NCBI GenBank assembly: GCA_038501625.1 | Contig: JAZAYU010000177.1 | Location: forward strand, 62,001-126,000 | Source of the DNA: Corbicula japonica | Taxonomy: Eukaryota > Mollusca > Bivalvia > Venerida > Cyrenidae | Direction: 5' to 3' | Length of the DNA: 64,000 nucleotides | Shown: positions 1 through 64,000 of the stretch, piece after piece | Layout of the letters: every line of letters starts with the position of its first letter | Position numbering within the stretch: the first letter of the stretch is position 1 | Notes under the pieces: generated by a model | Told to the model about the DNA's origin: nothing | Databases searched by the model: none | Seen by the model: the letters and a program-made list of their open reading frames with translations, nothing else | Made by a program: the position numbers and the translations under genes

Positions 1-144
1 CCACCGATGTGCAACCAAAGAGGTAAGCATAATGATCAACTGTAGATGGGTTAATCACCAGGCCTGCAGAGAGAATATCATGTTGGTAACCTTTTTATTT
101 GAATGTTAAGATGGTTTCTGCGAATAATCGGGAGAAATTAACAT

Positions 145-350
145 TGCCTGTTTGTTTTGCCACTGACCGTTCCAAGGCGGTATCCCCAAAGGTTCTCTTT
201 TTCGTTAATTGTTTGTGGCGTCCTATTTCAATTGAAATACTTATATCAAACATGCGCTCTCTCTTCCTCTTTACTTTTTCGCTGCTTGGGGAGGCTGTGT
301 TTTGTGAGTGTGGCGATTCCTTATATGCATATTTTACTTTTTGTTTTAGT
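145..350 (+). repeat. Dispersed family 1 copy
   Basis: It shares GCCACTGACCGTTCCAAGG, GTTAATTGTTTGTGGCGTC and the TGGCGATTCCTTATATGCAT tail with the other copies listed here. This copy lacks the 5' part. Confidence 0.7.
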
Positions 351-699
351 TTTCGTAAGTTTAACACTAACTTCTTCATCTGAGAGTGATATTGTTAGTG
401 TACATACTACAAATTTCAAAGTTTAGAATCAGTGTTGAGCCGAAACAAGACAAAGTACCTACTATGCATTGGTTGCCTAAAATGCAATATAAACACCCTT
501 CAAAGCAAGATTTATTTCAAACTCAAGTTATTGTACAACTACGAAATTAGCCGTGCTCTTAACTTCTTGTCTTACAGCTATAAAAGATCATCTAATTAGG
601 TATTGCGAAAAGGTGTTTGAAACCACTGGCAAGAATTTATTTTGGTCTATAAAAATTCAAATGACGCTTTAAAAAGGCTTATATCAATAATTTTCAGGC

Positions 700-1700
700 G
701 TTATGTTTGTCTACTTCTGATTTCTCAACTCTGAATACTTCTCTCCCTCAAAATTTAATTAAGGACAAGCTAACCAGTCTCATTGAAAAAACGTTTGCTA
801 GAGAAAATATAACCTGTATGGCTTGTAATGAACATAAAGCTTTTTTTTTACAGATGGTTGTAATGATAATTATTCTTAATGGACCTGTCAAGACCTTATA
901 GAGGCGCTCACATTTTTATTGGATAATATTTTTGTGAGATTTAGTACCTCTATTTATAAACAAGAAATAGGCATTTCAATCGGTAATTGTGCACCCCTTG
1001 TTGCTGACCTGTTTTATACTGTTATAAAACAGATTTTATGTTATCTCTTTCTACCGAACATCAAGATGACATTATTACAGCCTTTAACAACACATCGAGG
1101 TACCTTGATGTTTTGTTTAATAAAGATAAAAACCATTTTCCATCTCTGGTTAATAAAATGTACCTTCATGACTTACAACTTAATAAAGCAAACCCTTCGG
1201 ACAAGGAAGCAACCTTTCTTGATCTTAATCTTTCTATTGAAAATGGATACTTTACTACTAAAATATATGATAAAAGAGACGATTTTAATTTTAATATAGT
1301 AAATTTTCCGTTTCTAGACGGCGATGTTCCTCGTGCAACATCTTACTGGGTTTATATCTCACAGCTTGTTCGCTTTTCTAGAGCTTGCAATGATGTTAAT
1401 GATTTCAATGAACGTAATCTTTGCATAACAGAAAAACTATTAAACAAGGTTATCGGTATTATAAATTAAGGAAAACCTTTTGCAAGTTTTGTCGCCGATA
1501 CCCAGATTTTACTCAAAAATACAAGTGAAGTTTAAAATCACTACTGCAACGAAGATATTTCACAGCCATTTTGTTTATTGTTTATGGGGATTTAATTTAT
1601 AAACTTAAGAAAATAGGAGGCAATATTAAGTTTCGTAAAAAAAAAACATCTGTAAATTCAAAAAGAAAGGTTACCAACATGATATTCTACAGCGCTCTGT
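700..1700 (+). pseudogene. Reverse-transcriptase relic (copy 1)
   Basis: The translated pieces, in several frames, contain NCAPLVADLF, LSTEHQDDIITAFN, RYLDVLF, IYDKRDDFNFNIVNFPF and DGDVPRATSYWVYISQLVRF. These match a reverse-transcriptase type common in bivalve genomes. The catalytic YxDD motif reads YLDV, and frameshifts and stops interrupt the frame (longest open piece 1038-1469). The element class (Penelope-like or another non-LTR type) was not settled. Confidence 0.7.
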
Positions 1701-1899
1701 ATGCCTTGTGATTAACCCATTTACAGTTGATCACTATGCTTACCTCTTTGGTTGCACGATGGTGGCAGGGGTTTGAGAGTTTATGAGGCTTATGGGGAAA
1801 TCTTTTCTTTAAAGAACCTTGAAGCTCGATTTGTTTCTTTTATCCCTGTCATCGTGTTCTTGCTAAAATTCAGGAGCTCTGGTCTCGGTTAGATCATCG

Positions 1900-2285
1900 A
1901 GTACTCGCCCATTTGGCTTTGCAATGCTATTAGATTCTTATGTTTTATATGTTTGTGTGATTTTGCATGCAACATTGTTGAGCTTATGGATGAGTTGGAG
2001 TCATTTCACCAAGACAACTTGTACTTGTTTGTTAATATGAGAACCTGTTATGGAAAGAGTGAGGTTGGTGCACCCTAGAACCTGGTTTTAATCCCCAGTG
2101 GCTATTTGTTTTACCACTGACCGCTCTCTTTTTCGTTAATTGTTTGTGGCGTGCCATTTGAATTGACATACTAATATCAAACATGCTCTCTCTCTCTTCC
2201 TCTCTTCTTTTTCGCTGCGTGGGGAGACAGTGTTTTGTGTGTGTGGCGATTCCTGATATGCATATTTTACATTTTATAAATTAAA
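1900..2285 (+). repeat. Dispersed family 1 copy, long
   Basis: It runs from TGCTATTAGATTCTTATG through TTCACCAAGACAACTTG, GGTGCACCCTAGAACCTGG and GTTTGTGGCG to GATATGCATATTTTAC. The GAACCTGGTTTTAATCCC stretch resembles a tRNA B box, so a SINE origin is possible. Confidence 0.7.
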
Positions 2286-2978
2286 TCTCCATAAAAATCT
2301 GGTTGTGATATACCTTGTTGCAAAAGTGATTTTTTTCCCTTAATTTGTGGAACCGATACCTTGTTGTTCAAGTGAATTTATAGACATTGCCACGTTTATC
2401 GAAAAAGACAGTTTAGATAAAAATCAATCAAAAGCCATAAACAATTATCTTACTAGACAATGATACTTGAATTGCGCTTTTAGGGCAGTGTGTAGTTGCC
2501 TAGCTGTAGATACATGCAACCTTTGATTAGTACTAACATATGTATTTTTCTAACCTTATAAACGGAAGAGACAACTATTGTGAGAGTCGAGTAATTTGCA
2601 AAACCATTAAAATATTAACGGACACAAGAATCATAAAAAGCTCCAACTAGTCAAAACAGGTTATCAAGCACTTAAGTTACTGATTCATCGTACACAGTCA
2701 TTGACAGGCAATGACAGACATGTGGTTGGTTCATGTGTCGCATAGTATTTTGAAATGCTTCTTTCAGAGTATGATTTTGAGTAGGGGGATCCTTATCTCA
2801 TCTCATCATAAAGGAATTTTAGTTATATTTACGTGACAGATGTCTTTAAATTAGTCTTTTTATCTTTAACAATTTATCGCATGATCTTACAATAGGGTCA
2901 TATACAGGGCCTGTCAATTTTCAGATGGTCACGAGGTTATTGATCTACGAGGTTATTGAAACTATACATTACGCAATG
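2286..2978. other. Region with no recognised gene
   Basis: AT-rich upstream sequence of MOD1. I see no coding frame or clear repeat boundary before the TATA box. Confidence 0.5.
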
Positions 2979-2986
2979 TATATAAA
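2979..2986 (+). promoter_or_regulatory. TATA box of MOD1
   Basis: The motif TATATAAA lies about 70 bases upstream of a splice donor. The 5' exon between them (to 3056) shares the core CTAGTGGTGGATAACT with the MOD3 first exon at 53988. The repeated arrangement of TATA box, short leader exon and donor in three paralogues supports a real promoter. The start of transcription is inferred at about 3010. Confidence 0.7.
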
Positions 2987-3009
2987 CTCGGATAACTTAC
3001 CGTAACAGC

Positions 3010-3056
3010 AGTTAAATTTACAGTTTCTAGTGGTGGATAACTGGCACCAAGACAAG
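3010..3056 (+). other. Non-coding first exon of MOD1
   Basis: This is an inferred 5' UTR exon ending GACAAG before donor GTGACT. It is alignable with the first exons of MOD2 (ends 15352) and MOD3 (ends 53988), especially over CTAGTGG. The 5' edge is estimated from the TATA box. Confidence 0.6.
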
Positions 3057-4151
3057 GTGACTATTTTCTTTCCCTTGATTAAGTCTTATTTTAAAGTAAA
3101 TACATAACATACATAAATGTATTCATAAATAAAAGACTTGTTTATTCTTTTAATTATTGTTCTCATATTTACTGTTTGAGTTTTTAGCCCTACCATAGCA
3201 AGGATCAATTCACAACTTTCAATACATGCATTGAAGTATATTTGTAAATTCTTTTACATATGCTCGTTATTATTACAAAATAATAAATGGAGCATAAATT
3301 AAAACAACAAAACACCTCAGTCACTGTGTAACCGAGCCGGCGACGCCGTCGCGGATTGAGCAAAGGTTTTTTTATCAATCCCTCGAAACTTTGACCCTAT
3401 AACGGCAATTGAAAATGTTAAAATCATTATTCTCAGGAAACCAATCAATCATGGGAGGAAAGATGCTCTCGGAAAATAGAATGGCTTATTCTTTGAGTAG
3501 ACAATATTAAAACTGGGGTACTAAACGCAATAGAATTAGAGAGGACCTTAAAAAGTCAAATCGTTTGTACAAAAGTAAAGCGTCATTAGAAAAACCTTTG
3601 AAAAAAGAGCGAATATAATTTCCGACAGGCGAGGTGGTTGAACAAGACCCATAGTAACACAGCTGGGAACAGACACCAACGGTGTTAAAACTTGCCATAT
3701 TGCATTGGCCTACAAACCTGCAATGCATCGAGCAAATATTGACAGATAAGACAAAACTTACAATTAAAATCATAAATAACACACTATCACGAGCATATGT
3801 CTTAAACCAAACGTTGAAGAAAGTAAATGGAAACTGTTTGTGAACACATTCCGTCTAGCTAACCGTAATTTAAGAGTTACCAAGTTGTCTGTAGCAAAAT
3901 TTGCATGAAGAATTTCCTACACAATTAGTTGAAGTGAAATGTATTTCAGTATTGAGTATCAAATACAACGGCGTACTATAATCAGAATCGGGCATTTTAC
4001 TTTTTTTTATTTCTGATTTTAGAATGATACAACATCATAGGCACAAGCGAGATTAGAAAAGGTCTTGAGTCTTTTACACTCTGTTATCTCGTTCTGTAAT
4101 GATATACATGTACATGTATAACTGTTTCAATTAATTCGATTATTAATTTAG

Positions 4152-4233
4152 ATGAAACTCCTCGTAGCACTTTTGATTGTTCCGTCGGTTGTGCTAGCCA
4201 CACCCGAGAAGAGATTTGTTCTGGACCAGCTGA
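4152..4233 (+). CDS. MOD1 signal-peptide exon
   Basis: The exon opens at the ATG right after acceptor TTTAG. It encodes a typical signal peptide (MKLL, hydrophobic core, VVLA) followed by TPEKR and FVLDQL, and ends in phase 1 (CTG A) at donor GTAAGA. It is 82 nt, the same length as the MOD3 leader exon and nearly identical to it. The KR just after the signal peptide aligns with the GKR that ends each downstream module. Confidence 0.8.
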
Positions 4234-5013
4234 GTAAGATATTTTCTACGTATCACTCTATTTAGTAACGTATTAACTGAGCTCGAACCTTTTCTCCTTA
4301 TTTAGATTACTCGGTATCTATTACATAAGTTTTGCCAATGACAATATTTTTACAGGATTTATTCTCAGTTTAATATAATACAAATTTAATAATAATAAAT
4401 ATTACTTTCTATATGTAACATTTCGAACAAAAGACTATAATTCAGAAAATAATAACTATTTAAAAACTTATATTTAACTGGAAAGGCCTTTTTTGTAATA
4501 AAACAGCCATATTTGAGTATATTTGTCGGTCTGGATTTCATATTACCCATCAACTATGACAACCAGACCGGCAATATATTCTAGCACATCCTGTTAAGAA
4601 TAACAATAATTTTATTCTTGATTAAGTCTTAAAGATATAACATATAAACTTGAACAGTTTAAACCTTAATCAGGTTTGAAACTATTTCATAAATATGAAG
4701 TACTGATTTGTAAGTATACAGAAAGTTGCTCGGTAGAATTTTCATATTATAATATTGTCAGGACTCTGGAAAAAACTTGCTTAAAAGAAAGGTTTTACAG
4801 AGCAGAAATAGGGGTTTACTCGTATTGCACATTAAATCATTGTCCTATTCGTTTACATTTCTAATCAGAAATGGCTTATTTATGGCTATTTAACAGCAAA
4901 CTTTCTTTCTGCCCTTGTTGCTGTATATAACATTCTTTCAGTTTTTTTTAAACAAATCAAATAAAATACTGACATTTTTTATCAGTTTTATAATATTTTG
5001 TTGTCATTAAAAG

Positions 5014-5164
5014 TGAACGTAGTGGACGTGAATACACCGAAAGGAGATCTATAGACAATGCTTGACGTTTTGGGAAGTGACCCAACCGAACAAGCATGTG
5101 AGCAATATTGTCACAAGTTCTTGACTGGCCTGTTGGATCATTCTTGCCCACTTGTCTGCCATTC
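5014..5164 (+). pseudogene. MOD1 exon A1 with nonsense codon
   Basis: Phase-1 acceptor after TTAAAAG and phase-2 donor TC/GTAAGT; 151 nt, the standard A length. It encodes GSDPTEQAC, CHKFLTGLLDH and CHS, but the glutamine codon after GDL is TAG (5052-5054), where intact paralogues have CAG or CAA. Confidence 0.8.
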
Positions 5165-5594
5165 GTAAGTCGAATTCGTACAATTAATGACACTTAGTTT
5201 ATTTTACTGAAATACATCCAAAAGTTGTACGGCTTTTGTTGAAGTAACCAATGTCGCCATAAGATATACTAACCAAACGCAAACGTAGGGGTATCTCAAA
5301 CCAAAGAATGTTGTTTTTGTGCCCGGGAACGCATACATGTGTTTATATAATGTGTACAATCTGAGTATATTTTCTGGTTGTTTATTATTTGAAATTTTAC
5401 AAGCATATCGTTAAACTAAAATATTTACTCTTATGCCCTCTTTATCTCTAGGTTCTTATTTGACGTTTCGTTATATCTTGCCGAATAAATTCTTATTCAA
5501 CTACGATTTCTGTTCAGTTTTACGGTCAATTGGAGAGATTGTGCACTGTATACACGTTGTCTGTAAATTTTGTTTTTTTTTAATTTTTCTTCAG

Positions 5595-5671
5595 ATTCCA
5601 GGAGCTGGTTCACCATTTCCAACTAGCTCCAGCTCCTGCAGTTGTTAAACGATTCGTTTTGGATCAGTTGA
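5595..5671 (+). CDS. MOD1 exon B1
   Basis: 77 nt, acceptor TTCAG and donor A/GTAAGT, open throughout. It encodes FQELVHHFQ, then APAPAVVKR and FVLDQL. The residue before KR is V here, so the amidation-type GKR is lost but the dibasic pair is kept. Confidence 0.75.
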
Positions 5672-6079
5672 GTAAGTAGTAATTCGTACTATTACACCAA
5701 CAGGTTTTGCCTCTCTTTCTCACATACCTTTCGAAGTTTTCTCTCGTCTCACCTTTTGAAGTTCTGTATTTCATTAATTAACACTCTCTCTTGATTATGT
5801 AACACAGAAGGCGCTTGTTTAAATCAAAAGGTCGTGGAGCGGATAAGTAGAATTTATTTAAAATTGACCATTGAAACGGTGAACTATTTACTTACGGTTC
5901 TTTTAAGTTAAAGCAATTATCTTACTCGCTGGCTGCTGACTTACATAGTTTTATGATTTTGTAACATCGAATAAGCCTTATTTCTGACCTTCTTTAACAC
6001 AACATATTAAATTAATTTCAGTTTTGCATACATATCCGTATTATCAAATTTTAAATGTTTTGTATGTTGTCATTTAAAG

Positions 6080-6230
6080 TGAACTTGGTGGATGTTAACA
6101 CACTGAAAGGAGATCTACAGACAATGCTTGACGTTTTGGGAAGTGACCCGACCGAACAAGCATGTAAGCAATATTGTCACAAGTTCTTAACTGGCCTGTT
6201 GGATCATTCTTGCCCTCTTCTCTGCCATTC
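6080..6230 (+). CDS. MOD1 exon A2, intact
   Basis: 151 nt, phase 1 to phase 2, no stop. The codon that is TAG in A1 and A3 is CAG here (GDLQTML). It encodes GSDPTEQACKQYC and ends LLCHS. It has an extra Cys in the QYCHK stretch, as in A1 and A3. Confidence 0.75.
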
Positions 6231-6654
6231 GTAAGTTATAATCTTACAAATGACACATAGTTTATTTTACAGAAATACAACCAAGCTTTGTACGTCTTTG
6301 TTAAAGTTACTATTGATTTCGCCATAAGATAATCAAACGCAAAGGTTAGGGTATCTCAAACCAAATAATGTTGTTTTTGTTTAAAATGATTCGGAAGACA
6401 TACTTGTATATATAATGTGCACAATCAGGGTATTTTTCCTGGTTGTTTATGATTTGAAGTTTTACAAACATATCGTTAAACTTAAATGTTTACTCTTATG
6501 CACTCTTTATCTCTAGGTTCTTATTTGACGTTTCGTTATATTCTTACGAACAAATACTTATTCAACTACGAGTTTTGTTCAGTTTTACGGTCAATTGGAA
6601 AGGTAGTACACTGTATTCATTTTGTCTGTTATTTGTTTGTTGAATTTTATTCAA

Positions 6655-6731
6655 ATTCCAGGAGTTGGTTCACCACTTCCAACTTGCTCCAGCTCCTGCA
6701 GTTGGTAAACGATTCGTTATGGATCAGCTGA
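6655..6731 (+). pseudogene. MOD1 exon B2 with lost splice acceptor
   Basis: The body is open and encodes FQELVHHFQ, AVGKR and FVMDQL, with donor A/GTAAGT. The acceptor reads TTCAA where all sister exons have TTCAG or an equivalent AG. The next AG is inside the exon and would shift the frame. Confidence 0.7.
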
Positions 6732-6906
6732 GTAAGTAGTTATTCGTTCTGTTATACCAACAGGTCATGACTAGCTTTATGATTCTGTAACATCGAATTA
6801 GCCTTATGTCTGACCTACTTTTATACAACCTAATTAAATTAATTTCAGTTTTGCATACACATCCGTATTGTCAAATTTTAAATGTTTTGTATGTTGTCAA
6901 TGAAAG

Positions 6907-7035
6907 TGAACGTGGTTGATGTAAACACACTGAAAGGAGATCTATAGACAATGCTTGACGTTTTGGGAAGTGACCCAACCGAACAAGCATGTGAGCAATA
7001 TTGTCACAAGTTCTTAACCCTCTTCTCTGTCATTC
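6907..7035 (+). pseudogene. MOD1 exon A3, doubly broken
   Basis: It carries the same CAG-to-TAG change as A1. It also lacks 22 nt after CACAAGTTCTTAAC relative to A2, which shifts the frame; its length is 129 instead of 151 nt. Acceptor and donor are kept. Confidence 0.8.
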
Positions 7036-7462
7036 GTAAGTTATATTCTGGTTATATTCTGACACATAGTTTATTTTACAGAAATACAACCAAGCTTTGT
7101 ACGTCTTTGTTAAAGTTACTATTGATTTCGCCATAAGATAATCAAACGCAAAGGTTAGGGTATCTCAAACCAAATAATGTTGTTTTTGTTTTAAAATGCC
7201 TCGAAACACATACTTGTATGTATTATGGGCACAATCAGAGTATTTTTTCTGGTTGTTTATTTTTTGAAATTTTACACACATATCGTTAAACTAAAATATT
7301 TACCCTTATGCACTTTGTATTTCTAAGTTATTTTTAACGTTTCGATATATTCTTACGAACAAATACTTATTCATTTGCGAGTTCTGTTCAATTTACGGTT
7401 AATCGGAGAGGCAGTACAGGGTATTAACGTTGTTTGTAATTTTTGTTTTGAATTTTATGCAG

Positions 7463-7539
7463 ATTCCAGGAGTTGGTTCATCACTTCCAACTTGCTCCAT
7501 CTCCTGCAGTTGGTAAACAATTCGTTTTGGATCAGCTGA
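7463..7539 (+). pseudogene. MOD1 exon B3, cleavage site altered
   Basis: 77 nt with good acceptor (TGCAG) and donor. The GKR codon triplet reads GKQ (CGA to CAA), removing the dibasic site. The reading frame itself is open. Confidence 0.7.
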
Positions 7540-7588
7540 GTAAGTAGTAATTCGTTCTATTACACCAAAACTGGAAAGCAGGTTTTGC

Positions 7589-7598
7589 TTCTCTCTCT

Positions 7599-7649
<51 letters not shown>
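7589..7649. repeat. (CT)n microsatellite
   Basis: A pure to near-pure CT run in the MOD1 intron between B3 and A4. Confidence 0.95.
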
Positions 7650-7651
<2 letters not shown>

Positions 7652-7774
7652 TTTGAAGTGTTGATGTTCTTTATTCATCAAATTACACTCTCACAATATG
7701 TTACCCGGGAAAAGCACATGTTTTAATTGAAAGGTCGCGGATATGTAGAATGTACCTTGTATTGCAAACTTCAA

Positions 7775-7825
7775 ATCGGATGTGCCGGCTGATCTGGATT
7801 TACACCGTTTGCTCATTGCATAAAA
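7775..7825. repeat. Fragment of a MITE related to 45030-45251
   Basis: It shares GATGTGCCGG(C/T)TGATCT and a degenerate TGCTCATTGCAT tail with the complete TTAA-flanked element at 45030-45251. Only a core fragment remains here. Confidence 0.45.
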
Positions 7826-8008
7826 GAAAATCCGGTAAATATGGAGAAAATGATTATAACAATTATCTTACTCGCTCAGACTTTATTAGTTTAATGATTC
7901 TGTAACATCGAATGAGCCTTTTTTCTGCGTTTACACAACATTTTTGTTTGTTTTATATACATATTAATATTGACACATTTTATATGTACTGTATGTTGTC
8001 GTTAAAAG

Positions 8009-8147
8009 CAACCTTAGTGAACGTGGACACACTAAAAGCAGATCTACAGGCAATGGTTGACGTATTGGGAAGTGACCCGACCGAACAAGCCTGACACAAG
8101 TTCCTCTCTGGCCTTTTGGAGCATGCTGTACCTTTGATTTGTCATTC
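8009..8147 (+). pseudogene. MOD1 exon A4 with deletion-made stop
   Basis: A 12-nt deletion across the Cys-Glu-Gln-Tyr codons joins GCC to TGA, giving an in-frame stop just after DPTEQA. The donor is weaker (GTTAGT). The sequence is closer to the MOD3 modules (LVNVDTLKADLQ) than to A1-A3. Confidence 0.75.
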
Positions 8148-8471
8148 GTTAGTCAAATTCTTACTAGTTTATTTACCAATGACACATAATCTTTTAGCGA
8201 AATTCATCTTATGAATGGGGTACATTAGGCATTACCCCTGGAGTCATTTACTGTTATTGAGAAAAAGTTACAATTAACAAATTCTCTCTAATGGCTAAAA
8301 TGGTCCTTAAAAAACTTTCAATAAGTTTTTATAAAGAAAGAAATCAGTTTTTCTTAATTGCGTCATCTATATATGCGACCAAACACATACATTTTGTATT
8401 TTATGTTAACAATCTTATATTGGACGTGGTAGTGTTCAGTCTATCATGTGACATGAGTAGTTTGTTTTCAG

Positions 8472-8545
8472 ATTCCAGGAACTGCTTCACCACTTCCACA
8501 TTGTTCCACCAACTACAGTTGCACCTGCTAAACGACTTCTTCTCG
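8472..8545 (+). CDS. MOD1 exon B4, last internal module (LLL linker)
   Basis: Acceptor TTTTCAG; encodes FQELLHHFHIVPPTT, then APAKR and LLL, ending G/GTTAGT. The shared end KRLLL-G/GTTAGT occurs in all three genes (20788, 62881). It reads as a phase-1 donor joining to the terminal A exon (G+AT gives Asp), not as a stop codon. Confidence 0.7.
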
Positions 8546-8589
8546 GTTAGTTTGAAAAATATACTTGAAATAGATGAAAAAAAAGCCAC

Positions 8590-8720
8590 AGAACACGTCA
8601 ATAATGAAAATACTGCAGGCTAGGTTTGATTTAGCCAGTTCATGGGCAGTAGTTGAAATGCGTTTTACTTCCCACGCCGCCTAGCAATGGGTTGAGTACA
8701 ACTCAATATTTACACCAATG
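8590..8720. repeat. Dispersed repeat family 2 copy
   Basis: It contains the family core CCCACGCCGCCTAGC, GGGTTGAG and CTCAATATTTACACCA. Other copies are at about 15525, 21560, 42968 and 63680, with fragments near 11455 and 55190. Confidence 0.7.
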
Positions 8721-8975
8721 TTCTGATACAATTGAACCCAAACATCTTAATAACTTGAGCTCTTTCTGGAGACGTTGAAACGTGTGTGTGTTATAATTAT
8801 GAACCAATATTTAATGGTGTGATTCGTTATAAGAAAAATTGTTTGAGTATTTACTGACTGTCAGGGTAATTGATAGCTGACATTCATTTACCTGAAATTA
8901 ATTTACAACGAGGAGCGGTTCGAGTTGATAAAAGAAACATTCTTTCAGAGCATGATCATATTTCACTTTATGCAG

Positions 8976-9126
8976 ATACTTTTGACTCCACAACTTTAAA
9001 AGCCGAATTACAAACACTTCTTGATGTCTTGGGAAGTGATCCCACAGAACAAGCTTGTGAACAGAAAGGGAGACATCTGATAACTGATCCACTGCTTGTC
9101 CACGCTGTTCCACTTATCTGCCACTC
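8976..9126 (+). CDS. MOD1 terminal-module exon A5
   Basis: 151 nt, open, phase 1 to phase 2. It encodes TFDSTTLKAELQ, GSDPTEQACEQKG and HAVPLICHS. It is much closer to the MOD2 terminal A exon (22260-22410) than to the other MOD1 modules. Confidence 0.8.
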
Positions 9127-9731
9127 GTATGTAAACGTTATATCTTTTTATCATTTTAAATCTGATTTCGGTTTAATAATAATAGTAATTAAAAATTTAT
9201 GATGTCTTTAGCAAGATAAAAATGCTGGATTGACAAATGATGGAAAACCACTTGTAAAGAAGATACATTTCAAGTGCGAAATTAAATGTAAAACTACTGC
9301 TTGGGGTAAATTAGCATGAAGATATTTATTGTCTTTTTATAATTGTAAATGTCTTTTGAATTTCTCTGCAGGTATAACAAAATTTCAGCATGCCTTCACA
9401 GATTTTCCGTAGCCATCATTTGAGTTATTTACCTGCACTTATACCATATATGAATTTCTATCACCAATATTGCATACCATGCTGTCGTCACAACTGATCA
9501 TAAATTTTGAAACAATACAATTCATTACAATGTAAAAGTCACTCAAGTTCCAACTTTCGAAGATTTTAATTTACAGTTCTATGATAGTAAAACATAATTT
9601 TACATGATTTCAAGTTTGGTTTGTTCTTTAAGTATTTCGTAACTTTTAGCATATTTCAATAACTTATTGTGTTGAACATTCAGAATTTCTTTTTCAATAT
9701 CTGAGGTAATGATGAAACCATCTTTTTTCAG

Positions 9732-9789
9732 GTTCCAGTCACTGATTGCACATTTCCACCTGACAGCTCCCACCACCACTGGACCATAG
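9732..9789 (+). CDS. MOD1 terminal exon B5 with stop
   Basis: Acceptor TTTTTTCAG; encodes FQSLIAHFHLTAP and TTTGP, then TAG. There is no dibasic site, so the last peptide would end at the natural C terminus. It is homologous to 23142-23196. No canonical AATAAA was seen close by. Confidence 0.75.
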
Positions 9790-9967
9790 ACAATATATAT
9801 TAATTATATTATAGTCAATTAATAGTGCTATAGTGTTGCTTTTGGTTTGTGAATAGTGAATGGAAATGACATAAAGTTTGAAAATACAATGTTGTTGTTG
9901 AAGATTTTGAACAAGACGTTTAAGGTTTTAAAAAGAAAACTGGCTTGTGATATTAATTGAAAATGAA

Positions 9968-10225
9968 AAAGGTGAAAAATGCATATTTGAAACAGCTACA
10001 TTCATAAAACATAGCTTCGCTACACAGCGAATAGATAGGAAAAGAAAGCACGGTTTAAAAAAAAGGTTAATTTTAAAAAGGCTCCACACACACGTAAAGG
10101 ATATCTTGATATTTATCCCCTTGGAATGGTAAGTGGCAAACAATACGCCAATGGGTGTTTAAACCAGGTTATAGAGTGCATCAACCTCACACTTGCCCCA
10201 ACAGGTTCTCATATCATCAAAAAGT
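9968..10225 (-). repeat. Dispersed family 1 copy
   Basis: Reverse-orientation copy: GAAAAATGCATATTTGAAAC, a diverged middle, CCTTGGAATGG, GTTTAAACCAGGTTATAG and CAACCTCACACTTGCCCCAAC. Confidence 0.65.
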
Positions 10226-10354
10226 TGTTTTGTTGAAACATAATGGTTGCAAGACATCTGCACATCCTTCCAAATCATCTGTGGAATTAAAAAAAAAACA
10301 ATTTTGTATTAAACGAGGAGTTAATGCCACAAAATTGCTATACTAAAATCAACA

Positions 10355-11095
10355 TGACGCATGAAATTTGGCACACGAGTTTAACTCGTCCCTGATCATA
10401 AATCCTTCAAGTTGGAGACAAACCGCAGCTTTGAGCAAAACGTTATCTTTTACCCAATATATGCATTTTAAGCTTGTTTTTGCCTATAAGCTTATAACGT
10501 GTTTACCCACCGTGGGGTTCACATGGTTCCCATCACCTTTGACGAATGAAATTTGGCATACGAGTTTGACTTGTTCGTGAGCATAAATCCTCCAGGTTTG
10601 AGAGATACCAGGCCCCGTGATTATAAAACTTTTTTTCGTGCTCAACTCAATTCTGTGCTCAAACTTAAAATGTCTAGAACATTAACTGTCTTCGCAAATA
10701 AGAAAGAAAGTTTAATTCTGTTGAACAGTTGTTATTGATGGTACATGAAACTTTGTCATATTTTCAGTTTAAAATGTTTATTTTTTAAACAGAAATGAAG
10801 CTATCAAATTTTCGTGCTCAAATTGAGTTGAGCATGAAAAATGCTTTTTAATCACGGGGCCTGATCTTTCAGCATAAAGTTCTCTCTATATTCGAAAATT
10901 ATAAAATTGCTTTCGCCTATAGCCTCTTTAGCGTGCATATATGGACCATAGGGCTCACATGGTTGCCGACACCTTTGAAATATGAAATTTAGCACACGAG
11001 TTTGACTCGTGGCTTCGCATAAATCCTCCAACTTTGAGAGATAACTGATCGTTGAGCAAAAAGTAATCTCTTACCCAATATACTAGTAATCTTAC
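10355..11095. repeat. Three tandem copies of a ~190-bp unit, middle one interrupted
   Basis: Each unit begins GAAATTTGGCA(C/T)ACGAGTTT and contains CATAAATCCT and ACCGT(G)GGGTTCACATGG. The units start near 10367, 10551 and 10983. The middle unit carries the insertion at 10609-10863. Confidence 0.7.
10609..10863. mobile_element. MITE with AGGCCCCGTGATTA inverted ends
   Basis: The left end (C)AGGCCCCGTGATTA is matched by the right end TAATCACGGGGCCT(G). Inner sequence continues as an imperfect inverted repeat (GTGCTCAACTCAATT against AATTGAGTTGAGCA). It interrupts the middle tandem unit. The target-site duplication is unclear. Confidence 0.75.
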
Positions 11096-11454
11096 TTATT
11101 ATTATATAAGATAAAGTTCCATTTAAGCAGACAAGTATAATGTTCACAAGAACGACGACGGCAAAATATAAAAAGCAGCTAAGAACTAAGGGTGATTGAA
11201 AAATATCCAAATATATATTGGCTTGGATATTAAAAGCACACATTTTAAAACTTGCCGAAATATAAAAACAAGAGTCATTTGTAAAAGTACTATTAACACA
11301 CATAAGTATTGTGCTCAACGACATTTTTAAAAGGACCTAACAGAAAATAACATTGATTGAATGTATGATGAGACATTTTACAGCCGCCGCACGGCAAAAA
11401 AAAACTAAACACTTCAAATATGAACTACTCAGGGCTCGATCCAATGGAGTTATT

Positions 11455-11505
11455 AACACTAGCTAACAGTACCCATTTCGATCCGTTTTAAACGATAGAG
11501 TAAGA
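11455..11505. repeat. Fragment of dispersed family 2
   Basis: The stretch TAACAGTACCCATTTCGATCC followed by AAACGATAG matches the 3' part of family 2 copies. Confidence 0.4.
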
Positions 11506-11621
11506 TGAGGCTATAAGCCATTGTTTTAACAAGTCCTTTTTGCCCATCAATCAAAATATTAAAAGAATTAATTTGCGGGCATACACAACTGAGAATATTC
11601 ATGTGAAAAGCTTACATAATT

Positions 11622-11651
11622 CTGATGATGATGATGATGATGATGATGATG
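11622..11651. repeat. (GAT)n microsatellite
   Basis: About ten GAT units. Translated in one frame it makes an artificial poly-Asp run. Confidence 0.95.
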
Positions 11652-11659
11652 TTATACTA

Positions 11660-12530
11660 TGGTTGCACAAAAATGATAAGTATTTCAGCTTTTATCTTTA
11701 TTTTTGTTGTTCACGTAATTATTTCAGTTTTGTTCATATTTTCACAAGCACTTTGTGGATAGCTCTTTGGACTTGTTTGAGTTTCTTCTTCATACATTCA
11801 TTAGCTGGGGTCGTAAACAGACGCCTTTTTATCACTTTATTGAGACACTCTGATTAACCACTTCAGACATGCCCTTTTAAAATAAATTTTGCTTTTTAAA
11901 TATTATATCAAATCAATTTTTGTCGAAATAACAACTTGAACTTGAACGGAGAATACGTAAAGCTGTTCTAAGCACTTCTCATTTGGTTATATAAGCTCTT
12001 GGACAAACTGCTTGTCTCCGAATCATCGACCAAAATGTGCTTACTTAATATGGAAAACACCTCTGTGAAAAAACGACTGATCATGCATAGACCTAAACAT
12101 GATAAAGGAAAATAGAATTGGGTTCGTAAATTGCAAATTCTTCTTAACGTTACGCATTTAATGCAGCACCGGAAGCGTGTTTGATATGGGTTTTTTTTTC
12201 TAGCAAATATATTAACTCTAAAATCGATTATATTAAAAATATAGCGCTTATTTAAACATGAAATAAAAATGTAGTAAAATCAGTAACGATATGATAAAGA
12301 ACCTAAACTCCTATTACATTTATCACATCATATCTGCATTTACATGTATATATTGCCTGAAACATTCATCATCAACGTTGGAAACAGACTGCGTAAATTA
12401 ATTAATAAAACGTTTATCTTTTGAATTTCGCAGATTTAAATTAAAACATACGTGAAACTGCTGCCATGGCCATGGCAGTCGGGTCAATTGCAAAAACAGC
12501 TTCACTTAAACATTTATCGCTTGTATTGAA
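11660..12530. other. Region with no recognised gene
   Basis: AT-rich intergenic sequence. I see no coding frame with family features, and only weak repeat traces. Confidence 0.5.
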
Positions 12531-12534
12531 CATA

Positions 12535-13210
12535 GAGCATTCTTTACAGATGGTTCTTATGATAATTTTACTTCATGGACCTGCAAAGACCTTATTCAGG
12601 CGCTCACATTTTTATTGGATAATATTTATTTGAGATTTGGTACCTCTATATAAACAAGTAATAGGCAGTCCAATAGGTACTAATTGTGCACCCCTTGTTG
12701 CTGATCTGTTTTTATACTGTTATGAAAGAGACTTTATGTTATCTCTTTCTACCGAACATCAAGATGATATTATTACAGCTTTTAATAACACCTCGAGGTA
12801 CCTTGATGATTTATTAAATATAGATAATAACCATTTTCCATCACTGTTAATAAGATTTATCCTAAAGAACTACAGCTTAATAAAGCGAACACTTCAGAAA
12901 AGCAAGCAAACTTTCTTGATCTAAATCTGTCCATTGAAAATGGTTACGTAACTACAACAATATATGATAAAGAGATGATTTTTATTTTAATATAGTAAAG
13001 TTTCCGTTTTTAGATGGCGATGTTTCTCGTGCAACATCTTACGGGGTTTATATCTCACAGCTTGTTCGCTTTTCAAGAGCTTGCAACGATGTGAATGATT
13101 TCAAAGAACGTAATCTGTGCATTACAGAAAAAACTTAAAAAACAAGGTTATCGGTATCACAAATTAAGGAAAACCTTTTGCAAGTTTTATCGCCGATACC
13201 CAGATTTAAT
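12535..13210 (+). pseudogene. Reverse-transcriptase relic (copy 2)
   Basis: It is homologous to 860-1520, with IGTNCAPLVADLF and an intact-looking RYLDDLL catalytic motif, followed by frameshifts. It continues past DGDV, VYISQLVRF and the YRRYPDL-like tail. It is a truncated, inactive copy. Confidence 0.7.
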
Positions 13211-13639
13211 TCATAAATACAGGTGCAGTTTAAAATCACTATAATTGCAACAATGTATTTCACAGCTGGTTTTTATGGAGATTTAATTTACAAGATAAAA
13301 GGCAATGTTAATTTCTCCCGGTTATTCGTAAAAACCATCTGTAAATTTTTAAAAAGAAAGACCATTCTCTTCAGTATGTTATTCGTAAAAACCATCTGTA
13401 TATTTTAAAAAAAAAAGACCATTCTCTACAGTATAGAAGATTTTTTAAAATTTTATGTTAATCGGTTATCACGGCCAAGGTTAACTGATTTGAAAGCCGA
13501 CAGTGAGAGGATACTATGCGTGAAAAATATCTAACTCAATTTACAAAAGAAGCATGCGTTCCCCTACGAACTTCTAGACCTTATGATAATCTTCACAGGG
13601 ATTCAATGTAATATTATGCAGACTATTAACAATGTGTGC

Positions 13640-13935
13640 ATTGAGTTATTTCATTAAGACAACTTGTACTTGTTTGTTGATTTGAAACCCTGTTAGGGAA
13701 AGTGTTGGTGCACCCTAGAACCTGGTTTATACCCCCAGTGGCTATTTGATTTGCCACATGACGTTCCAAGGCGGTAACCCCAAGGGTTCTCATTTGTTAA
13801 TTGTTTGTGGGGTCTTTTTTGAAAATGATTATTCATTTACCATGCTCTCTCTCTCTATAATCTTCTTGACTGTGTGGGATGGCTATTTTTCTGAATGTGG
13901 CAATTCCTAATATGCATATTTCACCTTTTTAAAAA
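13640..13935 (+). repeat. Dispersed family 1 copy
   Basis: TTCATTAAGACAACTTGTAC, GGTGCACCCTAGAACCTGG, GTTAATTGTTTGTGG and CTAATATGCATATTTCACC are all present in family order. Confidence 0.7.
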
Positions 13936-13939
13936 ATAG

Positions 13940-15270
13940 CAATGACTATCAAAATAACAATAGTTTGTACCTTTAAATTTTTTCACACTTTTTCTGTTTA
14001 AATGTGTATATATTGAATTTCGCTCCATCCGGGCCTAGGCGACGCGGACAGTAATATGTATTTCCAATAAAGTCGATGAACAGGCCTGCAATATTTTTAT
14101 ATTTTCGTGATCTCTGGCTTTCAGTGTTTCATTTTTATCTATTCAAAGCTTGTTGCTGTCCAGTTTTGGATTATATTCAGCAATTCAACAAATAAAAAAG
14201 ATTCTCTTTATAAATGTCCTTGATAGCTCCGATGATCATTATGTTCATATAAGCAAATCTGTTTTATAATATAATAATTAAACGATTACATTATTCTAAA
14301 TAAATTTGATGAAAGAAAATTGAGAGTGAAATATATAGGTGAAAGTTTAGGTAAATGTCACTTTTCACTTATCCAATCATAACCAATTGTGAAATAAAAA
14401 ACTATTTCCCGCACCGTAGCGGTAACTGTTTTTCTCATTTTCGTGATTTTTTGGTATCTATTTTAATTATTGGCTGTGTAGAGAGGCTATGTTTTCTGGT
14501 ATGAATTGATGTATGTAGCACAGAACATGTTGGGTTTTTAAATTCGTTGTAATCGACACCAAAAAAAACTACAGTTAGAAAAAGATAGAACATTAAAAGC
14601 CATCGAAGCTATTAATACTAAATCTTGGGCAATCATTGAAAGAATAATTAATGCCTGGGTCGTTTAGCCGCGATTAATATTAAAAAAGTTGTTCAAAAGT
14701 GTTTGCTTTTATTTTTCTATCATACAGTTTAATATTATAAAGAATTGTTCGAAATTGTTTGCTTTTCTATTTGTCTATCTTACACTATTACTATGGCGTC
14801 TTAAGCAAAAAAGTTTGCATATAACTGTAGAAGAAAATGTTCGTGATCATCTAGCATGAAGCTACTTTTGACTTAATAGATAACAAGTCATGAGAGCAAG
14901 GTTCATCTGTTTAACGACTTGAGCTATTCTACGCAAGACTGATGTATATTGGCTTCTGTCCGTTTCGAATGACAGACTGCTTTTGACTTTTGAAATTAAC
15001 CCATTTCAAATTTTAAAACATATATAGAACTAAATCCATACAAATTAAACCAATAGCGGAAATGACATGAAGTTCCATTAAAGCTCCACACAATCAAAAC
15101 AACAATGCCCTATAGTAACGCGACAAACGTCATTTAAATAAGTATGCTTATCTTTCACATTTGTATAGACAAATTAATTCATAGAGGTTTTCCTTATTTC
15201 TGCAATACGAGTTTCAAGTTATCTTTCAATGTCGTAATGTTTACAACGGAGTCTCGCACGTATCATTGCC
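13940..15270. other. Region with no recognised gene
   Basis: AT-rich upstream sequence of MOD2. I identified no coding frame or bounded element. Confidence 0.5.
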
Positions 15271-15276
15271 ACATTG

Positions 15277-15284
15277 TATATATA
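15277..15284 (+). promoter_or_regulatory. TATA box of MOD2
   Basis: TATATATA lies about 68 bases upstream of donor AAG/GTGACT at 15352, the same geometry as in MOD1 and MOD3. Confidence 0.65.
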
Positions 15285-15304
15285 CTGTTGAACATAACTG
15301 AGAA

Positions 15305-15352
15305 GCAATCACAGTGAAAATCGTAATACTAGTGGTTGCACATACAAACAAG
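15305..15352 (+). other. Non-coding first exon of MOD2
   Basis: It ends ACAAACAAG before GTGACTTA. It shares ACTAGTGGTTG with the CTAGTGGTGG core of the other two first exons but is otherwise diverged. The 5' edge is estimated. Confidence 0.55.
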
Positions 15353-18300
15353 GTGACTTATTTATAGTACATGTATATTAATTATATATCGTATTTATTA
15401 AGATATAGGATTGATTTGTATTTCATTAATAAAAATCAATAATGTTAGAAAAAAGATATACACAAAAACTTAAACATATAAAATTACGCATGCTCAATTA
15501 AATTGATAAATATGAAAAAAGGAAATTTAAAAGCCGCAGAACACGGCAAATATAAAACTATTGCAGCCATTGTTTGAATGACACAGTCCATGAACATTCA
15601 TGGAAATTCATATTGCTGCCCATATCAAACACAGTTACAATTTTGATCCGAACCAAAGGATGGTAATATTGGAATCTCCAATCGTTTATTTAATCGTGTT
15701 GATTCATTTCAAAGGATGTTTTATTTTTTACGTATATAAAATTTGAAATTACAGACGATGCTCTACAGTATAGCAACGTTGATTTTTCCCTCCGTCGTTA
15801 TGGCTGCTCCAGAAAAGAGATACCTGTTTGAATTACCTTCAAGTAGTTAATTTAAAATTATTATGAATAAGTTAGAACTAATTTGTTCGAAACCAATAAA
15901 ACGTATGTCTTTAATGAAACTTGATATTAACATTTGACCGTTTTTCATGTTTATACAGATTAAAAAAGATTCATTCCTAATTTTAGGAGTTTAGCATTGT
16001 ATAAATGACAGAACAAACGATATTTGATGCGTTCACATCTTCACTTTATTGATTATCTCTTTTAAAACAATATAAATGTATTACAACGATAGATATTAGC
16101 ATAAACCTTGGATAACTGTTTATTGCACGGTGAACAAAAAGTTGGCACACAGTCATTCACAAGGCATACAAAGAAACTTTTGGTTTCAGCACATTTTCCT
16201 GCATTCATAGACACAGTCAACACAGTCAACACATTCAACACAGACCTAAATTGTAAGCTGGTTTTCGATGAGTTACAAGCGATAGGGGTTGAGCTAACTG
16301 TAGAATCTTGTGAGCAATATGTACACAAGTTCTTGACAGGCCTGTTTGGTCATTTACCATGCAAACAGTAAGTATTTTAATAGAACATTATTTAAATATT
16401 AATTATATTAATACGTTTTGTCTCGAGATTTTTTTTTCATTAAAAAGAGTATAGATCGGTCTTGAATACGAATGCACGTGCGCCCCTTTTGTTGTCGCAT
16501 GCCATTTGTTTCGAATTTCGAGTAAAATGCATATAATTAGGCCGTCCCCTCACTTGTTAAGCTGTCACTTTAGTAACATTAATTTTTAAAAGAACAACTG
16601 TGTAAAGTTTCGAAAGTTGTAGATATTCGGATAATTAAAAAAAATGAAGAAAATATCGAATCTACAGACTTGAAGTTTTACGCTAGTTACGACATGCAAG
16701 TAAAATAGTGACGTCATACGTGCGATTTGAAGGTTCGCAAAAGAAGTTCAAAATAAAATGTACAAGTAAAGAAGACAGGTTTCTGTTAAGCACTTCCAAA
16801 CATTTACACCGTCTGCACCTAATCTCCACTGCGGAGAGTTTTTTTTAAAGCTTTAGCTTAAATAGTGGATAACGGAATATAGGCAATCACACAGTCTTTA
16901 TCATTGGAAAGACTCTCGTTAGGCTTAGTACGTGACCTCAGGTGTCCAAATCTGTTCAGATATTATCCTTACTGCTTATCATTTGGAATGAATCTCAACT
17001 TGTATTGTGAACATGTGCAAAGATTTAGCTTGAAGTCTTCGTTTCATAACGAGTAGATGAACTGGCTCGAAAGTTTACAATATTTTCAGGCGTCCTTTCT
17101 TTGATTTCAAATTTTCTATCAGAGTATCTCCGTTATTTATCATAATTCTGTTTATAATTCATACAGTCATATTAATTTTGATACATTATTCAATTTAACA
17201 GATTTATGATTGGCACTTTACTATTATTAACTTCATCAGCCTATCACACATTATTTGAACAAAATACACATCATCAAAACACAAAGAGTTTAAAGAAGCT
17301 CATACTTGCCATCTTTCATTTGAAGATTTTTTCTATAACGTGCCACCTGTATGGTCCACATAGAATTAATTTGACTTATCTGGCCATTTCATCATTAAAA
17401 TTTGAAATATTCATTTAACATTAAGATATGTTAAGAAAACAAAATCTGTGCCCCGTCAAAAACAGTTAGCATTACAAACATATTATGTGTGACAAAATCT
17501 TAGACGTGTTTATCAGGTTGTAATTTTCTAAATATATCATTCACTATGGGTTTAAACTGATTTCAAGGGTGCACCAACCACATAAGTATGCTCTCAAATA
17601 ATAAGATCAATAAAATACACGTTGATAGGTAAAGAAAATGTAACCCTACATGTGTAAGATGCAGAGGAATAAACATACAAAAGTTATAAATGATTTGTTT
17701 AACAATGTGACAGGTTCGCAATGAGGCCTCTCAGAACATAGCATTAGAAAGCACAGACATACATAAAAATAATATGCCACTCTAGAATAATACAAACAGT
17801 GTTCGAAATGAAGCATACACACTCTTTTCTTATAAGATCGATACAATATAAAGTGACCAGGCAGCAACTCAATCTTGAATGCTTGTGTGCATCGAGAAAA
17901 CACACCCTTTTTAAAATAACCTAAAATAATGTCTCCAAAATACAGACAGTTTTTATAGGGAAAACGTCATATTTGTGTGAATAGTGTCCATAAGTTTATT
18001 TATAAAAAAATAGGAAAATTGTGTTTGGAAAAAGGAAATCAAACATGAAAAGTTAATCATTTTTTGACTTTGGTATTGCTTCTTTCAAAGTCATTAAGCA
18101 AAGTACTATGGAGGAAAGCTTTAAGCCTTTGACGTATTTGAATGTCTAATTATATAAAAAACAAAACATCTCTTTTGTTTGAATGCAGAGAGAATCCTTC
18201 ATTTTCATATTACTGTTGCGAATGTCAAGGCTCCTTGTACAGCATGATGAAGTTTGTTGTTAAGAATAATTATCTCATAAATATATAATTAATTAATCTA

Positions 18301-21300
18301 TCTAACAGTTATAATACAATATCATTTGACCTCTGAATATAAATACTGTTTGAGTTTAATTGATATGTGAAGAAATTGAGATAACTTTAGGTCACAGTTT
18401 CAAACATTCATTACTGCCCGTGAACAAGCGCAGTGAAACTGCTAACAAACATAGTCAGTGAAGCTGCCCATTAACAAAAAAAGCTCAATAAAACTGTCCG
18501 AGAAAAAATCAATGAAACTGCACAAAAACAAGCTCAGTGAAACTGTCCATAAACAAAAAAGCGGAATAAAACTGTCCGAGAAAGAAACTCAATGAAACTG
18601 CACATAAACAAACTCAGTGAAACTGTCCATAAGCAAAAAAAGCTCAATAAAACTGTCCGAGAAAAAGCTCAATGAAACTGCCAACAAACAAGCTCAGTGA
18701 AACTGCTCATTAACAAAAAAGCTCAATAAAATTGCCCGAGAAATAAGCTGAATGAAACTGCACATAAACAAGCTCAGTGAAGTTGTCCATAAACAAACAA
18801 GCTAAAAAAACTTCCGAGAAAAAAGCTCAATGAAACTGCACATAAACAAGCCCAGTGAAACTGTTCATAAACAAAAAAGCTCAATAAAACTGTCCGAGAA
18901 AAAGCTCAATGAAACTGCACATAAACAAGCTCAGTGAAACTGCTCATAAACAAAAGAGCTCAATAAAAGTTCCAGAGAAAAAAACTAAATGAAACTGCAC
19001 ATAAACAAGCTCCGTGAAACTGCCCATAAGCAAAAAAAAAGCTCAGTAAAACTGCCCGAGAAAAAATTCAATGAAACTGCACATAAACAAGCTCAGTGAA
19101 ACTTTTCATCAACAAAAAAGGTCAATATAACTGCCCGAGAAAAAGCTTAATGAAACTGCACATCAACAAGCTCAGTGAAACTGCCCATAAACAAAAAAAG
19201 CTCAATAAAACTGTCCGAGATAAAACGCAATGAAACTGCACATGAACAAGCTCAGTGAAGCAGCCCATAAACAAAAAAGCTCAATAAAACTGTCCGAGAA
19301 AAAACTGAATGAAACTGCACATAAACAAGCTCATTGAAGCTGCCCATAAACAAAAGAGCTCAATAAATCTGTCCGAGAAAAAACTCAATGAAACTGCACA
19401 TAAACAAGGTTAACTGCCCATAACCATGCTCAATGAAAACAAGCCTGCAATATTTCAAGTTTTTGTTGTTCAGGGCTTGCAAAGTTCTCCTTTTGCCCGC
19501 CGGAATGGTATTCTCTTTTTGTCCGCCGGAATGGTATAAAAATGGTCATAGCACAACTCTATTTGCACGTTCGATATACACATACGAACTGACAGTGGGC
19601 TAATATTTTTTTATTATTATTGTGTTTAAGGCATAAAGAAATCCATTAAAAATTATGCTATGTAAAAAGTTTGGCGTGAAAATAAATCAACAATTTGTTC
19701 AACCGGAAAATTGTGATCACAGAAAAAACCAATTGAATATATTGTTGAACATCTTTGTTTAATGGCCTGATCTACCAAACATGTACAAGTATAAGAGATA
19801 AAAGTAGGTGAACGACAGTTTTCAATGGCTTAAGCCGAAAGAAGACAAAGCCTCATTTATATTATGGTTTTATGAAATGGTATGCGACGGGTCGGGTAAT
19901 ATGACACCCAGATCTGCAATATATCCTTACATACCATGTAAAAAACTAAAAGCACATATATTAATATAATTTAATAACAATTTGAACAATAATATAGAAA
20001 AATAAAAGATTTAAAAAAACACAAGCGCAAGTTATAATTAAATAGTTCGCACCCAGGGTCTAAAAGTCTTAATTTTTAGATATTTTTTATCCATTTATAA
20101 AGACTACTGTGACAGTTAACCTTCATTTTCGTATGAAAGTGCCAATTTCAAATTTCATCCAAATCCAACAATGTGTCTAAATTTTTTTCGCAAGGAACTT
20201 GCAACAGTTATTTAACGTCGTGCACTCTTGTTGTTAAGACGTCAAAAAAGTGAAATATGTGAAAGAGTGAAGTATCAGGAATCGCAACACCTAGAAAACT
20301 CAGCCTCCCTACGCAGTAGAATGGAAAAAAGTGACAGCAAGGGTTTATAAAATGTTTCATTTCAAATAGGCACTACAGTCAATTAACGAAAAAGAGAACG
20401 TAAGGGAGTACCTTGGAACGGTCAGAGGCAAAACACTTTGCCACTGGGAATTTAAACCAGGTTCTAGGGTAAAGAAAGAAAATGAATAAATATCCGCATT
20501 AAAAAGCCTATTAGTGTTTTCTTATGGAAAAACATTTGAAAAAAAAGTATTACTTTAAAAGGTAGTTTTGGATGTCTACACAATACTATGCAGACTTTGA
20601 AGTGCAAATCTACAAAAGTATGATTTATACACATAAGCTGAGTTTGCATGGTATATGAAAAACATGGGCAATGGAAAATATGTCATTCCTGACAATTTGT
20701 CATATTTTCAGATGCTTTGAGCATGTTGGGCAGCTGATTCACCACTTCCACATTGTTCCAGTTACAATTGGTAAACGATTGCTTCTCGGTTAGTATGCAT
20801 ATATTATTATATGTTAATAAATAAGGGCTGTTTTTTGTCCGAGGGCAGTCGTATTGGCGATGGCCAATACAACTGACCCGAGGACAAATAACATGGCCAA
20901 TATCGAATCACTTATTTATTGGCCATTTTATTTATAAGGCTAATAACGTATAATTATTTGATAATGTTTTTAATATCGAGTTTACAATTTAACAAATAAT
21001 ACGTACATATACTTGAACACTCTTTGATGACATAAATTTGTTTGTAAGTTTGAGAAGCGTAATGAAACCGTCTTTCGCGCGATGGTGTTTGTTCTATTTT
21101 AATGCAGATGTTACTCGTATATGTATTTAATTTAATACTTTGTAGTTTTACTTTTGCTTAGACAAAAATGATATTATCGTTTTTTTAGGGCCAGTACATA
21201 TATTCCTTGAACTTCAATCAAAATTACGTAAACTTCCATTTGAAAGATTCAAGTATTCATACAAATACTCATTACTTGAACACATGTTCTTAATGAGAAA

Positions 21301-22211
21301 TGCATATTTTTACAGTAAGTTAACGGTATCTGTACACAAATCTGAGGTTATTGGAAAATGCAATGATGAATTTCAGCAGTATAATAGTACTATGTACACA
21401 TTTTTAATTACGCGAACTATAGATGTAAGATGTTTTCGAGCTCGAATGGACGCAAGTACTTATCCCAAATTTGTGCCGTTCAAGGGCCGTGTCGTAGCAG
21501 AAAAACACTACAACCCAATTAAAGCTATCTCTTTCAGTTTTTATAATGAAAGCGAAAATAAGTGAAAGAGAAAGGCAGCTTTACAATAGTTGAAAGGGGA
21601 ACTTTTCAAGACACCAAACACGACAAATATTTCAGGCTCTGTTTGATTGAACCTGGTTCAAAGCTTTAATGCATATTATTGCCCACGCCGCCTAGCCCCG
21701 GGTTGAGCTAAACTCAATATTTACACCAGTAAACAGTTCAATTTCGATCCATCCCAAACGATGGTGTGCATAATTACAAAAAAAAACAAAGCAGAACAGT
21801 TTCAAGCTAAACCCCTAACAATATATGTACCTATCGACTGAAGTTTGAAATAGGATTGTTAGTTACTGGTTGTTTTTGCCCTAGTCCGCTAATACATGTA
21901 CGTATACAACTATACGTTACAACAAAACAACCAAGACCTTGATGTGACAACTATTTGTGTTATGTTACACTGAAAAAAAAAACACAATAGAATTACGTGA
22001 TAAGGATCTGTTAAACTCCAGACAATGGCAAATTTGTCATATGTAACAGTTTCATTTACCAAGTAAAAAATGGGACAGACAGTAAACAATTACACAACTC
22101 CGTTGTATCATTGATCGATGAAGGAGAATTGAAATAAATTCACTTATTTCACAGATCTGTTCATGTTGAAAAAAAGCAAAATATTCATATTAAATTATTA
22201 TTACTCGTATA

Positions 22212-22256
<45 letters not shown>

Positions 22257-23272
22257 CAGACACGTTTGACTCCGCATCGCTGAAAGCCGAATTGCAAACT
22301 CTTCTTGATGTCTTTGGAAGTGATCCCACGGAACAAGCCTGTGAACAGAAAGGGAGACAATTGATAACAGATCCACTGCTTGTCCATGCTGTCCCGCTCA
22401 TCTGCCACTCGTAAGTAAACCCCGTATGTTTTTTAGATAATTACCTTAATTAATTGACAATTATTAAAATTTGATTCAAATGATATTTTTCATTATTTAT
22501 AAAGATTCAGTTGTTTTAGTTAGTTTTTAATTGCTACAACAAGAACAAATGCTTGAATACATGGAATGCTTCGAGGAAGGACAAAAAGGAAAGATGAGTT
22601 AAACCGTAAGGCAACATACTAGCAGTTTTTTGGATCGGAAAACCTCTTTTTTAACTCCTTGTCTCCTTAATGATATGGTGATGTTTTGAACACATAGAAT
22701 TAACTATCTTTTGATTTATTATATACAACGTTTATGCGGAGGCTTAAAAACACTCATTTTGTCAATTATCATATGTGAAGTTTCCACTGTTAAGTTTGTT
22801 GTCAAACCTTTTACATTATTTATTTCATTATTTACTTGTTAAATGTCTTCATAATTATTAATGTACTGAACGTACCTGATCTTTGTTATATAAGTTTAGC
22901 TGAAACTGAAATTGGTTATGTCGTTAATATATTTTATGACAAAAGTATTCAAAATAAACATGTCGTAATAACAAAAACGGATACTTATTACAGTTCTATG
23001 AAGATGAAACAAAACTAAGTCTAAAAATAACAAATTCACATATGTTCTCCCAGATGGTTATCTTAGGAAAAGAAACATAATGTAGCATAAGGTTTTTGAT
23101 ACAGATAAAGACGCAAACAAAACATATCTTAATGTTTTCAGGTTCCAGTCGTTGGTCTCACATTTCCATCTGACAGCTCCAGCTACCACCCCTTAAATAG
23201 AAAATATAGGAACAGTGAATTATCTATTATGAATGAAAAATATAAAAATGTTAGAATTAAAGCATAAATAAA
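15305..23272 (+). CDS. MOD2: complete short tandem-module secreted precursor
   Basis: Coding exons: signal 15755-15842 (ATG at 15758), A 16211-16367, B 20712-20788, terminal A' 22260-22410, terminal B' 23142-23196 (TAA). The coding lengths 85+157+77+151+55 total 525 nt, exactly 175 codons, so all four splice phases agree and predict 174 residues. The start is the first ATG after the acceptor and gives a signal peptide (IATLIFPSVVMA) and then PEKR. Module 1 is divergent, with four Cys (NCK, ESCEQ, PCKQ, CFEHV), and ends IGKRLLL. Module 2 has GSDPTEQACEQKG and AVPLICHS and ends ATTP. A polyadenylation signal AATAAA lies at 23267-23272. It is probably secreted and cut at KR sites. The function is unknown and I recognise no named family. 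Confidence 0.75.
15755..15842 (+). CDS. MOD2 signal-peptide exon
   Basis: Acceptor TTACAG, three UTR bases, then ATG. It encodes MLYSIATLIF, PSVVMA, APEKR and YLFEL, and ends in phase 1 before donor GTAGTT. The KR position matches the leader exons of the other two genes. Confidence 0.75.
16211..16367 (+). CDS. MOD2 exon A, divergent four-Cys module
   Basis: Acceptor TTCATAG and donor CA/GTAAGT; 157 nt, open. It starts with a small repeat of Asn-Thr-Val codons, then CKLVFDELQ, ESCEQYVHKFLTGL and LPCK. CEQY-HKFLTGL ties it to the MOD1 and MOD3 modules, but GSDPTEQ is replaced. Confidence 0.75.
18421..19445. repeat. 79-bp minisatellite in MOD2 intron
   Basis: About 12 copies of a unit of about 79 bases marked by AATAAAACTGTCCGAG (near 18487, 18567, 18646, 18725 and so on to 19362). 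Each unit is itself made of about four related 20-base sub-units containing CTCAGTGAAACTGC. It lies within the 4.3-kb intron between MOD2 exons A and B. Confidence 0.95.
20270..20470 (-). repeat. Dispersed family 1 copy
   Basis: Reverse copy: GGAATCGCAACACC, GTCAATTAACGAAAAAGAGAA, CCTTGGAACGGTCAG, CCACTGGGAATTTAAACCAGG. Confidence 0.7.
20712..20788 (+). CDS. MOD2 exon B (LLL linker)
   Basis: 77 nt, acceptor TTTTCAG, donor G/GTTAGT. It encodes CFEHVGQLIHHFHIVP, TIGKR and LLL. The split codon G+AC gives Asp at the start of the terminal module. Confidence 0.8.
20817..20920. repeat. Foldback repeat
   Basis: Imperfect inverted repeat. AATAAATAAG at the left is matched by CTTATTTATT at the right, and GTCCGAGGGCAGTCGTATTGGC pairs imperfectly with GCCAATACAACTGACCCGAGGAC. 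It resembles the foldback at 62173-62286 (both contain AACATGGCCAAT). Confidence 0.7.
21360..21880. repeat. Intronic repeat shared by MOD2 and MOD3
   Basis: It runs from ATGAATTTCAGCAGTATAAT through TTAATTACGCGAACTATAG and a family 2 segment to ACAATATATGTACCTATCGAC. The same block is at 63488-63990 in MOD3, at the same place (after the LLL-linker exon). Confidence 0.8.
21560..21790. repeat. Dispersed family 2 copy
   Basis: AGTGAAAGAGAAAGGCAGC, GGGGAACTTTTCAAGACACC, CCCACGCCGCCTAGCC, CAATTTCGATCCATCC. Confidence 0.7.
22211..22255. repeat. (ATT)n microsatellite next to a splice acceptor
   Basis: About 15 ATT units run straight into ATACAG/AC, the acceptor of the MOD2 terminal A exon, replacing the normal pyrimidine tract. 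Confidence 0.95.
22260..22410 (+). CDS. MOD2 terminal-module exon A'
   Basis: 151 nt, open, donor TC/GTAAGT. It encodes TFDSASLKAELQ, DVFGSDPTEQACEQKG and LLVHAVPLICHS. It is highly similar to MOD1 A5. Confidence 0.85.
23142..23196 (+). CDS. MOD2 terminal exon B' with stop
   Basis: Acceptor TTTTCAG. It encodes FQSLVSHFHLTAP, ATTP and TAA. Confidence 0.8.
23267..23272 (+). terminator. Polyadenylation signal of MOD2
   Basis: AATAAA lies 71 bases after the stop codon. Confidence 0.6.
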
Positions 23273-23379
23273 AATAGTCTTGATCATGTGTTCAATAATA
23301 ACTTTGTTAGGCTAGGTTGAAAATACTACGTGGCATGTGTGTATTACAGGACACTAGCTTGACACTTTAAGACAAAGAG

Positions 23380-23530
23380 AATCAATCATTGGTATTTGGC
23401 GAAGATCAGGGTATCTCAACCCGAGGGTGATGCTTTCCAGAAGGAAACGAGGTTGTGCCGAGTTTCTGTCTGGAAAGCATTGCTCGAGGGTTGGGATACC
23501 GTGATCTTCGCCGAATATCAATGATTGATT
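23380..23530. repeat. 151-bp foldback (hairpin) element
   Basis: Arms of about 72 bases pair over nearly their full length: AATCAATCATTGGTATTTGG against the complement of CCGAATATCAATGATTGATT, and ATGCTTTCCAGA against TCTGGAAAGCAT. The loop is only about 7 bases. It is MITE-like, without a visible coding part. Confidence 0.8.
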
Positions 23531-24840
23531 ATTTTTCTCACTTACTTCTTCAAGATTCAAACAAAATTCTTTAAAATTCAAATAAAACGCGACAATTTTG
23601 GAGAACTATTTCCTTTGCGCAACTTCTTGTGGGAACGGTAAATCAGCCAAGAATACACAGTCCTGTCAAAGTTGAATACCCCTAACGTGTGTGTGTGTGC
23701 CTACACCAATATTGTTACAAATTTAAGAAAGGAAAAGAATCGTTATTACATGCCATGGAAATCTGCAGTGGGTTCATCCGTTGATAACGGTTCTGCATTT
23801 TTTTTGGTTAACCGTGATTTCGTCGCATTTCATAATTCAAATAGATTGAATTTTACATACCAGTTGAAGTTGAAATATCCCGATTTAAAAGCAGATTATT
23901 TCCTAGTTTTTCTTCTTTTCATTTTCTCCGTAGTCTGATGTTTAATGAAGCTCGCAACAGCAGTAGATCTATAAGAAGGAAACACTCCAAAAATAGCATT
24001 TACGGACTCATACCACGATAAACACTTCCAAGTTCCAGCAACCCACTGTATCTTTTCCAACTGATTTTCAACAAAATCATGATAAAACAAAATAAAGAGC
24101 TTGCTCTGTTTGAAAAAGTAAATATTCGTTTAATTACGTCACATAATAAACTTAAATGACGTAGTTATTAGTATCATTACGTAGTCTAAATCAATAATGA
24201 AGCGCTCAATTAATACGATGCGCACTAATACGAAATTACGCGAGCACGCGGAGTTAAAGATTAGGCCATGCGAGATAAGGAAATCTCACACGGCTAAAAT
24301 AGAGATTTTTCTGTCAGACAAGTGAGAAAAATGTTAAACTCAGTTTTGTACATTCGTTTATAAATCAGTTACGATAAGTGTGGACAAATTGAGGCCTATT
24401 TGAAGTGCATTAAGTTCACGATCCATTAATTTAAGTCACTTATCAAACATTGAATAAGCTTATCAATCCGCATGCTCAAATACATGTATTGTATGAAGCG
24501 ACGTTTTAACAGTAGAGAAATCCCGGTGGAGTAGAGTATATAGCGAAGTGGTTAACACAGTAAAACATGTTTGCCAAGATAAAACCTCACATATATCAGA
24601 AATAGTGTCCTAACCTAATGAATATTGATTACTTATTGATCAGACACATAATGATTTAATTTTGTGGTTAAAGCAGTGAGCTTTAAGAGATATATACTAT
24701 AATTTTTATTGTAGACCACATATTAGATGGAAAACATTTAAAACAGGTTGCAACTATCATGCCTTTAGTTATTTTCTGACTTGGACTGATACAGCTTTCT
24801 TTTTATCATGTACATTGTATCACAGTTGAGCTTTAAAAAT
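23531..24840. other. Region with no recognised gene
   Basis: AT-rich intergenic sequence with a short GT run near 23690. No convincing exon was seen. Confidence 0.5.
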
Positions 24841-24844
24841 GGAA

Positions 24845-25160
24845 CATGCATATCAGGAACATCCAAAAGGCACAGCTTCCTCACACAACCAAAAAAGAGT
24901 GGAAAAGAGAGCATGTTTTTAAACGAACAATTTCAAAATAGACACCACCAAAATGAGAAGCCGATGGGTTACCACCTTGGAACGATCAGTGGCAAGGCAA
25001 TGTGCTACTGGGTTTTTATAAGTATATTAGGAATTGCCACATACAGATAACATAGCCTCCTCACGTAAATTAGAGAGGAAAAGAGAGCATGGGTTCTTAA
25101 AATGATAACTTTAAAATCTGACACCACGAACAATTAACGAAGAGAACCGGATGTGGTTAC
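24845..25160 (-). repeat. Two partial tandem family 1 copies
   Basis: Copy one: CATATCAGGAACATCC to CCTTGGAACGATCAGTGG and TACTGGGTTTTTA (to about 25018). Copy two starts again at GGAATTGCCACATACAG and stops near GGTTACCGCATTG. Both are in reverse orientation. Confidence 0.65.
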
Positions 25161-25302
25161 CGCATTGAAGAAAGAAACTATAATTGGGGACACAAGTCTT
25201 GTCCGGTATATTTTTCTAGAATATCTGTTAAACGCGTGAAATCCAAAAATGCTAGTATTCGACTTGCATAAATTTGGTATCGTCGGAAAGAGGACATTTT
25301 TA

Positions 25303-25802
25303 NNNNNNNNNNNNNNNNNNNNNNNNNNNNNNNNNNNNNNNNNNNNNNNNNNNNNNNNNNNNNNNNNNNNNNNNNNNNNNNNNNNNNNNNNNNNNNNNNN
25401 NNNNNNNNNNNNNNNNNNNNNNNNNNNNNNNNNNNNNNNNNNNNNNNNNNNNNNNNNNNNNNNNNNNNNNNNNNNNNNNNNNNNNNNNNNNNNNNNNNNN
25501 NNNNNNNNNNNNNNNNNNNNNNNNNNNNNNNNNNNNNNNNNNNNNNNNNNNNNNNNNNNNNNNNNNNNNNNNNNNNNNNNNNNNNNNNNNNNNNNNNNNN
25601 NNNNNNNNNNNNNNNNNNNNNNNNNNNNNNNNNNNNNNNNNNNNNNNNNNNNNNNNNNNNNNNNNNNNNNNNNNNNNNNNNNNNNNNNNNNNNNNNNNNN
25701 NNNNNNNNNNNNNNNNNNNNNNNNNNNNNNNNNNNNNNNNNNNNNNNNNNNNNNNNNNNNNNNNNNNNNNNNNNNNNNNNNNNNNNNNNNNNNNNNNNNN
25801 NN
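25303..25802. other. Assembly gap (500 N)
   Basis: Exactly 500 N. The round length suggests a placeholder, so true distances across it are unknown. Confidence 0.99.
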
Positions 25803-26500
25803 CAGATGCTTCTGATGCTGAAACACCAAACAATCAGAATACGGGCATATTACCGCAAAGTACAAATAGAATAAGACAAGTACGCGAAGACTCCTCATCA
25901 GAAGACTACATTCCATTAGCTCAATTACGTAAACATTTGAGGGAACAAAATCAGGAACACAATAACGTACATGGTTCCGAAGGTTCACAGACAGAAAATT
26001 CTTCAAATGAAAATTCAGACTATGAAACATCACAGGAAATGAATTCATTTGTTGAAGATTCTAGCACTGATAGTTCTGTAACGGATGCAAAATCTGATCA
26101 TTCTGCTTACCTGGGTGAAAATTTGCAGGAAAGCTCTGACGAGTCGCTGGTAGCAGACTCTCTAGATACTGACGGTATGGAGGTTGACTCCTTGCCAGAC
26201 ACACCTGAAACTGTTAATCAAGATAGTTTAGAAATAGGTGTTATCACAGACTCAGTAATCCCAACAAAGATTGATTCAAAAGATTCATGTCCCATGAATA
26301 GTACAACTTCTCTGCTTTCAGAAGAGGATAAATCAATCCCCGATAAGTTAACTGATAATCTTGCAAATGACAAGAAACAGTGTTTACAATTACTGTTAAG
26401 TCATATGGAACGCAGTAACTCCGAATTACTGAAAACCATTCCAAATCTAATGCAAAACAATGCCAACCTAATGCAAGGATTACTACAAAAGTTCTTTTAG
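25803..26500 (+). CDS. 3' part of an acidic Ser/Asp/Glu-rich protein
   Basis: An open frame starts at the gap edge and ends TAG at 26498-26500, giving about 231 residues. CAG at the gap edge could be a splice acceptor or part of the frame. The chain is low complexity and acidic (SSSEDY, SSTDSSVTD, SSDESLVADSLDTDGMEVDSL). It ends in a Leu/Met/Asn-rich stretch that could form a helix (CLQLLLSHMERSN, TIPNLMQNNANLMQGLL). Tails like this occur in nuclear proteins with Myb/SANT-like domains, including transposon-derived ones, but no domain is visible here because the N-terminal part is missing. An A-rich tract and AATAAA at about 26547 follow. The function is not assigned. Confidence 0.55.
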
Positions 26501-27410
26501 TTAAAGAAAAAAAAATGAAAAAAAAAAAATATAAAAACTGACTAGAAAATAAATTTTAAAAAAATGATGACACTGTTCTAATTTGCATAGTTCATAGAGT
26601 TAAGAGAAACGCTATACGTTGTTGTTGACAAACCTTAAAATGACTTCACATGGAATAGGGGTGAGCTCCATTCCATTGTAAATAGCTTCGGTTGATAATG
26701 TTAATTGTACATTACTTTGTTTGCTTATTTATATGACTTCGAGTAGAATCATATGGCGAAAATTGCTATGATTACGAGTAGAATCATATGACGTAGCCAG
26801 TTTTACGTTTAAGCATTGTTGTAGGTTTTTAAATGTGTAAATATATATTTAGAGTGTTGCATAATCACGCATTGTGATTCGCAAAGTAATTTTCAGTAAT
26901 TACAATATGGCTTTTATTGTCTATTTTCAAAGACGTATAACCATAAAGCTTATTATGCTCACTTGTTGTTTGGCTTTTCTCGGTGCTATAGAAGTACATG
27001 AAAATGCTATCCTTGTTTTGTTTCAAAACAAAAATATTATTGAGTTATACAGCTGAAAATTTTATAAATCCAACATTTAATGCATTGTTTTCTCTGCCCA
27101 GTCAACGTAATTATATTTCATACATAACAATATACATTGCAAACCGTTTTCTTAATATTTTTTGTTTTAAATATTAATATTTTGTTTTTAAATTACTATT
27201 TCTTAAACTGACATCATCTCAAGGAAATTAAAAATGTTTTCAGTTTAAAGTATAGGTAAACTACTTACCTGAGTTCAATCATTTTTATTAAAACAATGGC
27301 TGTCCGGTCTGATTCTATGCTTTATTGTTCTAGTATCCTTGACCTTCTTGCCGTGGTGGTATTTTAAATCAAAATTCACTTTAGTTATTCTAAAAACACT
27401 AAATCAGCCA
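26501..27410. other. Probable 3' UTR, then no recognised gene
   Basis: A-rich tract right after the stop, AATAAATTTT near 26547, then AT-rich sequence with a twice-seen GAGTAGAATCATATG(A/G)CG segment (about 26740 and 26773). Confidence 0.4.
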
Positions 27411-27419
27411 CGGTTAACG

Positions 27420-28360
27420 AGTAAACAAACAATGAAAGTGCGCTAACAGGGACCCTGTTCGTACGGATGAGTGACCTTCATGAAAACGAGACAACATTAT
27501 CGATCAGCGAACACGCTTCAACCAATCACAATGCAGATGACGTTTGAAACCCCTCCAGCTCCTTCATCCGCCGGAAGTATCCTGCCTTGTTACAGTCAAC
27601 AATAGCTAACAATCTGACATAGGTAACGTTTCATAAAACCAGTCAATCAAATCCCCGTCAAGAATCAACCTCCAGTTTTCGATAACAACATCTTCGACAA
27701 AAGCAATTCCCTCAGGTCTTTGATAAGAAAAACTGCATCCTTTTCTGTCTTAATATTGATAGCAGTTCACCAGATTCGTCAAGAGTTCATCAAAGAAATC
27801 CATCAATATGACATTTCATAACAACACTTACAAAGAGACAGTAAAATCAAGAAGAGATTCAACGTGTAATACCAGAATCATAACCTTCAGCCATTAGCGA
27901 CAATCATCACCCGAAGTTGTAACAACCTAGATACAACAATGAATCAGACATTCATTCATCCGTCAGTTCACAACAAAGCAAACATATACACGACGAACTG
28001 AAAACGTTTTCAAACACAGCTAGTTTCAAGACACACCTGCCCCCGGCGAGATGCAGTCCGACAGCATGAAAGAAGACACGCTTCCAACGGCCGCGATGCC
28101 TCGTTTGGTTCACCTGAAGATACCATTGATCCGGAGTGTACCTACATGAACTACACATGGCGCGGTGCAGTGAGGAAACATTATTTTATGTCGTATTGTT
28201 CCATTGCTTTATATTATTGCTCTCTAAATATTTCGCGATCTTGGAAATATTGATAAGCAGTCTCTTCTACACGGGAGGTAACTCGATGGCGAACTCCTTA
28301 GTCGTAAAAGAAACTGGAAATATCGGAATTTCATCAAAATCAAACTTAATTTAAACATTT
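27420..28360. other. C/A-rich island, possibly transcribed
   Basis: The composition shifts to C- and A-rich, unlike the surrounding AT-rich DNA, over about 27420-28160. No long open frame on either strand holds together. It could be a non-coding exon, an LTR or a decayed gene. A further AATAAA lies at about 28931. Confidence 0.3.
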
Positions 28361-30310
28361 CTTTTCTCCTATGAAGTTAGTTATCAATTCAGTTCTAATT
28401 ATCAGTTCTGTACTTTCAATGGTTTGCCTTCCGTGAAATATGAAGGAAATCGGAAAAATCAATTTTTCCTAAAACAAAAAAATAAATAAAAATATACGTT
28501 TATATAAGAATGCAAATTGTTATTGTATGATTACTTTGTTTTGTTATACGCAAATGCTTTACATCTGCTATCTAATTTCAGAAATTTGTGTATTGCAAGA
28601 AAGAAAACCTAAACCAATGAAGCACAGGGACACGGAGCGCATCACGGCAAGATCTATAACCAGAACAAATGATTGTAATGAATAATTGTAACTGTCTGGA
28701 ATTATGAAATTGTGACTTTCATATATTGCCGTATTATTATTAAGTGACTCTCCGTGATTAATATTTGTTTTGTGTTCTTAAAACGGGTTTTCTGTGCATT
28801 CATTAATTGTTATAATAAGTTGTAATGGTTGAATAATTAAGTGCATTTGTGCTGTTTTTAGGGTTTAACATTCCATGCTGTTTTAATTTATCATGTATTT
28901 TCCTTTCAGGTTTTATATATTTTGTTTGAAAATAAATGTTGTTAATAAATTCTCACAGTTAGCAGTATCTAAGTTACGGGTACGGAAACTTAAAATTCAA
29001 ATTCTAAGTACAAAATTTATTAATTAAAATTGGAAGAAGGTTTAACACGCAAAATATGATAAACGAAACTGCACTTACTTGTTTTCTTACTTTTCTTACT
29101 GGCTAATTCCTATTCCGAGAATGATACTGCTGACTAACTTTGCTATACATTTATACACAACCCATTAAATTAATTAGCAATTATATTTTCCGGTACTTTT
29201 AATCAGCAAGTCATATCATTACTAGATAATCAAAATTCTCATTGTTAAAATCTCTGAGTAACGGACGTACTCTAAGTGTCAAAAATTAATTGCATTTAGG
29301 GTCATCGATAAAGTACTCATTATTATAACATCTAATCATCGTCTAGATCTCACCTTCCTGACACAAAATATCTTTTTTTTTTGTTTTTGGAAAAGAAAGG
29401 AAGGGATTTGTAATGTAATGGGGAAATTATATTTATAATTTGCCGCATCATATTACATTTAATTTATGTGCTCTAAAGTTTAACAGTTTATTTCTTAATA
29501 TTCTTAAAAGGTTTTAGGATTTTATTTTATTAGGTTTCTTTTAAAAGTTTAAAAGTGTTCATCATAATTATAAGGCTATAAATGTACATGTGTCATTTAT
29601 TTATCAAACTGTCAAGTGACGTTTGATTGTAGGTCATTTCATGTATAATCGTGACTTGCTAATAACTTTTATGTCGTTTTGTTATTACTGTGAACATGAA
29701 TGCATGCATGTATCCCTGTCTAAATGACAAAACCTGTCATCATGTCAAAATGATGTCTCGGGAAGATTCTAAATAAAAGCCGGGCTAAGGACGGCAGATT
29801 GGACAATTCACTTTAGAACTCTTTTGGCAAGGGGAACTCTAAATTACTAAATTATTATAAGGGGAACTTATGTCAGTCAAGATACATGCTAGAAATTATT
29901 GTTAGTTTATTTACTTATGAGAGAAACTGTGCAGAACTTTAGAACTTTAATATTCGATCTAGTAACTTTAGAAGTGGGAAAGTAAAACTATTTAGAAACT
30001 TTAATCAGTGTTCGTTTGATATACACCTGGGATTTAATTACTTACTACGCTACAAATCGCCTCACTCAGAACAATGTAGAGACGGAAGGATAGCATGTGT
30101 TTATACATGCTATCAATATTAAATAACACACCACTAACAATTAACGCCAATGAGAACCATTGGGGATAGAGTTGCATTTACCCTTTTATATAAAGAGCTG
30201 GTGTGTCTTAGTAGCTAACGTATCATACGGCAAAACATTACCCATTCTATCAAAACATAACCCTTCCCAGACGTTCTAAAGAATTTACAAAACTGAAAAC
30301 ATACCACCTT
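28361..30310. other. Region with no recognised gene
   Basis: AT-rich. It includes TAAATAAAAGCCGGGCTAAGG near 29772, which looks like the poly(A)-signal part of an LTR, but I could not find paired LTRs. The missing 3' exon(s) of the WSC gene should lie in or below this stretch. Confidence 0.35.
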
Positions 30311-30316
30311 TCTTAC

Positions 30317-30464
30317 CTATAGTTTCTGTTATAGTGTAGACAGAACCACGCCAATAGCCACCACACATTTCATTCTTGTTTCCGGCGCAAGCTTGGTTAC
30401 ACTCACTCTCCGGTCGCTTTTCATAGTTCTTTAATGCTTGTCCACAGAAACATTGATAAAAATT
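30317..30464 (-). CDS. WSC domain 2, second-half exon
   Basis: 148 nt, acceptor TTACAG, phase 0 to 1, donor G/GTAAGA. It encodes FYQCFCGQ, ESECNQACAGNKNEMCGG and YWRGSVYTI. It is almost identical to 33661-33808, and the flanking upstream intron is also similar. Confidence 0.85.
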
Positions 30465-33400
30465 CTGTAAAAAATGAATAAGAAAGTCAACCGGCCAATA
30501 AGTTTTCAATCCCTTTAATGCAAAAACTATAACTTGATTCATGTAAGAAAGAAATGTGTATGTTTCGGTGAAATAGTTATTGTATATAAACGATATTGAC
30601 GTTAATTTTGATATGAAATAGTTGTTTAGTGCATGAATCACTCGTGGTGTTATTTCTTATTAATCTTTTAGAGTTTTGTGTTTGAGTTTAATCGAAAATA
30701 AGGTGAGTGAGCATTTAATTTCTTATTTACTCGTATCTCTGAAATAATGCCATATTAAAAAAACAACAACAGAACAATATTCGTCCCGTCTGTAAGTGAT
30801 CTTTAATCGCACCAATCCTTATTGTACAGTTCTTCATAACTTTACTGTCTATATCAAGAACAACGCGCAATAATTATGCAGTCATGGCGATCGTGCCGAA
30901 ATACTACTTCTGGGACATACATTATACCAATCATTTTTTTCTATTTCTAAAAGGAAACATTTATTTTATTTTATAGATTTTTCAAATCACTATAAACAAG
31001 TAACACAACTAGAAACAATTGATAAAATTAATGAAACATTGCACTATTTCCCATTTGCGCATCCGGACATAAACATGAAACATAAAGGGATTAATATATT
31101 TATTAATATATACAAATAACTACGTCCCGTCATCTAATTTTCTACCGATCGTATATACCTCCCAAAGTTTGTTAAGCAGCAAGTTAATCACCCATCATTG
31201 CGGTCTACATTATATAATTTCGTTTGAAATCGTTGTGATAATCGAGATAGTCTTCCGTGTACACAAAACCATGACAACAGTGATTTGTTTTCACAGTAGT
31301 TATTTCTCTGACTACATGTACCTGATATTTGTAGATACTCAATCTTGATATTTACTTGAAAGACTGAATTTTTTTTTTTTTTTTACCAAAAACATGGCTA
31401 TTTTGTTCGCATATTTGACGATACGAAGCAATAAGAGGTTAACTATAATAAACCCTCGATTCTCATTTCTGCACACGTTAACTCCTTTGACATTTGAATA
31501 AAGGAATCAAATATATAAACTCTTGATGTATAATTATATAATGAAAATGTTCAGCCAGGTTTTGTTAGACTGTAACAAACATACACATGTAGAAGGAATG
31601 GTTTGAGGTATGTTTTCATTTTGTTCCATCTTTCCTTTCAATCTTGGAATATCTTCTTGGTTTTATTCCTACAGCGCAACATAGATCGTTTGAATGGTAA
31701 AACTAAACGCCATGATTGGAAAACAAAAAAAATAAATTTTAAACCCAACATTAAGCTCAGTTAATTTAAAATACTTATGTAAGGCCGCCTTTCCTTTATA
31801 ACAATGTCTTATTTGTTTGAGAGAAAACTAAACAATGTCGAATATCCGAAGCGAAAATCGCAAAGTATCATTAAATGAATGCATAAACAATAATTAAATC
31901 AATAAGCTTCAATACCTCTGTCATAAAGAATCGCATTCTCTTGTTAATACAGAATTCAAGGCACATCTTCGTAGTCATATTTGTTGTTGAAATGTATGCA
32001 CCTTCTAAAAGTCGTACACCTTGGTCCATATAACAACCTAGGTAGTCGTAACTAATCGCAGGCTGGTCTGCTGCAAATGTTTAACATTTAAGGTAAGACC
32101 TGTGTAATGAATACCTATATCCAGAAGAGTATCCAAGGGAGGTAACTATAGTAGTAAATAAGCATAGATTTCTATCATGCAAGAGGACCAGGGTTCAAAT
32201 CCCACTGGAAGATATTTTTTTGTAAGCCTAGAGCTTTAATAATTGGCATATTTCTTTTTTCCTGTGTAATTCTGTCATTGAATATAAAATTCTCATGATT
32301 TAAACTAAAATAAGCAAAATAATCAAGATTAAAGGGGTTTCCGCTATCAGAATAGTGTTTATTCAAGTCATCAATTTGAAAATTTCTAAAACTGGACGGT
32401 AAACTTCTCTGAAATTTTGTTTAAATTTTGTTTAAGGTATATAGTTAAAAATGGTAAAGTTTGGTAAATTGCACCAATCAGGAATTTGCACAATTTTCAT
32501 TAATTTAGTCTCGTGAAATATAAAAAATGCATTTTTAAAATTTATTTGGTCAAAAAATGTCATTTTAAGATAAATTCTGTATTTATACATTATATCTTTA
32601 ATTGGTTTAGTAAAATATAACATATTTTGGATAAACTGTAAAAAATTAGGGTTGAATTTATCAATAACAAAAAATTTTGTCACCGATTAAAGAAATTGGA
32701 TACTTTCACGTTTTTTTCTCATTTTTTTTAAACAAAAAATACTAAAAATCTCAAAAACTACACTGTGAAAATCATTAAAATTTTGCATACAAGTCAGTGG
32801 TATGAAGCAGTTGATGAAAATATAATCAGATATTGGATTCTTAATAGTGCCTATTACACAGGTCTTACCTTAAGAAAAACATTACAAGCAATTACGACAT
32901 CGCCTGAAAACAAATAGCATATATGATCTACGATAGGACTATTTTCGCGGTGTTGTTGCGTAAGAACTTAAATTAGCATCATTTAACTCGGTAATCAGAT
33001 CACGATTGTCACATTAATCAGTGTTATCCGCGCAAATGTTATTTGTTTTGGCGATCTCTAGGTTAACACTGTTGATAGCGTGTTCAGTTATATGTGATTA
33101 GTCGCAGCAGCGGTTAGATTTCCGCTCTGTGTCTTTATCAATTTGCGTCTATATCATATTAATATTTTGAATAATTGATACGGTTTGATATTAGTTGTAC
33201 CAGTACTGTGAAATCACACTCTTTCAAGACGATTATTTAGCAAAGTTATAAGAATTGTTATACAAATGTTACATATGCTTTTGAATTTATCAACATTTCT
33301 CAAAACTATTTTCAACTTCGCTAAACTATGGTACATGTTTTTACATGGTATCTCTGTAAGTAACAGCCACTGTTGCTGTCGTATTGTCTTTTAAGTGTAC

Positions 33401-36369
33401 ATATTTGGACCATCCACCAGTAACAATCATGGTGTCGGATATCACTGAGAAGTGAACATAATGATTTTGCATCTATTGTGAAAAAACATTTATAAATTTA
33501 ATTTACCTTTAAACCGAGAAATGATATGTAAAAGTCACTGACGTACCACATTGTCATAAAGGCTAGCATAACCCATCCTTTTAGAACATAACCTTTTATA
33601 TTACACACAACGACAAAAGCGAGAAAATTTAAGTCACTGCACACCTATCACCTTTCTTACCTATAGTTTCTGTAATAGTGTAGACAGAACCACGCCAATA
33701 GCCACCACACATTTCATTCTTGTTTCCGGCGCAAGCTTGGTTACACTCACTGTCCGGTCTCTTTTCATAGTTCTTTAATGCTTGTCCACAGAAACATTGA
33801 TAAAAATTCTGTAAAAATGAATAAGAAAGTCCATAATTAGTTTTCAATCCCTTTAATGCAAATATTATAACTTGATTCATGTAATAAAGAAGAAATTTAA
33901 ATGTTTCGGCGAAAAAGTTATTGTTTGTAAACGGTATTGAAGTTAATTTTGATATGAAGTAGTTGTGTAATGAATGAATCTCTCGTGATTTTGTTGACCA
34001 CAAAAGATTAAGATATCCCAGGCAACTATTTTCTATTACTGAACTCCAATATTATTTATTATTATTCCTGACATCCATATTATACAACTCTTCATGAATT
34101 GTGAGATTTCGCAAATCTCCTTAGGCAATAGTGTTTGGCGAAATAAGAATTTAAGGTTATTTATACAATTTATTGCATTTATTGTCAAATATGCTAACAA
34201 AATGGCCTTTTAATCGGTAAAATAACAACATTGTCAACACAGCTAAACGATGTGTTACGTAAACATATTAAATATATACCTGAAATAACGATTTGCTATG
34301 TGCTAGAATTGTGCGATTGACGCATGTATTGTTTAAACAATCAGAAGAAACAAAAACAACGACATAGTTTTTGCTATATTACTGGTATACGTTTATTTTG
34401 ACATTCACGTGTGAATAAGTAAGCAAACATAATGGGGTAACGGGGTAGGGGTGGAGGGGGCGCGGGCTAGAGGCAGGATCGTATGAAAAACTGCTCAATT
34501 GGCCGTTTCTATCTGCGTCAATAGATCGATATCATATCCAAATCGAGTAAACGTTTTTTGCATATAGGAATTTGCCAAATTGAAGAAGTATTCGATTGCT
34601 GGAGGAAGAGAGTGAGCCAAATGTTTTTGTTTTAAAAAGAGATCTGTTAATTGTCATTAGGGTTTCAAAATGTATCCCTTTTTCTTGCAAAACTTGCTGA
34701 TCGAAAGCTTTTTGTTAAGACTCATAATTTGATTTAAATTTGTTTGTAAGCGTTTTTCTCAAAAGTATGACAACATTCTTCTTCTTATATACACTTCAAT
34801 ACCTCTGTTAGAAAGAATCGCATTCCTTCTGCGATACAGAATTCATGGCACATCTTCGTAGTCATATTTGTGGTTGAAATGTAAGCCCCTTCCAAAAGTC
34901 GTTGGTGTTTATCTACATAACACCCAAGGTACATGGAACTGACCGAAGACTGACATGCTGTGAACAGTAAATAATAAGGATTGCTTAAAAGCATAGATGA
35001 CATCAAAACATTGACATATTTGTTAATTGATGGTAATTCGAATCAATTAATTATGGAATTTATTATTACTTACTTTGCGATCGAGAAGAAAATTTTATGT
35101 GAAAATAAGATAAATTGAGAGAATATTGTGTTTTTATTACAGTCATAAATACTTAATACTGCTTGTTGAAAAGTGTTTTTATGAATGACGAAACCTATGC
35201 CATGAATTACATAAAAACAACAAGCATTTTAAGCGTCAGCAAGCGAAGGAAGAGTAAAACTATCATGTAAAAAAGAGAAATATGACCACATCTAAAACAA
35301 CACAGATTCCCACATAGCCAAAACTTAGAGAGGAAAATAGAGCAAGGGTTCTACACTTGTCTTTAATAGCCCTGTCGTATGAAAAATGGTCTGAAGAACA
35401 TTATTATATGGCACGGCCAATATCGACAAGTGGCACTCCTTGTCCATTTATTAACCTATTTATTTCATATACATTAAAAAGGCTTTCGCATTACTTTGTA
35501 CTTGATTAAGCACTTTCAATATTCAATACAAGTATATCTACATCATGATGCCATTATTAAGTCATTTGAGTAACATGTGACGAAATTTATAGAATATATT
35601 CTATTTCAAACAGTATCAGTTGTTTATTTTGTTTATTACTAAAAAATTTATTCCACAAAAAAATTTATTATCATGTAGGAATTCGTTAAATTTTTAATAC
35701 TAGAAGTGATTATCGTGGTAAAGGTCTGTAAATGAAACGATTTGAGATTGTTCATTCTGATACCGCTGCTGCGAGCTTCGTTAACATCAGGATTATGTGA
35801 ATTATGAAGAAAATGAAAGAAAAATAATATAGGAAAAAGTGATTTTAAATCGAAATATTTCACTAGTATCTGTTATTTAATCTTTGTTTAATGATGACGG
35901 ATAACAACTGAACACCTAAAAATAACCCCATGGCCATTATCGAAAATGGCCTTGCCATTTCATAAGTTACTGCCTTAAGACCTTAAATAACGTATCCGGT
36001 CGTTACATAACTTTGTTATGAAAATATTGATATTAATCTTTTGAAAAGAATTAAAAGCGATTTGCTTGTCATAGTTCTAAATTTAAGTCAGCGAAGCAAA
36101 TTAGTAAGTTCTTATCATAGTTTGATTAAAAAGCTATAAGTTTATACAATTTTGTTACCTGTTCCATTTTGACTCAGCGCCTCAATCGTCTTGTTAAGCT
36201 CGTCTAGTTTTTCCAACATATTTCTTTGATCATTTTTAAGTCGAAATAATTTAAGTTGCTTATGAAAGCATATTTTAATATCTGTCCCTGAAGTGCAAAA
36301 CACTTGATCGACCGTTATAAAAAAATAAATGAAAAAGTAAAAAACGACATAGTTTAGCGGAAACGCCAT
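30317..36369 (-). CDS. Secreted protein with two WSC domains (3' end not found)
   Basis: Minus-strand exons: 36159-36369 (ATG at 36369), 34803-34957, 33661-33808, 31916-32070, 30317-30464. Phases run 1, 0, 1, 0, 1 and total 817 nt, so the frame is consistent; the last exon ends in phase 1 at ATAG/GTAAGA and needs at least one more exon. Residues 1-25 form a signal peptide or anchor (MAFPLNYVVFYFF, FITVDQVFC). Next is a charged stretch likely to form a short coiled coil (NDQRNMLEKLDELNKTIEAL). Two WSC domains follow, each over two exons, with YLGCY, TTKMC, CFCG, ECNQACAGN and EMCGGYWRGSVY. WSC domains bind glycans in known secreted or surface proteins, so a carbohydrate-binding or immune role is possible but inferred. 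Confidence 0.75.
31916..32070 (-). CDS. WSC domain 2, first-half exon
   Basis: 155 nt, phase 1 to 0. It encodes YDYLGCYMDQ, LLEGAYISTTNMTTKMC and FFMTE. A TTAA-flanked element sits only about 18 bases upstream of its acceptor (32092-32869), leaving a purine-rich acceptor region. Confidence 0.8.
32092..32869. mobile_element. TTAA-flanked non-autonomous DNA element
   Basis: The inverted ends GGTAAGACCTGTGTAAT and ATTACACAGGTCTTACC are each flanked directly by TTAA (32088-32091 and 32870-32873). This target-site type is known from piggyBac-like elements. The inside is AT-rich, with a tRNA B-box-like GGTTCAAATCC near 32190 and no transposase. Confidence 0.85.
33661..33808 (-). CDS. WSC domain 1, second-half exon
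   Basis: 148 nt, phase 0 to 1. It encodes FYQCFCGQ, DSECNQACAGN and EMCGGYWRGSVY, with donor ATAG/GTAAGA. Confidence 0.85.
34803..34957 (-). CDS. WSC domain 1, first-half exon
   Basis: 155 nt, acceptor TTCACAG, phase 1 to 0. It encodes SMYLGCYVDKHQ, LLEGAYISTTNMTTKMCHEFC and FFLTE. Confidence 0.85.
35265..35360 (-). repeat. Fragment of dispersed family 1
   Basis: CCACATAGCCAAAACTTAGAGAGG and AGAGCAAGGGTTCT match the tail half of reverse copies such as 37120-37470. Confidence 0.5.
36159..36369 (-). CDS. WSC gene first coding exon (signal peptide, coiled coil)
   Basis: ATG GCG TTT begins a strongly hydrophobic leader. The exon ends CAAAATGGAACAG/GTAACA in phase 1, which matches the phase-1 acceptor of the next exon. 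An in-frame upstream extension to 36510 is possible, but the downstream ATG gives the better signal peptide. Confidence 0.7.
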
Positions 36370-37109
36370 GTTCGTACAACGAGTGAATTCTATGGTATCA
36401 AATGACATAAAATATTCATAGATACTGTTTGGTTTCTTTGGCTTTTTTTCTTTTAAATAGACGAAGTTTAAACAGGAAAATAAATAAATAAATAAGCAAT
36501 ACAAACACACGTCAAGGAAATTATATTTTTAAATTTAACCACAAACAGTTCATATCGCACGATTTAAGACAGAACTTGTTTACCCCTAGCTATTTCTTTC
36601 CGAGATACTGTCTGTCACCGAGACTCAGTGTTGTTTGTCGTCCTTAAAATATGCATCTTGCTTTAAATTTTAACATGGCTTTTTAAACTGTTTTTTTTAC
36701 GTGATTGCTGTAAAATGTCATTCAGGTCATCTGTTCAATGATGTTTTGATTATAACAAGTAACTTCTGATAATTATGCCTCGAAATTGAATCTACTAAAG
36801 AGAGCTACATAAAGGGAAACAGCAGAATTTCTGCGAACATTCAGAAACTCTTATGACTTAATCGAACCGAGTTTGCTGAAACAAATTGTGATTTTCAAAT
36901 ATTCGTTTATCAATCTTTAATAAAAAAATAACGCAAATCGTTGAGAGATTTGCCGGTTTGGCCATAATATTTCTCCTTCAATTTGAATCAGTTAAATAAT
37001 AATGTTTTACTTATGGTTATGGCATAAATTCAATTAGGAATACATGTGAGTGTATTGCTGGTTTGGTAAGACATTGCAGTATCAAAAACACTCAAACGGT
37101 GACGTAAAC

Positions 37110-37470
37110 GAATTCTAGAAAAAGGTGAAAAATGCATATCAGAATGGCCACATCCAGATAACACGGCGTCCCAACACAGCCAAAAGGTAGAGAGGAAAAG
37201 AGAGCGAAGGTTATAAAATTATCAATTTAAACAAAAGACACCACAAGCAATTAACGGTTTACCGCCTTGGTCAGTGGCAAAACGATGTGCTGCTGGGGGT
37301 TTAAAACAGGTTCTATGGTTCACCAACCTCATACTAGCCCCAACAGGTTCTAATATGAACAAACAAGTGCAAGTTTTCTTCGTGAAAAAGCTTTAACTCT
37401 CCCATAAACTCGACTATGTTGGTTGCAAAAGAACACAAACACAAACATAAGAGTTAATAGCATCTAGCAA
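37110..37470 (-). repeat. Dispersed family 1 copy, long
   Basis: AAAAATGCATATCAGAATGGCC, TAACACGGCGTCCC, CACCACAAGCAATTAACGG, ACCGCCTTGGTCAGTGGC, CACCAACCTCATACTAGCCCC, and a tail ACACAAACATAAGAGTTAATAG matching the 5' part of 1900-2285. Confidence 0.75.
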
Positions 37471-40020
37471 AAGGGGGTGTACACAATGACTTTCAAGTCC
37501 TTTATCTTCGTAAGGTCCCGAGTCCCGATATTCATCTAAATAAAATTCCGCAACCACAAGCAGTAAAAGGTATGAACATTGTTTTCAGCAGCCTTCATCA
37601 AATACAAACTGTGTGTCTTTCCTGGAAAAAACAGACATTTAGCATAGCGCTAAACGATGTACCAGATACGTGATAAAGCCGAAGGACTTTATACTGATGT
37701 AATAACCAGATTCTTTCTCAACTTTCAGCGTGAATTCCAAAGGTCAAACATTTAAAGTCAATGCTGAATCTACATTATGTAATACGCTATTGGTACTAGG
37801 TTTGTACTAAGGCATGACAAAGTGCTTTTCTAAATAGAACAAGCGATTTTTTCATCAGTTAAACGTTAAAACAATAATTGTACTTGTTTGTATCATTTAA
37901 AAAACCGTGAATATAAAAAATGACTTTTAGTTTGTTATCTTGATGAAAATAGTTATATTATAACAATTGTAACACCACACTTGCTCTGGTGAAAAGACAA
38001 ACATTTTGTAATCGGTGGTTGCGTACAAAATAAAAATAAATGTAAGATTGAAATGGGAAAACACCTTTTAAACAAACAAGAAAATAATGTTTCTATTGTC
38101 GAAATCAGTTTTTATCATGTAAATATCATTTGTTGCCACACTGTATGGTACAAAAAATTTACAATACAGAACCTATAATGTTTTCCTAGCAGAAACTGAT
38201 CTTGAGGCCAAATTTTAATATTTCCTGCACATTTGCCGGAATTTAATCTTAATATTGTCGCATCAAAAAATGCAATAACTTCGAAAAGGTTGATCGGATA
38301 GCCCTGATATACGTAACAATCACTGCATGACATCGGTAACGGGTTATTTTACTGGTAACAATTTGCAATGTTTGCTAAATACATGCTGGATAGGAAATTA
38401 CTAGAAACTGTCAAAGTGTCTGCAGAATGTAAGCTTCAGCGGACGAAACACTCGTTACATTCGGTGCTTACGTTAACAACAACAGGCTTTGTCCTCCAGA
38501 AAGGTATGTAAGGTTTTGCTAAAGCGTCGGTAAATATGACTTGTTGGCTTCTGTCGTCTGTTAGAAATAAAATATTGCGTAGTCGCTGATCAGATTTGTC
38601 ATCTAAAATTTCAGAGGATTTTTAATCGTTCATAGTCCATTATTGCATGTGTATCCATTTAGCTTGAAATTCCGTTATATTTTTGTTATATACGAATCTG
38701 TAAAACCCGAATTACTCACTATGTTATTACGCTCGAACTAGCAGCCTTTATTTGATCTCGTTCTCGGTTAAAAGGCGGACGACATATTTAATTGTGTTTG
38801 AAAAATATTGATCACCATGATTCGAAGGGAGGGGACGAAAATAAAATGTACGCGGAATTCATTTTCAATGAAATAAAACAGTCAGAGGGGAAGAGGTTAA
38901 AAGTATCTTAAACCGATACTCCGTCGATACTGTCAATTGCGTTAGAAAGTCTACCGAGTTGCACCCAAATTCGATTTTTTCAAGTTTATCATTTTCTTAA
39001 ATTATTGTTTCTGCAATTATTTTAATTGTATTCTAATCGGTATTTGTAATGGTTGTTTTTTTGTCGTTTACAAACAAAATGTATATCATACATATGTCAA
39101 GTTAAATGTTTTGTAACAAAAAAAAGATCAAACGTGTCCAGGAAATGTTATTTTTTATGGGTATGACTTGTATAAAAATGACGTGACTTGTATAAAAATG
39201 ATGTGACTTGTTTAAAAAACAGACCCATTTTATGAGCGACATTAACACATGAACGGTTTCTGTTTTAGATATAACTTCGAACGTATAACAACACGAAAAG
39301 TTCTGTCAATGAACCATTGTTTATTTGCTATTTACTAGATCATTTTTAAAGGATTGTTACCATGTCTAAACAGTATCATGTTGCTCTGCTCGGAAAAACA
39401 ACAACATCCGTAGAGTCGTGGCTGCTTAGACAAGCAGCATCACAAAATTTCCGCTGCTGATCAGGAAATTTTTGACCAACGAACATGGAAACGGTTTGCA
39501 ACCTCTGAAAGGTTCCATTTACACCCCTATATGCAAACCATAGTTTGCCTCTATAACAAACATGCATGCTTCCCACCGCCGAAAGATAACTATTCAAATA
39601 AACAAGTTAATTGTCTCGTTAGAAGAAATGGAAGAACTTTGAGAGTAGTATTTTTTCAATTATGTTTTTCAAAGATTGGGGAAATTTTTTTGCCGAACTG
39701 AATACGTGAAAATGTTTTTAAGTCAAGCTCAAATTTCGTCACGAAATATAGCCATTTATTTAAAAGATAAAATGCAAACTCATATGTTTTCATTGTATAT
39801 ACATTTGTTCTTCCTTCTTTGTTTTATAAGTAGACAATAATTGTTAACTATCCTTTTCTTGTTCTGCTGAATGTTTATTGATCTAGCTTTAAGAGAAGTT
39901 TAACAACCCCAATGTAACATATCTTAACTTAAATTGGGGCCAGGAGAACTCTTTTTGCTTAACCTGTCCATGTTACTGACAGAATGGAAGCCACTAAAAG
40001 TCCAGTTTTATCTTATACTT
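37471..40020. other. Region with no confident gene
   Basis: AT-rich. Two minus-strand open frames (38115-38333, 39376-39597) contain scattered Cys residues and could be orphan exons, but neither has a partner exon or a domain I recognise. Confidence 0.35.
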
Positions 40021-40024
40021 GCAC

Positions 40025-40230
40025 GATGAAATACAACTGACCACATTCAGAAGAAAAACCTTCTCCAAAACAGACAAGATAGGAAGAAATAATATAGCAT
40101 GGGTAAGCGAAGGGTTTCCGCATTGCAACGGTCAGTTCCAAAACTTTTTGTCAGTGGGGAATTTTAACAGGTTCTTGATTGCACCAAACTACACTTTCCC
40201 CAACAGATTTTCATACGAACAAGAAAATAA
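40025..40230 (-). repeat. Dispersed family 1 copy
   Basis: GTAAGCGAAGGGTTTCCGC, AACGGTCAGTTCC and AGGTTCTTGATTGCACCAAAC follow family order. Confidence 0.6.
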
Positions 40231-40674
40231 CAAGAATTAAAGGAAAAGATCGAGCTTTTACGCTCCTTTAAAATATATCCTCCAGAAACCTTCATGATTT
40301 TTAAACGCATTCCAACAACCATAAGAGAAAGAAAAGCAATCGACTGTAGATGGTTGATCAGAGCGCTTGAGCGTGTTGGTAGCCTTTCTTTTTGAATCCA
40401 CAGATTCTTTTAATGAATAATATGAATAAATAAATATTGAATTTTATTTTCATTAATTTATAAATCAAATTACCATAAAAACTGGTTAAGAAATACATTG
40501 TTGTTGAAGTGATTTTAACTGCAGCTAATTTTTTTTAAATCTGGGAATCAGGGATAAAACTTAAAAGTCTCCCCTTATGCAAAAGAAGTAATTACTGTTA
40601 TCAGTATAAAATTGACTACCGATGTCATATCATGACGATCACTATATTAGAGTTACTCGCGCAACCTTTTTATG

Positions 40675-40770
40675 GTTTTCCGTGCTAGCTCAATCGTTAA
40701 AGTGGTCAATGTTATGTGACTAGGCACTGTCGACGTACGGGGTCGATTCCAAGTGTGGACTTATCATCAT
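40675..40770 (+). repeat. tRNA-derived SINE head
   Basis: A-box-like TAGCTCAATCG (40686-40696) and B-box-like GGTCGATTCC (40741-40750) have tRNA-like spacing. No intact acceptor stem was seen, so it is a SINE and not a tRNA gene. Confidence 0.6.
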
Positions 40771-40919
40771 TTACATTTCAAAGTAGCATGTTTTTGCAAT
40801 ATGGCGGCCTATAAACGTTTCCCCAAGAAATTCAAATATGTAAGTTTTCTTATCAGTATAACATCGGTTACTGGTAACAAAAAGGCACTCACTTAATTTT
40901 ATCAGAGTGATATGCGCAA

Positions 40920-41020
40920 TCATTTTTGGGGTTGTCCCGGCTATTTCAATCAGTAGAGAAGTCGATGTTATGTGGCTAGGCGCTATCGCCGTAAGGGTTC
41001 AATTTTCCAGCGAGGGCTTA
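40920..41020 (+). repeat. Second tRNA-derived SINE head
   Basis: CCGGCTATTTCAATCAGTAGAG, GATGTTATGTGGCTAGGCGC and GGGTTCAATTTTCC parallel the copy at 40675. It directly abuts the inverted duplication arm. Confidence 0.55.
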
Positions 41021-41536
41021 TACACACCCGTCAACCGGCGGAGCCAGGAGCGGACGGAACATCCAGGCGCAGACACGGTAAGTTTTTTCATACTTGAAAA
41101 CGGTGTAAGAAATTATCATTTTTGCAAGTTTTGATTAAATCTTGGTAAAAGATATTGGCTGATTTCAAGAGCCAGGTGAATTCTGCAGATATCCGTTGAT
41201 TTCTGAAGTGGTAGAAGGAATAATAAACATTTTATCGCGATTTAAATACGGAAGTTTATGGTGAAATCTTAAAGTTCTGCGTTTTATAGCAAAATAATCC
41301 ATAGATCTGAAAATCTGCATAAATCTGTAAGCACTATTGGAAAAATTGATCATTCCCCTGGCAATATGTGAAATATAAGCAAAAACTGGCTTTTAACAAA
41401 TTCGCGAGGGCTTAGTGAATAGACCTGGGGTATAGAAATGGGCGGGTCCATGGAGCAGAAAGCGATTTTAATGGCGGGGACCAGGAGCAGATATAATTGA
41501 GTACGGAAAATCGTTTATTTTATTGCTTTGACACTA
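41021..41536. repeat. Left arm of a ~0.5-kb inverted duplication
   Basis: The reverse complement is at about 43953-44470. Shared segments include CACCCGTCAACCGGCGG, GAGCCAGGAGCGGACGG and GGTCCATGGAGCAGAAAGCG (in one arm the C is A). Each arm has a homologous 62-residue open frame (41165-41353 minus here), containing FHHKLPYLNRDKM and STTSEINGY. Confidence 0.85.
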
Positions 41537-42544
41537 CTGTAGAATCTCGAAAATAAGCGTTTATGCTTTTTTTGAATTTGTGACTATTTTATGCGCTTAT
41601 ATTTCGATATGCGCTTATATTTAGGCCGCCGAATATGCGCTTATATTTGATATGCGCTTATATTTATGCCGCTGAATATGCGCTTATATTTGATATGCGC
41701 TTATAGCTTAGACTGACTGAATATACTCTTATTTTTGAAACAAAAAACACTCAAAGACACACATGCATCAAACATTATCAAAACACTTTTATCGTCTTTG
41801 AAGACGTGTTTGAAAATGCATGTTTATTTACAAATAAAATGCACCACGACCGGCACCGAATTTCCGAATTTTCTTGCACCACCAGGAGATCGAATTATTT
41901 TTTCCTCCGATTATATCATCCTCATCAAAGATTTAGTGTTCAGACCAAACTCTTTAAAAGTTTTATACTAGTTTTGACATTCTTTGTAAAACTGAATATT
42001 TCCCATTGTTTTCTCTGCTTTAAGATTTCCAAGATTTTTGGGGAGTTATATTTGGAGTTTCATCCATTATTTATTTTATAACACAAAACTGCGTATACAC
42101 AAAATTATTACTTCAAGCAACATAAATATTACCAAACAAACATTGAAAACTACAATACTTTATTTCATTGTACTCGAACAAAAGAATAAATGGTTCATTT
42201 TGAAAATAGCAATGCGAGTTCTTCACACCTTACTGGCCTATACCGTTTATTGATCAGTGTTAACGATACAGATGTACTGTAATTATCTTTAATTGAAAGG
42301 CCGATTTAGCTCCCAGTTTAATGAAACTAAAACCACTGAGCAAGTTAGGTATGCACATATGCGCTTATTTTTGGGATATATTTTAACTGTGAGAGACGGG
42401 TATGCTTTTATTTTTGGAATCGATTTTAACCCTTTAGGATGGGTATGCGCTTATTTTAGGTATTAGTTGTCTGTAAGAGACATATGCGCTTATATTCAGT
42501 ATGCGCTTACTTTCGATTATGCGCTGATTTTCGAGATTCTACAG
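41537..42544. mobile_element. TA-flanked pogo-like DNA element
   Basis: The inverted ends CTGTAGAATCTCGAAAATAAGCG and CGCTGATTTTCGAGATTCTACAG are flanked by TA on both sides. Subterminal arrays of TATGCGCTTATATTT occur at both ends (41590-41710, 42356-42530). There is no intact transposase. The uninterrupted target survives in the other arm of the duplication (GACACTATTTTTCG near 43960). Confidence 0.85.
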
Positions 42545-42861
42545 TATTTTTCGCCCTCACGAACGGATGCGTGCTATTACATACACGCAATGTAACAACT
42601 GTGAAATTTCCCCCAAGGCTATCTTTAAAATCTGTATTTACACGTCTATTTATTCTACCTGCTAATAAGTCGTATATGTTTTAAAACGTTTCTTTTATAG
42701 CAGATAATGCTTAAAAATGTTTCTTTTTAGAACAGAAATGCATAAAATGCAGGAAAGAATGAATGAAAAAAGGAAATCTTAACTACCCCATACGTGCATT
42801 TGATCTTTTAAATAAGTCATATCAACAGAACATACGCGAATATTTGTCTAAAGTAAGTATC

Positions 42862-43745
42862 CTGAGTGCCAATAAAAACGCAACACTTTACCTTTTTGGA
42901 ATATTTTCGATGTGTTGAAAAGTTTAATAAATTCGCAAAAATAGATGTGTTTTAAAATTAATCATAGATGAAAAGGGAACTTAGAAAGCCACCAAACACA
43001 ACAAATATGAAAATATTGCATGCTTGGTTTGATTGAGCCTGTTAATAGGCATTAAGGGAAATGCTTATTACTGCCCACGCCGCCTAGCCACGGGTTGATC
43101 GCAACTCAATATTTACACCAATAAACAGTACAATTTTGATCCATCTCAATACGAACGATGGTATGCATATGGCGCTGAACATGGAACCTTCAATGCTGTA
43201 TTTTAAGATTAATACAATTCCTTATTCAGCAGCATATGGTCCCCAGACAAGAGAATGGGTTTGCCCTAAATGAAAAACAATGGACTCTAAACAAAATAGA
43301 ATTTTGACAGGGGAAGTCTTTGGGCCAAGCGAGTAATTGTCGACGGCGAACAATGCATGCGACGAGCGCTTTCACGTCGAGACATACCTCCTTGGATCGT
43401 GCCTTAAAGCGCATGTCGCTGGGTTGTCTAAAAGTCCTGGCATTTTGACATTTGTATAGAGTAAAACTTAAAAACTGAAGATGGGATTTGTGTAGACGTT
43501 TGTTAATGTTTACAAATGGACTTGTTTTGAGGTTATTTATTCATGTTTACATGCCAAAACGAAACTTTCATGAGTTTGTACGGGGTTACTGTAGGAGAAA
43601 AAGTTTAAACAATCAATGGACAATAAATGTATCAATTGGTTACTTTTTGAGTTTAAAACACATATACCTTTGCCAATTTATTTTACTTTTACACACATCA
43701 AAAATATTCTAAAAAATAAAGTGTTGCGTTTTCATTGGCACTCAG
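42862..43745 (-). mobile_element. Tc1/mariner-like element, truncated
   Basis: The ends CTGAGTGCCAATAAAAACGCAACACTTTA and AAAGTGTTGCGTTTTCATTGGCACTCAG are inverted repeats with TA at the right flank. The minus strand at about 43320-43400 encodes GMSRRESARRMHC and SPSTITRLAQRL, the DNA-binding helix-turn-helix of Tc1/mariner transposases. The rest of the transposase is absent. A family 2 repeat is nested inside. Confidence 0.85.
42968..43165. repeat. Dispersed family 2 copy nested in the Tc1-like element
   Basis: AAAGGGAACTTAGAAAGCC, TGCCCACGCCGCCTAGCC, CAATTTTGATCCATC. Confidence 0.7.
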
Positions 43746-43952
43746 TATATATTAAAATTATCCAGCAGCAGACATACACTGAGGCTTAAAATAATTTATC
43801 AGCGATAATTCCGTTAAGTTATGAGAATTCATGCATCACAAGCTTACAAAACTCCTTTAGAAATGTTTTTTGTATAATTTTTGACATGAACAAACATACG
43901 GACGGACAATACTTCCACTGTGTGTCAACACACTTTTATTATTGAGGACGAA

Positions 43953-44470
43953 AAATAGTGTCAAAGCAATAAATCAAACAATTTTCCGTACTCGATTATA
44001 TCTGTTCCTGGTCCCCGCCATTAAAATCGCTTTCTGCTCCATGGACTCGCCCATTTCTATACCCCAGGTCTATTCACTTAGCCCTCGCGAATTTGTTTAA
44101 ATCCAATTTTTGCTTATATTTCACATATTGCCAGGGGAATGATCAATTTTTCCAATAGTGCTTACAGATTTGTGCAGATTTTCAGATCTATGGAGCAGTT
44201 TGCTATAAAACGCAGAAATTTAAGATTTCACCACAAACTTCCGTATTTAAATCGCGATAAAATGGTTATTATTCCTTCTACCACTTCAGAAATCAACGGA
44301 TATCCGCAGAATTCACTTGGCTTTTGAAATCAGCCGATATCTTTTACCAAGAATTAATCAAAACTTGCAAAAATGATAATTTCTTACACCGTTGTCAAGT
44401 ATGGAAAAACTTACCGTGTCTGCGCCTGGATGCGCCGTCCGCTCCTGGCTCCGCCGGTTGACGGGTGTAT
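43953..44470. repeat. Right arm of the inverted duplication
   Basis: Inverted copy of 41021-41536, continuing through the intact target site GACGAAAAATAGTGTC. Its open frame (44139-44327 plus) is homologous to the one in the left arm. Confidence 0.85.
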
Positions 44471-45029
44471 TATAACCATTTATTATTTTACAATAGCGCT
44501 GTTTGTGCAGTTTGTCAATGGCGATCACATCAGCGTTATCGTGCAGCCGTTCTGGTTATCAGTATAATCGTTTCAACATAATAAGGCGCAGTGTCGGGTT
44601 TTACGAATCGTGGCTATACCTTAAAAATAAAGATAAAACTTTGGGTTAGAAGTCCAAATATGCAAAAATCTAGTTTCCGGGGCGAATTTTACAGAGGGTA
44701 CTTCAGCGCTTAAGATTGTAACCCAAACGCCGTGTCGCATCCAAGCTAATTTCACAAATGAATTTTTATAACAGAAAATAATGCAGTATCACTTTTTTCA
44801 TAAATTTTTCAAACACTATTATATTATTTTTTAATCAATATAAATTCCAGTTTGACGTGAAATCCCTGTTTCGGACATTAATCGGGGTGATTTGTTGACT
44901 TGTAGACTTGATCTTGTTATCTTGTTATCACTTAGATTTTATGATTTCAAGTTTTTTCTTGTCAAATTAATGTGTTAATCTACTTTTTTTTTTAAATGAA
45001 AATTGTCTTAAAATAATGTTTCTGTTTAA

Positions 45030-45251
45030 CTCTTTCCTCTCTATATACGCCCCTTTACACAAGTGCGACCAGTGTAAATCCGGGTTCGTGCCGTCTGACC
45101 AGGATCTGCACTGGTCGCATTTCGGTGAGAAATAACCTAATGAATCAAAAAGCGAACAGTTTAGATCCTGATCAGACGGCAAGGATGTGCCGGTTGATCT
45201 AGATCTTAACTGCTTGCCTAAGCAATAAATGTGTATCTATTTAGGAAAGGG
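45030..45251. mobile_element. TTAA-flanked MITE
   Basis: The ends CTCTTTCCT and AGGAAAGGG are each flanked by TTAA (45026-45029, 45252-45255). The inside has further inverted pieces (TCTGACCAGGATC and GATCCTGATCAGA; CACTGGTCGCA). Confidence 0.7.
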
Positions 45252-45344
45252 TTAAGGAATGTTTATCCCTGTCTTTCTCTCTCTCTCTCACACACACTTT
45301 TTTATCGCTCTCGCTGTCCATCACTCTTCCCGCCCTTCGGCTTT

Positions 45345-45735
45345 GAAATGCTATTAGCGTCTTAAGTTTTTTTTATGTTTGTGTGCTTTTGTATGCAACA
45401 TGTTGAACCGATGGGTGGGTTGGAGTTATTTCACCAAGACAACATGTACTTGTTTTGTGATACGAGAACCAGTTGGGGCAAGTGTGAGGTTGGTGCACCC
45501 TAGAACCTGGTTTAAATCCCCAGTGGCAATTTGTTTTGCCACTGACCGTTATAAGGCGGTATCCCCAAAGGTTCCCTTTTCGTTTATTGTTTGTGGCGTC
45601 CTATTTGAATTGACATACTTAGAACAAACATGCTCTCTCTCTCTTTCTCTCTGCTTTTTTTTTCGCTGCGTGGGGAGGCTGTGTTTTGTGAGTGTGGCGA
45701 TTCCGTATATGCATATATTACTTTTTTTCTGTAAC
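45345..45735 (+). repeat. Dispersed family 1 copy, long
   Basis: TGCTATTAGCGTCTTAAG, GTATGCAACATGTTGAACC, TTTCACCAAGACAAC, GGTGCACCCTAGAACCTGG, GCCACTGACCGTT, GTTTGTGGCGTCC. This is the best-preserved copy in the window. Confidence 0.8.
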
Positions 45736-46425
45736 ACCACTTTGGGGTTACAGCTAGTCTTAATTAGTCACATATATGAATTCCAAAGAATATGTGTTAT
45801 TAGAAAGGTTCAATATGGACAGCCCTTTTCGTGATTAACCTTATACTCTTTTAATAATTTGCTACCATTTCAGCTACTGAAAGGTCACTTTGAGATTACT
45901 GACTGATCATAGATTGTCAGGTAAAAAAATCATACTTACTCACATTTATAAGTGTTTATTAAGCGGACAGATAGGTCAAAATTTACTGATTGTATAAGGT
46001 TTCAAATGAACTCATTTAAACCCAAACCTCGTTGAAGGACACTGATTCAGATTTATTTGAAACATTTACCTGGTTTATATCAAGTCAAAAACCTTTGTCA
46101 AAATTGAGAATTTTGGAGACATAAATATTGCCTACGAAAAAAGGCTGAGCAAAAACTTAAACAGATGTTCAATCACAAATTTCATGAAAAGACAACAATA
46201 AACTGATGTCACATATCTTTATTTATCAAAGAAGAGTAAATGTTACAAACTGATCGACGTTAGCTCTCTTGTCTTATATTGTGTTCCGCTTTATTCAGTG
46301 AATTCACGTGCTACATGGACAAAAAGTATTTTTCTGTCTACTCACCTTGTATATGATCAAAGTAAATAGTGACCGAAAATAGATTTATGCATATGAATTA
46401 TGACACACTTGTTTTCCTTTTCACC

Positions 46426-47136
46426 TTAAGGTATCGCAAACATTGCAAATGGCGAAAATAGGCTAAAATTTCAAAAAATGAATTTTGGGGGAAATACTTA
46501 TTGCCACCTTGATTTTAGTTATTAAATGTATTTAGCTATGGATGTAGTAAATGTTTGCAAGCTCAATTTAGTCTAATTCATGTTCTAATTACCAAGCACA
46601 TACTAAAACAAAAGAAAAACCATTTGCATGAGAACTCTGAAATTCATGAACAATATATCAAAGCAACTCATACCTGAAATAAGTATATGCTGGTCTACAA
46701 TGTTTAGTGCCAATTCGTCAAAATAATGTTAGGGTTTTTAAGAAATTCAAAGAAATCTTACTTCCTGGTTCAAAGTGAAAGTAGAAAGTGAAAGTAGAAA
46801 GTAAGTTTTCTTTGAATTTCTTCAAAACCCTAACATTATTTTGACGGATTGGCTCTAAACATTGTAGACCAGCATATACTTATTTCAGGTATTAGTTGCT
46901 TTGGTATATTGTCCATGAATTTCAGAGTTCTCATGCAAATGGTTTTTCTTTTGTTTTAGTATGTGCTTGGTAATTAGAACAGGAATTAGACTAAATTGAG
47001 CTTGCAAACATTTACTACATCCAATGCTAAATACATTTATTTACTAAAATCTAGGTGGCAATAGGTATTTCCCCCAAAATTCATTTTTTGAAATTTTAGC
47101 ATGTTTTCACCATTTGCAATGTTTGCGACATCTTAA
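46426..47136. repeat. 711-bp near-perfect palindrome
   Basis: Arms 46426-46762 and 46800-47136 (337 bases each) are reverse complements with few mismatches. The 37-base spacer has a small tandem repeat (AAAGTGAAAGTAG). No coding frame. Such foldbacks arise from foldback transposons or recent inverted duplication. Confidence 0.9.
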
Positions 47137-48965
47137 ATTGTAGGACTCTTTTTATTGCATTATATATATTTAGTCCCGGGCTAGATATTAATTGTTGAAT
47201 TAAAAATATATTGATAAAGATATGTTAGAAAATTACCAAATAAAAGCTGATTGCATAGAATATTATACAAGGTTATATACGCATATTACGGGTGTTGGAT
47301 ATATGCTCTGTTCATATTGCTGGTTAATTTATACGAGGTTCAGACCTTATCGTCATATTCAAATATCTCATTAAAAAGATTTCTTGTTGGCAAACATATT
47401 GTACGATGAAAAAAATATTTTTTTTTGCGTGACCAAAAAGTCATCAAAACGGAAATAAATTTTGACTTGAGTTGACTGCATTATCTATAGCTATTTCAAA
47501 ATGCCGACTCAGTGGTGATATTTCACAATGCTTACATATATTCAAGAAAGCATACCGTCCTCTTATTACAGACCAACGGTTATAGGGTTTGTATGGAAAT
47601 GTTGCTTTCAGTCAATCTATAAAAAGCTTCTTTTTTTTAAAAGCACCTTAAAACCTAAATGTGACCTTGACCTTAAAGGAAGGGCCATGAAACGATTTAC
47701 TTTTACACAAACACTGTATGCAAAAAACATTTGCTATAGATTTTCAAAGCAAAATGTTTTTCCACTTAAAATAAATTAACAATCATTTAGAGATGGGATG
47801 CATTATCTAAAACTACATTATGGGTCCTGGAACAGGTACCCGAGACCAATTTACCTCGCTAATTATTAACTTTTCATTTGATGAGTTTGACAGCTGAGAA
47901 ATAAGTAGTAAATATCACTACTTTCTGTGGTTTAGCTGGTTTTGTGCTATAGCTAAATCATAGCACTGCACATTGTACATCTCTGATTCGAAGTGAATGA
48001 AAAATAGAAATAAACATATCGAGTTTCAATTAGTTCCATGTTATAATATGATAAATAAATATACACTGCCAAATTTACTCGGTTTATATTTGGAGCGAAG
48101 GCATTATGTATAGGTTTGTAAGGTTAATCCATTGCTTAAAACTGCCTTGTCATGATTCAGTGCGGAACACTTCTATGTCAATAATTATCGCATCACTATA
48201 TACTCCCTATAAATGACTTAATTTCGCCGAAAGTTTTGACTTAACAGTACAATTTAGGACCCGATGTGCGAGAGTTTTACTGCGCAAGGAACGCTTAAAT
48301 AGCTTTGTCTTTGAATATATTGACTCTTACGTTGAAAACATTTTACATTCAATTTACTTTGTTGACAGTTCGTCTTCAGTTTATATTATAAACATTGATT
48401 CGAAAACGCTTAAAATGTTTATATGATACGTTACCATGCACCTTTAAATGACCAATGCAAGGTTTAGGTAAAAAATTCATTTTCACACAGACTCTATGAT
48501 TTTTTTACTGATTTGCGGAAATGAAAAAAGATGATAATGAAACAAAATTATTAATGTCTTCTATGATTTGCTGTAATTTACAAGTACTTGGCGTACTAGA
48601 CGCTCTATTTAATACATATTAATACGTTTGAATCTGAACTTGCCATGTGGCTCTCGTGATGGCTCTATTAGCAGAGCACTGTCTTATCTATATCGGCCAC
48701 ATCATGAAGGACACATGATGAACTTGTTGGTTTTCTTATAGAAACATTCTTTTATACATTAATATGATGCCATATTTTAACCTGTCAATCTTGGTGTGAA
48801 ATAAGTGGAAGTTTTGTTACCTGATTTAGCCCACGTTTCATTTTTTTTAAACAGCTGAACGACTAAGTACGAATTTAATATATCATTCTTGTTTCTCTAA
48901 TCATATCAAATTTGATTCATATAGTAGCACCGTAACTCTGAGGTTCAAATGTAGATCGTTCGTCG
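47137..48965. other. Region with no recognised gene
   Basis: AT-rich, with a tRNA-like A-box stretch near 48659 (TGGCTCTATTAGCAGAGC). No confident coding exon was seen. Confidence 0.45.
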
Positions 48966-48969
48966 AATT

Positions 48970-49137
48970 TGACAGGAAAAGATAGCATGGGATTGTAAAA
49001 TGATTAAATTCAAATTAACACAATACAAAATTAACGGAAATAAGAACCTGAGGTGTTACCGCCTTGGAACGGTCAGTGGGAAACTGTTTGGTACCGGAGG
49101 TCAAAACCAAATTCTGGATGCACCAACCTCACACTGA
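48970..49137 (-). repeat. Dispersed family 1 copy
   Basis: AAATTAACGGAAATAAGAACC, GTTACCGCCTTGGAACGGTC and GATGCACCAACCTCACACTG. Confidence 0.7.
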
Positions 49138-49174
49138 AATGTCAGTTTTTACCGTTATCAATCTTTCTTATATA

Positions 49175-50160
49175 CCCAACAAAAAAAGCTCTGCACACAA
49201 GTGTTCTTTCGCGTAAATTTTATGATATAGTAAATAACTGGTATAAACTATTACATGCACATCAAGATTAATTGTTTGCGGAGTAAAAGACAAAAACGAA
49301 ATTAAAATTGGTTGGTAAATAAGCGAAAAATGTCATTTTGAGTATGATAGGGGTCAACAGTCAAAAGTTGCAAAATTTGTCGTATCAAGGTAGAGGTGTG
49401 AAATCTATGATATCACTCAACATTTCACCAGTGTCTGGTTTTTGCAATTATGAGCATGCACTGTGATGCTAGTAACAGTTGGTAATCAAAACTTTTTTTC
49501 TTTAATTAGAGTATCATTTTGTCTCACTCATTGACCTAAAGGTATGACAAAACAGTTTGGTGATGATTCGGACAGTTTCAATTCTCTATTAATTAATCAA
49601 ATCATCCAGTTTATAAAGTGTATAAAAGCAACCATCCAATGCAATCAACACCTAATCTTATTTGAGAAAAACACATCTGCATCGTTTTTCAAATTAATTT
49701 ATTTCTCATGGTCAACAAGGAAGGTTTTCGTAAATTTGACATTCATGGCAAATGTTGGACCACCGACCACCTAGATGTCTTTCTAAACAAGACAGAACAC
49801 GTGAAGTTGGTCAAGCTAGTTGATGTACCCGGTTTTCTGGTTCAAGAATTGAACCTAATTCCACAATTGAAATTTCGTCGGCTGTTTAATTCCGTGCGAA
49901 GCCGCTTGAAAGAATGCCGGATTCATCGTGGTGAATTTACTCAGTATAAGTCTAGCGATTTTTGAAACTTTCGTGTAGTAACCCCTAGTGGCTTTAACAA
50001 TGAATTGCTTATAAAGTATTGATCGGATTTTATTTCTGGCTTTTTTACATTGTTAACTTTGAATTGCTGATTTATTTGGTATGTATCATTTTGTTGTGTT
50101 TGGTGAAATTAAAAAGATATTTTATAAAATGTCCAAGTGTGCAGAACTTTTTTTGCCGAG
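49175..50160. mobile_element. TA-flanked DNA element with inverted ends
   Basis: CCCAACAAAAAAAGCTCTGCACAC on the left matches the complement of GTGTGCAGAACTTTTTTTGCCGAG on the right, each flanked by TA. It contains an open frame at 49708-49965 with QELNLIPQLKF, perhaps a transposase remnant (compare the DLNPIE motif of mariner-type enzymes), but this is weak. Confidence 0.7.
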
Positions 50161-50434
50161 TATATATAAAACCTTGCTAACATAAGGTATGGCTTAACGA
50201 TATCATATATAATATGATAAAAATTATTATTAATTTATTGTCAAACATTTCTTTTTTATATCATTGTTATGCATTCTCGTATATTTACTGTGTTTTTAAG
50301 TAATATGAAAAATTAACGTTGAAAGCAATTTGCTGAAAAAATTTAAATAATTAAGAGTGTAGGTGTCAAATATATTTGAAATTATGCTAGATTTAAAAAG
50401 GGAATGTTATATTTCACTAAAATTTGAAATTTAC

Positions 50435-50640
50435 ATATCAGGAATTGCCACATTAAGAATAAAAAGCCTTCCCTCACAGCGAAAATGCAGTGAGGAAAAG
50501 AGAGCATGTATTTATAAAAAAATCAATTTTAAATAAGACACTACAAACAATTACCAAAAAGAGAACCATTGAGATTTTTGGAACAGTCAGTGGCAAAACA
50601 ATTTGCCACTGCGTGTTTAAACAAAGTCTTATTTATTATG
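50435..50640 (-). repeat. Dispersed family 1 copy
   Basis: CATATCAGGAATTGCCACATTAAG, GACACTACAAACAATTACC, GGAACAGTCAGTGGC and CACTGCGTGTTTAAAC. Confidence 0.65.
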
Positions 50641-51288
50641 TTATGGACGAAAACAATTCTTGAGCGCCTCAAAAAATCACGAATTTGTGTGGGTAACTTT
50701 TGTCCATAGGATAGATTTGCTTTTATATTTCATGCATGCGCCCTGGTCTTTTATGTTATCTCACTTCGTTAAACTTTGGCTCCTTTATGTTACCAAAGGT
50801 CAAATTGGTGTGCATGCTTTAAGATAGCTTATATAAAATGTCGTCCTTCTTTTTAAACTCTGTTTGAGTTCATATCTTTTAAGGATGTCTTTAGCGTGCA
50901 CCAGAATAAATTGAAGATATTTATGTCATATACCGTGTTAGCACCACAAAAATCTATACTATTAAAAGAATAGGTTCGCCGATTTGTCGGAGAAACAGAG
51001 CGATCTCAGGCAATTCTGTTCTATGCCAAAGCATCTAAAGTTGACATTTCATTTTTTTTAAATAAGCTTTGATATGTAAAGAGATTGAAGATATCCTAAA
51101 AAGCACCGGAAAAACTTAAGGCTAAAAATTGAAATGCTACAAAAGCTTAATTTAATTGAACGTTTACATGCGAGTCTCAGGTGCACTCTGTAAAAAGAAA
51201 TTGGTGGCTGCAGTACAGCATTACAATCACACTGACAACTTTTCATTTAAAATAAAAGAATGTTCTGTTCATCATCACGATAACAATA

Positions 51289-51470
51289 CAGTAAAACCTC
51301 GCTATTCAGACCAGTCATAGCACTGGCAAAAAGTGGTTAGTTTTGGAGGGGTAGTCTCAATATTGATGTTAAAAACCACTTATTGACACTATCCGGTTCT
51401 TTTAAAGAATGCTCTGATGAGTGTGTGAGGGATCTAATAAATATATTAGCTTTTAAGAGCGGTTCTACTG
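51289..51470. mobile_element. 182-bp pogo/Tigger-like MITE
   Basis: CAGTAAAACCTCGCTATTCAG and the complement of AAGAGCGGTTCTACTG form inverted ends flanked by TA. The end sequence CAGTA(A/G)AACC is of the pogo/Tigger type. Confidence 0.75.
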
Positions 51471-51479
51471 TATAACACT

Positions 51480-52440
51480 ACAAGCATGACTTTATCATGT
51501 AAAAAGGAAAATCCTCTAAGCTCTTACGCGGGTCCACAGCTAATGCAATTAAAAGAAATTGAGAATTTTATGCTATTAATGTTTTTAAAAGGAAACTATC
51601 TGTCATTCTGATTGATCAATATATATTAAATATAGTTAATAAATAATAAAATCAACATTTTCTTATTTTAAGGTCGATTAGGCAGTCGGATGCACGCGAT
51701 AAAAATATTTTTATAAACGTATAAATCCAAATAGAAGACGAAATCAAAGATAAGAGAGCGTGAATTTATTAATATAAACAATTTTGAAAGGGAAACGGTA
51801 AAACTGTAAAATTCCGCTTGACAAAATTTGCAATAATTAAATTCGAACTGATCTTACAGCCTCCAGTATTGCAAAAACTAAAATCTTGTTCATCCGAAGT
51901 TAAATAAAGAAAATTTGAAACAAGAACCTTTGTTTTTCTGGTATGAAATTCCACTTTCCGTTAACAATTCAAATATTCAGTTAGTTTGATTATTTAAGGT
52001 ATAAATAATAAAATGTTGAACGCAATTTCTGGATTTTTATATTCGGTCAAAGATTTATTTGCTGCTGATTTCTATGATTTGCTTACTTACTCCTCTTTTC
52101 CCCTTATATCTTTTTTTATACCACTTCTTTTAATTCAATAATTCCATCAATTTTTGAATAATTCAATTTTCGATTTCAAGTGTATTGGTTTAGAAGGTCT
52201 CATGAAAAATAAAATTTGCTAACGATGAAAATACTTTTTACACTTAACACGAGATTTCGTTTTTATTTACTTTATGGCAAGTTCAATGTTGTAAATTAAT
52301 TTAAAAGTAGAAACCACAAACAATTAAGGAAATTAAGAAAAGGAGAGTTTACCTCCAAAGACAAATGAAACTCAGTTTGATTCCAGCATACTCTGTAAAC
52401 TTTTTTGTCATGACATATACATCTTCTTATTTATTTTTAT
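51480..52440. other. Region with no recognised gene
   Basis: AT-rich. A short family 1-like fragment (ACCACAAACAATTAAGG) lies near 52312. Confidence 0.45.
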
Positions 52441-52445
52441 TTTAG

Positions 52446-52527
52446 GTAAAATTCCTCATGGCACCTTTGTTCCGTCGGTTGTGTTTGCTTCTCCCCAGAA
52501 GAGACCTGTTGTGGACCAGCTGAGTAG
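52446..52527 (+). pseudogene. Relic leader exon of a fourth MOD copy
   Basis: TTTAGGTAAAATTCCTC, TTCCGTCGGTTGTGTTTGCT and GTGGACCAGCTGAGTA align with the MOD3 leader exon (55440-55521). The ATG is lost, a deletion in the hydrophobic core shifts the frame, and the donor is altered (GTAGAA). No module exons follow before 53900. Confidence 0.8.
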
Positions 52528-52529
52528 AA

Positions 52530-53900
52530 CATAGCTGGTAACAATTTTCTATTTACTAATGCTATCAACAACAATGGTCTTGCCCTATATTTATCTGTTG
52601 ATATCTGCAAAACTCCTATTTTTTATATTACATTTTTCCCTTTAGATATGTTTTAGAGAAAATCAAGTTGATTTTTAACTATTTCATTAAGGATTCAAAA
52701 GTTCCAAATATACACTGTTTTGACCAACTGTTCAAATTGGTCACTTGTTGTCTCAATTCTTAGTCGCAATGTGAACAATAATAATCGGAGGAAGCCGAAA
52801 ATTTTGCAACCATTAAAAGACGAACCAATTTTCAATCTCTGTTACTTTCACCAATTTGAAACATGCAGAACAACTCAATGTTAAAAACATGCAGAACAAC
52901 TCAATGTTAAAAGCACACTACCATTTATAAGATATGCATTTATACTTTTCAACGGATAGTAGATGTTCGAGTGTTGTTCACGCCAAATTGCGAAAGGAAA
53001 ACACTTTTCAGTTTTAGCTTCCCTAAGTACAATTTACCAAGAATTTCAATTTGTAGTCGTTAATAATAAATTAAATATTGATATAAAAAGTTTGGGTATC
53101 AGTAATTATATTTTTCCAGAATACGAAAACTTACATATCTCTAATTTTGTATATGCTTTTATAAAAGATATAAAAAGATTTTAAAACTATCAGCCATGAC
53201 ATATTGAAGGTAATTATAATTTCCGGATCAAAATAATATAAATTTTAATGCCTTCTTGTTAGTGGTTTGACTTCTTTCTTGTATTTACATGATTTAGGAT
53301 CGTCGTTAGTGTGTTATATGTATGTACTATCGCCCACGCCTGTATTGCCTGTATACGTGATTATTATAAATAAAGGAAAATCAGACATTGAGAAAATGAA
53401 GTGCAGAACAACCAAAACTGAATCATACCTGCCTTTAAGTGCATAATAGATTGTTTGTACATGTAACATATACATTAAGCAACAACACTAAACATGGCAA
53501 CTTTAATTCGGCATGCAACTTCTTATACTCATTTGAATCATTCACAAACTTTGAAACGTGGAAAAAAACTATGGCATGGGAGCAGGAGCAGGAGCAGTTG
53601 CAAATATACTTTAAGAAAGTTGTAACTTTTTTATCCTTCCTTAGTGTATAATTTTGTCTAACAGAGAGTCTTATCTCATAATAATGGAACGTTTGGAGAA
53701 ATACCATCATGACAAAATTGTTCAAAATTAGTTTTTGTTATCTTTAACATGCGTGTTATCTTTAACCAGCGTGTTTGATTGTAAATTATGACCCATAGAC
53801 AGGGGCCCTCCCTTTTTTAGTTTAGAAATTGCGAGTTTTATTATCTACATCTACAAAAAAGTTGCCAACCGTCGATTCGCAACGGGGCCTCGTGACTGTC
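52530..53900. other. Region with no recognised gene
   Basis: AT-rich sequence with a short direct duplication, ACATGCAGAACAACTCAATG, near 52861 and 52889. No module exon was found here. Confidence 0.45.
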
Positions 53901-53912
53901 TCTGACCCACTG

Positions 53913-53920
53913 TATATATA
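53913..53920 (+). promoter_or_regulatory. TATA box of MOD3
   Basis: TATATATA lies about 68 bases upstream of donor CCAAG/GTAACC. Downstream leader sequence matches MOD1. Confidence 0.7.
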
Positions 53921-53941
53921 CTCTTAAAACCTACTGAAACA

Positions 53942-53988
53942 GCAGTTTTATTAAGTTGTCTAGTGGTGGATAACTCTAACGCGCCAAG
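53942..53988 (+). other. Non-coding first exon of MOD3
   Basis: It contains GTCTAGTGGTGGATAACT, shared with MOD1, and ends CGCCAAG. Intron 1 also keeps homology to MOD1 intron 1 (about 54430-54500 against 3620-3690). The 5' edge is estimated. Confidence 0.6.
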
Positions 53989-56941
53989 GTAACCTCAAAT
54001 GTTCTTTTTCAAAAAGATGGATTATAAATATTTTGATTTAAAACGTTAAAAATAATTCGTAGATAAAATAATGCATCTTAACGACTTCTGAGAAAGTAAA
54101 GTGTAAGACCACAACAAGGATCTTTTGAAAACTTTCATTACATGCAAGTCAAGATTCATGTAAATTCGCTCTTTGTGTTACAAAATATTTAAATATCAAC
54201 ATAATAATACTATTTTGACTGACGAAGACTTCATTGCACTATGAGTTCGATCATGTTAAAATGCAGTATTTTCCGCCAACAACAGTTAGCCCCGGATCAG
54301 TCCATGACGTGAGGAAAGTTTTTCCTGAAAATAATGGGTTTGGTCTTCACTAGACGATACTTTAAGTGGTGTACTTTAAAAACAGAGTTCTTAGAAAGAG
54401 TTTTAGAGTTTTCTTAAAAATGAAAAGATGTTGTCATTTCTATACGGTGAGGTGATTGAACAAAGACCACAATAACTACAAAGCTAGGAACAAACACCAT
54501 TATGATTGTAAAAAAATTCCAAATTGAACTATCATTATATTTGCTAATGAACAATAAAAAAATAGCATATGCCAATAAAGCAAAATGAACATTTCAACTG
54601 GAGACGACGTTTGTTTCATATACTCAATTTATACTCAAGATATCCGTATATTTTCATTGACAAATAAATTTTCCTCGCTCATCATGTCGCCGCAGATTTT
54701 GTTGATTCCTGTTTTAAAGTAGCCTATTAATGGGCACATTCAGATACTAGATATGTTAACCCAACAAGATATTTATCAAGCGTGCAAACTTAATGCAAAC
54801 ATTCAAGATCTGATCAAATTTGTGAACTCTACCAATTTATTCTAAAATGATATGGCTTATCTTATGAAAGGAAAGTGTAGATCCCCGTTTTTGCATCGTT
54901 GTTCCGTGAAGAAGTAAGCACATTTGATTAGAAAAAAAATCATTTTTCCAACATATAAACATTTAACACCAGTGCGTACAAACAGAAAGAAATCGTTAGC
55001 AAACATTTATAACACGACGACCTAGTAAATAAAATGGCAAATTCAAAAAGTTTATAATAATAAATTTCTAATAGAATCACAAACATTTATTTCGCAAAGT
55101 ATAAAAAATTAACAAAGTAAAATATGCATTATCAAGAATAGCCACCTCCAGAAGACACGGGCTAGCTTAACAGTAGAGAAAAAAATCTGATGAAAAGGGA
55201 ACTTTGAAAGCCACCGAACACGACAAATATGAAAACATTTGATTAAGCCGTTCATGGGCAGTAATTAAAATGCATATTACTGCCCACGCTGCATAGCCTC
55301 TAGACGGAAAGGTAAACCGGTTTAAAGAAGGATCAATTTCAAATAAACACCACCAGAAATAAACGGAAAATTGATACCCATGGACTTGGTACATTTATTC
55401 TCTAATGACATATAACAACTCTTTTCATTTTAACTTTAGATGAAATTCCTGATAGCACTTTTGATTGTTCCGTCGGTCGTGTTTGCTGCTCCCCAGAAGA
55501 AATTCGTTTTGGACCAGCTGAGTAAGATATCGTTAGCTACAAATCATATTAACTGAAGTTTTCAGGAATGTTACAGATTACTTATCAAAATTTATATTTA
55601 TATTTAAAAATGATGTACACTCTTATCAATTGAAGATTGATCACTGTTCATTTGAGTTCATCAAGGTAGTGGAGACTATTTTTTGATGTTTAAGCATAAA
55701 TCGTTTGTGCTTCGCCCTGTTTAAAAATCTTACAATGTTTAAGGCAAACCTCAAAGTAGGTACAGAAGTTGTGCAGCTGAATTTAGGACACAGTTGTTTT
55801 AAGACGTTTCTATAGAAAATATTACATCGCGTTTTCACCATCGTTTCATCGTGCCTTCGTGTTTTCTCCATCGTGTCATCGGGTTTTCACCATCGTGCTT
55901 TCGCGTTTCCATTTACCGTGCCATCATATCGTCGTGATTTCACCATCGTACTATCGTGCATCGCGTAAAAGGGAGAGAAAAAAATAAGTTTGTCCATACG
56001 GAGCACCGAAGGTTTACTTATAAATAGATATAGACAATTGTTATATGTTTTGTATGTTGTCATTAAAAGCAAATTTTAAAACTATTTTAATTTAAGAATT
56101 GCTATTTCAAATAAATATAGAACAACTTTAATAATCACAATTTAAGAAAGATTTCGTTTATATATATATAATATAATATTTGATCAATATTTACAACTTT
56201 TATATGTTCTGTATGTTGTCATTAAAAGCAAGCTTAGTGAATGTGACCACACTAAAAGCAGATCTACAAGCATTGGTTGACGTTTTGGGAAGTGACCCGA
56301 CCGAACAAGCTTGTGAGCAATATGGACACAAATTCCTCACTGGCCTATTGGACCATGCTGTACCACTGATTTGTCATTCGTGAGTCACATTCTTACTTGA
56401 TCATTTAAAAAGGACGCATAATATCTTACAGCAAACTTTATATAAATGGGGTTAGTTCAGAACTTGCCCCTATCGTCATTTCGCTGTTATTGAGACAAAA
56501 TATAGCAAAATCTCTATAATGATAAAAGGAAGTTCAAAACAACTCATTCTTAATTATGTATCTTTATTTTATATATGTTTAGAAATGTAAGAACATGGCA
56601 AAATAGATAGATTAAAAAAGACCTTAAAATTCTATACTATCAACAGTATAGGAGGTCCTTTTAAAGGAACTTTTAATACTTTATTATAAAGCCAAAAATA
56701 AACATTTTTATTATTGTGTCATCTATTTACACGAAATGAAAGCTCGAACTTACTTTTACAAATATAATATGTTGTATAGATTTGCTAGACAAATGTTTAT
56801 CACACTTAGCACGATGCAATAGTCAATTATAAACATATCAAACTGCTTTAATTAATATTATGATTGAAACTTAAATAATAACAATATACATTTGTAATAA
56901 TAATAATAATATTACAACAACAACTACTTATACTACTACTA

Positions 56942-56973
<32 letters not shown>

Positions 56974-58424
56974 ACTGCTGCTACTACTTCTACTACTACT
57001 ACTACTGCTCCTGCTGCTACTACTACTTCTACACCTACTACTTCTACTACTACTTCTACTACTAATAATAATCATGATATTAATACAAGAAGAAAAAGTT
57101 TACGCCATGATATTTTAATTTCGTGCGCGCGAGTTGTCATTTAACTGACGCGCATACAATTTTCATGCAAAACCGGTCGAAACTTTAATTTCTTATAACA
57201 ATTTTGCTTTTTCTCAACCATTTGAATGCATTAGCACGCATCTTAAGTTACACATACCAATTTTTCGTTAACTTGGAGAGAAAGTATACAATGTACTGTT
57301 TATAAAAAAAATTAATTTATTCAGATTGCAGGAGCTGCTCCACCACTTTCATATTGTTCCAGCTACTACAGTTGGTAAACGATTCGTTTTGGACCAGCTG
57401 AGTGAGTAGTAATTAATAGAACTTCATTACAGCGAGAAAATAGAGATTCTACGCCAATTACGTTAAAAGTGATCTTAAACTTACTAGTGAAACATGTTGT
57501 GTACCTATGTATTTACGTTTATTATTTTTTTGAAAAAAAAATACAATTTATTGACAGGTTATTTTAAATTTTAGAACTTTTTTAATTTTAGAATTGATAT
57601 TTCAGATAAATTTAGAACAAGTTTAATGACCACAATTTAAGTAGGATTTGTTCATATACTATAATAATATTTGATCAATATTTACAACTTTTATATGTTC
57701 TGTATGTTGCCATTAAAAGCAAGCTTAGTGAATGTGACCACACTAAAAGCAGATCTACAAGCATTGGTTGACGTTTTGGGAAGTGACCCGACCGAACAAG
57801 CTTGTGAGCAATATGGACACAAATTCCTCACTGGCCTATTGGACCATGCTGTACCACTGATTTGTCATTCGTGAGTCACATTCTTACTTGATCATTTAAA
57901 AAGGACGCATAATATCTTACAGCAAACTTTATATAAATGGGGTTAGTTCAGAACTTGCCCCTATCGTCATTTCGCTGTTATTGAGACAAAATATAGCAAA
58001 ATCTCTATAATGATAAAAGGAAGTTCAAAACAACTCATTCTTAATTATGTATCTTTATTTTATATATGTTTAGAAATGTAAGAACATGGCAAAATAGATT
58101 GATTAAAAAAGACCTTAAAATTCTATACTATCAACAGTATAGGAGGTCCTTTTAAAGGAACTTTTAATACTTTATTATAAAGCCAAAAATAAACATTTTT
58201 ATTATTGTGTCATCTATTAACACGAAATGAAAGCTCGAACTTCCTTTAACAAATATAATATGTTGTATAGATTTGCTAGATAAATGTTTATCACACTTAG
58301 CACGATGCAATAGTCAATTATAAACATATCAAACTGCTTTAATTAATATTATGATTGAAACTTAAATAATAACAATATACATTTGTAATAATAATAATAA
58401 TATTACAACAACAACTACTTATAT

Positions 58425-58455
<31 letters not shown>

Positions 58456-61048
58456 ACTACTACTACTACTACTACTACTACTGCTGCTGCTGCTACTACT
58501 ACTTCTACACCTACTACTTATACTACTACTTCTACTACTAATAATAATCATGATATTAATACAAGAAGAAAAAGTTTACACCATGATATTTTAATTTCGT
58601 GCGCGCGAGTTGTCATTTAACTGACGCGCATACAATTTTCATGCAAAACCGGTCGAAACTTTAATTTCTTATAACAATTTTGCTTTTTCTCAACCATTTG
58701 AATGCATTAGCACGCATCTTAAGTTACACATACCAAGTTTTTGTTAACTTGGAGAGGAAGTATACAATGTACTGTCTATAAAAAAATTTAATTTATTCAG
58801 ATTGCAGGAGCTGCTCCACCACTTTCATATTGTTCCAGCTACTACAGTTGGTAAACGATTCGTTTTGGACCAGCTGAGTGAGTAGTTATTAATAGAACTT
58901 CATTACAGCGAGAAAATAGAGATTCTACTCCAATTACGTTAAAAGTGATCTTAAACTTACTAGTGAAACATGTTGTGTACCTATGTATTTACGTTTATTA
59001 TTTTTTTGAAAAAAAAGGACAATTTATTGACAGGTTATTTTAAATTTTAGAACTTTTTTAATTTTAGAATTGATATTTCAGATAAATTTAGAACAAGTTT
59101 AATGACCACAATTTAAGTAGGATTTGTTCATATACTATAATAATATTTGATCAATATTTACAACTTTTATATGTTCTGTATGTTGTCATTAAAAGCAAGC
59201 TTAGTGAATGTGACCACACTAAAAGCAGATCTACAAGCATTGGTTGACGTTTTGGGAAGTGACCCGACCGAACAAGCTTGTGAGCAATATGGACACAAGT
59301 TCCTCACTGGCCTATTGGACCATGCTGTACCACTGATTTGTCATTCGTGAGTCACATTTTTACTTGATCATTTAAAAAGGACGCATAATATCTTACAGCA
59401 AACTTTATATAAATGGGGTACGTTCAGAACAAGCCCCTGTCTTCATTTCACTGTAATCGATAAAATATATCAAAATCTCTCTAACGGCAAAATGCAGTTC
59501 AATAAAATTTTGCACAAAATCATCTTGTTTTTTATCTTTATTTTATTTAGTTAGGAAATGTTAGAACAGGGAAAATAGATAGATTAAAACGACCTTAAAA
59601 ATCTACACTGACAACAATATAGGAGGTCCTTTTAAATAACTTTCACTAATTTATAATGAAAACAGAAATAAACGTTATGAGGTCTCTATATGCAAACCCG
59701 GTCGAAACTTTAATTTTCTTATAATAATTTAGCTTTCTCTCAACCATTTAAATGTCATTTAGATTGCAGGAGCTGCTCCACCACTTTCATATTGTTCCAG
59801 CTACTACAGTTGGTAAACGATTCGTTTTGGACCAGCTGAGTGAGTAGTAATAAATAGAACTTCATTACAGCGAGAAAAAAGAGATTCTACTCCAATTACG
59901 TTAAAAGTGATCTTAAACTTACTAGTGAAACATGTTGTGTACTTATGTATTTACGTTTAATTTTTTGGAAAAAAAGACAATTTATTGACAGGTTGTTTTA
60001 AATTTTAGAACTTTTTTAATTTTAGAATTGATATTTCAGATAAATGTGGAACAACTTAAATGACCACAATTTAAGTAGGATTTCGTTCATAATATAATAT
60101 AATATTTGATCAATATTTACAACTTTTATATATTCTGTATGTTGTCATTTAAAGCAAGCTTAGTGAATGTGACCACACTAAAAGCAGATCTACAAGCATT
60201 GGTTGATGTTTTGGGAAGTGACCCGACTGAACAAGCTTGTGAGCAATATGGACACAAATTCCTCACTGGCCTATTGGACCATGCTGTACCACTGATTTGT
60301 CATTCGTGAGTCACATTCCTTCTCTATCATTAACAAATGACACATATTATCTTTCTAATCCATCGTATAGGATAGAGTGTATTAAGACGTCTCTTTAGAA
60401 AATAGAAGTCAAAACGAGCGCAACTGCTTCTAAGTCGCCCTACATGTCTAGCCATGCGCATGCGCAGTTAAAAATAGAAAGATCTATTTAATTCATTGTA
60501 AAATAAAACATAGAAAGAAGTTTTATAGCAATAAATCGCTGAGGAATCCGAATTTTACAGCTTCTTATTAGTTACAAATGTAGGGCGACTTTGAAATCTA
60601 AAGGGGATCCGTTCCGAACTTGCTTCTGTCGTCATTTGACTGTTATCGATAAATACATATCAACACGTCTCTATAGTCTCTAATGTTACGATGCAGTTCA
60701 ATATAAGTTTGCACCAATTAATGATGCTAATATATCGTTATTTTATAAAGGTTAAGGAATGTTAGAACTATAAAAATAGATAAATAAAATAGTCCCTAAA
60801 ATTCTAAACTGACAACAAAAAAGAAGGTATTTTTAAAGAACTTTCAATAATGTATTAAGACAGAAATAAACATTTTTATTATTGTGTCATATTTTACGCG
60901 AAATACAAGGTCAAATGCACTTTAACAAATATTGTGTTTTGTACTCATTTGTTAGAAAATCTTCATCAAATTAAGCACGATTACAGTCATTTATTATCAT
61001 AGCATACTTCTTAAATTAAAACAATGATTGAAGCTTAAATAATAATAA

Positions 61049-61079
<31 letters not shown>

Positions 61080-64000
61080 AATAAAACGCATGATAACATT
61101 TTAATTGAATGCGCGCGAGTTGTCAGTTTACTGAGGGGCATATCATTTATGAGTCTCAATATGCATACCCGGTCGAAACTTTAATGTCCTTATAACAATT
61201 TAACTTTTTCTCAACCATTTAAATGTATTGTCATGCATGTTAAGTTTTACGAGTACATACCAATTTTACTGTTAATGGGAGGGGTAGTAAACAATGTATT
61301 GTCTATAAAATGATTCATTTTATACAGATTGCAGGAGCTGCTCCACCACTTTCATATTGTCCCAGCTACTACAGTTGGTAAAAGATTCGTTGTGGACCAG
61401 CTGAGTGAGTTGTAATTTATAGAGCATTTCGTTCAGATATAGCGTTAACCGGGAGTATGCAATAGGTTTTGTAAACTATGATTATAAACATTTAAATAAA
61501 TACGTTTTATGTTCTGGAAAGAAATAAGCAACATTAAAAGTTGATAGTTTTACCCATTTTAGTTATTAAACTTAAAAATCGTGTTCACCCATTTCAGTCA
61601 CTAAACCTAAAAACCGGTGACAATATCGTAAACTTCTCATTTCTCTCACGTTAATTAAGTTGTCTGTTGTATCTTTAAAGCGGCTATGATGAATGTGACA
61701 ACACTGAAACAGCATTTGCAACAGATGGTTGATTTTTTGGGAAGTGATCCAGCCGAACAAGCTTGTGAGCAATACGGACACAAAATCTTATCCGGCCTAG
61801 CGGATAGTGCTGTGCCTCTGATCTGTCATTCGTAAGTTTGATTAAATGTTTTGTTAGACTGAATTTAAGAAAGTTTATCAAAGTATAATTACAAATAAAT
61901 ATGCCACATTTGTCCTTCAAGACAGAGGTTATGTCGTTCGTGATTGCAAAACTTTTTCTATATTGCATCCAAATTAGAGCCGTCATTGAAACTGCTAGAC
62001 AATTTGAAAGGAACTTCAAACTTGAAAGTCATGTTGGGCGTTAAGGTTCGACAGGAATATTTATTCCGTCTGCATGTCTGCACAAATAGTTTCTTTTACA
62101 TATTATAGAAATTTACGGGGAAATTCTACTAAAAACAGCTCCCTTCCTGTACTTTAATCTTATTTATCAACTGAATTCACATTGGCCTTGTAATTGGGTC
62201 AAGGGGCTTGTCATATTGGCCTGAGGCAAACGGCCGAGGGCTAATGTGACTGCCTAAGGCCCAATAACATGGCCAATGTGAATTTACTTTTCTGATTAAT
62301 GACAATTTTATTAAATAAGGGAATCAAAACATCGAATTCATAAGATCGCTAAACTGGGCCAATACAAGAGTCGCTGGGCAAATAACGCCAATATGAGATA
62401 GTTAATTTGTAATTAATGATATAATTATGTAACATATTTATCAGCTTTAAACATTATATTTGTAAAAAAAAAATTTCATTTATGCACAGTAAATTGTTTA
62501 GATTTAAGATTCTTGGTTATATTACATACACTTACGGTTCAGCCAAAATTTTTCTTTACTCTATTCCAAAAGAAAAGGTGCACCTTGTTTTCGGCGATTT
62601 TCAGTAACAGCTTTTCTAAGTGCCTAATTATTTGGTATCAAAATTGAGATCTGATCATAGTTATATTTACTTTGGAATTAAAATGATCTTATCTCAATTT
62701 TAAAACCAAATATTTAGGCATTAGGAAAATAATTTAATGAAAAATCAGCGAAAGCATATTGGACACTTTCTTTTGGAAAAGAGTATAAATATAATACAAC
62801 TTGTGATTTTATTCAGGTTTCAGGAGCTCATCCACCACTTCAATATCCACCAAGCCACAGCTGGTAAACGATTGCTTCTTGGTTAGTATCCATAAAACTT
62901 TCCGAAATTCATATGTAAATTAAACGAAAATTATGAATTTTTCTGGTGAAAACATCTAGCTGAACTTTGTAACAGTTTGTGAGGACAAAGGCACAAGTCT
63001 TTGATCAGAAAACTAAAACAGGGACCGGAGACTGGTCGCCATTTCAGCCAATCAGATACTTGAGATTTGCGACTGGTCTCTATTCTCAGTTTTATGATCT
63101 TGGGCCAAGAACTTGTTACGTATTTGTCATAAAACTATGTGATACCATACATAATTGTGTGCCAACCTAGGAAAATATATTTAGAACCTATCTATTGTAT
63201 GGTTGTTAACTTACACGACAGCTTATTAAGTTCAGATGATATACATATGTAACTGCAACTAATACTGGGAATTTTTAACAACCTTCCACTGCTTAAGTAA
63301 GTCAGCATTGAATACTGGGATTTTACTTTCATATAATTTCGGTTAACTTTGAAGTGCGTCGTTTCCTCAACCTTCATATACTTTTATAAAAAAATAATGT
63401 ACCTAAATAGGAATTTGTCATGTTCATAAAAACAATATTTACGTTAAGTTATATTTAGCGGGACTATTAACAACCTATTTTATCCGAGATGAATTTCAGC
63501 AGTATAATACTATGTACACAATTTTAATTACGCGAACTATAGCTGTACGCTCGAACGGACGCAAGTACTTATTCCAAATTTGTGTCGTTCAAGGCCCGTG
63601 TCGTAGCAGAAAACACTACAAACAAATTAAAGAGATCTGTTTCACTCTTTTTATAATGAATGCGAAAATAAATGAAAGAGAAAGGCAGCTCTACAATAGC
63701 TCAAAAGGGAACTTTTCACGACACCGAACACGACAGATATTTCAAGCTCGGTTTGATTGAACCTGGTTCTAAGCTATAATGCATACTATTGCCCAAGCCG
63801 ACTATCCCCTGGTTAACGTAAACCTGATATTACACCGGTTAACAGTACAATTTCGATCCATATAAAACGATGGTGAGCATAATTAAAAAAGTATAAAAAA
63901 ACATCACAACATTTTTCAAGCTAAAGCCATAACAATATATGTACCTATCGACTGATAAAAGTTTGAAATAAGTTTCGATTATTAGTTACTTATTGCACTG
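53942..64000 (+). CDS. MOD3: intact multi-module secreted precursor, runs off the window
   Basis: Coding exons: signal 55440-55521; A1 56229-56379, B1 57325-57401; A2 57720-57870, B2 58801-58877; A3 59196-59346, B3 59763-59839; A4 60155-60305, B4 61328-61404; A5 61681-61831, B5 62817-62881 (LLL linker). Lengths are 82 + 4x228 + 216 = 1210 nt, leaving phase 1, which requires the terminal A'-B' pair not present before 64000. No stops or broken splice sites were seen. The leader MKFLIALLIVPS, VVFAAPQKK is followed by five modules with an NVT glycosylation sequon (modules 1-5), GSDP(T/A)EQACEQYGHK, AVPLICHS, LLHHFHIVPATTVGKR and FVLDQL. Two cysteines per module could form one disulfide. It is probably secreted and cleaved at KK/KR into near-identical peptides; about 471 residues in full. 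The protein family is not recognised. Confidence 0.8.
55190..55300. repeat. Fragment of dispersed family 2 in MOD3 intron 1
   Basis: GAAAAGGGAACTTTGAAAGCC, ACACGACAAATATG, ACTGCCCACGCTGC. It is followed by a short family 1-like piece to about 55395. Confidence 0.55.
55440..55521 (+). CDS. MOD3 signal-peptide exon
   Basis: 82 nt, ATG directly after acceptor CTTTAG. It encodes MKFLIALLIVPSVVFA, APQKK and FVLDQL, ending CTG A/GTAAGA. KK replaces the KR of the other leaders. Confidence 0.85.
56040..56080 (+). pseudogene. Truncated copy of an exon A acceptor
   Basis: TTATATGTTTTGTATGTTGTC and ATTAAAAGCAA repeat the acceptor region of A1-A4 but stop within three bases of the exon start. It is a remnant of another module copy. 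Confidence 0.65.
56229..56379 (+). CDS. MOD3 exon A1
   Basis: 151 nt, acceptor TTAAAAG, donor TC/GTGAGT. It encodes SLVNVTTLKADLQALV, GSDPTEQACEQYGHK and AVPLICHS. It is the same at protein level as A2-A4. Confidence 0.85.
56896..57072. repeat. Compound (TAC)n/(TGC)n microsatellite
   Basis: Trinucleotide run with interruptions in the A1-B1 intron. A diverged duplicate lies at 58385-58550. Confidence 0.9.
57325..57401 (+). CDS. MOD3 exon B1
   Basis: 77 nt, acceptor TATTCAG, donor A/GTGAGT. It encodes LQELLHHFHIVP, ATTVGKR and FVLDQL. Confidence 0.85.
57720..57870 (+). CDS. MOD3 exon A2
   Basis: 151 nt, essentially identical to A1. The surrounding 1.49-kb unit is a recent tandem duplicate. 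Confidence 0.85.
58385..58550. repeat. Compound (TAC)n/(TGC)n microsatellite, second copy
   Basis: Duplicate of 56896-57072 with changed unit counts, in the A2-B2 intron. Confidence 0.9.
58801..58877 (+). CDS. MOD3 exon B2
   Basis: 77 nt, same sequence as B1, ending VGKR, FVLDQL. Confidence 0.85.
59196..59346 (+). CDS. MOD3 exon A3
   Basis: 151 nt, same protein as A1 and A2. The downstream intron is shorter and lacks the trinucleotide tract. Confidence 0.85.
59763..59839 (+). CDS. MOD3 exon B3
   Basis: 77 nt, acceptor TTTAG, same protein as B1 and B2. Confidence 0.85.
60155..60305 (+). CDS. MOD3 exon A4
   Basis: 151 nt, acceptor TTTAAAG, same module protein with only silent changes seen. 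Confidence 0.85.
60432..60592. mobile_element. MITE with AAGTCGCCCTACAT inverted ends
   Basis: AAGTCGCCCTACAT at the left and ATGTAGGGCGACTT at the right, in the A4-B4 intron; no coding content. Confidence 0.7.
61050..61081. repeat. (AAG)n microsatellite
   Basis: About ten AAG units in the A4-B4 intron. Confidence 0.95.
61328..61404 (+). CDS. MOD3 exon B4
   Basis: 77 nt, acceptor TATACAG, donor A/GTGAGT. It encodes LQELLHHFHIVP, ATTVGKR and FVVDQL. Confidence 0.85.
61681..61831 (+). CDS. MOD3 exon A5, divergent
   Basis: 151 nt, acceptor TTTAAAG, donor TC/GTAAGT. It encodes AMMNVTTLKQHLQQMV, GSDPAEQACEQYGHK and AVPLICHS. It is more diverged than A1-A4, as expected for the last internal module. 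Confidence 0.85.
62173..62286. repeat. Foldback repeat in MOD3 intron
   Basis: AATTCACATTGGCC on the left pairs with GGCCAATGTGAATT on the right, and TGGGTCAAGGGGC pairs loosely with GCCTAAGGCCCA. It is related to 20817-20920. Confidence 0.75.
62817..62881 (+). CDS. MOD3 exon B5 (LLL linker)
   Basis: 65 nt (12 shorter than other B exons, frame kept). It encodes FQELIHHFNIH, ATAGKR and LLL, then G/GTTAGT as in MOD1 B4 and the MOD2 B exon. Confidence 0.8.
63488..63990. repeat. Intronic repeat shared with MOD2 (includes family 2)
   Basis: Same block as 21360-21880: GATGAATTTCAGCAGTATAAT, ATTTTAATTACGCGAACTATAG, GAAAGAGAAAGGCAGC, ATATATGTACCTATCGACTG. In MOD2 the terminal A' exon lies about 0.38 kb beyond this block. 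Confidence 0.8.

Follow-up and report, generated by a model that had tools for sequence, protein, structure and literature searches.

Read from its sequence, the 64,000-nucleotide stretch of Corbicula japonica DNA analysed here (the window) holds three tandem plus-strand genes, MOD1, MOD2 and MOD3, of an unnamed mollusc family. After a signal peptide, each gene repeats two to six times a module of about 76 residues, the module corresponding to one pair of exons (A and B). The explanation that we favour, tentatively and at slightly less than an even chance, is that such genes encode convertase-processed polyproteins, which would release copies of a secreted, disulfide-stapled helical-hairpin mini-protein that likely serves as an extracellular signal.

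Anatomy and state of the genes

In MOD2 and MOD3, A exons (mostly 151 nt, phase 1-2) alternate with B exons (mostly 77 nt, phase 2-1) within GT-AG borders, and the signal exon ends in phase 1 in all three genes (Table 1). An earlier note on this DNA had described the same anatomy, and its observation as a whole was confirmed in part. The layout that it proposed, signal-(A-B)n-(A-B LLL)-(A'-B' stop) with n = 3, 0 and 4, was recovered in MOD1, MOD2 and MOD3, respectively. The fixed exon phases hold in MOD2 and MOD3 and fail in MOD1, with its stops, short exons and lost acceptor. The promoter and leader said to be common to the three genes were also recovered: their TATA/leader segments, picked out by eye and with putative transcription starts, are more alike among themselves than segments drawn at random from the window (487-491 drawn, none as close). 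The signal peptides of the family were likewise judged by eye.

Translated similarity between 37 database proteins and the window gave 22 places on the plus strand and 0 on the minus strand (E <= 0.01). The dN/dS values of the window gene copies were 0-0.25 in the A-exon, signal and pooled pairs, a range that leaves out the misaligned, ungapped MOD2 B1 comparison. These strand-specific matches and dN/dS values indicate that the family signal in the window is not due to chance. Because the modelled exons are each shorter than 180 nt, searches for long open frames miss the family. A tRNA scan of the window under the bacterial code found none.

Table 1 Modelled features of the three genes and of a relic, in window positions
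Gene	Feature	Positions	Strand	Remark
MOD1	TATA box (2979-2986) and leader exon to donor 3056	2979-3056	+	by eye; resembles MOD2/MOD3 leaders
MOD1	signal exon	4152-4233	+	phase 1
MOD1	exon A1	5014-5164	+	4-Cys type; TAG at 5052-5054
MOD1	exon B1	5595-5671	+	
MOD1	exon A2	6080-6230	+	4-Cys type; open
MOD1	exon B2	6655-6731	+	acceptor AG lost
MOD1	exon A3	6907-7035	+	TAG at 6945-6947; 22 nt short
MOD1	exon B3	7463-7539	+	
MOD1	exon A4	8009-8147	+	12 nt short; TGA at 8092-8094
MOD1	exon B4	8472-8545	+	ends LLL
MOD1	exon A'	8976-9126	+	dN/dS 0.06 vs MOD2 A'
MOD1	exon B'	9732-9789	+	stop
MOD2	TATA-like box (15277-15284) and leader exon to donor 15352	15277-15352	+	by eye; leader similarity
MOD2	signal exon	15755-15842	+	ATG at 15758
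MOD2	exon A1	16190-16367	+	divergent; start 16211 or 16217 with the other in-phase acceptors
MOD2	exon B1	20712-20788	+	ends LLL
MOD2	exon A'	22260-22410	+	
MOD2	exon B'	23142-23196	+	stop
relic	signal exon of a further copy	52446-52526	+	start codon lost
MOD3	TATA-like box (53913-53920) and leader exon to donor 53988	53913-53988	+	by eye; leader similarity
MOD3	signal exon	55440-55521	+	
MOD3	exon A1	56229-56379	+	
MOD3	exon B1	57325-57401	+	
MOD3	exon A2	57720-57870	+	
MOD3	exon B2	58801-58877	+	
MOD3	exon A3	59196-59346	+	
MOD3	exon B3	59763-59839	+	
MOD3	exon A4	60155-60305	+	
MOD3	exon B4	61328-61404	+	
MOD3	exon A5	61681-61831	+	
MOD3	exon B5	62817-62881	+	ends LLL
MOD3	exon A'	64688-64838	+	past window end; host genome
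MOD3	exon B'	65232-65286	+	TAA; past window end; host genome

The joined exons of MOD2 form an open frame. Use of the first, second or third in-phase acceptor of exon A1 gives 182, 175 or 173 codons, so the 175 codons counted previously are correct, stop included, given the second (A1 = 157 nt). MOD3 had been expected to stay open past the window end and to finish as A'-B'-stop, and this ending was found in the host genome, where the completed gene encodes 471 aa in 13 GT-AG exons. A further paralogue, intact and encoding 400 aa, follows 3.8 kb beyond MOD3. No signal exon was recognised for a host-genome gene at about 143 kb. The relic signal exon of Table 1, overlooked in the earlier note, has a matching relic upstream of the host-genome copy G0 (C177:46574).

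MOD1 is decayed, with three in-frame stops, two deletions and one lost acceptor. This damage, together with the relic near 52.4 kb, could mean that the window genes are mostly dead remains of an old family and no longer make a product. We regard that as very unlikely, given the low dN/dS values and the fully open state of MOD2, MOD3 and the host-genome copies G0 and G4. Within each intact array, moreover, repeated exon-A copies encode identical amino acids in all 15 pairs compared, despite intron divergence. Even MOD1 retains four open paths among 31 tried when exons are skipped, and predicted oyster isoforms differ by one-module skips.

Relatives in bivalves and gastropods

All 25 of the 37 database homologues that carry an organism name come from bivalves or gastropods, and every one of these is annotated as 'uncharacterized' or 'hypothetical', which supports the earlier description of an unnamed family of tandem-module secreted precursor genes. 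The family occurs in clams, oysters, mussels and snails, with one to seven modules per homologue. Its hallmark is present in the window genes, namely a signal peptide (by eye), then Lys-Arg and modules built around a GSDPTEQxCE ... CHSFQ-like core; when a shortened MOD3 served as query, the homologue P0001 covered 96% of it at 68% identity. The uncharacterized proteins LOC123532848, LOC123532217, LOC123532221 and LOC123531550 of Mercenaria mercenaria and oyster relatives such as LOC128164254, LOC111114602 and LOC134280155/6 belong to the same family (signal, Lys-Arg, repeated module); they differ from the window genes in module number, and none has a name or a tested function in the records consulted. 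The oyster and gastropod modules found have four cysteines (4-Cys type), whereas the modules of MOD3 and the last module of MOD2 have two (2-Cys type).

In the window models, exon A is bordered in phase 1 (last base A) and in phase 2 (after CHS). The same borders are seen again in five genomic fragments of oyster-like type (P0021-P0024 and P0035), chosen by eye, each of which holds one module core in unrelated sequence. In all five, the similarity to relatives runs to this CHS, and the change in the first residue is the one predicted if G is read in place of A, the base-level step being deduced from protein. Four multi-module relatives are intron-free frames on contigs of only 1,048-1,192 bases, which makes it very likely that relatives are transcribed and spliced.

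Pfam searches with MOD2, shortened MOD3 and one module produced no family match above the gathering score (25-27 bits required, 13.1 reached at best), and a PDB search by sequence returned chance rows only; a uteroglobin construct from the PDB (E 0.13) was dropped as a chance-level match. Pfam names that appeared on repeat-rich relatives at a lax cut-off (P_C10, BSMAP, Gcn1_N and others) are unrelated and likely sums over repeats, and precomputed Pfam tags on the database relatives were set aside as likely sums of the same kind. The name 'developmentally-regulated vdg3' was rejected as an identity for want of a sequence link. Literature searched by motif, concept and 12 locus numbers named no such family and reported no function.

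Cysteines, dibasic sites and predicted processing

Modules from the database proteins, MOD2 and MOD3 were collected in 115 rows (MOD1 excluded; isoforms and identical copies kept), one of which, MOD2 from residue 50, is spurious. The rows were chosen by a pattern requiring the outer cysteines C1 and C4, whose presence is thus built in; independently of that pattern, the C1 and C4 columns of alignment A5 each stand at 90% or more. In all 115 rows the inner cysteines C2 and C3 either occur together or are missing together, and 61 of the 78 distinct module cores hold both while 17 hold neither. The motif CX3C-Xn-CX3C (C1X3C2XnC3X3C4) occurs in 92 of the 115 rows and is absent in 23; within the window it is present in MOD1 A1 and A2 and absent from MOD1 A', MOD2 and MOD3. 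Module 1 of MOD2, with a cysteine one place off (CX2C), was scored as lacking both inner cysteines. In one host-genome exon C1 and C4 were lost together, and the gene concerned, partly recognised, may be decayed. The joint presence or absence of C2 and C3 and the joint loss of C1 and C4 are consistent with the C1-C4/C2-C3 pairing of alpha-hairpinins, which is predicted here too. The C2/C3 switch took only four changes on the best tree, one of them forced by supported branches, and the test of independent pairs had no power. Structure models were of low confidence (mean pLDDT 60.2 for P0018 and 63.9 for a second model). The second was used for the fold search, in which Foldseek yielded nothing at E <= 0.001; VIA-align gave no fold with a clear margin, several rows lying within 1 Z of the top, an outcome that speaks against no particular fold.

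A dibasic site stands upstream of the module in 103 of the 115 rows, in linkers that are otherwise variable; five full-context modules lack one. The count of Arg in 56/56 is not evidence, the search pattern selecting for Arg. The placement of these sites argues against the view that Lys-Arg goes unused and a multi-domain chain persists, for example in a lipid-binding (saposin-like), storage or matrix role, a view that we consider unlikely. Prosaposin does offer a similar precursor plan, in which a single secretory precursor is cut into helical modules that stand in tandem and are about as large. Saposins, however, have six conserved cysteines per module, as against a core of two or four in most modules of the family, and the fold match is weak. 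Single-module proteins of Pomacea, Babylonia and Mactra, furthermore, indicate that the module can stand alone, which also speaks against an uncut chain.

Under the favoured explanation of a processed polyprotein, joining of the exons would yield a signal peptide followed by two to six modules, one window gene of the three (MOD1) being now broken, and the precursor would be secreted. Furin or a prohormone convertase would then cut at Lys-Arg, just before the conserved opening of the module, in which three hydrophobic residues are followed by Asp. Each freed module would pair C1 with C4 and C2 with C3 as a helical hairpin and act as a ligand outside the cell, its copy number setting the dose. 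The hairpin predicted to be freed at Lys-Arg is an addition to the reading of the earlier note. Neuropeptide precursors likewise have dibasic sites between copies, which in the family are predicted convertase sites. A Gly before the dibasic site, a common but not universal amidation mark of many neuropeptides, is mostly missing here (12 of 100 sites), though present in MOD2, MOD3 and G4. This rarity counts against the signal reading, as does the predicted mature length of 65-95 residues, which is long for a neuropeptide.

Hairpin peptides elsewhere and meaning for molluscs

Plant alpha-hairpinins have the C1X3C2XnC3X3C4 pattern in a helix-loop-helix, and their modular precursors hold many modules, varying in number, that are freed by proteolysis, as described in the relevant parts of PMC7191063 and PMC11591084. 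By such accounts, plant alpha-hairpinin precursors and vicilin-buried peptides resemble the mollusc family in modular precursor plan and in the cysteine motif of most module rows, and no kinship by sequence was detected in the Pfam and PDB searches. Unlike the short, positively charged alpha-hairpinins, the mollusc modules are negatively charged in 91 of 91 scored cases of the predicted mature form (-1.4 to -11.7 at pH 7.4; near-identical copies and isoforms included). They also have extra N-terminal helices in the models, often keep C1 and C4 only, and are parted by Lys-Arg. Because the modules are longer and all those scored are acidic, we have not filed the family as alpha-hairpinins.

It is conceivable, though somewhat unlikely, that the modules are immune effectors, the polyprotein supplying helical-hairpin antimicrobial or anti-predator peptides. 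The frequency of the CX3C-Xn-CX3C motif and the plant-like modular precursor would suit this function. So would the tandem cluster with decayed and twin copies, an arrangement common in immune families. The uniformly acidic charge argues against it, positive charge being listed as general for antimicrobial peptides in the part of PMC7191063 that deals with them. Copies in an array have, in addition, been kept identical and not diversified, with the exception of exon A5, in which 15 of 151 bases differ between the twins G0 and MOD3 as against about 1.8% in introns.

Animal peptides with this scaffold offer further comparisons. Scorpion kappa-hefutoxin/OmTx and cone-snail flf14/vil14a share the alpha-hairpinin cysteine motif and connectivity and are potassium-channel blockers of 22-27 residues, according to the portion of PMC7191063 on these toxins. 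Cone snails, like the hosts of the family, are molluscs, the likeness of flf14/vil14a being taken from their description. Amphioxus mBjAMP1, as described, has an alpha-hairpinin-like helical-hairpin scaffold and is an antimicrobial with DNA binding; it too is likened by description. A broader and distinctly improbable reading takes the family as a mollusc-wide messenger class of 'mollusc hairpinins', multi-copy prohormones releasing identical disulfide-stapled hairpins. Dose would be tuned through exon skipping and through the numbers of modules and of genes, the second disulfide would be removable, and the framework-14 toxins of cone snails would be venom offshoots.

The bivalve and gastropod family described here, whose proteins carry as many as seven modules, is without name or function in the literature searched. 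Its A-B exon pair is phase-matched, and module number would therefore be freely adjustable by duplication or exon skipping. The all-or-none C2/C3 pair offers a natural experiment on the contribution of a second disulfide. Should the predicted release of modules take place, molluscs would be makers of a secreted ligand or effector, a helical hairpin supplied in many copies. The pertinent part of PMC11591084 describes this design for plant alpha-hairpinins and, at the level of precursor type, for some spider and scorpion peptides.

Exon structure of the window genes and their cluster

The earlier note had proposed three same-strand paralogues, MOD1, MOD2 and MOD3, each with a leader, a signal exon and a repeated module of two exons in fixed phases (1-2, 2-1), closed by a final pair A'-B' with the stop; it gave the family no name. 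The first exon of the module, A, is mostly 151 nt long and the second, B, mostly 77 nt. The proposed plan was borne out for MOD2 and MOD3, which have open frames and GT-AG at every intron. The joined MOD2 exons encode 181 amino acids plus a stop; exon A1 has three acceptors in phase, giving 178, 157 or 151 nt, and the 175 codons claimed previously are reached, stop counted, with the 157-nt version. Within the window MOD3 comprises its signal exon and five A-B pairs. Its frame, predicted to stay open past the window end, indeed continues to an A' and a B' (TAA) 0.7-1.3 kb beyond, and the complete gene, with the host-genome flank added, encodes 471 amino acids in 13 exons. MOD1 follows the same exon order, yet does not keep the proposed phases: it contains three stops, exons A3 and A4 are shorter by 22 and 12 nt, respectively, the B2 acceptor has changed from AG to AA, and, with exon skipping allowed, the frame is open in 4 of the 31 exon orders tried. 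The common leader was confirmed by TATA/leader local alignment scores of 26, 70 and 35, matched by none of 487-491 random window segments. The 37 database relatives, used as queries, matched family exons on the + strand only. Using the MOD1 signal exon as query added a relic signal exon whose start codon is gone and which has an equivalent upstream of the twin gene G0. The introns that precede A' in MOD2 and in MOD3 contain matching stretches (81% alike), so they are homologous too.

Features of the window and of the flanking contig (C177, contig JAZAYU010000177.1, of which the window spans bases 62001-126000; plain coordinates, window scale)
Feature	Position	Strand	Remark
MOD2 signal exon	15755-15842	+	
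MOD2 exon A1	16190-16367	+	
MOD2 exon B1	20712-20788	+	
MOD2 exon A'	22260-22410	+	
MOD2 exon B'	23142-23196	+	with stop
MOD1 stops	5052-5054, 6945-6947, 8092-8094		
Relic signal exon	52446-52526	+	
Its equivalent upstream of G0	C177:46574		
Matching pre-A' intron stretches	~21365-21955, ~63488-64065		MOD2, MOD3
G0	C177:49572-60329		476 aa; block 97% identical to MOD3 block over 12.7 kb
G4	C177:131089-138585		400 aa, 5 modules; 77-94% alike to MOD1 in pieces
Exon A5 (fifth exon A) of G0	C177:55809-55959		
Exon A5 of MOD3	61681-61831		
A'-like exon	C177:170175-170306		surrounding gene partly recognised
Exon A clusters on contig C100	C100:1806001-1864000, C100:2085001-2115000		opposite strands
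WSC-domain frames	30285-30656, 33629-34051	-	above Pfam cut-off
Frames sharing LSTEHQDDIITAFNNTSRYLD	1008-1469, 12634-12924	+	
Minisatellite-like array	~18400-19440		long MOD2 intron
500 N run	25303-25802		adjoins frame open downstream as far as 26500

The flanks of C177 contain more cluster members, giving the gene list G0, MOD1, MOD2, MOD3 and G4; G4 is the intact counterpart of MOD1, and past it genes or remnants, partly recognised, extend as far as about 172 kb. The block shared by G0 and MOD3 reaches the left edge of the compared region. A tandem duplication seems more likely than an uncollapsed haplotype, since a single contig carries all the genes and those right of the block show just 77-94% similarity. 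Additional exon A copies carrying an extra cysteine were found on contigs C100, C23 and C344, with weak ones on C213 and C1320; the two C100 clusters have matching sequences, which may reflect either an inverted duplication or an artefact of the assembly.

Elsewhere in the window, the two WSC-domain frames are likely exons of related genes. The LSTEHQDDIITAFNNTSRYLD stretch resembles a retroelement reverse transcriptase fragment, and Pfam gave nothing at 0.01 on the two frames that share it. The units of the minisatellite-like array resemble, by eye, aaactgcacataaacaagctcagtg.

Relatives among molluscs

Database sequence searches yielded 37 related proteins (weakest E 1.4e-8). Some 8000 candidates sharing 5-residue words were scored, and absence outside the found taxa therefore cannot be concluded. 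All 25 relatives with a named organism are molluscs, both bivalves (Mercenaria, Mactra, Mya, Dreissena, Mytilus, Saccostrea, Crassostrea/Magallana) and gastropods (Littorina, Pomacea, Babylonia), and all 25 are annotated as uncharacterized or hypothetical; a literature search found no family name. Module number ranges from one (Pomacea, Babylonia, one Mactra) to seven (Littorina, C. virginica LOC111114602). Relatives P0007, P0008, P0011 and P0012 very likely derive from spliced RNA, as they are multi-module and intron-free on contigs of 1,048-1,192 bases; the source tags lgn and merc we take to denote assemblies of sequence-archive reads and marine eukaryote transcripts, respectively. Five oyster-type fragments, chosen for having one module core amid unrelated sequence, end their similarity at CHS, the identical residue to the window exon A end, and their first residues are compatible with a phase-1 border. 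In two oyster genes the predicted isoforms are set apart by precisely one module, of 77 residues in one gene and 69 in the other, as a phase-matched A-B pair permits. P0014 (Mercenaria) and P0032 (Mytilus) have a second signal-like stretch mid-protein, as if gene prediction had joined two adjacent single-module genes.

Conservation of the module

All 15 pairs of repeated exon A in G0, MOD3 and G4 showed 0/50 amino-acid and 0-5/151 base differences, and their 300-base intron flanks are 69-99.7% alike. Between paralogues dN/dS ran from 0 to 0.25 in pairs of A exons, in signal pairs and in pooled pairs. Two pairs of B exons gave 0.36 and 0.49, and reading the same bases in the two wrong frames gave 0.64-5.8. 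MOD1 has low values like the other paralogues (0.06 for its A' against MOD2 A'), which suggests that its decay is recent. The exception to the identical copies is exon A5, which differs between G0 and MOD3 in 15/151 bases and 9/50 residues, mostly by nonsynonymous changes, in a block whose intron identity is 98.2%; this could be accounted for by a conversion tract or by diversifying selection.

A dibasic site lies upstream of the module in 103 of 115 rows (database proteins plus MOD2 and MOD3); the other 12 comprise seven rows that are cut off on the left or come from genomic fragments, and five real exceptions. The ten preceding residues vary, at 2.6-3.5 bits per column. Of 56 distinct sites, 47 are followed by Asp at the fourth position, where the pattern admitted D, E, G or N. 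The outer core cysteines, C1 and C4, are near-invariant in protein alignment A5. The inner two, C2 and C3, were both present in 92/115 rows and both absent in 23/115, counted with isoforms and copies kept among rows whose selecting pattern required C1 and C4. The A'-like exon far downstream on C177 retains C2 and C3 with C1 replaced by Trp and C4 by Arg. Both inner-cysteine states coexist in the host genome, in Mercenaria and inside MOD1 (A1 and A2 against A'). On a tree of 98 rows with the C2/C3 columns masked, the state changes four times on the best tree, and well-supported branches force a single change, so the coupling of C2 and C3 is suggestive.

Precursor plan and possible product

In PMC7191063 and PMC11591084, alpha-hairpinins are described by the motif C1X3C2XnC3X3C4 with bonds C1-C4 and C2-C3, by modular precursors of up to 12 modules, and by certain scorpion and cone-snail peptides having the same motif and connectivity. 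The mollusc family resembles them in the cysteine motif of most modules and in its modular plan. It differs in having longer and acidic modules, many of which lack C2 and C3, and no sequence kinship between the two was detected. By analogy the family may work like a modular alpha-hairpinin precursor, without being assigned as one.

The predicted mature modules (n = 91, copies and isoforms kept) measure 65-95 residues, with a median pI of 5.0 and a negative charge in all. Modules that are all acidic and copies that stay conserved make a classical cationic antimicrobial peptide an unlikely product. Judged from sequence, the release of a ligand or effector is suggested by the Lys-Arg sites, by the identity of the copies and by what looks like a signal peptide. 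We tentatively favor a secreted signal as what these genes may encode; a defence effector is a less likely reading, and a multi-domain protein that stays uncut a slightly less likely one again.
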